NCBI GenBank assembly: GCA_936450465.1
Contig: OW388300.1
Span: forward strand, 21,949,232 to 22,013,231
Reading direction: 5' to 3'
DNA from: Gibbula magus
Lineage: Eukaryota; Mollusca; Gastropoda; Trochida; Trochidae
Length of the DNA: 64,000 bases
Each line of letters opens with the position of its first letter. Position 1 is the stretch's first letter. The notes under the pieces were generated by a model that did no database searches, was not told where the DNA came from, and saw only the letters and a list, made by a program, of their open reading frames with translations. This document shows, piece after piece, positions 1 through 64,000 of this stretch. The position numbers and the translations under genes were made by a program.

Positions 1-1021
1 GGAGCGGTTGCTCGCTGTCTGGAGCTTGGAATACGGGCAAACACTTTTCCAGTGGGAGTAAGTAAGAAAGATGAATCAAGAGGCCTTGTCAAGTGATGAA
101 ATAGTTCATTCCTCATAACAGCCAGTCATCGTTCAGCGAAGGTGTAGTCTCCCTAAGGACTTTCAGGACGGCATATTATAATGTGCTTGCTTCCAATTTT
201 AGTAATGACGCATACTAATCTATACCCAAGTATAGCCAGTAAACATAACTTGTATCCTAAAATAACTTGACCCATGTTATCAAAGAGATAATGAGATACA
301 GAGTATCTTACGCTTGTCACAATGGTACATTCAGTGGTCTTCTTTGACATTCGACAAAACAACACATAAGTCATTGATGCGATCGTGAATGAAATTAGAA
401 ACGGAATAATAGTGCAACAGGAAGGTGCTCGAATCAGTTTCGTTGTGCGTTGGCGTGATGATTTCACAGCTTTTCATGTAAAAGTGTTAGATACGAGTTC
501 TTATGAATATTATTGGAGAGACATTAAATATAAAGTGTTACATTATAATATTATGGCACGTTTGTAATTGGACACAAAGAGGCATTACTTCCAATATAAG
601 ACTGTTCGGCTATGTTTCCGGATGTCGTAATCTTTTTGCAATTTGCAGAGTTAATAATAACTTTCTTCAAATAATAATTCGGACAATCCTGGACGGCCGG
701 TTCAAACAATGTTTAATAGCCATAAACTCAGTAAAATACCTTTTGGATATTCAATGAAACGTTGTTTTTTTTTATAGTATTATTAATCTTATTCTTCGCT
801 TTCATTAATTCAGGCAAAGCAATTTAAAACATAAAATATGTCCGCTAGTTTCCAAAGAACGTAAGTGAAGAACCTTCTCACTTCCAATAATGTCACGACA
901 CGTCACTCGTCACTGTAAACATTGTCTGTTTTCTTGCATCTTGAGCTTATTATAGGAAAAAGGAAGTTGAAGTAAAAATTGCACAAAGAGTATAAAGATA
1001 TAGATAAAATCAATAACTTAC
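1..1021. other. left-edge noncoding stretch downstream of gene 1 signal exon
   Basis: No convincing coding exon is seen on either strand. The longest open frame (153-467, minus) has no family resemblance and no fitting splice acceptor. Because genes 2-8 place their main exon 0.7-4 kb downstream of the signal exon, the body of gene 1 may lie here unrecognised or, more likely, beyond the window edge. Confidence 0.4.
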
Positions 1022-1079
1022 CGTAGCTATGAACTGTCCATTGTAGGAGAAACAAGACATAGGGGAGGAACGAATTCAT
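1022..1079 (-). CDS. gene 1 (partial): signal-peptide exon of a secreted protein
   Basis: This 58-nt coding exon starts at an ATG at 1079 and encodes 19 residues plus the first base of a split codon. The peptide (MNSFLPYVLF followed by LLQWTVHSY) has a hydrophobic core typical of a secretion signal. A splice acceptor (gttacag) lies three bases before the ATG, exon edge 1082, and a strong donor GTAAGTTATT follows G at 1022, giving a phase-1 exit like genes 2-8. No downstream exon was found, so the mature protein is unknown and the gene probably runs off the left edge. The match in structure, strand and intron phase makes it a likely eighth cluster member. A chance signal-like open frame cannot be excluded. 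Confidence 0.5.
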
Positions 1080-1082
1080 TTT

Positions 1083-3570
1083 CTGTAACACGTTATCATA
1101 GTACATTTTACAATCATTAACGCTAGAACTACCATACTGTTAATGAAGAAACGTATGTAAAAATATCGATTGTCACGAAAAGTGAGAAACAAGATTGTGG
1201 TATAATTTAAAAACAACGAATGAAAGTTGCAAGAAAATTAATACAAACTTACCCGAGAAAACAATGGGAAACTTGCTCATCGTTTTGAAAACATAAAACA
1301 ATTGTTTACGATACACGTGTTAAATAAAACTGAGGACATCTTAAACAACCCTATGATTTAATGGGTTATTGCAACAGCCACATTGTTGACAAATACAACT
1401 AGAAGGTGTCAACAATATTGTTTATTTACTGTAATAAAAGCCGGTAAACATACCTTTAATCCCAAGTACGCACAGAATGACGATTTACAACGTAACATAT
1501 TCATAAGAATGTGATAAACGATTCAGTATAGTTAACAGGTCTCCATGACAGGCCAGACATTCCTAGTATTGACCCCGGCCCAAATCCAAGTAATTGCCAG
1601 ATTTCGTGTGCTCATTCCTCTTTCAACACCAACAAAGATTCAAAAGCATAGTCCATTGATGAATCAATGAGTTGACCATTCCGACGCGAGTCCTTCACAA
1701 CATGCAATTGGATTAAACAGTAATGCGGTTAAAGAGCCATCGAGTATGTTAATGTTTCTAATGCAACATTTTTGGGAGAAAACATACTTATGATATAAAT
1801 CTTTTATCTGCAACATTACTACAACATTACGAAAATCAAATAAAATTTTGTTTTAAAGACGAATCTGACGTCATATTCACTGAATTCCCATGACTGCATA
1901 AAACGTACTACATACCAACATGCGATTCCGAGGCATGCAGGCTTGTCAATTTCACAATTCGCCATGGCATCACACGTGAAACTCGTTTTTCTCCTGCAAG
2001 CTACCATTGTAACACAATACCGTGACGATTGCTATATTAACATGTTTCTACTTGTCCTGTGAATATACAAACTATGGACAATTTACCTGTTAATGATATA
2101 TTTTAATTTGTTATTGTGATAATACCAGCAAACTATGATAAATATAGTAGGTGTACATTCTCATTGGTTATACAATTCAAGTAAAATACCTAGTAGGATT
2201 AACATCTATTTCAATATATGTAGGGAATACAGACTTAAATTTAATTTTATTTAAGTACTCATAAACTTTGTTTTTCGTTCGTTTTAGGTCGAAAACATCT
2301 GCGAAAAATGTATATATTTTTAATGAATAAATAAGATATATTTTTGGCAATTTCCGATATGTCTATCAACATGCTCGATGGCTCTTTAATGTAATGCTCA
2401 CTCCAACATTACAATTCCAACTATTTATTTAAGAAGTGACGTGGGATCTTAGTCAACTACATGTAGTTTAAATACATCCTATAGATCTTTCAGTAGATGT
2501 GTCTACGTGCGTCTAAATACACATCTCTTATAAATGCTTGGATTCTTAATACATCTGAAAAGTATGATATATTGCAACTGTTCCTTCATTAAAGACATGG
2601 TATTGTAAGTATATCTATAGATATTTATGTGCAATTATGAAATAATGTATATTCCTCGGAAAACGACAATTTATTGCTTACATTTTGAATAGGTTATAAA
2701 CCTGAGTAAAATTCATAGACGGGTGTGATATTAGGCTTTTAGAAGTGGCATACATAAAAGGAATATATTCAGGGGGCGATACTGCTAAAAGAAATACCTG
2801 TCGTTGTTGTTACATTTTAGTATTTAAACATTTTTTTTCATTTTAATAATGATCGAGGTTTAAACTTTATAAGTTGACTTATCATGCTTTTGATTATGAA
2901 CAGTATCCATACATCGTTGTTGATTTTTTAATGATTATTAGTCCCTGTTTTTGTAGACACACAATTAAAAAGTCTTTATCATATCAGCATTCGATTACTT
3001 CATACCTAGCCAATAGAGATCATCACATCGATATTAAACATTACCACATACAGAAAATGCCGGGACATTACGTCTTACGTTATGTAACAGTATGTCAGTA
3101 CAAGAGATCGCAATCTCAACATCAACACAGTGTTGTTCATGAACGATGATATTCGACAGAAATTAGATAAAAAAATATTTATTTTCTTCATTCTATCCAA
3201 GACAAATTACCATATATACAACTCTTACACATCGGTTTCTGTGTCTATCAAATTCAACATCTATTCTACATTCAACATCTATGAATTCAGAAAACAGAAA
3301 GTGAAGTTTTGAATAGCTTCACTTCAAATGTTCCAACCGATCACCAACGTGATGAATAACAGTGACACACGTTCCAGCCACAACACAATCCTGAATGGAC
3401 ATGTCTGGAAACACCCAGAGATTCCAATTGAGGAGACGATACTATATAAACAGGAATTTATACATGAACACTTATTAAAATGGTAACAACGGTATTCAAG
3501 AACATAGTGTCCATTTAAACATGTAGATCCCGTTCAAATCACTTCAGTGAAGTTTGTCTCTAACAATCTT
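1083..3570. other. intergenic stretch between genes 1 and 2
   Basis: Apart from the inverted-repeat element at 1729-2389, no gene is supported. Open frames at 2874-3149 and 3130-3312 (plus) lack codon pattern, domain resemblance or splice context. The 3' UTR of gene 2 should occupy the right end; an AATAAA on the minus strand lies near 3176. Confidence 0.4.
1729..2389. mobile_element. MITE-like element bordered by TTAA (family 1, copy A)
   Basis: The left end reads TTAAAGAGCCATCGAG at 1729 and the right end is its reverse complement, ending in TTAA at 2389. About 24 bases per end match with a few differences. The roughly 660-bp interior carries no transposase. TTAA at both outer edges is the target site used by piggyBac-type transposases, which suggests but does not prove that class. 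A related copy lies at 60369-60801. The small open frame at 1819-2007 is part of this repeat, not a gene. Confidence 0.6.
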
Positions 3571-6033
3571 TCATTTATCAAATAATTCGCCTCCAAAAAC
3601 ATACGAGTTGAAGAAAAGGAAACGGATATAATTCATATACATCTGTCTCCTCTGTTTTTCCCATGAACGTATGTAGTAATCGATCATATGTCCCATTCCA
3701 TAGTTCACACTCGGTGAAGGATAGGTGTAGTGGGTATTAGCTACCCATGCTCGACTGTGACTTTTAACATGCCTTTGGGAATGTCCATAATGTCCATTAG
3801 TTTGTCCATCTAGAACTGAAATCGATGGATGTTGAGATATTTGTCCTTCACTTTCAGATATGTGTTTGGTTGATATATTAAAGTTGGGTGGTTGTAATGT
3901 TGTTTCGAGGACTTGATCTGAGACAGGTGCTGATGTAACCGTTGTCGATTGAAAGAATGAGGTAGATGGTGATGAAGTGGCCTCAGTGTTACTTACTTCA
4001 TCTGTTGTTGTAACCTCCTCTGAATTGTCGAACAGCTGTGTCAAAATCGTCTGTATAGATGATGGTACGCCAAAAGTATCTGAAACGAATATATATTATA
4101 TATGATTGATTTAAACAGTATTTTATTTCCAAATGAGATATAACACACAAGAAAATACGAGAAGTACAATGGAAAAAGGATTAGCAAACAGACTACACTA
4201 GCCTTTGTAAATGCCTCTCCTACATCTCTATATGATACAGTGATACAAACATGTGTCGCCTGTAACGTCAGGTTGTTTTTTTATGTTGAAATAAGGTTAC
4301 GGCACAGACTACATAACACGATATTAAATATATTTATTCGTTATAACATTAAATAACAACGCACTATATGTTACCAGCTTAAGCATAAAGACATAAAGAA
4401 AATAGAGAACAGGAGTTGAAAACAGTTACATATACCCGAGGCTAGCTGTGGCTATTTTACTTCGATGATTCGTGATACATGTATATGTGTCATCAGTAAA
4501 CATTAGGATGAGATTATATTTATCATCCCAAATGATTTCATAATAATTTTTAATGAAATATGTTTATCTCTGAAAACAGCACTGTCATTACATTAAAGGC
4601 ATTCCGAGTTTATTATAGAAACCCGAGATTCCATAACTGACCAACAAGAATAACATAAGTGAGAAGTTCAAATTCTATCAAAAACCTATTTTTATACTTT
4701 AACTAAGATATTGACAAAAACTTTCTACTCCCCAGCGTACGTGATATACAGACACTCTTGCCCATGGGCTGGCCCATTGGAAAATTCGCCCATTGGCCGG
4801 CCCATGAGAGGCTGTTCAAATTGGTGTTACACAAAAATTATTGGGCCAGGTTTCCCATGGGCCGGATTTCCCATGGGCCAATGTTGGTGAAATGTTGACT
4901 TTGGAAAACATATAATGTTTGTGAAATGTTGACTTTGGAAATATTTATTGACTTTGGTGGAAGTGTTACTTTGATAAAATATTGACTTTGGTGACATGTA
5001 GACTTTTAGTATATATTTTGAGTTATATAAATTGTCGACTTATACATTATTCATTTAGTGAAGTGTTGTGTAGTTTAAGTTTACATAAAATAAAATATTT
5101 AAGGAGAGGGGTTCAACTTGGTTGGTCCATCAAATGTACATGCACAAATCTTTCTGGATCCTCGCTAGTAAAGTAGATATATGTATAAACGTTTATATCG
5201 AGTAAACACACATTGTGTTAAGTGTAATTCAGCGTTGTGTAAAGTTCTTTATCATCCAAAACTGGTTCCCACAGTAGATATCGCTTGTGTGAGATCAAAC
5301 GATATCTACAAGCGATATCTACAATGTAGATATCGCAACAATCAAATCGTCACAATCATATTACATCATCAGCTAATGACATCACAAGGCTTTGACATCA
5401 CTGTGAACACTGCTGACAATGTTATGACGTCACAAAGTTGATGACGTAACAATGCTATGAGGCCACAATGCTGATGACGTCACAATGCTATGACATGGCT
5501 GAGATCACTGCTGAAGTAGTCAAATGGCAGTTTTGTGTTGCAGATATGTTCATTATTTTGCTAATAATTGTTGAAGAATGATTTTGAATGATAGATAAAA
5601 TCTCACCACGTGTCTTCTGATATCAAATATATCAACACTCGTTGATTAAGGTAAAAATATCCTCGGCAAGCCTCGGATATTTGTAACTTTAATCAACTCG
5701 TGTTGATATATTGGATATCAGAAGACACTTGGGTGAGATTCTCTATACAACATTAAAGAATAACACTTTTTGTTTGTAATTGACATAATTTTGAATAATG
5801 ATATTTATTACCGTTACCTCCTTTACATAACATTACATAGCATTGTGATGTTATACGAATGTTGACGTCATAGCATAGTGATTTATTATACAATTACGTA
5901 TATGCAGATACATACAACACACTTTTTAAAACAATCACCATGTGCGTTTTAAAGACATTATCAATTGCAGAAACTTACATATCGATGGTAAGAGAAGATA
6001 TACCAGAATCACTGATTTCCTTTTTAAAACCAT
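3571..6033 (-). CDS. gene 2: secreted Ser/Thr-rich protein, two coding exons (187 aa)
   Basis: The CDS joins 5979-6033 (ATG exon, 55 nt) to 3571-4079 (509 nt, stop at 3571). The acceptor tttcttatctttcag stands two bases before the ATG, the donor is T|GTAAGT, and the downstream acceptor is cgtttcag. The junction is phase 1 and the 564-nt total stays in frame. Residues 1-22 form a signal peptide (MVLKRKSVIL...). Residues 37-80 are Ser/Thr-rich and suit O-glycosylation; N86-I-S is an N-glycosylation site; 113-128 is His-rich. An aromatic/basic C-terminal segment carries GHMIDYYI at 148-155, matching an octapeptide in genes 3, 4, 5, 7 and 8, and ends in an acidic-Leu-Phe-Asp tail. Family unrecognised; an extracellular role is inferred from the signal peptide. 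A hairpin repeat and tandem repeats lie in the intron. Confidence 0.75.
4742..5000. repeat. CCCATGGGCC-rich block and 'tgttgactttgg' tandem repeats in gene 2 intron
   Basis: From about 4762 to 4882 the palindromic word cccatgggcc or a close variant recurs several times in both orientations, in otherwise AT-rich DNA. From about 4887 to 5000 a short unit around tgttgactttgg recurs with spacing of roughly 25-35 bases. Both lie in the intron of gene 2. Confidence 0.6.
5277..5500. repeat. palindromic gatatc cluster followed by TGACGTCA-type repeats
   Basis: Around 5277-5336 the word gatatcgcttgt and its reverse complement alternate, giving overlapping palindromes. From about 5375 to 5497 a degenerate repeat of roughly 20-40 bases carries TGACGTCA or near variants (5423, 5475 and others) next to 'caatgct'. 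TGACGTCA is the CRE/ATF site consensus, but here it is part of a repeat unit, so a regulatory role is unproven. Confidence 0.5.
5599..5740. mobile_element. near-perfect hairpin (foldback) repeat in gene 2 intron
   Basis: The left arm begins aatctcacc and the right arm ends ggtgagatt. The arms, about 65-70 bases each, are reverse complements with only a few mismatches and almost no loop, centred near 5670 (cctcggcaagcctcgg). There is no coding content. This is typical of a foldback or short inverted-repeat element. Confidence 0.7.
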
Positions 6034-6039
6034 TTCTGA

Positions 6040-8774
6040 AAGATAAGAAAGCAAAATTATTATCGTAATCATAAATGAAGAAAGTAAACAGTTTCTATAT
6101 ATATAAATATATCCTGTATTTGTATATGCATGTAATAAAACATGACATCATTTTCCAAGCGATCATTGTGTTGTTACTAATTTATTAATAATGTACAAAC
6201 AGGGGCTAAAGTAATGCAAAATATGTCACATGAATTTTTAAAAATTAATTATCTTCCTCAGAAAATATAACGACAGATCGTCAGCAAAATATCATTGTGC
6301 CTTGTCCAATGAATGTCAGTATATCTTATGAAAGTACTTAAACCGTCACAGCGAACCTCTAATTGGTTTCCAGTCTTAAAGGCGCTGTAGCACGTTTTTT
6401 TGCTGAAATAAGTCGATGAAATGTATTTGAAAAATAATGTCAACAACAGTAAAACACCCTTCTCTCTTCGGAAAATCAAGTTGCAAATGAGTGTACATGG
6501 TTCCGTAAAGCCATGGGAATTGTTTTTGTCATTCGAATATAATAAAATGTGTTCACAATAAAATGGCCGCCATGCAATTTTGGCTTTATACGCAACACCG
6601 TTATTACCACTACGGATCATTGGTTTGTGTAATAAGATGTTTTACCCACTAAAGTAAATATAAATGACATAAACAATCATTATGAATGAGAAATTTGAAA
6701 AAATAAAATTTGCAAAAAACGTGCTACAGCGCCTTTAAAACACAAATATTTTAGACTATAATAAAGTAGATAGAAAACTAACCTTTTGTTTGGCAACATA
6801 ACCAAGGGAGGGGCACCTGTTGTAGAACGTTAGGTTTCCTATCCAGTATTCGAGGAACATGATAGGGGGTCAACAGGGTGGCAAACTCTGCCCTTAGCTT
6901 TTCCTTGCCACCACCATACGAACTTAACACGTGAATAGATCCTTCAAACTGTCATAATGTCAGGACAGCAGCTGTATAAGTTTGAACATCTCTTGATAGA
7001 GAGTGATAGAGCACCTTGCAGACTTACAATTGTCATAAATACAATTTAGAATATATTTGTAAAATGTAAAAATAATCTACTTTTTAAAATATCTCATGAC
7101 ATCATCATGAAAACCCAAACTCAGTATGTTGGTATTTCATGTACATACATATTTTTCAGTACATATATAAATGGTTAAGCTTTTTGTGTACTCAACAAAG
7201 AACGTTGTTTAGTTTAGTTACAAATAACTTACTGCACTTACATAGTCACCATTTAATACCGCCGACTGGCTATTGCTTATTTTACAATCAAGTATTTACC
7301 CCTCATCTTTCTAACTAGTATTAATAATCGTCGTCACTGTGTAATCTGTTTATGTATTGCATGCTTTATGATTGAGTTCCCTCAGAAGCCTGATAATGGG
7401 GTCTTAGCTTTAAGTATTATTGTGACCCATCTTGGTATTCACTACAATCCACAATCCACCTGCTGAAAGAGTAAGCATATACATATAACCCGAAACATCG
7501 TATATGTTCACAATAAACAAAGTGTCATCTAGAAATGCACGCATTTATATAGGCTCGTGTAGCCTGTTTGCTAATCTGTTTTTCCAATTTAACTCCTCAT
7601 ATTTCATGTACGTTCTATGTTATCTGAAAATAAAAATACTGTTTAAATCGAAATGCACTTCGTCTTACAATCCTCAAGCTGTGGCCATATACGGCACGTG
7701 CTACAGCAGGATGTGTTGATGAATCTGTCCTATATGAACAAATACCTGGCTTGAATTTCCATATTTCTGTACAAGATCGATCAGTGTCATTGCTACGTGA
7801 TACGATGTATCCGTGTGAGAACGAAAACCGTTAATATACTATGCTTATGAAACTTCATTAAAAATTGTTTTATATAGTCCTGCGTACATCTAAATGTGTA
7901 CTTTATTTATTTGGCAGTCAAAAGTGCACTAATAACGAAGCTTTGTTATTGAATACTTCTAACAAATCATAATAAAAACATTGAAATACATGTACACCCA
8001 ATAGCAAAAGAAACTTTGCATCTCAGTTGATTTTATCATATGTATGTTTTTCAATTACAAATATTTCAAGTTTTGGACATCGTACACTAAAACTGAAAAG
8101 TAATGGCGTATTGTCATCAGTCAAATATTTTTTCAGAAGTTTTAATTTATTTTTACAAAAAATGAAATTTAAAAAAAATTAAAAAATTAAACTTTTAATT
8201 TTGACAAGACACACATGTTAAGCGACTAACGCACTACTGAAACAGTTTCTGATGTTAAAAGTCCGTTGATATTACCCATTAGCAAAGACCACCGAGTACG
8301 AGACCACCACCGAATCACAGACGAATTGATCAAACACATTTTGATACCCCTCGTATGTTGATGCGTCCAACTTTTTTATTTAAATAAACTTTTGAAATGA
8401 ATATTTTCATACATCGAATGTAAAATTGAATAATTATTACAATACTTAAAAACCCAAATCCAATCGTTGCCTATTATGTGATTTATTAAGACAAAACGAT
8501 GGGTGCAAAGTTTCTTTTGGTATTGGGTTTAGTTTAGTTTAATTTTCGCTTTATATTCAAACAAAATCTTATCACAAAAATATTCAAATTGTTTATATTT
8601 GTAAAATACACTTAGTCTAGATTCATATGTGATAACCTGTTCAAGAGACAATGTGATATATCTTCTAATTGTATAAGTCACTCCATAAAGGATAGCCATA
8701 ACCTGTTAGTGATCTCAGAGATAATAGAGACAACAACTACTAACAGCATGTGATCATACATTTACATAATTGAC
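6040..8774. other. intergenic stretch between genes 2 and 3
   Basis: Contains the inverted-repeat element at 6376-6738. I could not place a convincing TATA box or first exon for gene 2. Open frames at 6258-6620 and 7504-7719 are repeat-derived or unsupported. An AATAAA on the minus strand near 8481 could end gene 3. Confidence 0.4.
6376..6738. mobile_element. MITE-like element bordered by TTAA (family 2)
   Basis: The ends are TTAAAGGCGCTGTAGCACG and its reverse complement CGTGCTACAGCGCCTTTAA, followed inward by a run of T on one side and A on the other. Total length is about 363 bp with no coding capacity. A diverged partial relative lies at about 11821-11990, sharing the internal 'ttcacaataaaatgg' segment. 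Confidence 0.7.
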
Positions 8775-11296
8775 TTAGAAATCAAACATGTCCTCAAATA
8801 TATCCTGGCTGTAGAAATAATATAATAAGTATCTGGTATTTTTCAAGCGAGAAAGTGCCTTGATATAGTAACGATACTTATTAAAATACACTATATTGAT
8901 AACTGCTTGAGTCTGGTAAAATAGTCTGCTCAGTCCAGTTGGTTGGTGTTCATAAGGAGGGAAGCTCTTACTCCCACCTGAGTAATACCCTCCAACTCCC
9001 CCTCCCCTGGGTCGTTGAGTAGTTGCAGTTTCGTCTGTGTCTGGGTTGGACTTTTCAGTAACCGGAGGAGCAGGAGGGACTGACGTTGATGGAGTTAATG
9101 GATTTAAACTTGTAACCAGAGTAGATGGCGACTGTGTTGATGAGGTAAACGTCGGCACGATATCCTCAGGGTCCTTAGCATCATTGAAGTCAATCACACC
9201 CGTATCAGTTAGTCTTCCTCCCGCTGTCTTTACATGACCTGTAAATGTATGTATGTCATCACTTTCTGTGTGATTTCGTAAAGTAAGATTTCGCGAGTAA
9301 CATTTAAAAAAATGATTTGACCAATGGTCTGGTTTACTCATTGTTCATTTAGAGTTGACTAACCTTTTTTATGATTCGCATATCTATAACCTGACGTGCA
9401 AACAAAACGTCCCTAATGTTCAATACACCAATAACGCTATACAGTGAAGTGCCTAGGTAGAGACCGCTTAACTAAAACAAACCTGAGAAGTATACACTTT
9501 TCTTTTGTCACTATTTGTGTCCGGTTAACTAAATCATACAACTGTCATCTTATATTCTGCTATATACATGTACATGGTTATCACATGAAGGTTTTCAGAA
9601 GTTTGGATAAGTGAAATACGCGATAAGTAAACATTTTGACGAGACCCTTGTTATTTTACTTATCAGGTTGCCACTGTAGTTTTAAACGGTTGATATACAA
9701 AACACTCTACACTCTACTGGTTGGTGTATCGATGTTAACCCAAGGCGTCTTGATGTCCTACAAAAGGCAAAACTCAAAATTACTTTAGATGAGACCCGCT
9801 CAACGTATGTATTTGAAACCCGCGTGTTGTACAGCACATTGGCTAACTTCACCGTTAGAAGGGGTACTCGAGATCAATATATCACAAAAGTATTCTACCA
9901 TCAATATCTTGAACAATATCCAACAGTTGACATCAGTTTATCCTTCCCAAAGTGAATATCTATTATACCATTTATATCACAATCTATCAATTGGAGAGCA
10001 CACCACGATGTGATAGAACTTATAAATGATGTCAACCTATATACGATTGCTATTGAATTTCATTATTATGTCTGCAAGATGTAGTTAAATTACCCTCAAT
10101 CAGTGACTAATTTGTACGAAAGGTATCAGCTCTTACGAGTAATAGTTAGAATAATTACAGTCATCTTTTATTATATTTTGTATTTATATATATAAATCCA
10201 GCTGCTGAATACATATTGTTCCTTCTCCATGTATCCAATGTTGTATTCTATTGAACCAGTTGGGTTGGTTATCATACTACAGTTGCATACATAAACTGGC
10301 ATCAAACAGACACGTCACATCGTCTTCAAAGGAGAAAACAAATACTGCTGCCGGAGAAAGGCGATTTTGAATGTATTTGTTAGGCAGATATCTTGTAAAG
10401 TTCTCACAGTTTCAATCATAAGAGTATGGTACCTGTGATTTTCTTTTCAAAATGTATTTTGGTCATAATTTGTGGTAATGAAGATAAAACTTATAAAGCT
10501 ATGCTTGGACTTTACACTGTTGACGCATCATTACAGTAAGACGACATAAATCAAGCCAAAAAGTCATTTTAAACTCTCCTATTTCGTCTAGATAAGGACA
10601 ATCAAAACCAACGATTTCTTAAAAGGTCGGTTTTCAGAAACATGAACAGAAAATATTTTTTTAAAATTCAAATTAATATAAGTTGGCTTCTGCAGGTGTA
10701 ACTCTACTTCAGCGTCACTCATTGAAATATCCCGTATATGTACGGTGACGTTTCTTATGCACGTGAAATTACATGTATTCCCGTGAATGTTAATGTTAAT
10801 GTTAAAGCTTAATTTTAACATTTTGGTCTTTCAAACGCATGCTTTATTACATCTCGTGTACACATCAAACCATATTTCAAGTGTCGTACCACACGGAAAT
10901 CTAATCTGATGTTGACTTTTTTTTTTTTACATCTGTTTAAATCTCGAATAAACTAATTAATATAAAAGATTTCCTTTTTACTATTTGCGATAAACATGTA
11001 CTTTGACACTATGGTGTAAACTGAATACTGACTAACGTTACAATCATATTTTATCAGTACTGACAAGTTCCACATTATCATCCTGACTTTATAAAACAAC
11101 CAGGAACTTGCAACCTATTGAGAATGACAGGATTTTACAAAATCAATCTCACTCAGCGAGATAAGCATGGCCATTTGAACGGTGAACTTCTGTAAACTAA
11201 AATCATGAAATACAATTAATGTTAGTACTTACTGATCTGTATTACTATCAATGACATTAAGATCCACTTCATCAACCCTCCGTGTAATTTGCACAT
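8775..11296 (-). CDS. gene 3: secreted Thr/Pro- and Tyr-rich protein, two coding exons (175 aa)
   Basis: The CDS joins 11233-11296 (64 nt) to 8775-9238 (464 nt). The donor is A|GTAAGTAC and the acceptor is catttacag. The junction is phase 1 and the 528-nt total is in frame. The signal peptide covers roughly residues 1-22 (MCKLHGGLMKWILM...). A Thr/Ser/Pro-rich linker spans about 50-105, followed by a Gly-rich patch (GGGVGGYYSGGS). The C-terminal 50 residues are rich in Tyr and Phe, carry the shared octapeptide as QAVINIVY (132-139), and end in FEDMFDF. The order, signal then Ser/Thr linker then aromatic tail, matches genes 2 and 4. Function is unrecognised; an extracellular structural or adhesive role is a guess from composition. 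The single-exon frame extending to 9341 is intron read-through. Confidence 0.75.
10330..10760. repeat. dispersed repeat, copy A (inside gene 3 intron)
   Basis: Segments such as 'aaatactgctgccggagaaa' and 'ggtgacgtttctt' match, in the same order and orientation, a stretch at about 18120-18500, with divergence and indels. No coding function is apparent. The open frame at 10588-10821 (minus) lies in this repeat. Confidence 0.45.
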
Positions 11297-11820
11297 ATTT
11301 GACACTTGTTTAGTCAGAGTTTAAGAGCTTAAGATATACAACGGTCTTGTAGTATTTATTCCTGGGAAGATTTAGCATTCTTCATGAACCGTTTATCATA
11401 CTGTTAAGGAAATAAACACACCAATGAATCACGGAGAATGATATTCTATCAAGGTGTTTGTTGGTGAAACAATTTACACCCGAATACAAGGTCAATTATC
11501 CTGTAAACGTGATGGGACTTCACAAAGAGGTAACAAAGACTGTGTTGGTGAAGCAACATACCTTTCCCATGATATTAAAACTTTTCTTGGCTATTTCAAA
11601 GTGTGACAATTGCCAGAGGATATAGCTGTTGTAAAATAACATTGGAAAATAATAATGTACTCATGATGTTTGAATTCATGATACTGATCGAGCATTTTAA
11701 TGTGAACACATTAAACTGCCCGCTCGATGGTAATTGGACCGAATCATGTATACATGTTTAGAACTCTCTCGTTGATTCAGGGGTATTATTTAGCCATTGG
11801 TGACACATATTTACGATACG

Positions 11821-11990
11821 AACGGCATGCTACAGCGCTTTTAAGTAACACGAATCCATTTTTCTACCTAGAATTATTTTCAGGTATTCACAATAAAATG
11901 GTCGCCAACAGAATTTTATGTTACACAGTTGACTACAGATAATCGGTCATGTAATGAGATGTTTGGTCGTCTAATGTAAATATATTCTGC
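11821..11990. mobile_element. partial relative of MITE family 2
   Basis: Carries 'gcatgctacagcgctttta', close to the terminal repeat of the element at 6376-6738, then an interior sharing 'ttcacaataaaatgg' and flanking words with that element. It ends where a family-3 element begins at 11991, so it may have been interrupted or truncated. Confidence 0.45.
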
Positions 11991-12218
11991 TTAAAGGGAC
12001 ACCTCGTCGAGAATAAAAATCAGATCATGTGAATCTACCTATGCTGATTAACATGTCTGCTAACAAGTCACAGACACCGAATTTCAGACAATTGACGTAA
12101 TTGGTAATAATAACTACTGCATGTAGACAGTGAAGTGAAGCGTAAAAGCAGACACTCTAATCAGTTTAGTGAGATAAAGATGAGACTCATTCTTATCCTC
12201 GGCGCGGTGTCCCTTTAA
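11991..12218. mobile_element. MITE-like element bordered by TTAA (family 3)
   Basis: The left end is TTAAAGGGACACCTCGTCGA and the right end ends ggtgtccctttaa at 12218. The roughly 30-base arms are imperfect reverse complements. Length is about 228 bp with no coding content. TTAA borders it on both sides, as for families 1 and 2. Confidence 0.7.
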
Positions 12219-12991
12219 ACTGTTGTAAAAACGTCACATTTTAACAAATATAACATGCAAAAAAGGTGTAAGAGTGCCCTTAACGAGACATCTTTTAATC
12301 GATAACTGTCAGTGAGAGATCGTATTCTATCAGTGGAATAAAACTTCTATCAGTCTGCAGTATGAATAATGTTATTTAGAGTGATTGAATTAATAACATT
12401 AATTTATATTTACCCAAAAAGTTCCGCATTTCTTCGTCACGAAACACTGGTCTGAAGGTAAATATTTATTCTATATCGTAACATTTACATTTGAGACGGG
12501 ATCTTTAGTGCAGCCGCTCATTATGAAAATGACCCGCTTCGAATGTTATACAATAATAACATCACCTCATTTAAGATATCCTTCAAATCTTGCCAAATAC
12601 CATGTTTATCATCTATTGAGGTAGAAACGTTATATTATGTTCTAGTATACATTATATAGTAAATATACACTTTCTCACTCAGTGAGATATACATATTTGT
12701 CACGAAAACCTTGTATCTTTTAACATCAGTTCCTTTTAACGTTGTTAATACAAAACTGGACGATACTGTGTTTCCTATCATTGGAACTTGTCCTAGATTC
12801 TGATACTGATGAATCTATGTTTCAGGAGTTAACTCAGTAGATACAAACTACATTACATCCCACTTTTGTTTCATGGAAAATATGTAAGCTTTGATTGTGG
12901 AGCCTAGCGAGCAATGGCATCTCTTACTGCACATATAAACTTACTTTAAACCAACGCAATCTTTTATATAAAATCATTTAATCACAAGCAT

Positions 12992-12997
12992 TTTATT
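12992..12997 (-). terminator. polyadenylation signal AATAAA of gene 4
   Basis: AATAAA on the minus strand, about 116 bases beyond the gene 4 stop codon. Position and sequence fit a poly(A) signal. Confidence 0.5.
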
Positions 12998-13112
12998 CAC
13001 AGTGTGGTCGGTGCAAAAAAATAATAAGAAAAACGAAAAGAACAATAACGAACAATTGGATTAGAGAAATGATATTGGAATTCACTTATTTACACGACTG
13101 TCCTGGGGCTAT

Positions 13113-15269
13113 TTAGAACATATCTAAAAGTGCAAAGGTGAAGAATGAATCATATAGACTCTGGTAAGGGTTCCCATATTGCAGTGGATAAAAGCCTTGA
13201 TATTGTTGTTGATAGTATGGGTAGTACTGATTGTACTGATTGTACTGATTCTGTAGTTGCGATCGGTAAAGTTGATCCATAATCGATTGCATTAACAGGG
13301 CCTGTTGATTTATTGTACTTCCAGTATTCTGATTATCAACTCGACTGGAAGCAGGTGGTGGCGTTGTTGGATTATTTGCTGTTGTTGCAATTGTAGTTGT
13401 TGAAGTGGTTGTCGTTGTTACTCCGTTAACTTGCGGGGTTGTTGTTGCTATCATATACGCTGCAGGAGTTGTTGTTTCATCTGAGGTAACTGCAGGAGTG
13501 GTCGTTGCCTCTCCAGTTGCTGAGGTTGTAGTTGTTGGAGATGTTGTTTCTCCAACGTCAGCTGTTGGAGTTTCTGTTTCATCAGGGGTAGCTGCAGGAG
13601 TTGTTGTTTGCCCACCATTTGCTGAAGTTGTTGTAATCCCATCATTAGCTGCAGGCGTTGTTGTTTCTCCGCCATTAGATGCAGGCGTTGTTGTTTCTCC
13701 GCCGTTCACTTGAGGAGTGGTTGTTTCTCCGCCGGTCACTGCAGGAGTTGTTGTTTCCCCGCCATCAACTGCAGGAGTTGTTGTTTCCCCGCCGCCAGCT
13801 GCAGGAGTTGTTGTTTCTCTCTCATCTGTTGCAGGAGTTGTTGTTTCTCCACCGTTCACTGCAGGGGTTGTTGTTTCCCCGCCATCAGCTGCAGGAGTTG
13901 TTGTTTCCCCGCCATCATCTGCAGGGGTTGTTGTTTCCCCGCCACCAGCTGCAGGAGTTGTTGTTTCTCCCCCATCAGCTGCAGGAGTTGTTGTTTCTCC
14001 GCCGTCAGCTGCAGGGGTTGTTGTTTCCCCGCCATCAGCTGCAGGGGTTGTTGTTTCCCCGCCAACAGCTGCAGGAGTTGTTGTTTCCCCGCCACCAGCT
14101 GCAGGAGTTGTTGTTTCCCCGCCATCAGCTGCAGGAGTTGTTGTTTCTCCGCCGTCAGCTGCAGGGGTTGTTGTTTCCCCGCCAACAGCTGCAGGAGTTG
14201 TTGTTTCTCCGCCACCAGCTGCAGGAGTTGTTGTTTCCCCGCCATCAGCTGCAGGAGTTGTTGTTTCCCCGCCACCAGCTGCAGGAGTTGTTGTTTCTCC
14301 CCTATCAGCTGCCGGGGTTGTTGTTTCTCCGCCGTCATCTGCAGGGGTTGTTGTTTCCCCGCCATCATCTGCTTGAGTCGCTGGTGTTAAACCAATTAGA
14401 TCACCAACCTCGGATTCCGTCACCGCTTCAGCTACGCGTCCTGGAAAATATATTTGAGAAGTGAATGTCAGTTTGTGTCTGAAAATTAACAATGCAATGC
14501 GTTATTCAAACTCGTGTGAACAACGAGCGTGCGAGCGTTCACGTTTGCGCTGGAATAACGCTTTGATATCGTTCATTCATTCAACACACAAACTGATATT
14601 CAGTTATTATAATTTCACATATTATGACAAAAACACATTTTGCATCTTAGTAATCCTATAGATAAAGTACTGTTATAGCGGAGTATTACAAGGTCAATAC
14701 CCGTGAATCAGTAACATTCTTTGTTATATTGTTACACATGATTTATCCAATCAAAACTATGTTTGTCCTTCCGTTGTCAGAAATACGATTGTGAAAATAC
14801 TTAGTCAGGAAATCTCACTATCTCTATCATAAATGGCAAAGTTTAATAAGCCTGTGGTTAAATACATGGCCTTTAGATAGTGAACACATGTACTATCATT
14901 ACGTTTGGGATGACGAAGTCATGGTGGTCTACTTTATAAGGTGTAGGTATAGTCAGTGCTGGCGGTTGGTGCCTGGCTCTGAGGGTATGAGTTGGAATTT
15001 CGCTAAGGAACTCGTCCCGAACAAAACACGAATTTGAACTATCATAGGATATCAAACAAAGTAAACGTTTTCTTTAATAAAATCTCCTATCTATATGTGA
15101 ATATCAATGAATATGAACTATAAACTAATTACAATACAGTAAGCAATATACCAGTCCCATTTATCGTGTAACTACCCCGTCACGTTAAAGCAATAATATT
15201 AACCTTACCATAAAGCGAAAGTAACAGGAAAACTGTTCCGAAAAAGACAGCTTGGCGTTTGGGAATCAT
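13113..15269 (-). CDS. gene 4: secreted mucin-like protein with 25 tandem decapeptides (462 aa)
   Basis: The CDS joins 15209-15269 (61 nt) to 13113-14440 (1328 nt). The donor is G|GTAAGG and the acceptor is atatattttccag. The junction is phase 1 and the total is 1389 nt. The signal peptide begins MIPKRQAVFF, with likely cleavage after AEA at residues 24-26. Residues 44-293 are 25 near-perfect repeats of the type AADGGETTTP, followed by degenerate Thr-rich sequence. This is a mucin-like, probably O-glycosylated, acidic stalk. The tail has QSIMDQLY (405-412), a Gln/Tyr/Asn-rich stretch, and the ending FFTFALLDMF. The octapeptide and tail resemble gene 8 most closely. The 30-bp unit lacks stops in most frames, so long overlapping frames on both strands are artefacts. 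Function unrecognised; a matrix, mucus or adhesive role is plausible. Confidence 0.85.
13600..14375 (-). repeat. 30-bp coding minisatellite within gene 4
   Basis: About 25 copies of a 30-bp unit (plus strand begins gcaggagttgttgtttc), encoding the Thr/Pro decapeptide. Variation is mostly in the codons for the D/G/V positions and at synonymous sites. Copy number is likely to vary between individuals and may be mis-assembled. Confidence 0.85.
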
Positions 15270-15876
15270 TTTGATATCTGAAAGACAAAAAAAATTAAAT
15301 TAATTTATTTAAGTGAATTGGAGCCCATATAGAATAGTTACGTTTGATTTGCAGATGTAGTTTAAAGAGTTCTTTTAAAACGAAATTTTCGTAAATGAAA
15401 CGGCTAAGAATAAACATATTCTCATATTGAAAACTACGCCACATTGAAAAGTATAAAGGTATATGAACTATGTGACAATATGTTTGTATTTTTTTACGTT
15501 TGGTCAATATCATCCAATAATATAACAGCATTGCTCTAATATAATCTTTATAAGTAAAACACAGTTTGAAATGCATCAATATTTACATATTTATTTTTAA
15601 AATTATATTATAAATAGATAAATATTTTTAAAAAAAACTTAAGACTCGTCGTTTTTTTTATCACAAAAACACACTAGTCATTTGTTCTAAAACTATTGTT
15701 TTGAAAAACCTTGAGCATTTAATGATTAAACTTGACAAACAATAATATTAATCATTAAGAATATTAATCATGCTTAAGACAACATATGAAAATCAATTAT
15801 TTCCTTAAAAATGTAAGGCTAAAGTTTAGACCATTGGATGATGAATTACGTTGTAATTAAGAGAAGGCCCACCTAC

Positions 15877-15940
15877 CTGATTCCCTGTCCGTGAGGTCCT
15901 CTCTAGGAGCATAACCCCATGTAACGAAGGCCTATATAGC
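15877..15940 (-). promoter_or_regulatory. TATA box and noncoding first exon of gene 4
   Basis: On the minus strand CTATATAG (15932-15939) is followed about 30 bases later by a likely start site near 15905, then a short noncoding exon ending at 15877 before the donor GTAGGTGG. The coding signal exon begins after an acceptor (ctttcag) whose exon edge is 15277. The same arrangement is seen at genes 7 and 8. Confidence 0.55.
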
Positions 15941-16874
15941 TCTTTCAGGTCATACATTAAATACCACCTACTGCAATAATCCCAGGTGCAAAGGGTCACT
16001 GTGGAAGTGCGCATTTTTTAAAGTAGGCAATTCGGTAAAATGATGTAAAGAACGCAAAAGGCCTAAACGATTTATGGGTTGGAGACGGCTCGGTATATCA
16101 CACTGTCAGTGCTCTCGCAATAAAGTATCTTTTTTCAAACCAACATTACACGTTTAAGATGATAAACGTTATAAGATAAGAGTATTCCATTATTTTTTCA
16201 CGAAAACCTTAAATATTGAATTCAATTTACATTAACATATGTGTTCTTCCGCGTATATATATATCATTTCAAGAACATGTACTCCCGATAACATGCTAAG
16301 AATCCTCCTAATTCCCAAGACGATGTGAGTACAGAGTTGTGCTTTGCAGTTGGTTTATTACTGTAGACATACGGATTTTTTAACACTTAATAAGCTACCC
16401 GCAACATTAATACAACTTTATGACTATAGGAGTTATGTATAGGTTTAATTTATATTTTCTATCACGAAACCGGTTAACCAATATCAGAAGCGTGGGCCAT
16501 CACGCAGACTCTGTGTTTCCCTTAGGCATATTTAGCAGGGCGCAGCGCCCTATCCTTTTGAACATGCACCCTGCCCTTTATCTGTCGTGCCCTGCCCTTT
16601 TTCTTACCTCCCTGCCTTCTCCGTAGCCCAGACTTCATCACTATTTTTACTAACTTACAAGTACATAATAAATTATTTATAAAGTTGTCATTATTTGTTT
16701 ACATTATATTTATTTCCATGACATATGTGAAATGCTCAACATTTTCTTCTTTGAAATACAAAATTAAAGAAATGAATATAAACATAACAATAAAATGTCT
16801 GATGTAACCATATTTGAACAGGATACACCTGCTGGCCATAAGTTTAGCTAGAGACAAGAACAATAGGGGGATTA

Positions 16875-16965
16875 CTGGCCTTGTGCCTGCAGGCACAGGG
16901 CGCAATAATCTCATTATAATTGTGCATGCAGGCATAGGGCGCAATGATTTCATTATAAGTGTGCA
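16875..16965. repeat. two-copy tandem repeat of about 44 bp
   Basis: Two adjacent copies of a unit containing gcaggca(c/t)agggcgcaat and then cattataa, with a few substitutions. No function evident. Confidence 0.6.
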
Positions 16966-16989
16966 TTTAAAGTGAATCGTGGTCATGTG

Positions 16990-17280
16990 CATAGCTCAGT
17001 CGACCACATCAGTGTAGTTCAGCAACAATGGGCGCAGTTCACTCGATGGGTGGGTCACCCGCTTCATTGCTGGATAGAACTGAGGTTGTCAAGGGTTGAT
17101 TCCCTGCCCCACACTGATGCATGAGTTGAAAGAAATTTGGTCTCATCCTTGGTAACTTTATTCAAAATGTGCATTTGTTCACCCATAGCAAATGGGTACC
17201 TGCTAACGATTGTGATGAGAAGACCTTCTCCTATGGGAGGGGGCGGAGCATGTCTTACCACCATGTCTGTGACTATCACT
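16990..17280 (+). repeat. possible degraded tRNA-derived SINE
   Basis: Starts with a decayed tRNA-like stretch: an A-box-like region near 17035 and 'agggttgattccc' near 17090, resembling a Pol III B box. A body with 'gggtacctgctaac' follows, a type of sequence seen downstream of tRNA heads in some invertebrate SINEs. Only one copy is present, so this is tentative. Confidence 0.3.
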
Positions 17281-18119
17281 ATCCTCTAAATGTCTTGGAC
17301 GTTAACGCGTTGTTGGACGCTTCACATACCTGACTCAATTAACTCCAAGCGTTTTCCTTAGTAGATATTTTAATAACAACAGTTTATATGAGTACGAATT
17401 CACCTGATGAAAAGCCCCGGGGGTGAAGACATGTGGATGAAACAGGATAATCAACACCTGTCAATGAATGGGATGAGGTCGGATCAATCTTATAAAAGCA
17501 TTGTAAACCAACATTTTGAAATAATATTTGTCTTCATATCATTTTCTTCTTTCATTTTTCAAAATAAATATCATTTATTACTAAAGCTATGTTGATATTC
17601 TATTGCCGACATGAGTTAAATATTACTGATCTCTCTCTCTCTATGTATATATACGTTTCTGCCAATACACTCCAACAGATAGTCAGCTATAACAAAGCTA
17701 AATAAATAAGACAATATGCATATTTCGGAAATGGATGCTTATCTGACATTCCTGAATACCTTAAATATGTCATACTAATTTACAAGATATGTTTATCCTT
17801 TGAAACGCATACCAACAACGCCCCAAAACAGAAGTATAACATAAACACAATTATACGGTTAGGTGGCTTTCTTAGAGGAGATTCATATTTGAAAAATCCC
17901 TTTCATGTGTTCTTAAAGGAAAATAATAAGATTGACTAGTCACTTTATCTTTTGAGGGTTCATGCTCGCATTCGTCATCTTAATAGTATTAACAACCACA
18001 GAGATTAAATATTCAACAACTGTATTTTCAAGTGAATAAACATTTTACGAATTCATTTACGAATGTTATTTTTTAACATTACTTTATTGAAAACACTAAC
18101 GAGCAAATGAAAGGTCATC

Positions 18120-18500
18120 AACAGAGTAAAAAACGAAATACTGCTGCTGGAAAAGTTGATTTTAAATGACTTTGATAGACTTGTGTTAATAAGTCCTCAC
18201 AATGTCATACATCAGAATATGGTTCAGTTATTTTAATGTCAGATTAAATCACTTGAGGTGCTGAAATCGCATTTTTAAAATGGATTCTGGCCAGAATGTT
18301 TGGCTTTTAAGTTAAATTTTCTAACAAATAGAATTGTTATTAATAAATGTAAATTATGTAGTCGACATAAATAACCTTATTGGATGTAAAATTGTTGAGG
18401 CATTATTACTGCACTGAAATATCATTTATATATATTTGTTTATTTTGTATGGTGATGTTTCTTCTGCGAGTGTAGTTATTACTTCTACTTCATTGTATCG
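18120..18500. repeat. dispersed repeat, copy B
   Basis: Matches in order and orientation with 10330-10760 (e.g. 'aaatactgctgctgg', 'ggtgatgtttctt'), about 7.8 kb away. Diverged; no coding content. Confidence 0.45.
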
Positions 18501-18943
18501 GCTGCTTTCTTTTATAATACATCACACTTATAACCATCGGATACTGTAAACGTATGACCCCTAAATCATCTTCGTCTATCCCACCCTTGGTCAACAGATC
18601 ACCTCCTACATGTATGTCAACAATTGGACATTTCACCAGGAAAACACGATGGATGTAAGGCATGTGATTTAAATATTATCTAAGACAAAAAAAATAATCA
18701 ACTGACTCGACGTGAGATGACGAAAACAGATTGATTGGTGAACGGTCGGTAAATCTTTGATTGGTTGAAAAATATGTGAGCTTCAATTTCGATAAGAAGA
18801 GGCAGTCTTTGGCGTTGGGTCAAAGCTAGTTAAGTCGCTCAAATCATTGGATAGGTCTTGGCGGACATCGATGACATGTAAGCTTTTTTAATACACATTT
18901 TCTAAAAATGATACAGGGACTATTTATCAACATGTACAGAAAT

Positions 18944-20298
18944 ATACTAATGGAAACGAATAAGGGAACGCTTAATTACTGTTAACTTATGTCTGGCATG
19001 TTCCGTTTGTTTGAGGCTGCGTGGGGCCATTATAAACTGAAAATGTTGATGTTTACTTTCACTGAAAAGGTACCATGCAGGTGACAATTGATTTCCATGA
19101 ACTTCATGCATGGCAACGTCCATTTCACCTTCAAGAAATCAACGAATGTCAGTGTACCTTTACTTTCAGAATCATGCCTAGAGCATACCTTTCTGATAAT
19201 GAGAAGTGGCAGGCTATCGGCAGCATCAACAACGGTCAATCAATATGACAGACAGCCAGACGATTTAACAAGTCTAAAAGTGTGATTTCGCGACTGTGGA
19301 ACCGGTACCGTCAGACAGGGAACGTAAACCCGGTCGTGGTCCAAAACGTAAGACAACGCCCCGAAACGACCGCCAGCTGGTGCTGCTGTCCTTACGTAAC
19401 CGATTTAAACCAGCATCGGAAATAAACTCTGAGTTCAGAGCAGTAACGAGAATTTGTGACCGTACTGTCAGAAACAGACTTAAAGCAACAGGCTTAAAGT
19501 CACGTCGTCCTGTTGTTGGGGTAAGGCTGACTGCGGAACACAGACGTCTCAGAAGAGCATGGGCTACACAACATCGAGTTAGACAACTTCGATATTGGCG
19601 CAATACCATGTTCAGTGATGAGTCACGATTCAATTTGGACTTCGCAGATGGTCGGATCCGCGTTTGGCAACGCCTTCGTGAACGTCACCATCAGTGTACC
19701 ATCAAACAACACGATTCCTACGGGGGCGGATCTGTGATGGTATGGGGCGGCATAACCTATGACCATAGGACCAACCTTGTTCGACTTGATAGAAGGGTGA
19801 CTGGTGTCCGTTACCGAGACGAAGTGTTGCAACCTGTAGTTCTTCTTTTCCGCCGTAGAGTGGGTGTAAACTTTGAGTTTCAACATGACGATGCTCGACC
19901 CCACACCGCTTACGTCAGCATGAATTTTCTCACGCAAAACAACACCAGAGTGTTGCCATGGCCGTCCAAGAGCCCAGACATTAATCCCATTGAACACCTC
20001 TGGGACGTTCTTGGACGTCGGGTGAGGGATCGTGATGTTTACCCCAGACACCTGACACCATGTTCCAGGCTCTCCAAGAAGTGTGGCGCGCAGTTCCTCG
20101 GGCTGTCATCCGGAAGTTGATCCAAAGTGTTCCACGACGGTGTGAAGAAGTAATCAGGAAACAGGGAGGACACACCAGATACTAACATTTCATCTGTGGT
20201 GTACATACTCAATGAAATATACTTGATCAAAAACCCATGACAATAGAACAAATTTCACCATCAATACATGCGTTCCTTTATTCATTTCCATCAGTATA
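18944..20298 (+). mobile_element. Tc1-like DNA transposon with terminal inverted repeats
   Basis: The left end reads atactaatggaaacgaata and the right end is its near reverse complement (tattcatttccatcagtat). About 27 bases per end match with four or so differences, and TA lies at the edges. The roughly 1.35 kb length is normal for Tc1/mariner. The interior holds one transposase gene broken by mutations. It interrupts none of the cluster genes. Confidence 0.8.
19174..20185 (+). pseudogene. Tc1-like DD34E transposase, broken
   Basis: The longest frame (19296-20120) holds the catalytic core: D in FSDES (residue 108 of that frame), D in QHDDARPHT (198), and E in SPDINPIEHLW (233). Thirty-four residues separate the last two, the Tc1 signature, with SVMVWGGIT between the two aspartates. 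The N-terminal helix-turn-helix part begins at the ATG at 19174 in another frame, contains an in-frame TGA (SI*QTARRFN), and shifts frame near 19325. A second frameshift near 20045 moves the C-terminal part into a third frame, ending at 20185. With one stop and two frameshifts this copy cannot make a full transposase, although the catalytic triad survives. Confidence 0.85.
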
Positions 20299-20529
20299 TT
20301 AAGGCCTAAGTGACCGAGGCTTATATTGTCGTATTGGTGTAAGTTATTATTATCACAAGGTAAATATTATGTACAAACTTATGTTCAACTTACAAAATTC
20401 TCGGTTAAAAGGCTGAATTCTCGTTGATAACGGAAATCAATCTATATTAGAAAGTACAGGTTATAGCTACATTTGGCAGATGCAAGAGTTTCAAAGTACC
20501 AACTGATTGATAAATAATGTTTAAACTGT

Positions 20530-21020
20530 ACTTGTTGATCAATTTCAGGAAAAAATGGAGAGAAAGTATATTACAATCATCCAAAGGCTATTATTATAAC
20601 TATAATTATAGACTATTTACTGCAGCTTCCATTGAATTTACGTATTTATATCACACAACTTAGAACATGTAATCTCAGACTCCCCATCAATACTGGTAGA
20701 TGGTATGTACATTGTGTAAGTGTAAGATTGGGGATGAATTTCATTTTATGTTAAAGTGTAGTTTATCAAATAAATTAAGAAATAAATATCTTCCTGCTTA
20801 TTACTGTAAACATGTATCCATTGAAATATATAGTTAACTTATGTCCAATACATTCAAACCTATACTTGTTAAGATTGCTTTGTATATCAAACATAGCTTT
20901 CGTATGCTCCATGACTATGTGTTTTGTTATGTTCATGTATCTTTGTTTATTCTATGTCATTGTGTATGAGTTATGAGAATAAAATTGACTTTACTTGACT
21001 TGACTTGGCTTGGCTTCTTC
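20530..21020 (+). pseudogene. 3' remnant of a LINE-type retrotransposon
   Basis: Interrupted plus-strand translation gives a Cys-rich segment followed by IGDEFHFMLKC and NKLRNKYLP. This resembles the C-terminal zinc-knuckle-like region of many non-LTR element ORF2 proteins (pattern C-x2-C...E-x-H-F-x3-C). It ends with aataaaattgactttacttg and a repeated ttgacttggc tail, typical of a LINE 3' end. Only the extreme 3' part is present and stops interrupt it. Confidence 0.55.
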
Positions 21021-21682
21021 TATCCAAACCCGTCCTTGATATACGGATACGTCGAGTCTTGTTATGGAATCATTAACCAATGAAACACATTGTGGGTAAC
21101 TTCGAGTTCGTTTTTGAACATTCAAATATCGTGACAGACTAAAGTGGATTTCAAGTCGCCATTTCATTGGTACGCAGATCCAATCGGTGGAGCAGTCTCA
21201 TTTAATTGCATACATGGTGGGTGGCCTATAGCAATACAGATTACCTTATGCAATTGCCATGATTGCAGGGTCGAGGAGCCTTGGCACATTCAGTTGTTGA
21301 TGGCTTGCAGGAAACGTTTCACATTATTACTTCCTAGATTATATACAGCTCATTCTGCCAATGGTGGGTATGTTTTTTCTTCATAAATACAAACGGTTAT
21401 TAAACGTAAAGGATACAAAGGACAAAAGCATACTGAACGTATAAGGCCCCGGGGAGTCGTCTTCACGTTGAGAGAATGGTGAGTTGATGGTCGCAAAGCA
21501 TGAAATTAATGAAGCGCTCATAAAAGGACACGACTTTGTCACGACGTATTAGCGGGTTGCACAGAGGTCTCAGTTCCCCACTCACGTGTGATGTGTATAT
21601 CAACGGATTCACATTGACGAATTCCGAATAGAGTAACTAGAATATCATTTCATGTTAATAATAATAAGATATTATATACATG

Positions 21683-21797
<115 letters not shown>

Positions 21798-22598
21798 TAT
21801 AAAATATTCAGCCGATAGCCAAAAACAATATGCTACTCAAAAGACTGTCACTAAAACATCATCTGTTACAATTTTCCACAAGTGTTAGGGACACTGACAA
21901 ATTAATTTGTATTCGTATAATATATACATGTATATAGTCAAAGAGACGTAACTCTGTATATTCTATATCCATAGAAGAGTCTCTAAAATATATTCGTCAC
22001 ACCAGTGCGTCATCCAAGTTATTTGGCAATCATTCATTATACTTCATGTCTGACAGTGTTATATCATATACTTTGTAATTATATATACAATCCGGACGTC
22101 AGTAGATGGTTGCAAACATTCATTAAATAAATTTGCTTCAAATTATTAATGGCATATTTGACTTTCACATATTTCTAAACAGGTATTTTAATGTTAACTA
22201 TGTTCACTCGTGATACATGTTTAAGCGATATAGCTAATGTATAGACAATGTTTTATTAATCAATACATGTATAATATACATTGTGTTGCCGCTATTGTGT
22301 TAATGTAACCGTGTGTAAATATCTCATTTTAATCTATTATATTTACTTCTTTTTACTATTTTAATATCATTCATACTAAATAAGTTCAATAACTTATTTA
22401 GCAGTTTTACCATAAACTTAACATTTCATAAAAATACCCCTTTATTTACTTTATCCTATGTCCTGTGTTTCTACTAACACTTGCACCGGTTGTTCAAGCT
22501 AGTTCTCCTTCCCAACGGAGCTCATTCTCAATAAAAACACAACACTTTTAGAACATTGGAACGGCCGCTCGGCGACACATGGCGAGATTCAAAGAAAG

Positions 22599-23714
22599 TC
22601 ATAGGCCAAGAGAAAGTGAAACATTTAAGCGGTTTCGAAGGTCATCTTTGATGTATCCATCTTTGGCATTTTCACTCCTCCATCTGCCATGCCTCTTAAA
22701 CATTCTATCGGGGACACCATTATTGGCTGCAGCCGAAGCCCCTCCACTTCGTAGACTATGCAAACCATACATCTTGATGTTTGAAACAAACGGTTCGAAC
22801 GCCTCTATAAAAATCTCTCTCAAGCGAGTGTAAGATAATGGCTGGTCAACCTTTCTTAGTCTATAACCCGAAGATGTCTTCGTTAAACTCCTGAAAATAA
22901 ATTCACCAGACAAAGGAGCAATTTCCGCAGCTGCCAGGTACTTCTCCAAGCACACGACTGGACACAACTTGGAATGAGTCCTACTAATCACCAGCCATGC
23001 GCCGTCCCTATAAACATCCGTCTTGGATTGCTCAATGAAAATCATCATGTGAGTGTCATAAAATACAATATCTTGTCTCGTAATATGGAGAAGTTCAGAC
23101 GATCTGAGGAAGCCTGAATATGCTATAAGACACATGCATATGACTCTTATAGTACTAAGAGAAGGTGAAGCAAAAACTGAATCATACAATTTCTCCAACA
23201 AATCAATAGTTATTGGTTCTTTCTTAGAAACACACCGAGCTAACTTTCTTTTAGCTGCCTCTAAAACATTCTTTACCAGACTATTCTCCGTAGGACTAGA
23301 TAGACCTACTACAACGTGAGCATAACGAATGCTGTAAAACGCAGTTTGCACCGGGGCAAACGACTCGCTTTTCTGAATTACAGATACAAGATATATCGCA
23401 CAATGCAAAGGAGACATAGGCAATTTAGTAGACTTATTAAAAGACTCAGCCCACCGTTTCCATGCTGCAATACCATAACGGTACTTCCGCGCAGTAGAAT
23501 CTGCTCGACAATGAGACAACAGCTCTGGCAAATCATCAGCTAATCTCCTCACATCACCTGGCAACACCTCCAACTCATCACCATAGGCACTTGACAATAA
23601 ATCTGTAAACAGAAACATGAAATCAGATAATGCTGAAGTCAACAAACAGAGCCAACATATTGAAATCCAAATCGTGCTCTCCAAAAAGGCCCCCTTTAAT
23701 CCTAGACGCAACAT
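22599..23714 (-). CDS. tyrosine recombinase of the DIRS-like element (371 aa)
   Basis: An uninterrupted frame with the tyrosine-recombinase catalytic set in order: Arg in SGFLRSSELL (about residue 210), H-x-x-R in HSLRSGGAS (319/322), His in HGRW (342) and the nucleophile Tyr in GYIKD (354). In DIRS-type elements this enzyme integrates a circular DNA intermediate without making target duplications. The N-terminal half (about 60-180) looks like a helical core-binding domain. The frame overlaps the end of the RT/RNase H frame by about 90 bases, so translation may begin inside or rely on a fused product; the first 30 residues may not be genuine. No disabling mutation is seen. Confidence 0.85.
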   Translation of the reverse strand: MLRLGLKGAFLESTIWISICWLCLLTSALSDFMFLFTDLLSSAYGDELEVLPGDVRRLADDLPELLSHCRADSTARKYRYGIAAWKRWAESFNKSTKLPMSPLHCAIYLVSVIQKSESFAPVQTAFYSIRYAHVVVGLSSPTENSLVKNVLEAAKRKLARCVSKKEPITIDLLEKLYDSVFASPSLSTIRVICMCLIAYSGFLRSSELLHITRQDIVFYDTHMMIFIEQSKTDVYRDGAWLVISRTHSKLCPVVCLEKYLAAAEIAPLSGEFIFRSLTKTSSGYRLRKVDQPLSYTRLREIFIEAFEPFVSNIKMYGLHSLRSGGASAAANNGVPDRMFKRHGRWRSENAKDGYIKDDLRNRLNVSLSLGL

Positions 23715-25718
23715 ACGCTTGTTTAGATCTGGATAAGTACATCACATCCTTCACTTGGGGAATAAACTCACAATTCAGAGTAATAAGGGGCCAAAAACAC
23801 GCTGAGTGCCACTCTGGCACGATGAGTGTACCCTTAGCACGACACTCTGCCAGATGCCTGAGACACCTTGGGATCAGACACACAGGCGGAACCAGCCAAT
23901 TAACTACACCGCCCCAGTTAACGGTGAAACAATCAACAGCATCACATCCCGGGTTATAAAACCTGGAATTAAAGCAAGGAAGCTTGGTGTTATAATACGA
24001 CGCAAATCTGTCAACACGATGGGGTCCCCATTTAGCATCTAATTGCTTGAAAATATAGTTTGGAATCGACCAATCATCATAGTCAACAATTTTACTCAGC
24101 ATATCTGCTGTCTCGTTATCTGAACGAGGTATACACTGCATATGTAAGGCTACATTGTGAGAGGAACATAAGTGGAAGATATCCAACACGACTGCCTGAA
24201 GATGAGGTTTCATGCTCCCTTTCTCAACTACTGACGTGACGTTTTTGTTATCTGTAAGCCACAAAACTCTGTGAGCAGACAAACGAGGGATAAAACTTCT
24301 CAACACAAGGTGCACTGCCTGAAGTTCTCTCCATGTAGAACTTGATTCAGCTTCTTTATCTGACCACTGACCATGCGAAATAGCCTGCCCAAATTGCACA
24401 CAATATCCCCCAAACCCAGAACCACTCGCATCACTGTACACAACTCGTGTTGGAATAGACTGCGCCTTTAAGCCAGTACTCTTGTAAGCATCAATATGTG
24501 CCGCCCAAAAACTCAACTGATCAACACTCTGCGGGGAAAGCTTAACTTTACTGTTCCATGAAAACACAGAGTCTATGTCCATACTGAGTGATCTAGTCAT
24601 TAGTTGAGCAACTGAACCTATCACCATCTTCATAGATACTATCTGCCCAACAACTGAAGCCAGTGATCTAACACTGTGGTACTTATGCTTATCTAGAAGC
24701 AAACATTGAAGATGAACATTCAATTTGTCAATCTTCCTCTGAGGAATAGACATCACCATGGAAACAGTGTTAATGTGGAATCCTAACCACTCTAGAGCCT
24801 GGGAGGGCGACCATAACGATTTCTCGACTTTAGGAACAAAGCCAGACCGAATCAAATCATGCTTCACTTTTTGACCTGTAGTGACAGCTTCGTCAGAAGA
24901 AGGAGCCGATAATAGACCATCATCTAAAAATGTCACTATTTTCTTGCTCTCATATCTCCATTTCTTTACGAGCTGACGCATAACTTTCGTGAACAAGTAG
25001 TGCGCGGATGTTTAACCAAACGGGAGGACCAAAAACTTGAAATAGTGTATCTGCCCTGTCGAATCTCTCCATGAAAACCTAAAAAAAGTCTGTATGGCTA
25101 TGACAGATATCAATATGGTGGTAAGCTGAGTGTATATCGAACTTGATTAGCCAATCGTTCATGTTGATATATTCAAGTGCCACTTTCCAATCCTCATACT
25201 TGACAGACTTTTTTATCACGTAATCATTCACTCTTGATAGGTCTAAAATCAAGCGTTTTTTACCAGATGACTGAATGGCAACAGATAATGGATTCACAAT
25301 GTACGGGGGAGAACCACACTCCGTTATCAATTGTTTATTCTTTAACTCAGATGGCTTCTGTCACGAACTCTGGATGCTTAAACGCTGAACTGTTATTGCA
25401 CAAATGCATACTCGGAGGTCTGGAAATAAACGGAATTCTGTAGCCATTTCCAATAATGTCAATAATATAATCAGAAGTACCGATTTCACACCAAAAGTTT
25501 AAGTTAACCTTTGACCATAATCTCTTCCGTACCCTGTTCATATTCAAAATAGTCGTCAGTATAGAAACAATGTGGCTTATCAGCAATATCATTATCAGAG
25601 ATATTTGAATCACAAAGCAACGTAACTGACAGATCTTGATCCACACTAGGACGTGACTGTAGACGTGGCTCCTGTCCCCGCTCGTGAAGACTGCGTGCTG
25701 CCCGCTCTGTAAGGACAC
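23623..25718 (-). pseudogene. DIRS-like reverse transcriptase/RNase H, interrupted
   Basis: Three frames make up the polymerase. The part at 25718-25347 leads in (WCEIGTSDYI, FVTEAI). The part at 25330-25079 has RT motifs including KRLILDLSRVN and KFDIHSAYHHI. The part from about 25074 to 23623 has the catalytic FLDDGL and then RNase H (YSDASGSGFGGY, LTDNKNV, SDNETADMLSK) and the DIRS-typical VDRFAS region. Frame changes lie between 25330 and 25347 and at a run of T near 25080. A TAA at about 25013 interrupts LPFG*TSAH. The copy is therefore non-autonomous for reverse transcription, though most catalytic residues are preserved, suggesting recent loss. Confidence 0.85.
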
Positions 25719-26380
25719 TCTCGGATATAGTGTGATAAGTCACCGCAGGCAAAGCACGACCCCTGTCGCTGACCTCTGACCCCACGAAAGGGCTGAATAG
25801 ACTGAATTGGTTGAGTGTGCATAGAGCTGCTAATAGGAAGCGCATACTGCACGGGCGACGGTGAAACTTGCGATCTTCGCACATTCTTAGATGAATAGGG
25901 ACCGCTCTTGTTTTTCTTCTGCTTTAACTTCCTCAGAGCTTTAAGATCCGCTTTAGCAATCTTCTTATCATCGTCAGAGTCGTCTGCTAACTCATTGGAG
26001 ACGTAGTTGCGCACGGTCTCCCAACCACCTTCAGATGAATCGGCTATTTTTATCAGCTTATTTCTCTGTCGTAGACGATCAACTTCTTCGGTAATACTAG
26101 TTGAAGCTAAAGCAAAGTCACCTGACGCTAAAGCTTGTTTAGCTGTCGTCAAACCATCTAGCACTTCAGAATTGAAAGAGAATTGTATGCGGTTACCCTC
26201 CCTAGACCAGGAATATTCTGTCTCAGCTTTCATCTTCTTCAAATCCTTCGCGCTGTTTACGAACTCTTCCCTCAACTTGGATATCTTGTGGTCAAACGTT
26301 GACTCGATCTCTTGTCTATTGCTATCCAACTTAAGTAAGATGGCGTCCAATTTTCCCGCCGTTGAAGAGTTATCATCCAT
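25646..26380 (-). CDS. gag-like protein of the DIRS-like element (244 aa)
   Basis: I placed the start at the ATG at 26380 (MDDNSSTAGK); the frame extends further upstream only with a non-ATG codon. The N-terminal half is helical and charged, consistent with a capsid or coiled-coil region (about 10-60). The middle is Lys/Asp-rich. A zinc knuckle CFACGDLSHYIREC (C-x2-C-x4-H-x4-C) sits at about 209-222, typical of nucleic-acid-binding Gag proteins. It overlaps the start of the polymerase region in another frame, suggesting frameshift or overlap expression as in other retroelements. No internal stop is seen. Confidence 0.75.
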   Translation of the reverse strand: MDDNSSTAGKLDAILLKLDSNRQEIESTFDHKISKLREEFVNSAKDLKKMKAETEYSWSREGNRIQFSFNSEVLDGLTTAKQALASGDFALASTSITEEVDRLRQRNKLIKIADSSEGGWETVRNYVSNELADDSDDDKKIAKADLKALRKLKQKKNKSGPYSSKNVRRSQVSPSPVQYALPISSSMHTQPIQSIQPFRGVRGQRQGSCFACGDLSHYIRECPYRAGSTQSSRAGTGATSTVTS

Positions 26381-29007
26381 AGTAAAGGTTAACAGTGAGA
26401 ACTCTGCCGTGTCTAGAGCGAGAGAGACGACATTCGAAAACCCCTCCACTTAAATACCCTACACCACACCACCTAGCGAGCATATTATCTCCCTTGATAC
26501 ACTCGCAAACACCCAGGAGAAAATAGTTCCTGTCTAATTCATTACATTCAACCGAAAGAAACAATATTTATTCACTGTAGCTTAGGTAATTAAGTTAGTT
26601 CTATGTGTTAGGGTTTTACTTGGGTATCTGGGTGGTCATGACAGAGGCTTGTCCTGTGACCAGTGTCTATTGTTTAGGTTAGCTTGGTATGTGATAGTCG
26701 GGTACCTTATACTCTACTCTCTCCTCTCTCTCTTACTCGGCATTCTTCCTTTTGGCCGTCACGATCTGCACACCACAGTATGTAGGATAAGTTCTGTTAT
26801 GTTACATCTTTAGTTATTTGTGTAGGTACTTAGGTTATGTGTAGTATGTATTATATGTATTCATGTTTATGTTTTATCCTGTTACGGCATAGTACAATGC
26901 TGTAATTATATCAGTTATGCTATCATTATATATAATTATAATGGTGTAAATATTCTTATGTATCACTAGCTTGTATGATAGTGTTGGTGCATGACGTACA
27001 TCATGTGCCGTGAGTTGTTTTATCGTATGTATATTAGTGCAGTATGTACTGATAGTGTTATTACGTTATATTGGCATTGCATTGCTGGTATTTATGGTTT
27101 TCTAGTATTACTTTAGGGTTTTCATGTTAGGTTTATTATGTTAGGATAAGTATTTACGTCAGTTAAAAGTATCTTTGATAAGTGTAAGTGTAGGATTAGT
27201 GTAGGGTATTCGTACATACATTTGCTTAAGTTAGTTATCTACAACATATTAGTATAAGTATATTAGGTACGTAATGTTTATAGTATTTAGGGTATTAGTA
27301 TATTCATAGTTAGAATCATATATTCTAACTATGCATTCATTTGAGGTTAGGTTTATTTAACACAAGTAAATGTATTATATCATTAGTATAGTTATGTTAG
27401 ATTGTATATGCCAAGTTTACTTATCTTTAGGTATTTACATTTAGTTAATTAGTTCCTATTTTACGTTTAGGTATCACTGATAAAGTGCGCTTCTCTGACC
27501 AAGTTGGAAGCCTGCGTCCCTGAGACGAGGTTGGTTTAGTTTATGTTTATATATATCTGTGTCTGTAAATAGTATTATTTCATTCAAAATTGTGTTTTAA
27601 TGTGATGGATTTATAACATAAGTATCATGTGCTGTTGTATGTGATTATGCCCTAGTATCAATGTTATAATGCTGCAAAAGGATTATGTAACAACAGTTTA
27701 TTTATCACTTGTATATATGATTTGAATGCTCATGTAATGTGCATTCACGTGTAATAGTAATTTAATGTATGGATGTTGTGTAATTCACGATATATATTAA
27801 TATTTCTGTATTTTGTGTTCCAGGGCATTTTTTCCTTTCTTTGTTTATACTGCCCCACCCGATTGAATAAATCCATCCACTGAACCCCCACAAGTGCTCG
27901 TCATGTTGTCTCTTCATAAACACTGAGTACCTCTGTTACAATGGCATCCCTCTCGGGATTGGATTTTGGATGGACGTGACGTCAGAGATAGAGCCAGACA
28001 AATGTAAACAGCATGAAGGGGAGATAATGCAGTCTCGCCCAGACCAGACGATGGCAGAAACTTGTGGAAAGTCCGAGAAAGTTAGGGAGCTAACACACTA
28101 TGGCAAAACCTTATCAGTAAAATGTTTCACTGACACTTGTAAGTTAGAGATCAAAACCAACTCACCCTTACTTAAACTTTAGTGACCGGAAAACAATTAA
28201 CCTAATTATTAAATATTATTTGCAGAAAACTGCATTCTCATAACAGTATGCAGAAAGTATGAGGAGGAAATGGTATTCGTCTTCAATCAAGTTTAACTCA
28301 CAAGCTTTACCTGTTTTCCTAATGAAGTAATCCGTCCCATCTTCCCATGTTAATTCTTAATGCTAACTCGGCCGACGGTAGTAGGAATATTAATCTTCTA
28401 AATTCATATTTTTGAAAGTTGATAGAGACGTTTCTTCATTTAGAATCGTTTTATCATATGTGTATATTGTCATGTCCTGTTATGTTGATAACGATATTTT
28501 AACTTTGTTTTGAACGAACTTCTAAAGTTGGCGATAATCCCGACATCTTCTGACATCCAAACGAGTCCAATTCAACGCACTATTGGAAATTAAGTTCTTT
28601 GACATTACTCGCACATGTTCTTCGGTAGCTTAAACATCATCCTATAAACTTGTTTCGGGTATCTGCATAAGGGTAACGGCAATATTTCACACCAGTATTT
28701 TATACATAGTACGTAGTAGTCGACGTGGAATCGTAATCAAGGACGACAGAAGATTTTGCAGAATTAGTTTGTATCCCCAGACCTCAGATTGATATAAAAC
28801 AATGAGTTTCATCTGAGCGTCGAAAATATTTCGATATTTGCAGCGATGTTCTTCAACTGGAGTGCTTTGATGCGGAATAGTGCCTTGCTTGCCTTCGATG
28901 TTACAGTATCAACAGTTTCACTCCATGATACATCTAGTTTTTATGAACATCCCAGAACATGATAATTGTATTGAATATATATAAGACTGTCTGTGTGTCT
29001 GTCATGC
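26381..29007. other. long noncoding stretch upstream of the DIRS-like element
   Basis: From about 26580 to 27830 the plus strand is strikingly rich in T and G and poor in C, with many short 'ttaggtt' and 'gttatgt' words. It could be the 5' leader or terminal region of the DIRS-like element (A/C-rich when read in its direction), but no repeat border was found. A LINE-like relic lies at 28190-28345. No gene is supported; the frame at 27970-28182 is isolated. Confidence 0.4.
28190..28345 (-). pseudogene. short LINE 3' relic
   Basis: Minus-strand translation contains MGRWDGLLH and, in another frame, ELNLIEDEYHFLL. This resembles the same C-terminal motif as the remnant at 20530-21020. It is only about 150 bp and interrupted. 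Confidence 0.35.
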
Positions 29008-29068
29008 ATTTTGCAATTCATTTGTCAAGCAAACTGATTTAGAATGCTTGACAAATGAATTGCAAAAT
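29008..29068. repeat. 24-bp perfect inverted repeat at the 5' edge of the Penelope-like element
   Basis: attttgcaattcatttgtc at 29008 and its reverse complement in 29045-29068 form two 24-base arms around a 13-base spacer. The right arm belongs to the element's own coding sequence, so the left arm is an inverted copy of the same segment. Confidence 0.85.
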
Positions 29069-29101
29069 TTACATCCAAGTTTGGCATTCACAAAGTAGAT
29101 A

Positions 29102-30045
29102 AACAATTCAGAGCTTCCCTTTTTAGATGTGAAAGTATCCATCTCGAATAATGTTGTAGAAACGGATGTGTACTATAAACCAACTGATTCTAAGCAATAT
29201 TTGGATTTTAACTCCTGTCATCCACGACATACAAAAAACAATGTATCATATTCATTAGCTAGAAGAATACGCATGATCGTTTCAAACTCAGATCGCTTAG
29301 AATTTAGACTAAATGAACTAAAAGATCTATTACTACAGAGACACTATCCAAGGCAAATCATTGATGACGCCCTTTGCAAAGCTAGGCGGCAAAATCGGAA
29401 TGATCTCCTTAAAATAAGAGAACAAGTACACGAAAAGGTACTACCATTTGTATCAACATTTAACCCTAGAAATCCTGAAATATTCACCAAATTAAAAGAA
29501 ACGCTCCAACCCTTACGGAAATGTGATACTTTAAAAGACAAACTCTCACAGGCATCCCTTATTAAAAGTAAAAGGCAGAGCCGAAGTATAAAACAAATAT
29601 TGACCAGGGCTAAATTTGATCAGTCAAGCCAGGATGACAAATCAATTAGTAGGTGTGAAAGACCAAACTGTGGTACTTGCCCGTATTTATTACAAGGAAA
29701 AGAATATACTTTCAAAAGTGGCCATTTATTCCAAGTACGGGAAACATGACATGCGCGTCGCAAAACTTGATATATGTTATCAAATGCAGAGGATGTGACG
29801 AGGACTATATTGGACAAACGGGAGATACACTAAGATCAAGAGTGAGGGTCCACAAACAACAAATAAGGGACCCCTCCTACCGCTACATTCCACTGAGTGG
29901 ACATATAGATAGATGCGCCGGGAATAAAACTCCAAATTTTAAAATATTCCCATTCTACAAAGTCATGTCAGACAGCGATGAAAAGAGAAAAATCAAAGAA
30001 AACTATTTCATCAGAGTCTTTAAAACCACGATAAAACAGCATTAA
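29102..30045 (+). pseudogene. Penelope-like RT C-terminus plus GIY-YIG endonuclease, frameshifted
   Basis: The first frame (to 29749) starts LPFLDVKVS, then TDVYYKPTD and YSLARRIR, the conserved RT thumb region of Penelope-like elements. A linker with a Cys-rich motif (CERPNCGTCPYL) follows. A frameshift near 29700-29750 moves the rest to the frame ending at 30045, which holds the endonuclease: LIYVIKCRGC in the GIY position, DYIGQTGDTLRSRV, and a trailing GHIDRCAG...FKIFPFYKV region. The GIY-YIG domain nicks target DNA to prime reverse transcription. Lacking the RT catalytic core and carrying a frameshift, this copy is inactive. Confidence 0.85.
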
Positions 30046-30195
30046 TTTCACCTAATACTGCACATTTAAATGTTTCCAAACTGCTTTGTATATATATGTC
30101 ATGAATGTATGCAGATGACGTAACCAATATGTGGGTACGCATTGTTTGAGTTATGCGACCTTTGTTCTGTGACGTCATAGAATGACAACGTCATA

Positions 30196-30240
30196 AAGAC
30201 CCCATGATGAAGTACTGAAGTGTGAAACCGGTCGGGATTT
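30196..30240 (+). ncRNA. possible degenerate hammerhead-ribozyme core
   Basis: Just past the endonuclease frame, tgatgaagtactgaagtg and then tgaaaccgg recall the hammerhead core (CUGAUGA, short stem II, GAAA). Penelope-like elements are known to carry hammerhead motifs in their terminal regions. The base before UGAUGA is A rather than the needed C-U context, and stem II depends on G-U pairs, so this is at best a decayed copy. Confidence 0.25.
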
Positions 30241-30254
30241 AGAAACATTTCCGC

Positions 30255-33200
30255 CTTTGTTTTATATATATTACACCCGAGGTTGCCCTTTATCATGTTT
30301 ATGATTAAATTTATACGAATTACATAGAGCAAAATCAATACCAGAGCGTATCGAGGTTAGACGTGGAACTTTCGTAGGATTTTGAAAAAGATTGTATGTT
30401 CTCTCAATAAATGTGCTGACTGTCTGTTGGAACTACTTGCATTTAAACATGTAGAATTAGTTAGCTTGTATATATGGTTATGATAGTGTGGGAATTGAGG
30501 TGATATAGGAGTTTATACGGTTGCAGTCAGATCAAGTCGCACCAGCACCGTGAAGCGATGTGGATGTCGGCTGTACCTCTTGTCAAGTTTCAAGAAGAAC
30601 TCAGATTCAATGCACTGTTACTGTTCAGATTCCCCTAACAAGGAGACAAGAATTGATGGTGTTCTTCTACTGCGTTTGTTCTGTATCCAGTTTTCTCACT
30701 GCTTCACTATCTAACTGTTAGAGTAGTGTCACTAGTTTGTGGAACATTTGATTCACGCAAGATATGTGCCGATTTGCTTGGAGGTTCCAATAGGTTTCTG
30801 ATACATTCATGTAAGAATTATATTCAGTTGATTGTTTGTAAATTAATTCTACCATACGAATTAAGAGTTCCCGGGCTGGTTTGAATAAAACATTAATTAT
30901 GTAAACTCAACATTCTTATCAGTTGGACAGATGTAGCGAGATATGACCAACATGAAAACCGTCACGATTCAAGTTCAGATCTCATAAAACAGACCTGGAT
31001 TTGTACATGTGTCGTTTTTTATCGATGAAGTCTGGCATATCAATCCATCAAACCCTGACACAAAGACTATATTCACACAACGACTATATTCACATAAAGG
31101 CAAACAACGAGGCACATACAGCCAGCAAGGAATCAATAAACTGATGTAGACAGATTTAGAACACGGACAATGCAAATGCAGAGGGCAGCATTTATATTGA
31201 GCAATGTCTTATGAAGACATCATTTAATTTAATTATAATTTATTTGAAATATCATTGAATATGAACTATAAACAGTAAGTAACGCGACCAACTCCTCTTA
31301 CAGTGTCCAATCACTATTATACATGTAATGTTAAATATCTTATCCCTGCCATATGCTTTTCCATGTAGAAACGGCTTGAAACTAAATGTCCTCCGTCGTG
31401 AATCAGTGATAATTTCATATGAAACAGTTACATTTATGAGTTCAAATCATCTAACAGAACGATTGTACGTTACAACGCAAAACGTTATAGAGGCAGTTGT
31501 TTAACTATTTAAATTATGAATTATTGAAACCTAGTACATCGATATCAAGGTTGAAGACCTACCCACGAACGTGCTTGTTGAGTTGTGGGGCGGAAATAAA
31601 CTAAGTACAAACGAAAGTACATATCTCATTTGATGTTATTATATGCACGATTTTTTTATATTTTTAGCTGCTGATATTGTACTATAAAACTAAAAATAGT
31701 GCAGGCGTTTAGGCATCAGGAAAATAATACCTCTAAGTGTTTTTAAAAAAAATGAAATTTAAACTTTATAAATTCTTATAAAACACAATTATTCATTGAC
31801 ATTTATAGAATATATTTTGTTGTGGAAATCACTAAATGTATCTCATTTTTCGCATGTGTGCAAAACATATTTTTTTTATCATGATAGGAGTCATGTTGGT
31901 GTACAATGTTTTTCTTACCACTGTCTACGTTAGACTTAGATAAACATTAACCAGACACCAATGGCTCGGTGGTTGTACTTCTCGCCAATGCTACAGCCCA
32001 ACCAGCTCCTATCATACGGATCTCCAAATAGTATATCACAATAAGCATTTAAATACTTAATTATCCTGTTTTGGTCAATGGGAAGTTGCCTTATTTAGTT
32101 TGAAAGTTTTAAATGGATTGTTGTTAATTTGACAAACACTTCTGGCATTATATGCAAAGCAAATCACTCTTCCAAAAACTCTTCATTTGTTTCACAGCCA
32201 AATAAAGTTGCGAAAGAAAAACAAGACTGGATAATCACCCATTATTGCTGTTTATTATATATTATCATCCGCCTCCACAATTATGATGTTAAATGTATTT
32301 ATTTCATGCACATTGATCAGGGATATCTATCCACGATATGATGATACCACATGCAAATAATAATAATAATCAGAGCATACATCAGAATTTAAAGAATCAT
32401 AGCTATATCACATTTGTATTCATATTTTTGTATACACTACCGGCCAGCAGAAACGCCTACATGATATGTTTAAGATGTAAAATATAATAATTGTGTTGTA
32501 CTGAAACAATAATTAATATGACAGTTCATTGAAATCGTGGGGAAAGTGTGATAACTTTCAAGTAAACCACGCCCACTGAAGACCGCTACTTCCGGTTGAT
32601 TCATCCGCACAACATGACAAAGTAGATCTATAGCTTCATCATCACTTCAATACGATGACGTTTCTTGCTCGCGGTTGTTTGTAATTGTAAATCTGTTTCA
32701 ATGTCTTTTCCTGGTTAAACACTGATGGAACACTGAACAGTTTCCCTTGTCTAAATTAAATAATCACCATGTTTTTTAACTTCGAAATGTTGTGCAGAAA
32801 TAGGACATCTTCATAACGCTACAATATTGCCATTGACATGTTGTTGATAGTTCTTACGAAATTTCGTATTACAACTACCTACTAGGCGTTTCTTATGTCC
32901 GGTACTGTATTTTCTTATTTCTTTTTTTCAAGTGGCAATGACGTTCAACCTTCTGCATGCTATATTCTGAATTAAGCGCATTAACATTGTAAATACGTAT
33001 GTGTTCGTTTAGAAAATAAAATACATGTAAATTATCACGTTGTTCATTATTATTTTCCACCTAGATTAAGGGAGAAAGGTCCTTGAATAGTTTATCGAGT
33101 CTCGACCATGAACGGTCGTTAACTTCTTTACAAAAATACTGATGGTTATAACAATTTAATCAAATTAAAATAAACTTTAACATAATATTCTAATGCAATA

Positions 33201-34183
33201 ACATCTGCCTGCTACTGTACAAAAGTGAAGGATATTTCGTCTTCATAAAACTATAACTGATATTTGGTCATATATGGTTTAATTCAAACATGGTATTAAC
33301 CTGAAAGTTGCGATTAAAATTTATTTACGATTTTATGTGATGCGATGTGTCCTTCACATTCACGAAGGTTTTGCTGTAAGTTTTTACATGTAAAGTTAAA
33401 TTTTGAAATATCATAAATGTTTTTCATCTAAAATAAAGTATGTTCATTCAAAATTCCACAAACATAGTTTAACATGAAAGTGATCTTGTATTTTTACGTT
33501 TGTGGTGTTCGTTTATCTTTCGCCTTTTACTTTTGGATATTTGATACCGAAATAGCTTCATAATTATAAACACTGATTGTGCTCTATGCAAGTCATCACT
33601 CGGGTACTTAATAGTATATCTTAATAAATACAAATGATATAATACATGGCAGTTTATCCATGAACTGCCCTTAAAGTGGTCTTCGCACATGAGCTGAAAT
33701 GAAACAAATAAAAATTAAGAGCATGTCGTATAAGTAAAAGCTCTCTCAACTCGGTTTGTACATTCACTGTCGAAATTGATACTTGGACAGACGAGTTATA
33801 TGAGCGGATTCGTCTCAAGTTGGTCAGCAAACGGACGACAGTGTGACTTCATAATGTTGGCAGAAAGTGCATGCATTATGACTTCTGAGCATCAACAGCT
33901 GATAAATTATTTTTATTGATTGGTTAAATTTCGCTTTAAGTGAAAGTATGCTCTGTACGTGTTTGTTTGAATGAACATACTATTATTCTAATAAGAGAGT
34001 ATGGCATGCAGAGATAATATAGGAGGAACTCATCCCTCGATTTTTCACATGAATAAATATGAGCGCAACCATGCGATAAGTTAAACTGTCATCATCAAAC
34101 AAATCCGAAAATGCAAAATAATTTCACCGGCTTCAATATCAATTTGACAAAATATATAATATCACAAACCAATCAAAGTCAGA
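30255..34183. other. long noncoding stretch upstream (plus side) and 3' of gene 5
   Basis: AT-rich with small open frames (30975-31175, 32129-32341, 33469-33690), none with family resemblance. The frame at 33469-33690 (minus) follows a good acceptor (tttcatttcag) but encodes no signal peptide and has no partner exon. The right end should hold the 3' UTR of gene 5. Confidence 0.4.
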
Positions 34184-37100
34184 TTAAGACATTCGACGGT
34201 AGAAGTTAGCTCCTTGCCAAAAGGCGTCATAATATTGTTGCGAGGACGGTTGTGATTGTCCTGGCTGGGTATACACGGGGCTTTGCCCATTACCTTCCAC
34301 CTCGGCGTTCCCGTTCTGCCCATTACCCCCTTCCATCGGCTCCGGTTCCTGTTGTTCCACGGGCGGAGGAGTGGCGTCCCATTTGAACCCCCCAGTCATT
34401 GAAATAGCTAGGGGGTCAACTGGGCCCGAGGGGGCTGTAGCCCCTTCTGGGGAGAGGGTTGTTGGTTCACCTGTTGGTGTAGGAGTTGTTGTGGTCGTTG
34501 TTGTAGTTGCCGTCGTTCCTTGAGGAATAGTCGGTCGATATAGTTGAGAGTTTTGCGGCTTTTGACGAGGCTGTTGGTATTGGTTGGTACGGTATTGGGT
34601 TGCCGGTCTTCTGTGCTGCTGATGTCGTTGCTGTGGATAATATGACGTTGGACGTTGCTGTGTTGCTGTACGTTGTTGTGATGTCGGACGTTGCTGTGTT
34701 GCTGTACGTTGTTGTGATGTCGGACGTTGTTGTGTTGCTGTACGTTGATGTGTTGTTGGACGTTGCTGTGTTGCTGTATGTTGTTGTGATGTTGGACGTG
34801 CTGGGTATTGCGGTTGACGACGGTAAGGTTGTCTATAATATGTTTGATATCCATTTTGAGGATTGTACTGGCGAGGTGGAGTTATCTGATACGTTGGTCT
34901 TCGTTGATATTGGTAGCTGTTCTGGCGAGGTTGATATCCCTGGTATTGGGATTTGTAATATCCGGACGATGCCGATGTTTGGTACGTTTGAGGGTAGCCT
35001 CTTCTGTAAGTTGGATTTGGCTGAGTGGGAGGTTTGCGGTAGCTATATGTTTGTTGACTCTGAGTTTGTGGTCTGTATTGTTGTGGTTGACGGTATGCCT
35101 GATACTGGGTAGGGTAAGTGTTTTGCTGTCGTTGCTGCTGTTGCTGCTGTTGCTGCTGGGTTGCCGGGTATCCTGCTTGTTGATATTGAGACTGTGTCTG
35201 ATACTGCTGACGACGGTAGGAAGGATGGATGTACTCGCTTGGTATGGACTGTTGGTAGGGAGTATACGCTAGAGCGGCAACTGAAAAGATAGATATACAA
35301 TACATAAAATATATGGAAGAATGATACACCGTTTGTTCTACCTGATCCATTTACAATACCTTAATATATTGATCCATATTTTTGTCAGCATTCTGACGGT
35401 TTGTATATTGAATTTGATTAATTCGTATACGATTTCATTTCGTAATGACAGCGATGGCCAATGGAATCCTAAAACATGTATATAACTGGCTGTTCTGAGG
35501 CAGTTGTGGTGCTAAGTGTCACCACGTACATATGTACATTCTACATGTAGGCATCAACAGTAAGACACATATTTAAACTGATCCACATTTTTCTCAAAGT
35601 AGTCAATAGACTAAAACAGGCTTTATAGGGTCATTTCGAACATTGATGTCAATATTCTGTTTGTTTTATCTCCAAGTTTAGGGTGAAGCGGATCATGTAA
35701 TTCTTGACAGCTTACATCCAAAAACAAAACAAAACAGGTGAATAGTTATTGAGTTTCATTTGTACATATAGGTGAAGGTCACAAACCTCTTTGGGGACAA
35801 CACTCTCACTATGAGTAAGCCAATAAAATAATTGGAATACCATGGGTTCCTGGGATTGTTAAACGGGTTATAAAAGTAAACACAAGTTAGCATGCCCAAC
35901 ACAGTTTGTTATTTACCGCCAGCTATCAATCACCCTAAACAGCCAGGTAGGAAGGAGAATCAGATGTAGAACAAGAAGAGTTCATACCAGGTTAATAAAT
36001 AATGTTTATTGCAGGAAATAAGTGTCTCGTACACAGCTTAGTGACAATTTATACCCTGGGAGATCTTTTTTTATTCCAAACCTAATAATAGCATGGTGTA
36101 GGCTCATATCTTTAGTCAGTTTTCTATTGTTTTTTCTCCACCTATCCTTGGATGTCTGTCCTCTGGTGTTTGTTATTGTTATTGTATAATTCCATTCTTC
36201 CTTACATTCTAAGTTTGTAAATGACGACTTCTACCGACAAGGGTGACATGCTTATCATGTTCTGGAAAACTTGATGTCATTGCCTTTCAGTTTTTAAATT
36301 GTTTACATTTACATTTTTCCTAGTTAGTCAATAACATTTGGAAATATTTCACTATCGAAACGTCTTTCATTCTAAAACATTTAAAATATGATTTATAGGG
36401 TATCTAATATTTTGAAGAGTACCATCTTAATAATATTATTGATATGTACACGTATATGCCATTCTTATTCGTGTTCACGCATGCTACAGATTTCTTAAAG
36501 TGTATATGGAATAAACATTACATAACGCGGAAAGGAAATTGCTAAATTTGGTATTAATTTATAGTAAAAGAGTGTCCTGAGTCGTATTTACTCATAAACG
36601 TAGCAAATCTCCACCGCATTTATGACACATTTGGTAAACCGTGTGTCGTCCAGTATTGAAAACATTTAGTCTCTAGTTCTCTCTAGTTGTTAATATAATT
36701 AATATCTTTTTTTATGTATACAGATAGTTCAATATTGATATGGCATAAACTGAAAACAGTTTTTCAAAACGAAATGTAGCAATATTTAAAAACCTTTGAT
36801 TCATCACTTAGAAAATACATTTTATAATAAACAATATGAACTATGTACTACCATAGAACCGACATGTGCTCAATTAGCACTGCATAAACAATATATTGTA
36901 TATGTTAAAAGAGATAACTTTACATTGGACAATTCGTTTCTTCGTTATATGTAACCTTCTTAACATATTAAAATTAATATCATATCCACTGCCTTTAAAC
37001 AGGCATCAGCAATGCCAAAAACATTTCTAAAATTAAAGGTGTTTACATATTTTATAGCGTAAAATAACGTTTTGAATTTTCCTTTTTTTGTTCAACGTAG

Positions 37101-39415
37101 TGAAAATCTCATTTGGATTTTAAACAACTAGTGTATTCATGGTTGTGTCTGTTTGAAAAATCAAATGCAAATTTGGGCATCAATAATAGCAATAGTATTT
37201 ATTGATATGCTAATAGAATAATAAGTGAATCCAAACTAGCCCCGAGAAGTATCTTAACTGCCTGTCAGTGTAAATATGTATCGTAATCGGTTGGTTTGAG
37301 AAATGATTTCAAGGTCCGTGAAGCCTTGGAGTCAGACAGATTACCTTTACAACATACCAAGATGCGCACAACCGCGGACAAAAACCACCTCATGGTGGAT
37401 CAGGTTTTAGAGTGCCTACTTGGCGTCATTAGGCCTCTACAATGACGTCATCAGTCAGGACATGGTTGATGTCATGGTTTAGTGGCAGATACATATCAGA
37501 GCCATGTTCAAGAGATGTTAAAAGTAATCACTCAATGAGCGGCAAGCGGATTCCACCACCTTTTGTCCTGTGTTTTAATCTTCTCTTGAACGCAATTGCT
37601 CAATGTAGCGCTACGTAGCAAATCTAGTAAACCTCGAGGAATCGCACCGTGTCGTTCAGGGGAGAATGGGCGCTAAAAGTGAGCGCTCATTGAGCGATTA
37701 TAAGCACTCACTGTTATGGAACGGATCCCTGGTGGTGTTTTTGGTTCAGCATTCATAATTGAGAGACAAGTACTAAATATGTTTCACTTTTAATTGAACT
37801 GCCGGATAGTGCATCAAGCAGTCTTATTTGCCAAAACAAATCACATACGAGAGTTTATTAAGAACGTAACAATAACACTTTATCATTTTATCGGATCTAT
37901 AAAATCGTTTGTTTGTTACTTCTACGCATCTCTCCAATGTTAATTTGGAGACAAATAATGGGTGTATGGTTTAAATCTTTAAATAGAATAATTACAATTT
38001 TATTTCAAAATCAAAACATTAAATTTGTTCGTGGACATCAACCAAACAAAGACGCGATCCATGTCCATCATCTGTGTAATACTGGTTTCCAATGGTTTCC
38101 ATTGTAATCACATTGTTGACTTCGCCTCATTCTTATTTTCGTTTATATTGTTAATGAATCAATAATATAAGTTTCAATATATATTATATATTCCATTTTA
38201 TTTTTCACATTCGTATAAGATTCAAATAACTGTGTCGAAAAGTCGCACTCCCTGAATAAAGAAGTTGTTATTAAATGAGTGCTTTTATTTGACTTCAAAC
38301 TTCTAAAATGCCACTCAAAGCAATGTGCTTATCATTAGTATATTATCGTGCAACCTGGCACACTTTGAAACAATATAAGGTATGATAAATATAATTGGAA
38401 TCGGTTATACACAAAACTTTAAGCGTTTAGTTTAAGTGTTTACTTTGAATACGGCTAATTAATAACATCAGTATAGCACTTTATCCCAAGATAGTATGAA
38501 CATATATAGGTCCCAATTTGGTTCTTATAAATCAACATAGTTATGTAAACATATGATTAGCTATGCAAACTTAAATCATGTTTTTTTATCAGCATTGAGA
38601 CAGTCTGATCCATTGTTTTATTTAGTTAAGTGACCAACAAAGGCACGACGAACATACTTCAAGGGAGACAACACGACAAAATGTTACTCTGGAGGTAATG
38701 GACTTCATTTTAGTAGGTACATCATGAGCTATTTCTCAAAGTATTTCCCGATAAAAGAGATTTCGGGTATGTTGCCAATATATCTGTTCTTCAACATTGT
38801 GTTCCCATGAATGTAAACTCTTATCGAAAGAATGAAGTCAACTGTGCCGAACAGAGGAGTCGCTGTTCAAAGTTACGTCATCGCTTATAAGTGTCAAACA
38901 GTCAATGGAATGACGTCACATTAGTTTTTTACTGGTTCCAATAGTCAGTTCCATATTGGTTATTGATGTTTCGTCACCAATGTTCGTAGATGGAGCAATG
39001 CAAGAATAATTGGCTGATACATTGAGACCAAGTCCCAAAGTGACTGAAATGGTGACAATTAATGAGAACATAAAGATGACTTAACATCACTGTAACATTA
39101 CTTCATGTACCATATCGTACAGGCCCTTCTTTCACAAAGCAACCTTAGGTTAACATTAACTCCCTTACTTTAACATTGCACTAAGGAACCTTAGTGACTT
39201 ACGGTCACCTTAGCGCATTGACAATGAAACCTGCTTTAGGAATTAAGTTTATGGGTCATCGTTTAATGTTGAACATCGTTTATTGTTGAACATTGTACAT
39301 AGGACATACGTACTATGTTAAATATTTCAAGTTTATAAAATTGTTTAGATTTACCTGAGTTATACGTAAGTCCATAAATAAACAGGATCGTGACCAGGTG
39401 ACATGCTTTCGTCAT
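34184..39415 (-). CDS. gene 5: secreted Gln/Tyr/Pro-rich protein, two coding exons (385 aa)
   Basis: The CDS joins 39355-39415 (61 nt) to 34184-35280 (1097 nt). The donor is G|GTAAATC and the acceptor is tatcttttcag. The junction is phase 1, total 1158 nt, with an intron of about 4.1 kb. The signal peptide begins MTKACHLVTI and likely ends near VAALA (about residue 25). Residues 28-270 are very rich in Gln, Tyr, Pro and Arg, with a polyglutamine run and about four copies of a 12-residue unit (RTATQQRPTSQQ). A Thr run then leads to an acidic Gly/Asn/Glu segment. The end carries QQYYDAFW (368-375), a form of the cluster octapeptide. Composition resembles disordered, cross-linkable extracellular matrix or adhesive proteins. 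The signal exon resembles that of gene 6. Another exon in the long intron cannot be ruled out. Confidence 0.75.
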
Positions 39416-40955
39416 GGCGTGAGAAGTTGACTGTCTGAAAGACACAAATCATCAGTTGAAAAAAACACACCTCCCTCCCGGTCATGCCCCGTGTGGTTTG
39501 TAATTACACCACGCATAACAACACGGGCCCATTCCAAGGAAATATAGTATTAATACCATTCTAAATAAGTTAGTTTTAAAGCATTTCCAATAATACACTC
39601 ACTCCAAGATGTTTGGATTTCAGAACGTTATTAGACTTAGAAATATGAGCAAAGAACCCACAAGAATAGTTTACCAACACAATGATAAAATGGTCTTTCT
39701 AAAATGAAGAAATAAATCAATGTTTCAGTTTAAATTATACAGAAACAGGTACAGTACTGTACTGGAAGAGATTGATGCACGTCCTACTAGTCATAACCCC
39801 CACCCCTCTCCATCATTGTATGCAGGCCTATATGTATATACTGTGTGTCATCATTCACGGATGTACAGACTGACGGTAGGCATGTAGCGGATACAGTAAA
39901 GTACCGGATATAGAGGAGCTGCGCATCAATCATACTACTTCAGTTTTATTTCCTTACTTTGCACGACGGAGACTCAAGGTTAGTAGGTCGCATGTATATA
40001 TACATTATTTGCTAAATGTTACTAGTCTTCTGCGTTAATTTGAAGAACTGACTTCTTAGATAAGAAAAACAAAAGTTACGTACATCAAAAGCAATGACAA
40101 GCATATTAATTTCACCAAACTTGGGTAACACAGAATGTATTTAAATAGGTTGTACCTGAGAGTGTGGATAAAATAAGCCACAAAGGAAGTCCTAATATAA
40201 CTGAGGAAAGAGGGAATAAATGTAAACATTTTCTAACGTTTTAGAATACGTTCATCCAGTTATTATCAAAGTATTCAAAATGGTAACAACTACATTCTAC
40301 CAATAAATTATGTTTGACCTGATATTATTGGTATTCTAAATTATGCAATGATGAACATTGAAGAACTATTTTATGGAGTGCAACTTCTTTATTCTGTTCC
40401 TGTTTGGTTTGTTGAGGTTGTTTATTAACGACATAAGAATATATGTCGGAACTCACCATTACATAAATAAAAAAGGTGTATATGAAGAACATAGTTCTTC
40501 GTTGTGTTCTGTTTCATTTGACTTAATCACCACGTCCGTGTAAGTTTTAAGAAATGTTGTTTTCTTTTAAGCGCCAGATGGTTAAGAGTAATATTAACTT
40601 ACACCATACTTATTCCACATTGCCGTCTCATCTGCACTGCACTTTCTCGTGGTCAGTTAACAAACTTCAGAAATGGATCGTCCTCTGAGGAGTTACAAAT
40701 ACAGTTATAAAGTATAAATGATATTCCATTAGCATAGTATCTGAGCAGTCAGATTTAATGTTATGGTACTAAGAAAATAATACCTTGATTCTCCTTGTCC
40801 CGATAAACGTGCTATTCCTATGAAACACTCACATTCTCGGGGGTAATGCCACAATGTTAATGACACGGGAAAGCTGTGTTTGCGCCTGTATGAAACTCTG
40901 TCCAGGGGGGAAGAATGCCAGGGGCATCTATCTCACCTGTCAGTTCCTCACTTAC

Positions 40956-41062
40956 CTGACGGACAGGTGCTGGCTTAATACAATACCTGTCCTCCAGTCG
41001 AACCCAGGTATTTATTGTATTAACTGTTGACTTCATCAATTTCCATATTTGTTAATAAATAT
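40956..41062 (-). promoter_or_regulatory. candidate promoter and noncoding first exon of gene 5
   Basis: On the minus strand a TATA-like run (TTTATATATATT, about 41050-41062) precedes a region ending at a strong donor, CGTCAG|GTAAGTGAGG (exon edge 40956). The coding signal exon of gene 5 has its own acceptor (ctttcag, exon edge 39434), so a spliced 5' UTR exon is required upstream, and this is the best candidate. The start site is uncertain. Confidence 0.3.
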
Positions 41063-41084
41063 ATATAAAAATCGAAGTGGAAAA

Positions 41085-41280
41085 CACAAGAAAACAATTA
41101 TATTTTTTAGATACCAACTTCTTTATTGTGAAAATACACGACGTTTCGGCATTAACTGTCTCTGTAACAAACAGTGAAAAAGATGCAATAACTGACCCGG
41201 GTAGCACGCGAGAAAAGAGTCACTTATCATGGTCAAATCAAAAGAATAACCACTGCAACACACCATTCTAATACTTGCAT
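41085..41280 (-). repeat. possible Penelope-like 3' terminal relic
   Basis: The minus strand reads 'gttaatgccgaaacgtcgtg' followed by 'cacaataaag', a layout commonly seen at the 3' ends of Penelope-like elements (a '...cgaaacgt...' block before a poly(A)-like signal). No coding part is attached. Confidence 0.3.
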
Positions 41281-41284
41281 AGAT

Positions 41285-43475
41285 GTTAAATGTTGAGCAA
41301 AAACATAACTTCAGATTACACGAATACAGAAGTTCTTCTCCATTCATTTCTCTTAAGTCATTCCGCCTTCAATATCAAACAAAGAAGAGAAATACCTTGT
41401 TTAATCAGTTGCCCATTAGGAAGAGAGCTACACGACATAACAAACAGATACGACGCACTTGCTCTGAGCTGCTTTGACTTTTGAAAACAATTTTATGTCG
41501 GACCTTTGTAACCATTTTATAATATTGTGTCATTCATTTTGGTGAAATTCTAAACAGGTAGGAATTACTATTAGTAACCATTGGTCGAGAGTAATTGAGG
41601 ACGTAATTCAAGATGACATTTTCTACAATTAAACTGCTTCTCAGTTCTGTTTATTTTGAGTAAAGTTTTGTTTATTTTCGTTATATTTTCCCCTTACTTA
41701 AACGAGGTTTATGAAAATAGTATTCAAGATTAAAATCATATTTTGCAATAACTTCAGAAGTGACAACGTCATGAATTACGATAAATGAAAGATTCTTAAA
41801 ACATGTTTTAAACTGTTTTTTTGTTGTTGTATTAGAATATTCTACTACTCAAATAAGTTTCCATATTTTCACTTCAAGTATTGAATGCATAATTTAGTCC
41901 ACAATTGTTATCATGGGTATAAGTCTCACCGTTGCCAATATTGTTTTATCCAAATATTTCGTTATTCATTATGCAGTTATAAACACGTTGTATGTACAGA
42001 ATGTATCTCCTTTGTCTTACACATGCAATATAAATGTTGACTATCAACCGCTCCATAGTTCTCTATGATGATATGTAACATGAATGACAACTCTGACAAC
42101 TTTACCAGACCGCCAGGTAGTTTTTCTTCCGTAAAGTCATAAAGCAAGTCATGCTGTTGACAATTGCTGGAGGATACCAGAATGATTATGGTCTTCAATC
42201 GCCACGCTCGTTTTATGAAGGTAAATGAATACATTTGCTTATCATGTGTCCCACTTCCCAATATGACAGACCTCAAGAAGTGAAAGAAAAATCTCAAGGC
42301 GACAAACATAGTAAATCGTACTTTCAAGGATCATTTAAAAGTATTTCATAATGTCAATTTTTTAAATAAATGATACAAAACGCGTACTTACATTGTTTGT
42401 GTACTCCTAATTTCCGGTGGTATATGTGCAGCCAGAGATGTATCATGAAGACACAGCGATGGGGATGTATATGTAGTTATATACATGTTAGTAAGTTCAG
42501 AGAATAGGTCATTGGTGATGTATGAGTGATGACATTGCGTTATGAGAGGGGGTCATTTTACTGTCTGACCTTCAGGTCACCTGTTCACACCAATGTTAAA
42601 TTACTTACCGGACATGTGTTATCTTGACTTCTATACTAATAGACGCCAACTAACACCTCGCCGTAATAGCGCCAATGTTCCTGTCAACAGTTATTATTCT
42701 ATTTAGTAATCAATACATCAAATGGATTACCTTAATTACATACATTACAATATGAATTGATGTTGTGGAGATGATGTCGTATTGTTAGATCGCTATTTTG
42801 TGCTATGAATATTTATAATAGTATGCTAGTATGAGGATGTGCATTTTTCATTCTTCTGTCTTAAACAAGACAGTAACATTCTAAAAGAAAATGTATTATA
42901 TATTTATTTATTTAATTTATGTATTCCAAAAAATTCAGGACCACATGCACAATTAGCCAAATACTATAATACCATTTCCAAATCCAGCTATTTAAATTTT
43001 TAATAAACGTGCGGTCTTTATTTATTAACTAAAATTCTTTAGAAAGTCGCTTACAGAAACCCTAATGACTAATTTCGGAGATAGGTGATATAATAAATGT
43101 AATAATATAAAAATCTTACAAAATATAACCTACCTACAAAGTTAAGCATCTAATTGACTTAAATGTACGTTTTCAATTTGTTCATAGTATTGAAAATTAA
43201 TTGTTCATACTTCATTTTGACCAACTACTTATTTTTCACTCACCGCAATGACATGTATTTCTGGTAGAGTCTGATGAAAATAAGATATGTTATCGGAGTG
43301 TACAGTTGAAATGAATGGAATGTGCTCCGTCATCGTCTTGTATATCGGCAACACCCATAGTTTAACACGTGCAAACTTGAGTTCGGGCACAACGTCCCGC
43401 GTTCTCAACCATTTGAAACAGTTCAACATTATTAATGCACGTGAAAAGTGTATCGCTGGGTCGAACTTTGTTTAA
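41285..43475. other. noncoding stretch between gene 5 promoter and LINE relic
   Basis: No gene is supported. The frame at 41977-42327 (minus) begins with a hydrophobic stretch after an ATG, but no phase-1 donor follows as in the cluster genes. Possible donors at about 42391 and 42611 are isolated. Confidence 0.35.
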
Positions 43476-43593
43476 GTAGGAGAATGTCCGAAAACTGGAG
43501 ATTATTTTCGCACGCGGAGTAGGTTGTCGGCCTAACGGCCTCAAACCTGCTCCTCGTGCGAAAATAATTTCCAGTTTTCGGACATTCTCCTAT
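43476..43593. mobile_element. near-perfect hairpin (foldback) repeat
   Basis: The arms start taggagaatgtccgaaaact and end with its reverse complement. They cover about 55 bases each, with a short loop centred on cggcctaacggcc. Only a few mismatches separate the arms. It abuts the 3' end of the LINE relic. Confidence 0.8.
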
Positions 43594-43619
43594 ACATAAT
43601 CTATTATAACCACTATACA

Positions 43620-44531
43620 AAAATAATAATAATAATGCATTTGTGTAAGCGCCTAATGTCCAACTAATGCTGCTCAGTGGCACTGGAAGCCAGTGTAGTG
43701 ACCTCAGCACCGGGGTGATGTGTTCCTGACATTTAGTCCTAGTGATGACTCTGACGGCTCTGTTTTGTACAAGCTGGAGATGTTGAACAGCTCCTGCACC
43801 AGACACAACGGAGTTACAGTAGTCCAGCCGTGAGATGACGTACGACTGAACTAAGAGTTTGGTTGTGTCCAAATAGCGGTGGGTTTTTCTATTCGGCTGA
43901 GATGGAAGGTCGCTGATCTTGCTGTTGTTATAGCTTGGGATTCTTGTGACATTGCAAATTAGACCACAACGCCGAGATCCTTCACCTGGGGCACAGGGCA
44001 GATAGTCTGGTCTCCAACAGTGAGACTACAATCGCCTATTTTACGAAGTTGCAGCCTGGTCCCAATGATCATGAACTCTTATTTGTCATCATTGAGCTTC
44101 AGAAAGGTGTTGGTCATCCATATCTTGACATCAGCAATACAACTCTCAATAACATCTTTTTCTTGTTTAACTTCAGTTGGTATTATTCCTATGTATAACT
44201 GGTTATCGCCTGCATAACCGTGGAATTTCAGGTTGTGCCTCCGGAAGATATTGCCTATTGAGAGAATGTACAGTGAAAACAGAATCGGGCAAAGTACCGA
44301 CCCTTGTGCAACACCAAACTTGGTTTTTCTGATGGATGAAGTTTCATTATGGACCTTGACTTTCATTGTTCTATTTGACAGATAGGATTTGAACCATTGT
44401 AGTGCCGTTCCTGTGATTCCTAGTGTGTGTTCTAGCCTCTGCAGGAGAATAGTGTAGTCCACAGTGTCAAATGCCGCTGAAAGATCAAGTAACACTAGAA
44501 GCACAACCTCTCGCTTGTCCATATGAGTCAA
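43620..44531 (-). pseudogene. LINE (CR1/Jockey-like) reverse transcriptase relic
   Basis: On the minus strand the frame from 44531 carries RT motif A (LDLSAAFDTVDY), motif B (GVAQGSVLCPILF) and motif C as FHGYAGDNQLY, where the usual Y-A-D-D has become Y-A-G-D, so the catalytic pair is lost. A stop at 44079 interrupts it. A further frame (to about 43660) has SYVISRLDYCNSVVSG and VRVITRT, the usual C-terminal part of these enzymes. The 3' end runs into an ATT-repeat tail near 43625-43640, typical for this class. The first half of the element is degraded (44532-45060) and the endonuclease is missing. Inactive. Confidence 0.8.
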
Positions 44532-45920
44532 GATATCATTCTGAACTCTGAGCAGAGCTGTTTTTGTGCTGTGCTTTTCTTTTTAAGCTGACTGAAAATT
44601 TTTATTCATCTGATGAAAGTTCATATGAATCTTCAACCACCTGAGAACAACTTTTGTCCAACACCTTTGACAGAAAGGGTAAAGTTAGAAACAGACCTGT
44701 AATTCTTTGGTTCACATGGTTCAAGATTTGCTTCTTTAGGAGTGGTCAGATGATGACTTCTTTAAACATGTCGGTACTGAGACTTCTTGGAGGGAGGCAT
44801 TGACGACTGAAGAAACAAGACATTGGCATGATTCCAGACAGTTTCTGAGGAGCCAGGTTGGTATCGGATCCCATTCTCAAGATTACAAGATGCAGATATA
44901 ACAGTGTCTATAACCTCTTGGACGTCTGCTGGTTGAAATGTAACAATCTGTGTGCCGCAAAATGGTTGGTCCTGTTCTAGGGGATTGTTGCCATTGTTGG
45001 TGTTTAGCTAAGTCTTCATGAATGTTCTTGACTTTCATAATGAACCTGCAGCCTGTCAGCGCGGGTTACGGTGTTTCTGTATCACTTTAAACATTACATT
45101 CTTTAAGGATAGGTTCTATTATAATATTTTCGTGGAGCTAAATTCAAGGTACCACTCCTGTTTAAACATATATGTTAAGGATACAAGGTTATGACACAAT
45201 GCTGTCGAAACATTTACTGGTGGTAATCTTGGTGACTTTATATTGACATCTAGATAAAGCCTAGCGCCAATATACTGAAAATAAAAACAGTGAGAAGAGA
45301 AGCCTTTCATCGGCGCTGTGAGTGTGGAAAGCTTTGCTATGGCATAACAAGAAGACAAGACGTCAGTCTTTTATACATTGCATGATACAGTGTGTCTATT
45401 CTATCTACCAACTAAGATTTGGTTTCAAATATGACAGTTTGTTACAGGGATTAAACAAATACATGTATCAGGTTAAATATGCATGTTTGAATGACACCTA
45501 AAATGTTCTTAAATGTACTTAAGGTGAAAATTAACATATTATCATAAAACATGTGTACGTTTTCTTTATATGACATCTAGTGGTCACGTTATGTAAACTT
45601 GAGTGATAGAATGTCCACTTCCGTCTCAGTTTCAACAACTTGATTCTAACAGAACTGAGAGAGAACATCCATATGCAATGCCAAATTTGTTTATGCATAC
45701 TACCAGTAAAACAAATGACAAATATTAGCTCGTACTAAAGTAACATAATAATCATAATCTATATTCAAAGAGAAATATAATAGAGGTCATAATATTAGTA
45801 TAAAAAAACATCGATACGGTACTAATAAGCGATTGTAATAAAAGGTGGCGTGGACTTCAACGTGAAGGGATATTTGAATGTTAATATAATCAGTTACTGT
45901 GGCAGCTTAAATGTTATTCA
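44532..45920. other. degraded LINE flank and noncoding stretch 3' of gene 6
   Basis: Up to about 45060 this appears to be decayed LINE sequence in the same direction as 43620-44531. The frame at 45119-45358 (minus) follows an excellent acceptor (ctgtttttattttcag) but in phase 0 and without a partner exon, so it is not called as a gene. Confidence 0.35.
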
Positions 45921-46885
45921 TTAATGAAATGAATCGAAAACAATTCTGGTTTGATAAATGGTGCAGTTGTACGACGTAGAAGGTGAACACCCATTGACTA
46001 CAGTTGCTGTAAGTAAAGTAATTACAGTAAGGCACCTTAAACAATAAATGGTATTACGAAAACAAACAGAACTTGCATATTTATATAATATATATTTTGT
46101 ATTTATCACGATATTGCCCAATAACAAAACATAAAAACTATAATTATCTAAATCATGTTTTAAAAAACATCATATATAGTAAGTATGCAGATACAAGTTG
46201 ATGTCCCTGTGGTATATGTTATATACGCAAAGAAAAAAGTTAAGCGCCCCCTGATATTTTGGATGATATCTTTTCGAGAATATTTTAAATAGTTAAACAA
46301 GGTTCATTTATGAGAAGAGTAGTGTGTGTGCGATACGTTCCAACCAGTGATGCGTGACTGTCGCGCCTACACGTTCGGGGCATGCACGTGCAACATGCTA
46401 CGCTAAGGATCACAAAAAGCAGTATGACCCAACTGCATTTATATGTACGCAGCATTTAGGTCAGATATAGTCGAAATGTAGATATGCAGATACATGTTAT
46501 GTAAACACTCATTGGTCTTGCAAAACTCATCATTTGTTGTAATGAATCATGCTGTAATGGTTTGGTATTTTTTCATCCCATACTTACAAAAGGCAATTTG
46601 AAAGTATTTCATTAAACTGTACACGTCACAGTTAAGTAGCATCAATGTCCTCATACACTGTCGATTTACATATTTACGAGCTGCTAGCTCCTTCAATGGC
46701 GTCCAAAATAAACGCCACCAAATATGTGTCTGATTTAATAGAAATTAAATCGTATAAAAAAATTAAAAAAAGAAGTCGTACAGCAACATTAAATGTTTTA
46801 TTGCAATAACCATTCACTCAGCAACAGTATACATGTTATTCTTACCAACAAGGAAAATGAAGCAGACCGTGATCAAATGACACAT
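45921..46885 (-). CDS. gene 6: very small secreted peptide with two mature Cys (41 aa)
   Basis: The CDS joins 46846-46885 (40 nt) to 45921-46006 (86 nt). The donor is G|GTAAGAAT and the acceptor is actttacttacag. The junction is phase 1 and the total is 126 nt. The signal peptide is MCHLITVCFI followed by FLVATVVNG, probably cleaved before Cys20. That leaves a peptide of about 22 residues with Cys20 and Cys28, which could form one disulfide, and an N-glycosylation site N27-C-T. It ends RIVFDSFH. The signal core (CHLITVCFIF) resembles that of gene 5 (CHLVTILFIY), suggesting duplication of the signal exon. It lacks the cluster octapeptide. Its shortness means that chance splicing signals are a real alternative. 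Confidence 0.5.
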
Positions 46886-47906
46886 GAATGAAATCGGGGT
46901 GCATTGTCCAATATCCAATCAGATGTATAACGGACTGGGAACTTGTACGACTTTATTAGCAGTTGGTTTTACTGTATAAGTACTTACAATTTATACCATT
47001 ATATTGAAAGGTACACAACTTTCTATTTTTTGCGGTGGTTTTTTTTTTACGTTTTACGTTCATGATGAATGTACATGTGCACAAATGACGTCATTTGTAT
47101 GTGCTTGGGATGAGTTATGTGCCCCCTATTCTGTGAAGTCGACGTCATACAATGGCAATATCATCGATGATCTATTATATATCTATTATTGATCTTTGAA
47201 CACTTTCTCTCAATACATGAAATTCAATGTGTTAAACTATTATAGTAATACGTATATTATACCATAATGATATAGAAAATGAATTACATTTCCTTCTCAT
47301 TTTCCCAGTGTATAACACTTTACGATCTAAGTATCTAAAACCATTAAGATACTTTTATAAATACCCAAGCGAAAGAAAATAAATATCACTGTTAACAGAT
47401 ACTAACACATTATCACTAGAGAATCTTGCAATGTACATAATATCTCGCAATGGATTCAAGAAAACAAATTGTAATAGATAAGAACTTGTTATGACTTACT
47501 ACGTATACTCATATGAATTGTAAATGTACTACAGGCCTGTGGCCTTTTCAGTACTGAAATAAAGATATGGATCTATATTGGATTTTTTTCGAAACACAAT
47601 AACAGATCAGAATAAGATGCCTTCAACCAAATGTAGAACATATTTAACGTGATTATCCCTTGATGTTGTTCGAACATGATACTCTTATCATTTTATATGT
47701 CTATGATTTAAAACACTTTTCATTAAGGTCAACATATTTACACAAATGTATAACTGCAGTGGTCTCATTCCAGATAGAGGCACGTTCTATTACCAATGAC
47801 CTGGTCGATCTTATCCATTTAAATTGCATTTACAATAGGACATGGAACTTGTGTGGAGACGTGTCGATAATCTTGTTTGTATCTTCATGTTGTTGATGCA
47901 TTGCTG

Positions 47907-48519
47907 TTATGCCGTTATTTCACTAAGAGCCGAATTGTCACGAATCATCAAGAAAGAGAAAATTTTCACACTCGTGAACATTCGTAGATAATTCGTAATT
48001 AATTCTTGCATAATGATTCGTAGTTGATTCGGCAACATTCCTCCAATTCGTGGCATTCGTAAACAAATTTTGATTTATCCAATTCGTGTAGTTCGTAACA
48101 AGTTCGTAAACAGTTCTTGGAAATTCGTGGTTGATAATTTGAATGGTCTCACACCGAATTACTTACGAATAAGCTACGAATCATTTACGAATGTCCCGAA
48201 TTAAGAACGAAAATTCGTAGGGTATTCGTAGCTGTTTCTTAATTATTTCGTAAACAATTCGTACATAATTCGTAACCAATTCGTACATAATTCGTAAACA
48301 ATTCGTACATAATTCGTAAACAATTCGTAAACAATTCGTAAATAATTCGTATCTGTTTCGTAGGGTTTCAGTATGAAAATCGATTTTCGTAAACGTTTCG
48401 TACAAGTGAAATTGCTTTTCACTAACTTTGCCGAATGTTTACGAATATATACAATCCCCTTTATTGATGGCTAGCGTGCTATTCGTGATAATTCGGCTCG
48501 TAGTGAAATAGGGGCATAA
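47907..48519. mobile_element. MITE with 39-bp terminal inverted repeats and internal ATTCGTA arrays
   Basis: The left end is ttatgccgttatttcactaa and the right end its near reverse complement (agtgaaataggggcataa); about 39 bases match with three differences. The interior consists largely of short units around aattcgta and its reverse complement, spaced about 10-14 bases apart, most regular at 48220-48360. No transposase is encoded. The frame at 48181-48405 is a translation of the repeat. Confidence 0.8.
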
Positions 48520-49569
48520 GTTACTTCACATTTAAGAAAAAATTAGTAAGAGGGTGTTCTAAGTTGTGAGGCTTGTATCCAATCTGTTTTTTTTTATAAT
48601 TAAACGTGTTTGAAACGAAAGGAGATTTGCGTTCATCTACATATCATTAGAAGCACTATGCTTCAAAGTAATCGCTTTTATAAAGCAGTTTTTACAAATA
48701 AGGTTTCCATAACAAACATAAGTCTCAGACTGCCCCATTTTACCTTGTCATATTTGAGGACACGCTGTTTAGATTCACAGAACACGCTAAAGACACATTT
48801 GTCTCTGTAATGGTTATTAAACAATATTAATATGTAAATATATATAAAAATTATAAAACGATATTATCAGTATGAATTATGTACCTGTATATTATTAATG
48901 CATTTACATATATGAGAACGATATACATGTATATCCGTAGACAATTTAATCTCTTTATTGATGTAAGGATCTCTTTAGAATTAGATTTGTATTGTTATAC
49001 CAACAAAATAATCAATAACCCTTGTGTGTTCCATATAATAACAATTATATATGTGTACATACATATCCATCTCTTGGTTTAATGTCCGAACATAAAGACA
49101 CAATTAATGTTGAGCATGTCTTGACGCCGTGTGAGTTATGCAATGTACATCGTTATGACAGACACGTGGGATATAGACACCAGTAAAGCAATCAGACCCC
49201 CTGCATTTACATTACAGAGGGGTCAAGTCAAAGTCAAATACTCGTGTAGGTTTGAGTTAATTAGTTTACAGCAATTTAATACATGTCCCTAACAAATATT
49301 GTGTAATGTACTATTTACCTTTACTCTACATTCAATGTGTGGCGCGTGTGTCGTAGTTCTACAGTCTGTTATCAGTGTGATATAATTAAACATGTACATA
49401 TTGTCCGTTTGACCTTTTTGTAACTATTGTATGGCCTTATGACAGGATGACCAACAGAAGACTTAACAGTAAAACTCATTACCAAGCCAGCCCTGATACA
49501 CTAACTAGTTTTGTCTGCCTGCGCAAACAGGAAGTAGAACCACTTGAAATAATAAAGACTATTCATTGT

Positions 49570-49575
49570 TTTATT
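49570..49575 (-). terminator. polyadenylation signal AATAAA of gene 7
   Basis: AATAAA on the minus strand about 55 bases past the gene 7 stop. Confidence 0.5.
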
Positions 49576-49628
49576 ATGTTCCATTTCAACAATATGCAGG
49601 CATAATTCACAATGTTGATGTACTGTTA

Positions 49629-50699
49629 TTAGTACGTACTGGCAAAATCAGCAGTTTTCTGCAGCATGTAAAGGATCGCTTCCAATCCAAATGATTTAAT
49701 TCTAGCGAATTCATGCACTTTAGTCAGAAATTCCCGAGTTTGTCGATGTTTGGCCCCATCCTCAGTGAGTGTCTCCTCCAGCTGATTCAACATTGATTGA
49801 AGACTTTCAGCTGAAACATTATAGACGTCCATTAAAGCTCACGTTTGCTGTAACGCTGTCAATACTTTATCATTTATTCAGAAATAAAATAATGAGATTT
49901 ATCGATGGAACGACCCAGCTTTCAAGAGACAATGATGTTGTGAGTGATTTACGCTATATTACACTAATGACAGTTTGTTCGCTGATAGCAGTTCACAAAA
50001 CTAAAGTGGGTATTCATTAACAGTGTACTAAACAGTGAACACTACAATTCATTATGTTTTCTATCAACAACACATCGTTCTCGAGATAGAATTCTGGTCA
50101 TCACGTCATATCTAATAGCTTGGAAATACGTATATAATTTCAACTAAAAATACAAGCTTATAACCCGAGAAAAACAACATAAATAACAACATGTAAAAAT
50201 GTTTGTGATAATCTGTAAACGACAAAATATACATTAGATTCATCAAGGATCTGTAACCTTCTAATATTCCTGAAATAATCTGGACGACTTCATGACCTCT
50301 CCTTTGAAATGTCCTTCTATATGACTGTGTTTGTAATAACTCTGGCATTTAGGCGTTTGTAGATATTTTATTCCAAGATATTATTCTCATAATTTGGTTG
50401 TTCGAAAAGAGTTCTTTCTTATACTTAAAATCCTTTCTCCCCGCAGAAAGTACTCAAATTATACTTTTCAACAATAATTTCATTGCAACCGTTTCCTTTG
50501 CATGTACATGTAATATATATTTCTGGTTGCGTTAAAATTAAGTAGATGTTGTTTGAAACATTGCATACACAGTTTCGTCATAGGTACTATGCGCATATTA
50601 TATAATATAAGACACCTCACCTGTTGGCATGGGACGTACCATGTCCATCACAATACACAGCATTACCACGACAAGCATAACTTTTAGTAGTGCAGACAT
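49629..50699 (-). CDS. gene 7: small secreted helical protein, two coding exons (86 aa)
   Basis: The CDS joins 50621-50699 (79 nt) to 49629-49810 (182 nt). The donor is G|GTGAGGTG, the acceptor is ataatgtttcag and the junction is phase 1. The signal peptide is strongly hydrophobic (MSALLKVMLV followed by VVMLCIVMDM), with cleavage near residue 27-28. The mature part is Glu/Lys-rich and probably helical, carries QSMLNQLE at 31-38 (shared octapeptide) and ends FASTY. It has no Cys in the mature part and no low-complexity repeat. The 79-nt signal exon equals that of gene 8 in length, and both have ACACC...GTCATC before the ATG, so genes 7 and 8 are likely duplicates. Family unrecognised. Confidence 0.75.
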
Positions 50700-51491
50700 T
50701 TTCACAGATGACGGTGTTCCTGCAAATAAGATTATAATTTCTTATAAAGGTTACATTTATTAACAGCAAAATGTATCGAATGAAAGCTATTGACAAAATG
50801 ATTAGGATATATTCAGGATGTAGTATTGTAGTACTGACCAATCCAAGATCCAATTTCAAAATACACAATTCCATAAATATCTATGTTTTAGGTGGGTAGG
50901 ACGAGAAATTTTAAGATGCATTGATGAGTGCTTATTTTAAGGAAAATTGTTATTGTATTAAGATATTGAATTAATGTGATATTTCACAACAATTAAATCC
51001 AAGTCCATTTAATTTTAAATTTTCGGGAATATGGGTCTTGTTCATTCCTGGTATAAACTTTCATAAACTAATAAACGTTCAGAATAGATTGACTTTTTTC
51101 AGAGTGCATTGAGGAAAACGAGAAAATGACCAATTGTATATCATAATAACGTCCCTTTCAATAGGGTTTATATGAAACGAGTGAGTGGTTTAGTATCTTA
51201 CTAGCGAAAGCGAATTAGATACCTAAACCAGTTCACAAACATTTTTTTATTCTTTGTTGATTTGATTTACGGTTACTAGAACGGAAATCGTTGATAAACA
51301 GTACACACGCCATAGCCGCACCACTTACACTGTGATGTCATGTGTGACCATTATTGACTTTAAGTGTAATACAACCATAAAATATATCTTCAACGGGCGA
51401 GTAATAATGTATATACATACATAATATAATATCAACATGTGTAACCCTGTAAAAGAAACACAAAGAGTATAAGTTGTTGTAAATCACTTAC

Positions 51492-51545
51492 TCGGGCTGT
51501 CGATCAACAGAATATACATAATTGATCGTGGAGCTCCTTTATATA
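51492..51545 (-). promoter_or_regulatory. TATA box and noncoding first exon of gene 7
   Basis: On the minus strand TATATAAAGG (about 51536-51545) is followed roughly 30 bases later by a likely start near 51515, then a short exon ending at 51492 before the donor GTAAGTGATT. The signal exon begins at acceptor edge 50719 (cttatttgcag). Confidence 0.65.
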
Positions 51546-52069
51546 CACCAGTGGACTTATTACAATCACCAAGTCACATGTGGCTGCTATTTCCATTTAT
51601 TTAACAGATGTGTCAATTTGAATTAAGTCGGTGAATTAAAAGCTTAATTGGGTTCAATGGTAATTGAGTTTAAACTAACAATCTTCGATCCCAGTGTGAA
51701 CTCGATCAGTTAACGTTCTTTATCGTATTTTCTCCAAGATGTTAATCATTGTCTTTTCACTAGTGTGTGAGTATACAGAATATTCCCTTTGCTTTATTTT
51801 AATAACAGTCATAGAGTTAGGTGTTAGTAGATAGAAACTGAGGTTGAATTATATCTACATTGTAGTATTAATTAGAATTATAACATTTCAGAATTATCAC
51901 TATTATAAGTTCAGCTCCATATTTTAAACAGTTCAAAATTTACACTGATTCTCAAAGTTTTAATCTATGTAATGTTTGATTCATGCTGACTACATTTGAA
52001 CGCTAAACGAAATAGGCTCGCAGTCAAATATTTAAATTTTTGTTTGAGACACTTTTTAAAGGCATATGT

Positions 52070-52700
52070 ATGTAGATCCATGCGTAATTATAAGTCCCCC
52101 TTCTCTCTCGATACACTGTTCGATCCGTCGCTCCATGCTGTTAATCAAGTTGTCTAAAGTATTTAGTCTTGAAATATGCCCATTGTTTGATAAGTCTTTG
52201 TCAGTTATGAACTCATTATTCTATTTTTTCTACTTTGTCTAAACACTTAATCAATAAGACTATGTGCGTCAGCGTGAATTTCAGTCACGTAATTTTCTCT
52301 CAACCATTCTCGAGTGTGATTTGGCGTCGGGGCTTTAACCAGTTCCATTTACGGTGAGATGTCATTTGGTGCGATATATGATTATGTCACTCAAATCAAA
52401 TCACAGTACGTCCTTCGAATCAGGTCTCTCGTTAATGTGTAGAAGAGGCATCGTTCAATGTTTGCTGATACCGCCCCAAACCATAACACTGGATGAGAAC
52501 TTGGGACCATTTTCTGTCACTGACCGCCTCAGGACCACCGTTTTCTGGTTATTCTGTAGAATTCGAACTAAGATTCATCTGTAAAAATGACATCAGAAAG
52601 ATCTTGCTCCCCTCCATCAGACAACACAAGGCAAGCCGCTTTATCCTGTGGGCATCGGTCAGTGGAAGCTTCAATGGCACTTGTTTCATGTAGCTAGAAT
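52070..52700 (-). pseudogene. mariner/Tc1-like transposase relic with internal loss
   Basis: Minus-strand translation, across several stops and frames, gives VIFTDES with FEFYRITRKRW (first catalytic D region), then SSVMVWGGIS, then a piece resembling APTPNHTREWLREN, and at the C-terminal end INSMERRIEQCIEREGG, typical of Tc1/mariner transposases. The segment that should carry the S-P-D-x-N-P-I-E glutamate is not recognisable between them, implying deletion or heavy decay. Inactive. It differs from the Tc1-like copy at 18944-20298 and is much older. Confidence 0.65.
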
Positions 52701-53164
52701 TGTTTAAATATCATTGTCTTTGACTTGCAGCCTTAACAGCAATTTGTTTAAAGGGCCAGTTTGGATAATGCTAAGAGAAACGCGCAATCCGTCGTCTGTC
52801 ATTATCGGAAAGAGAGGTAACCAAGGTACATGTAGGTATAAGAAGTTTTGAGAGATAACCGAAAGGGACTAATAGGCACGACGGCAAGATCCAGGTTTTC
52901 GCTCTACTCCTATAGCAGTTTCTTATTTCTTAATAACTCTGAAAACGGTAGGCCTGTGTAGCTGTGTGATACGTACGAGGTTATGAATTTGTATGATGCC
53001 CGATTCATAGAGTGGCAGGAGACAATATTTCTGATCTTGTTCTGTCATTTCCTTTACAGACAGAACATACATTTACAGACAGAACATACCTTTACAGACA
53101 GAAATTACAAACTCGTTATCGTAATATACATGACTTTTGTCAAGTTAAGATAATAATCAAACAT

Positions 53165-53360
53165 TATAATGTGAAAATTAATACAGTCGCTGTATGATTG
53201 TCAATTCGTCGGCATAGATCGCGGGTCCTCATATAACACACTCACGTCGCTAAGGATATACTCAATGATTCGACATAAACCTATATGCAAGGATTTGGTA
53301 TTTTATTCCAATTTGAGTATTTATTGAAATATTTTCCAAATATGTCACTATTGCATTATT
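53165..53360. repeat. dispersed repeat, copy A of a second family
   Basis: Runs from 'taatacagtcgctgtatgatt' to 'aatatgtcactattgca' and matches 63744-63940 in order and orientation ('caatgattcgaca', 'ggtattttatt'). Confidence 0.6.
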
Positions 53361-53555
53361 TTCATAGTTATTATGTTTTTTACAATTTCGTGTTGTAATG
53401 TTGACAATAGTGAACTTTACACTGATGTTGAATATATGTAAATGTATACGTATTATTTTATTTACAGTTCACATACCGATTACCAATCGTTTGAATTAAC
53501 TCTCGACATATATTTTTAATGATAAAGCTGATGATGACGTTATAACCAAGCAGAT

Positions 53556-54002
53556 AGTCCGATTAAAATCGACCTTGTTCCGAGGAATAAAATTTGCAAA
53601 ATATTGCATCTACGGGATACGAACTGGTTCTGTAGATTCCTCGCCACAAGGTCTGATAACATCCCGTATAGGCGCGTGTTCCGAACCAGTTTAGCGGAGA
53701 CGAAACCCAGTCAAATATCTGACCAATCACATCATAGTTGGTAAACGGTCGCCGTTTTGAAAGCATTCTGAACAGTCAAAAGGATAGCTGTTTGGAGTTA
53801 TCTGCCCCTAGCTTCTCTCACCGAAAGCATTTGTTGGAGGTCTTGTGATTGGTTAACTGACATTGCGACCGATCGTGCAAGAGTACGGGCGGTTATCAGA
53901 CGGTTTAACGAGGAAACCTCCGAACAATATGAATTCGTATCTCAGTAGATGCACTATTTTGTATTTTTTATTCCTCGGAAAACCGTCGATTTTAATCAGA
54001 CT
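53556..54002. mobile_element. MITE with about 58-bp terminal inverted repeats
   Basis: The left arm begins agtccgattaaaatcgac and contains gaggaataaaa; the right arm is its reverse complement (tttattcctcggaaa, then gtcgattttaatcagact). About 58 bases per arm match with a few differences. Total about 447 bp, no coding capacity. The frame at 53563-53766 lies inside it. Confidence 0.75.
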
Positions 54003-54464
54003 GACCAACCAGATTTAATCTATAAGTTTTCTTCGAAATATTATCAAAATACCATCCACGAAATTCAAGATTCAATATCATTTTATTCAACATGCTACGT
54101 CAAGACAGGTTATGTTTAAAGAGAAAATATTCCATTCTATTTTATTGTAACTTGCGTACACAGCAAATACTCAAATGATTCATTAAACATTAAACTGGAG
54201 CGATACATACTAAATTCAATAAACTTGAAAAATGTGATTTTTGTGAATTTTATTTTATCTCAATGCAAACTCGCACTTTAGGAGAGAACGCAAATGACAA
54301 AGTAAATACATACTAAATATATGGTTTACACATGTACATGGACAAACATACAAAGTTTGACATATGAAAGGATTGAGTTTACTTCGTCAATTATCATAAT
54401 GTCGATATCATGAGTAATTTGGTACTAATCCATAACATGTATGCTTCCTGAAAGACAATCCTTC

Positions 54465-54470
54465 TTTATT
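54465..54470 (-). terminator. polyadenylation signal AATAAA of gene 8
   Basis: AATAAA on the minus strand about 165 bases past the gene 8 stop. Confidence 0.4.
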
Positions 54471-54633
54471 TGTATCAGGAACAGCTAAAATGAAACTCAT
54501 TTATCTACGTTTTGCTATTATGCATTTTACAGTTTACTTATCTAATATTATATTCACATGTTTAATACATTGGAGGGATATGTGTTGCAGCAGACGTAAT
54601 TATACGTTTTATAGTATTGTATAAAGAAGAGTG

Positions 54634-57539
54634 TTACAGCCCCCTGTCGAATCCATCCATGAGGAAGACCCAAGGAGAAAGCCTGAAGGAGTTCTGTTGA
54701 GCAGGGGGAGGTTTGTTGTACATGTTCTGCATGATGGTCTGTAACATCTGTCTCTGCAGGAAGAGGCTGTATGGGGACAGTTGGGGTCCAGTTTGGGGTA
54801 TGGTGTTTGTATTTGTTCCTGAAATAGAACAGTGATAACGGTTTAATATAATATATATACCTATGTCAGATAATACAATGTATGCTGAAACATTTATAAG
54901 CAAGAACACATCGGGCGTGTAATAAAGCCAGACGATCAGTGTGCTCTCTCAGAGAAATTGGCTTAAAAACAGGTGGTATCAATCCTATGGGTGTTTAAAA
55001 ATATGTCAGAGAGTTATCTGTCCCTGTGCCTTCTATTCATGTGAGTACACAGAGATGGAAGGCACCCAACGTATGTTGTACACAATCTACACGTACGGTC
55101 CTCCAGACTTGCTACTGTTCAACATCTTGGACTATGGTCCATGCATGGATATATTGATTGAGTTCAAATTATCCTTGCTGTGTAGGTTATTTAATTGCAA
55201 TATTGTTGTGTTCATAAGCATATATTCAATTTCAGATTTGGACAGTATGTTGTAAATAATGTATGTAAATCCTCAGTGACTCATGATCTGTTGCATATCC
55301 TTAAAAATATGGACTGTGGTCATATGTTGAGGACTACCTCAGAACTGACACGTTTCCAAATAAGGTTACATTGAAACGGACTGTGAATGAGAGAATTACA
55401 GAGTATGAACGATTTCAATGGAAACAGATGCTGAGCGATCTTCCAGATATGACCCGAATTGCCATATAGATTGTGAACTGAAAGCCCATAGGCTGGGGCA
55501 TGTGTGAGCTATTTGAAATGAATATACAAAATGTGTTTTGTCTCATTAAGCTTGGTGTTCTGCCTATAACATCAGGTTTATGCTTACTGTGTGAAAACAC
55601 AACTAGCAACTAGTTGTGTGACAATTTCAAAATATCTTATACCCTGTTCGCATGCACTAAATTTACTCCTATGAGCAAATTTGCTCATAAGTAAATATAC
55701 TCATGTGAGTAAAAGCAAAATTACTAAGCGTTCGCATGACATTGACAACAAGGGGGAGTATTTCATTATTTTATGTTGTTTAAACATAAAATAAACTTAA
55801 AACCTTAAGAAAAATAGAGCCATGGGCTCAGTAGCTCTCAGGGTTTACATTGTTTGATATTGAAAATAGAAATAGATTGTTCTCAATATGATTTATACAC
55901 TCAGACTCTGTTTATTCTGAAAATGTTACCATTTTATTGTAAGAAATGGTATTTTCGGAAAGAGGCTCCTTTCCAATATGTTTTCAATATTTTTACTCAG
56001 AGTCTAAGTAACATAATTCATAATCCCTAGCCCTGAAAAGATTCTGTCTTAAAACATTTCAGTGTATAACAAAAACATGACTTGACACTAATGTTGGATA
56101 AAATTGGTTGTCCAAGTATCACAATTCCTGCAAATATATTAAAGAAAAGGTGTTACACAGTATTATACAATGTTATCTACTGTCTCTCCCAGCCGGGTGT
56201 TGCCTGCTAGAGTAAAGAGAAAAATTGAATTTAATGATAGCTCTATAATCTTTATTTTTCAGAGTAGAAAAGGTTGTAATATCATTCATACAAAGAAGAT
56301 CTTGTCAAAACTTGAGAGTCCTAGCATTACTAGTTCCAGGAGTGAAATTTACGGTTTGAGTTCATCACTCTGCCATGCCCAGATTTTAGGAAGGATTTTG
56401 ACCAAAGGAACAAACTAAAGTATACATATTATAAAGTTGTTATTCTGATAATTATACCTTTCTGTATCAAATGGTTTATGAGAAGAAGTCGTTTAAATAG
56501 CTTAAAATGCGATGGCATGACCAATTTACTCCTGTCAACAAATTTGCTTATGAGTAAATATACTTTTGCACGACCCCTTGACTAGGTGCAAATTTGCTCG
56601 TGGAGTAAATTTACTTAGGTGAGTAATTGCGTTCGCATGCACTAAATACTCACGTGAGTATATTTACTTACGTGAGTAAATATACTCAAGTGAGTAAATC
56701 GATGCATGCGAACAGGGTATTAGTTTGAAGACAGTTGTGACGAGACAAAGATACACACATTACTAGGCGATATCACTCAAATAATTGATCATATTTGACT
56801 GATGCATGGACAGCAATGATAATCATTATTGCAAAGAATATAAGTTCATGGAACTTGAAATCTATAATGTACTTGTAGCATGTATATAAACCATTATCTG
56901 TATAAAATATCAATTTAAACCTTTTTGTGACATGTATGTCTAACATTTGATTTAATGTATACTCTTCATTTATATGGAGGAAATAAAGACTGCATTCATT
57001 CATTCATTATCACAGAGATTATAATTGGTCTTCGTCCTTCAGCTATCGCTGTATACATTCCAATAGGACACTTGATACCATGGGGGTTACGTTTACATTT
57101 TCCTGGCATGGTGATAGCTTTTTAAGATACAAAGGATCAGGATATAGTGCTGACAGATAGAGATGTATAAGTTAACCTCGTGAAACAAATGTTTGGTGAA
57201 GATATAGTCATTTTATTAACGCTTCATGTTTATACCTATGTCACTGAATGTGCAATATAGATACATCGGGAATAGACGTTATCACTGTCTACTAGTTGGA
57301 CATCATGGAAACTATTTCCAAAGGTACATGTAGTAACACGATAAGATCGGTAAGACAATTACATGGTGACTCAACAGCAATACCAACTGTATCAGCTTAT
57401 AACTATTCTTCTCTTACTAATGCATGTACGGTTCTATGACACAGTTGTGAAACAACCTACCTGTGCTCATAGATTGAACGGCTATGATCAGAAATGCCAG
57501 GATCAGAATGCGGACAGTTTGGAATGTTAGGAACGCCAT
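54634..57539 (-). CDS. gene 8: small secreted protein, two coding exons (87 aa)
   Basis: The CDS joins 57461-57539 (79 nt) to 54634-54818 (185 nt). The donor is G|GTAGGTTG, the acceptor is tgttctatttcag, the junction is phase 1 and the total is 264 nt. The signal peptide begins MAFLTFQTVR, with a core of I/L/A and probable cleavage near residue 24-26. The mature part of about 60 residues starts Thr/Asn/Pro-rich, then has a Gln/Met-rich helix-like piece with QTIMQNMY (53-60), then PPP, and ends SPWVFLMDGFDRGL. Both the octapeptide and the F-x-L-M/L-D-x-F tail match gene 4, although gene 8 lacks the decapeptide array. It is effectively gene 4 without the mucin stalk. Its 2.6-kb intron contains a large foldback repeat. 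Family unrecognised. Confidence 0.8.
55639..56720. mobile_element. foldback element with ACTCACGTGAGT-type subterminal arrays, in gene 8 intron
   Basis: The outer ends ataccctgttcgcatgca (55639) and tgcatgcgaacagggtat (56720) are reverse complements. Inside each end lie several copies of palindromic words such as gagtaaatatactcacgtga, densest at 56520-56700, which can form many alternative hairpins. The interior of about 800 bp is AT-rich with no transposase. The frame at 56170-56418 is unsupported. Confidence 0.75.
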
Positions 57540-58072
57540 GATGACTTGGGGTGTATTCTGTAACAATCAGAAGAAACCAATATAGTATCATGAGAAATTG
57601 ACATGTTAAAAATAATCGTACATGTATATTACAATCGTATCATATTTGGAAATTTACACTTATCTTTACTTAGAAAGTTATCGTTTTGATGAAGTATACA
57701 AACTGTAAGTGCTAAAGTGATATTGACATGATACACCAAATACTCATAGTTTAATCAGGAATGATTATAGCAATCCGAACATAACTTAGTATTATGACCT
57801 TCTGGACACGTTCAAGACAATAGGAAATTGCAATCGTATTATATTTGGAAACACAAACCTATGTGATACTTATTTATGTGTCCGTTTGGATAAAATAAAC
57901 CAAACCTTAAGTGGTAAAAGGGATATTGCTATACTGCACACAAAACTGAGGAATCTTTAAAAACCTTATCATTCAACAAATCAGTTGTCTGCTCTGATAG
58001 GACACAACTATACATTAATAACTACAAACATCAAAATCAAATAGGAAATTAATTGAAAAACTGATTACTTAC

Positions 58073-58132
58073 TATTAAGAGTATCCAAATCTGTGGGGAA
58101 TGAGGGGAAAGCCTTTCTTCTTTCTATTTAAA
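58073..58132 (-). promoter_or_regulatory. TATA box and noncoding first exon of gene 8
   Basis: On the minus strand TTTAAATAG (58124-58132) lies about 30 bases before a likely start near 58100. The noncoding exon ends at 58073 before the donor GTAAGTAATC. The next exon starts at acceptor edge 57557 (gttacag) and carries the ATG at 57539. Confidence 0.65.
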
Positions 58133-59201
58133 GGGAATATGCCCAGCTGACTACAAGAGTTATCAATTAGGGATACATGTTTGCATGTACACCTGAACCG
58201 TGATAGCTAATTGAGTTCATTTGTAGACAGATGAGTGAGTACAATGTACAACTTACTTCAATATCAGAGAGACAGAGAGTTTCCTCTGCTTAATGGATTG
58301 TTATATGGTAGTAACTTGTCATGACATTTGACCAATGCTTTCGCGGACATACGCCTACAATTGGACTATTTGGTGGCCAGAGATCTTAAATTTTTAATGT
58401 TTTTAATATTTAAATGTAATTATGTATTTTTAGTTATAAAATATACATAAATATTGCTCCTTATATACCTTATGTCTCAATCAGTTGAATCTGGGACCAA
58501 TCATAACCTTCGAAACATGCGTCATCTCTCCTTATACTATCTCCACACATAGCTGTACTGTCAATCATTGCCCAGTCATGCTCACAACTTTAGAATAACC
58601 TCCCGCTACACATACGATAATCTGTCTCCTTAACAACCTTACAATCCCATATATGCCCAACTAAGTAACATATTTTAATTATCATTTGGCAAATGATTTA
58701 ACATAATCCATATTAAATTATGATATTCAAATAGCGGATAAAACGATGATTTATATAAAATTGATCTCGAAGCTAATCATGCTCATAATTCTAAATTTGC
58801 TTTTGAAAATTCTCATTATCTTATGGAATGTATTATGTATTCTGATACTAGGCAACAACTGTTTCGAGATATCAATACAATATAATGTAATGAGTAATGA
58901 TTAATTTAGACCTATTGTTAAATTGCAGCGCAGTACTTACCTACAATGACAACGTTCAGATTTCCAAAGAAGTTCAAAAGTACGTATCGTAACAGAATGA
59001 TTAGATAAGGACCCTGCACATACTCTTTCATTATTAGTATTGTTATTTGTTCTTTACTAATAGTTTACGTGTTAATGTATTTTTTTTCTTGTAATTATAA
59101 AACATTTCTGGTTCCTTTTGTGCAGTGTGCATATATAACGTTCCAAAAGTATATAGCACTGAACATAGGAAAGGGTTTCAGTGAGTTGGAAGATTTGTAT
59201 A

Positions 59202-59537
59202 ATTATAATAATAATAATAATAGTCTATTTATAATGCGCACATATCCATGCGCAATGCATGCTCAAGGCGCTACACAATTATTACCCGGAAAGAATCTTA
59301 CTTTCGGTGCTGCCTATGAAGCGCTCCGCGCGACCGATTAGGTTCATACGTTCCCATCTGCAGGTACCCATTTTTACAGCTGGGTGAACTGAGTGCAATG
59401 TGGATGAAGTGCCTTGCCCAAGGACACAACACAGTATAAGACCCAGGTCACACATGTTTGGTGTCTCCACCGGGATTCGAACCCGGGCCGTTGGCGTTAG
59501 AGGCAGACATGCTAACCACTACACCACTGTGCTCAAC
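59202..59537 (-). repeat. tRNA-derived SINE
   Basis: The minus strand starts at 59537 with a tRNA-like head of about 75 bases: A box TAGTGGTTAGC (59511-59521) and B box GGTTCGAATCC (59473-59483), the internal RNA polymerase III promoter. A body follows, with 'ccttgggcaaggcacttcat' and 'cccagctgtaaaaatgg', widespread in invertebrate SINEs, then a region with 'gcgccttgagcatgc', and an (ATT)n tail at 59202-59222. It is essentially full-length. Confidence 0.8.
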
Positions 59538-60368
59538 TCTATCAGTTGAATACATATATAAACTCACGTGAAAAAGAAACTATACCAACATAATTCATTT
59601 TCTAAAAATATCAAATTATATTTCCATTAACAATGTTATAATTTAACAAAATCACTTGATTGAAACTGTAAATGTACCCAATGAAAAACTACATATCTTC
59701 CCAAATATTGACTCTCACGAATGTCATCAAAACTGTCAATTGTAATGCACCTAAATAAGGACAAAATGGAACCAAACGGTATAAAAACCACCAATCATCA
59801 TGATAATTAGCACTGTCGTAACGACCACAAATTATGCATACCAATACTGCACGCACACAATCGAGAGAGGGAAAATGTGTACCCTGCAGTTGGGAGCACA
59901 ATGTCCCCGGGCTGATTGCATCTTCGCCTGCGACCAAATCTCAATAACTAGGCTTCAGTAACGAAGGATACAAAAAGGCCAAATCAATAACATACAAAGA
60001 ACCTGAAAATCGAGGATCATCAACGCCAAAGAAATCGTAAACCGCCTTACTTTATATCTGGGTAATCATTTCGTAATTGCACTAATTAGTAAGGGTGTTT
60101 CCAGTCTAAATATAGATCAAATCTATTATTTTCAAGTGCAAAGCATTGTGGTCTAGCTCACACACTGTAATGACTTGAAAGAAAAATAAAGTTCATAAAC
60201 AATTAAAGAAACCGAAATATATAAGTTTTGGCGGTTATTTATTTACCATTTCATTTAAGTATATATTTTCTACATATATTGGAATAAATGTTTTACCCAA
60301 CTAGGTATTTTGCTTGAATGATAATATATTTGTCATAATTTGCTGGTCTTATCTCAATAAAAGGTACA

Positions 60369-60801
60369 TTAAAGAAGCACTAATCGGTATATTCTCAGGA
60401 AATTTAAAAACATTGTTTATGAAACAGTCGTCACATTCAGTAATGAATGACAAGGGTAGCCTCTCTTGCAAGAGAAGCACGTGCATCACTTGCATCACGT
60501 GCGTTGCTATGGCGACATGCACTAAGGACGAGCCTTCACGCTTCGGAAACGCTTGTTGTTGTGTAGTACGTTTATGCAAAAGAGAGAATTCTGTTTATAT
60601 GACGTCAGATACCCTTGATGCGCGTTTCTCGAAGGGGGTACATATCTTTGAAACCACATTTCATCACATTATCGTGATATGAAAATTATTTATCACATGT
60701 CATTTTGTAGATAAAACATTTCTCTACCGATTGATATTATAAGTATATTTTCCACAAATAATTTTGTATTTGAAACACTAACATTCTTGATGGCTCTTTA
60801 A
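60369..60801. mobile_element. MITE-like element bordered by TTAA (family 1, copy B)
   Basis: Inverted relative to the copy at 1729-2389. The right end tgatggctctttaa matches that family's end, and the interior shares 'atgacgtcaga' and the approach to the end ('acattcttgatggctcttta'). The left end is poorly preserved (ttaaagaagc). Length about 433 bp. Confidence 0.5.
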
Positions 60802-63743
60802 CCTAACACCCGAAGGGCAGGAGAAGTACAGTTACCAGGTGTGTTTGGGAAGACAGTATCCAATGCCATTGGTCGTTCTCAGGATGACGCCGGGTAAATG
60901 TAACCTCAATACACCCTTGATAACAAGAGCCTTCTTTCTGTGAATAGTGGCATCACTATGCAAGATTGTCCCATTTCACCCTTTGAACGCTTGTCGAACC
61001 ATCTGCATTGACAAATGAAACATCGCCAAGTCAACAAAACAGTTATTCAAGAACTCATTCGAGTCATCCTTAATAATGTCATCTGGCGGAAAGTAAAGCC
61101 GACTTCATAATCGACATATACAAGGGTTTAATGGAGGTTTTTCAGACATATAATCTCGAAAATACAGCCTTTTGTTTTGTTTCCAAAAACTTGTTTGTTC
61201 GGCAAGTTGACTTTTGCCCCCAGTTTTATTTGTGACGTTACACTGCATATACTGTAGGTGGCGCTGTTGTGGAACTGCGAACAAAACTTGGTCAAATGAA
61301 TCGATTGTGAAAAGTGTATCACTTTATCTATCTCATCTATGTGTTTACGTTGACAACACCAATGAAATGATGGAGTAGTTTATTATGCCAATGACCCTGT
61401 AATCAACATGAAGTGTCATTCAACGACATTACAAAGTCGAATAAATTAATCAACCTCGTTTTGCATTCAAGTTCGAAATTAGGAAACTGTTCATATGCAT
61501 CGAAGAGCAAAATACTTAACCGATTGCTTAAATGTTTAGCTGTATGACAATCATGTTTTCTTGACATGACAGCCTGTTTTCATTATAATGTTTTAGTATG
61601 TTTTAAAAGTCGATTTCTTATCAAAGAGTGACCAAAGTTGCAGTAAATATTTGAAATGACCAAGTATGAATATATGTACATAAACTTGGCCTATTGCTGT
61701 ATGGGTGCTGATTTAGTTTTGCTAGCGATACTGTCAACATTATATTTGACGATATATAAATATTTATCTTTGATAGTGGACGCTGATATTAACATAACAC
61801 ACTCATTATTTACTATTTAGCAACGATGTTTGGTCTTTCTCATCCGAATTCAATATATGATAGTGTATCGTAGTAGACACACCGGTTAAGATTAATACAT
61901 CACTCTTGTTCCATTCAGTAGGACCCACTATACATATACAACTAGACTGTTAACCAACATGATATGATAATCTCTCTTACAGGGACATCAATTATGATGT
62001 TAGAATACACAAAGTGAAACATTATTAATGTTGTTATTTTATCGTTTATTATTTCATTCGTATAGTGAAAATAAAAGGTGGGAGGCTTCTTTATCGAAAA
62101 CTGTACAAAGTGCCCGGTGTGGGCAACGTCATTTTGGTAAAATATTTATAACAGACAAAATGAAAACTTTTGGTTGGTAATGTTTCATAGATTATATAAC
62201 TGCTCTGCTGTAATTGATACTTATAATTTTCTTTTTCGTCACATGGCAGTTGCTCAATTTTACTTGAAAACAAGTAATTGTCATTATATATTTGATGATT
62301 TTGGTATGAATGTGCATATCCAGTGAAATTATTTGAACTTATATCTGCATATGTATTATTTTGGCACGTATGAAAGCCAAAACAATTTATCAAAAAATAA
62401 CTGATTAAATAACTAATGGATGTTACAGTCGTGTTTTAGAATGCAGACTAAAAATCGCGGAGAATGTCATCAATTAATAGTTTTAATAGTTTTAATATCA
62501 ATATCATGTAATCATGAAACATATTTCACCTTTAATGTAATAAAATCCGAAAATATACACTTGTTGAAGAGACTGATAAACAATAATGAAATGTGTATTT
62601 TGGGAAGCATCACGCACTAAAACCTTAATGTGGACCAAACTTGATGACAGTTAGATTTAGATTGATTTAGAATTTCTTAATGTACTTGTAATTATTACGT
62701 TCAGTTATAAATAGCCTGTATTAACTACAAGGGATCCGTAAAAATCAATGGAGATTACTTATAGGATATCTTACGAGCTTCATCTTTTATATCAAGTGTA
62801 TATCCCTAGTTAAACAATTTTGCTTTGTCTCGAACCTTGGCGTGAGAGAAACCAAATTATTTCACGAGAGACATAAACTTGATATTAAAGAGGAACGAGT
62901 TATTTATCCTGTTTATTACGAACCTTTATTTCATACAATTTATTGTGTTTTAAAATAGTTTGTTGTTATTGTCCCTATGAAGGTATGGAGCAGCTGAGTA
63001 ACATCAACCCTGTTACAGCATCTGAGTTAATAATATTACGACGTTGAATAAAGCCCTTCTATAATTCGCGATGGTCAGTATATCGAAACCAGTGGCACTT
63101 GTGATTCTGAATGAAGTCTACCCACTATAACATCTCCTTACTTCAGGACAGGAGATGCGATCCTCTGAGTATCGCCATGTCATGGCGGCGGTCATTTGTA
63201 TGTTTCGCTTTGTCAAAATATGTAAACAAGATAAAATAACTGCTTAAGTGTAAGTTAATGTTACTGCTATGCCTTTCCTTTCCGTTAATTGTCGTCCAGT
63301 GAGTATAACATTAATTTAACATTTAATTTGAATTTTCACCAAGATAATGAACATGTTGTTTCGTTGTCATCCCAACCATTTAGAATGAGAGCAGTCCAAA
63401 ACTATTTCATTATCAATCGTGTACGTATTAGCTCTACTCTAGTCATGATATATATTTATTTTTTTCCATTAAAATGGCGAGTACGATTTCATGAGAATGA
63501 GATAAATAAAAGGTCTTGTTTTAATTTCATGAATAAATTCACGTTAGTATTATGAATGAATAAATCTTAAAGTTCATCGTTAACCAATCAAATTACTTGA
63601 AGGTGTTATAACAAATTGTTATGAAGTCCCTCATGGGTAATAAAAAGTGATATTGTATCTTCTCTTACATGAAACGGTTTGAAAATAGAACTTTATCTAC
63701 AAAATCGCTATTATAATATACATGTCAAGTTATGATAATGCCA

Positions 63744-63940
63744 AAAAATTAATACAATCGCCGTATGATTGCCAAATCTTCAACATAGATTGAGTTCCTT
63801 GATATTCCACACTCAAGCTACTTAGTATATACCCATAGTAGTATATACTATCAATGATTCGACAATAACCGTGTGGATTTTTGGTATTTTATTACACTCT
63901 ATGTATGTATATTGTCTTTTCCGCAAATGTCACTACTAAA
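63744..63940. repeat. dispersed repeat, copy B of the second family
   Basis: Same order and orientation as 53165-53360, but with an extra palindromic segment of about 25 bases (agtatatac...gtatatact, near 63820-63850) absent from the other copy. Confidence 0.6.
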
Positions 63941-64000
63941 CTGCCAGGCAAAAGAAAGTACACACCTTATTTGGTTTCGATTCATTCAATAGTTTAAAAG

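Follow-up and report, generated by a model that had tools for sequence, protein, structure and literature searches.

Known clusters of genes for secreted structural proteins

Among described systems, the chorion gene cluster of the silkmoth and the shematrin gene clusters of pearl oysters appear closest in architecture to the locus reported here. Silkmoth chorion genes, according to the accessible part of the source, carry a minor first exon of ~50 nt and a major second exon, are arranged as tandem head-to-head pairs and are subject to gene conversion (PMC4639761). For pearl oysters, the accessible text records tandem clusters of lineage-specific shell protein genes, including shematrin and N19 (PMC4759782; PMC4897951).

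The locus that we compare with these systems lies on chromosome 12 (C12) of the turban top shell, Gibbula magus, which is a vetigastropod of the trochid family. The window, by which we mean the whole 64,000-nucleotide stretch of DNA that was analysed, corresponds to C12 positions 21,949,232-22,013,231, and the cluster extends beyond it on both sides to span ~270 kb. It comprises 35 gene models in total: 16 divergent or edge members (G1 included), 16 copies in an array of two short gene types, A1 and A2, and three right-hand members, R1 to R3.

As in the chorion locus, so far as the consulted portion of the source describes it, families of secreted structural proteins would be gathered in one place (PMC4639761). 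Head-to-head pairs with a minor and a major coding exon are found in all eight array units, whereas none of the 16 divergent models shows such pairing. The same partial text gives late chorion pairs a separation of ~330 nt, a shared promoter and a high cysteine content (PMC4639761), whereas the Gibbula pairs have 2.2-3.6 kb between their ATGs and encode nearly cysteine-free proteins. In a Pfam scan of 14 proteins (L1, L8, A2 and R1-R3 being outside it), the array-type protein G1 matched neither the chorion family nor any other, and the remaining 13 gave only matches below the curated cut-offs. We do not claim a sequence relation to chorion.

The resemblance to the pearl-oyster clusters would be that of a molluscan, lineage-restricted set of tandem genes, several of which encode secreted low-complexity proteins (PMC4759782; PMC4897951, in the parts available). 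Those sources, to the same extent, list five shematrin genes on two scaffolds with Gly-rich repeats (PMC4759782; PMC4897951), whereas the present locus holds ~35 models with T-, S-, Q-, G- or P-rich bodies that mostly close with a hydrophobic/aromatic-acidic tail. A Gly-rich repeat body of the shematrin type is not the rule here, with glycine the leading residue in only three of 17 distinct proteins (L1, L3 and A2, at 20, 25 and 11%) and T, S, Q, P or L leading in the others.

The vertebrate SCPP cluster encodes, as the present locus may, secreted, disordered matrix proteins whose kinship is evident in gene plan more than in sequence. Its introns are virtually all in phase 0, as stated in the accessible text (PMC6732285), whereas the Gibbula signal intron is in phase 1 and the body is a single exon. 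Membership was rejected on this basis, given that the signal-exon donors counted on the window's minus strand are eight in phase 1 against one each in phases 0 and 2. The shematrin/prisilkin-like cluster of Hydractinia also contains clustered genes for repeat-rich secreted proteins that are hard to align, but it is cnidarian and has glycine XGnX repeats, and the accessible portion of the report makes no mention of a C-terminal tail (PMC11876637). The Accripin11 family is characterized, in the part of the source consulted, by a cysteine pattern and an Asp-rich end (PMC9808598), whereas the Gibbula tail is mainly aromatic and aliphatic with a few acids. A conserved cysteine pattern is absent from the Gibbula proteins (0-2 cysteines in the mature part of all 17), and membership among the accripins was rejected.

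Gene models in the window and its flanks

A preliminary description of the window reported seven complete genes and a partial eighth, each with a short signal exon ending in phase 1 and a single body exon. This common plan is indeed found in the models of the window. We recover six complete two-exon coding models, all on the minus strand (57539/54818, 50699/49810, 39415/35280, 15269/14440, 11296/9238 and 6033/4079), together with the signal exon of the eighth gene, but not a complete seventh. The candidates that remain for the latter, at 46885 and 31629, were rejected: their donors are weaker, and as bodies they offer at best ORFs of transposon type or short ones due to chance. The count of eight is also too low, as the cluster continues well past the window to the left and right. 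The features of the window are as follows, with positions outside it signed.

57978..58385, minus strand: promoter and 5'UTR-exon block of G1, 85.6-88.5% identical to each of the eight array copies
58132-58124, minus strand: TATA-like TTTAAATAG of G1, within the promoter block
ending at 58073, minus strand: 5'UTR exon of G1, with a predicted transcription start near 58100
57461..57539, minus strand: signal exon of G1 (an edge copy of the A1 array type), 79 nt, phase 1, donor CAG/GTAGGT
54634..54818, minus strand: body exon of G1, tail FRLSPWVFLMDGFDRGL, 87-aa protein, acceptor score 6.1
50621..50699, minus strand: signal exon of G2, 79 nt, phase 1, donor CAG/GTGAGG, acceptor 20 nt upstream of the ATG
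49629..49810, minus strand: body exon of G2, 86-aa protein lacking the typical tail, acceptor score 3.4
39355..39415, minus strand: signal exon of G4, 61 nt, phase 1
34184..35280, minus strand: body exon of G4, Gln/Thr/Pro/Tyr-rich (23% Q), 385-aa protein lacking the typical tail, acceptor score 7.4
15209..15269, minus strand: signal exon of G5, 61 nt, phase 1, acceptor (score 10.4) directly 5' of the ATG
13113..14440, minus strand: body exon of G5, GGETTTPA repeats followed by a Q/Y-rich stretch and the tail FFTFALLDMF, 462-aa protein
11233..11296, minus strand: signal exon of G6, phase 1, 64 nt or, counted from the second ATG, 40 nt, with the weak donor TCA/GTAAGT (score 1.5)
8775..9238, minus strand: body exon of G6, tail SQDIFEDMFDF, 175-aa protein, acceptor score 2.5
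5979..6033, minus strand: signal exon of G7, 55 nt, phase 1, acceptor 2 nt upstream of the ATG
3571..4079, minus strand: body exon of G7, tail VFGGELFDK, 187-aa protein
1022..1079, minus strand: signal exon of G8, 58 nt, phase 1
-1086 to -1495, minus strand: body exon of G8, tail YVFLADSDWF, just left of the window

The G1 gene plan includes a separate 5'UTR exon ahead of the signal exon, and its promoter block can be aligned to the array, unlike most of its intron. Position 58132, taken earlier as the upper limit of the cluster in the window, belongs to the TATA-like TTTAAATAG. Good splice sites at both ends had been attributed to every model. This description is apt for most of them but not for 11296/9238, which has a donor score of 1.5, an upstream acceptor score of 0.7 and a body acceptor score of 2.5. 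Weak body acceptors (2.1-2.8) are seen in G6, L5, L6, L7 and L8, and weak sites elsewhere in L2 (donor 1.9) and R2 (acceptor 1.2).

We read 100 kb on either side of the window and then a further 30 kb and 7 kb on the right, where the reading ends at +204.3 kb and passes over +194 to +197.3 kb. The left flank contains nine more models, reaching down to -66.9 kb, of which eight are on the minus strand, so that 15 of the 16 divergent models share one strand inside 125 kb. For L1, L6 and L7 the body exon initially emerged from a scan that sought tails, though a scan by length only also yields it. On the right flank are eight head-to-head pairs of short genes, followed by R1, R2 and R3. A search of the genome (1,470,318,725 bases in 140 contigs) with the A1 protein returned 34 matches, 29 of them at C12 22.00-22.15 Mb; the other five fall on other contigs with E >= 0.7, and credible matches are confined to this locus.

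Several repeats and mobile elements lie among the genes. ORFs of mobile-element type occur in the window at 22602-23741, 19278-20117 and 29659-30042, with a tyrosine recombinase domain, a Tc-type transposase and a GIY-YIG domain, respectively, and a tandem repeat with long open frames separates G8 from L1 (~-2.7 to -9.9 kb). Elsewhere in the assembly, contig C140 (16,058 bp) carries mitochondrial genes. Translated with the invertebrate mitochondrial code, its simple repeat at ~6.3-6.8 kb (locus L050) gives a long run of Met-Tyr repeats.

Signal exons and intron phase

In the search for signal exons, which covered all three phases, an ATG exon had to show a hydrophobic core and to have a donor as well as an acceptor upstream. 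The window yields eight phase-1 donors, one in phase 0 and one in phase 2 on its minus strand, and none in phase 1 and one in phase 2 on its plus strand. By comparison, 60 dinucleotide shuffles of the window give a mean of 0.38 phase-1 candidates per 64 kb, with a maximum of 2. Six of the eight phase-1 donors belong to accepted models (57461, 50621, 39355, 15209, 5979 and 1022); the remaining donors, 18603 and 18585, have a single ATG between them and were left out of the models. The G6 signal exon at 11296 falls below the scan threshold. Between -70 and 0 kb the minus strand holds seven phase-1 candidates, six of which are in models, and between -100 and -70 kb the same three-phase scan finds no phase-1 candidate on either strand. 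A control of real sequence also yields none, but we place little weight on it because its 24,212 bases are few and composed of repeat loci.

The preliminary description regarded joins of exact multiples of three as very unlikely to arise by chance. This argument is weak: our own models were likewise assembled by looking for phase-1 joins and extending each to the following stop codon, which makes any in-frame join a multiple of three and the frame correct by construction. Phase-1 introns directly after signal peptides are also common in the secreted-protein genes of animals, as Tordai and Patthy reportedly found. To derive a common origin from the exact joins alone is therefore too strong a claim, and better evidence for a family lies in the complete cluster and in the C-terminal tail.

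A shared C-terminal tail

Most members end in a short hydrophobic/aromatic-acidic tail, such as WSLFEDVFEL or WVFLMDGFDMGL, a feature overlooked in the preliminary description. Under a rule that was set after the tails had been seen (within the last 12 residues, two or more acids, five or more hydrophobics and no more than one base), 13 of 17 distinct genes qualify, versus 70 of 1,182 control ORFs, which are chance ORFs of the same DNA and not real coding C-termini, and 31 of 3,542 internal 12-mers from the same proteins. R1-R3 were found later and stand outside these 17-gene counts. The four genes that do not conform are G2, G4, L5 and L8. Among the seven genes touching the window, which had been chosen earlier without knowledge of the tail, five conform (with A1 in place of G1).

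In a leave-one-out score, the 17 tails lie at a median of 1.9% of controls, and no median among 300 draws of as many control tails is below 17.5%. Individual genes differ in this respect: G4 and L8 score like ordinary ORFs (667 and 546 of the 1,182 controls score as high), and A2 scores poorly (257). The tail core WxFLMDGF is invariant in all 17 A1, A2 and G1 copies and is present in R1 and R2, with one change in R3.

The array and the right-hand members

The array, which runs from 66 to 121 kb on the right, consists of eight tandem units, each formed by an A1 gene (minus strand) and an A2 gene (plus strand) placed head to head. Unit DNA is 88.7-99.9% identical across ~3 kb, and the encoded proteins are 87-88 aa long. 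A Polinton/Maverick-like element adjoins the array at ~+126.8 to +140.4 kb (loci L025-L026), with ORFs for a type-B DNA polymerase, an integrase with a chromodomain and a BIR domain, and with a match to an adenovirus-type protease that falls just short of the cut-off. Satellite-like long tandem repeats with open frames on both strands follow at ~+141 to +188 kb. The right-hand members lie beyond this Polinton-like element and satellite DNA, in the following order.

+192.9 kb: R1, a right-hand member that aligns with A1, A2 and G1
+199.4 kb: R2, a right-hand member with a weak acceptor
+203.8 kb: R3, a short right-hand member with a budding glutamine run

Reading frames are intact in all 17 array-type copies (nine of A1 type, with G1, and eight A2), and one further array-type copy at ~+189.5 kb contains an in-frame stop. 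Mean pN/pS is 0.59 for the A1 type with G1 (n=9) and 0.60 for A2 (n=8), and it is higher in the signal part (0.84 and 0.81) than in the body (0.55 and 0.48) of A1-type and A2 genes, respectively. Between G1 and the A1 copies, dS is 0.236 in the signal exon and 0.029 in the body, and the G1 body sits within a ~230-bp block that is 93.9-97.4% identical to array copies. The low body dS and this block of high identity together suggest that the G1 body exon has undergone gene conversion.

Kinship among the members

A comparison of 18 sequences identifies A1, A2 and G1 as clear homologues. It also gives an N-terminal match between L1 and L3 (E 1.3e-4 one way and 9.7e-4 the other), a tail match between L6 and L7 (E 0.0013 and 0.01) and a match between L5 and L9 (E 3.6e-4) that probably reflects composition. 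When a profile of five array-type bodies (A1, A2, R1, R2 and R3) was applied to 15 divergent proteins, L1 was recovered clearly (8 of 1,258 control ORFs and none of 60 own shuffles score as high). L3 stands out against its own shuffles only (0 of 60, but 142 of 1,258 controls), G7 is borderline (2 of 60 own shuffles and 56 of 1,258 controls), and the other 12 of the 15 are chance-like. No convincing k-mers common to the promoters of the genes were found.

Since the profile clearly recovers only L1, common descent of all members is not demonstrated, and from sequence we judge that of the whole cluster to be likely rather than proven. The earlier proposal that the genes were built from one template is accordingly retained with respect to gene plan, clustering and C-terminal tail, but for most members it is not borne out by ordinary sequence similarity.

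Character of the proteins

The first exon is hydrophobic and the proteins are biased in composition toward Thr, Ser, Gln, Gly, Pro and Tyr, with secretion predicted from sequence. Mature parts are mostly of low complexity. A protein database search with the array protein yielded no candidate, and a PDB sequence search with the same query yielded one chance match (E 0.85). Looking up six peptide words in an open-access literature collection brought only two NLR papers, which have no bearing on the cluster. The earlier impression that no known family is represented thus agrees with the Pfam result for the 14 proteins, and that of a fast-changing family of secreted type agrees with the sequence features of the cluster. 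A toxin-type cluster had been among the options offered, and we reject it because these nearly cysteine-free, mostly low-complexity proteins have no cysteine framework.

Single-sequence AlphaFold models place helices at residues 16-34 and 49-58 of the G1 body, the second being in the tail (mean pLDDT 67.6), and a long low-confidence helix ahead of the tail in G6, a poor model (mean pLDDT 49.6). The composition of G4 is like that of a very abundant Gln-rich protein of abalone nacre, predicted to be disordered according to the accessible part of the source (PMC6003135).

Interpretation and alternative explanations

We favour the reading, at a probability of roughly 0.55, that the genes of the cluster form a lineage-restricted family whose products are secreted structural proteins, largely disordered and nearly free of cysteine. 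It builds on what can be seen directly, namely the models, their clustering, the tail enrichment, the head-to-head array and the 17 intact frames. The most serious rival, although an unlikely one, is that unrelated secreted genes, sharing only the common animal plan of signal exon and phase-1 intron along with low complexity, were gathered by chance or by one open chromatin domain. The negative profile test for most divergent members and the general frequency of such introns after signal peptides are consistent with this explanation, but the gathering of all but one of the 16 divergent models on a single strand over 125 kb, the leave-one-out tail enrichment and the L1-L3 N-terminal and L6-L7 tail matches argue against it. 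We consider it very improbable that decayed or non-functional ORFs were mistaken for genes. Repeats easily yield low-complexity ORFs, in-frame joins arise by construction and one array-type copy has an in-frame stop; against this stand the all-phase shuffle control, the 17 intact array-type copies with pN/pS ~0.6, the conserved G1 promoter block and body frames of up to 668 codons.

Other alternatives concern what the proteins would do. Egg-coat or other reproductive structural proteins, forming a fast-evolving egg envelope or jelly much as chorion builds the silkmoth eggshell, seem rather unlikely to us. The array does follow the chorion plan of minor first exon, major second exon, tandem head-to-head pairs and signs of gene conversion, as that plan is given in the accessible text (PMC4639761), and external fertilization is recorded for G. 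magus in the consulted portion of another source (PMC10394393). However, the cysteine richness of late chorion genes is lacking, and none of the 14 proteins scanned against Pfam has an egg-coat domain. More doubtful still is that the 87-88 aa array proteins are processed precursors of antimicrobial or signalling peptides, with the tail as the active peptide. Their short length, their hydrophobic signal exon, the 16 very similar array copies and the invariant tail core would suit such precursors, as would an Arg-Arg pair found by eye in R2 more than 20 residues before the tail. By eye, however, the bodies of A1, A2, R1 and R3 have no dibasic pair, the tail is acidic and not cationic, and a like tail occurs on proteins of 140-680 aa.

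The body includes a freely changing stretch of low complexity in which Thr, Ser, Pro, Gly or Gln abounds, followed in several members by a Leu/Met/Gln-rich stretch that may form an amphipathic helix, and usually closes with the hydrophobic/aromatic tail and acidic residues at the very C-terminus. Under the favoured reading of a structural protein family, the proteins may be secreted by one epithelium, where their disordered parts would form a gel or fibre and the tail would act as a contact for assembly or packaging. If the tail is such a contact, signal and tail would be kept by selection as the middle is reshaped through duplication and repeat slippage. Splicing, secretion, expression, tissue and the role in assembly are predictions here, and we regard matrix of the shell or periostracum as the likeliest product, with mucus or an egg coat also possible.

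Implications

We tentatively suggest, with more doubt than conviction, that the locus is a molluscan counterpart of the SCPP and chorion loci. One ancestral short secreted protein would have given rise to a 270-kb supercluster by tandem duplication, with selection acting solely on the plan of the signal exon and on an aromatic-acidic assembly tag at the C-terminus, and with the middle freely rebuilt (lengths of 77-680 aa, rich in T, S, Q, G or P). If so, short array-type members like R3 (+203.8 kb), in which a glutamine run is budding, would represent living intermediates that link small members to large ones. In the open-access literature, mostly surveyed short of full text, we recognized no mollusc cluster of this size tied together by a C-terminal tail.

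Matrix proteins of molluscs often have no detectable relatives. If the members described here are one family by gene plan and tail, these two features would offer a route to relatives that sequence searches miss, and the cluster would provide a single locus in which to trace how low-complexity matrix proteins emerged from a small ancestor.
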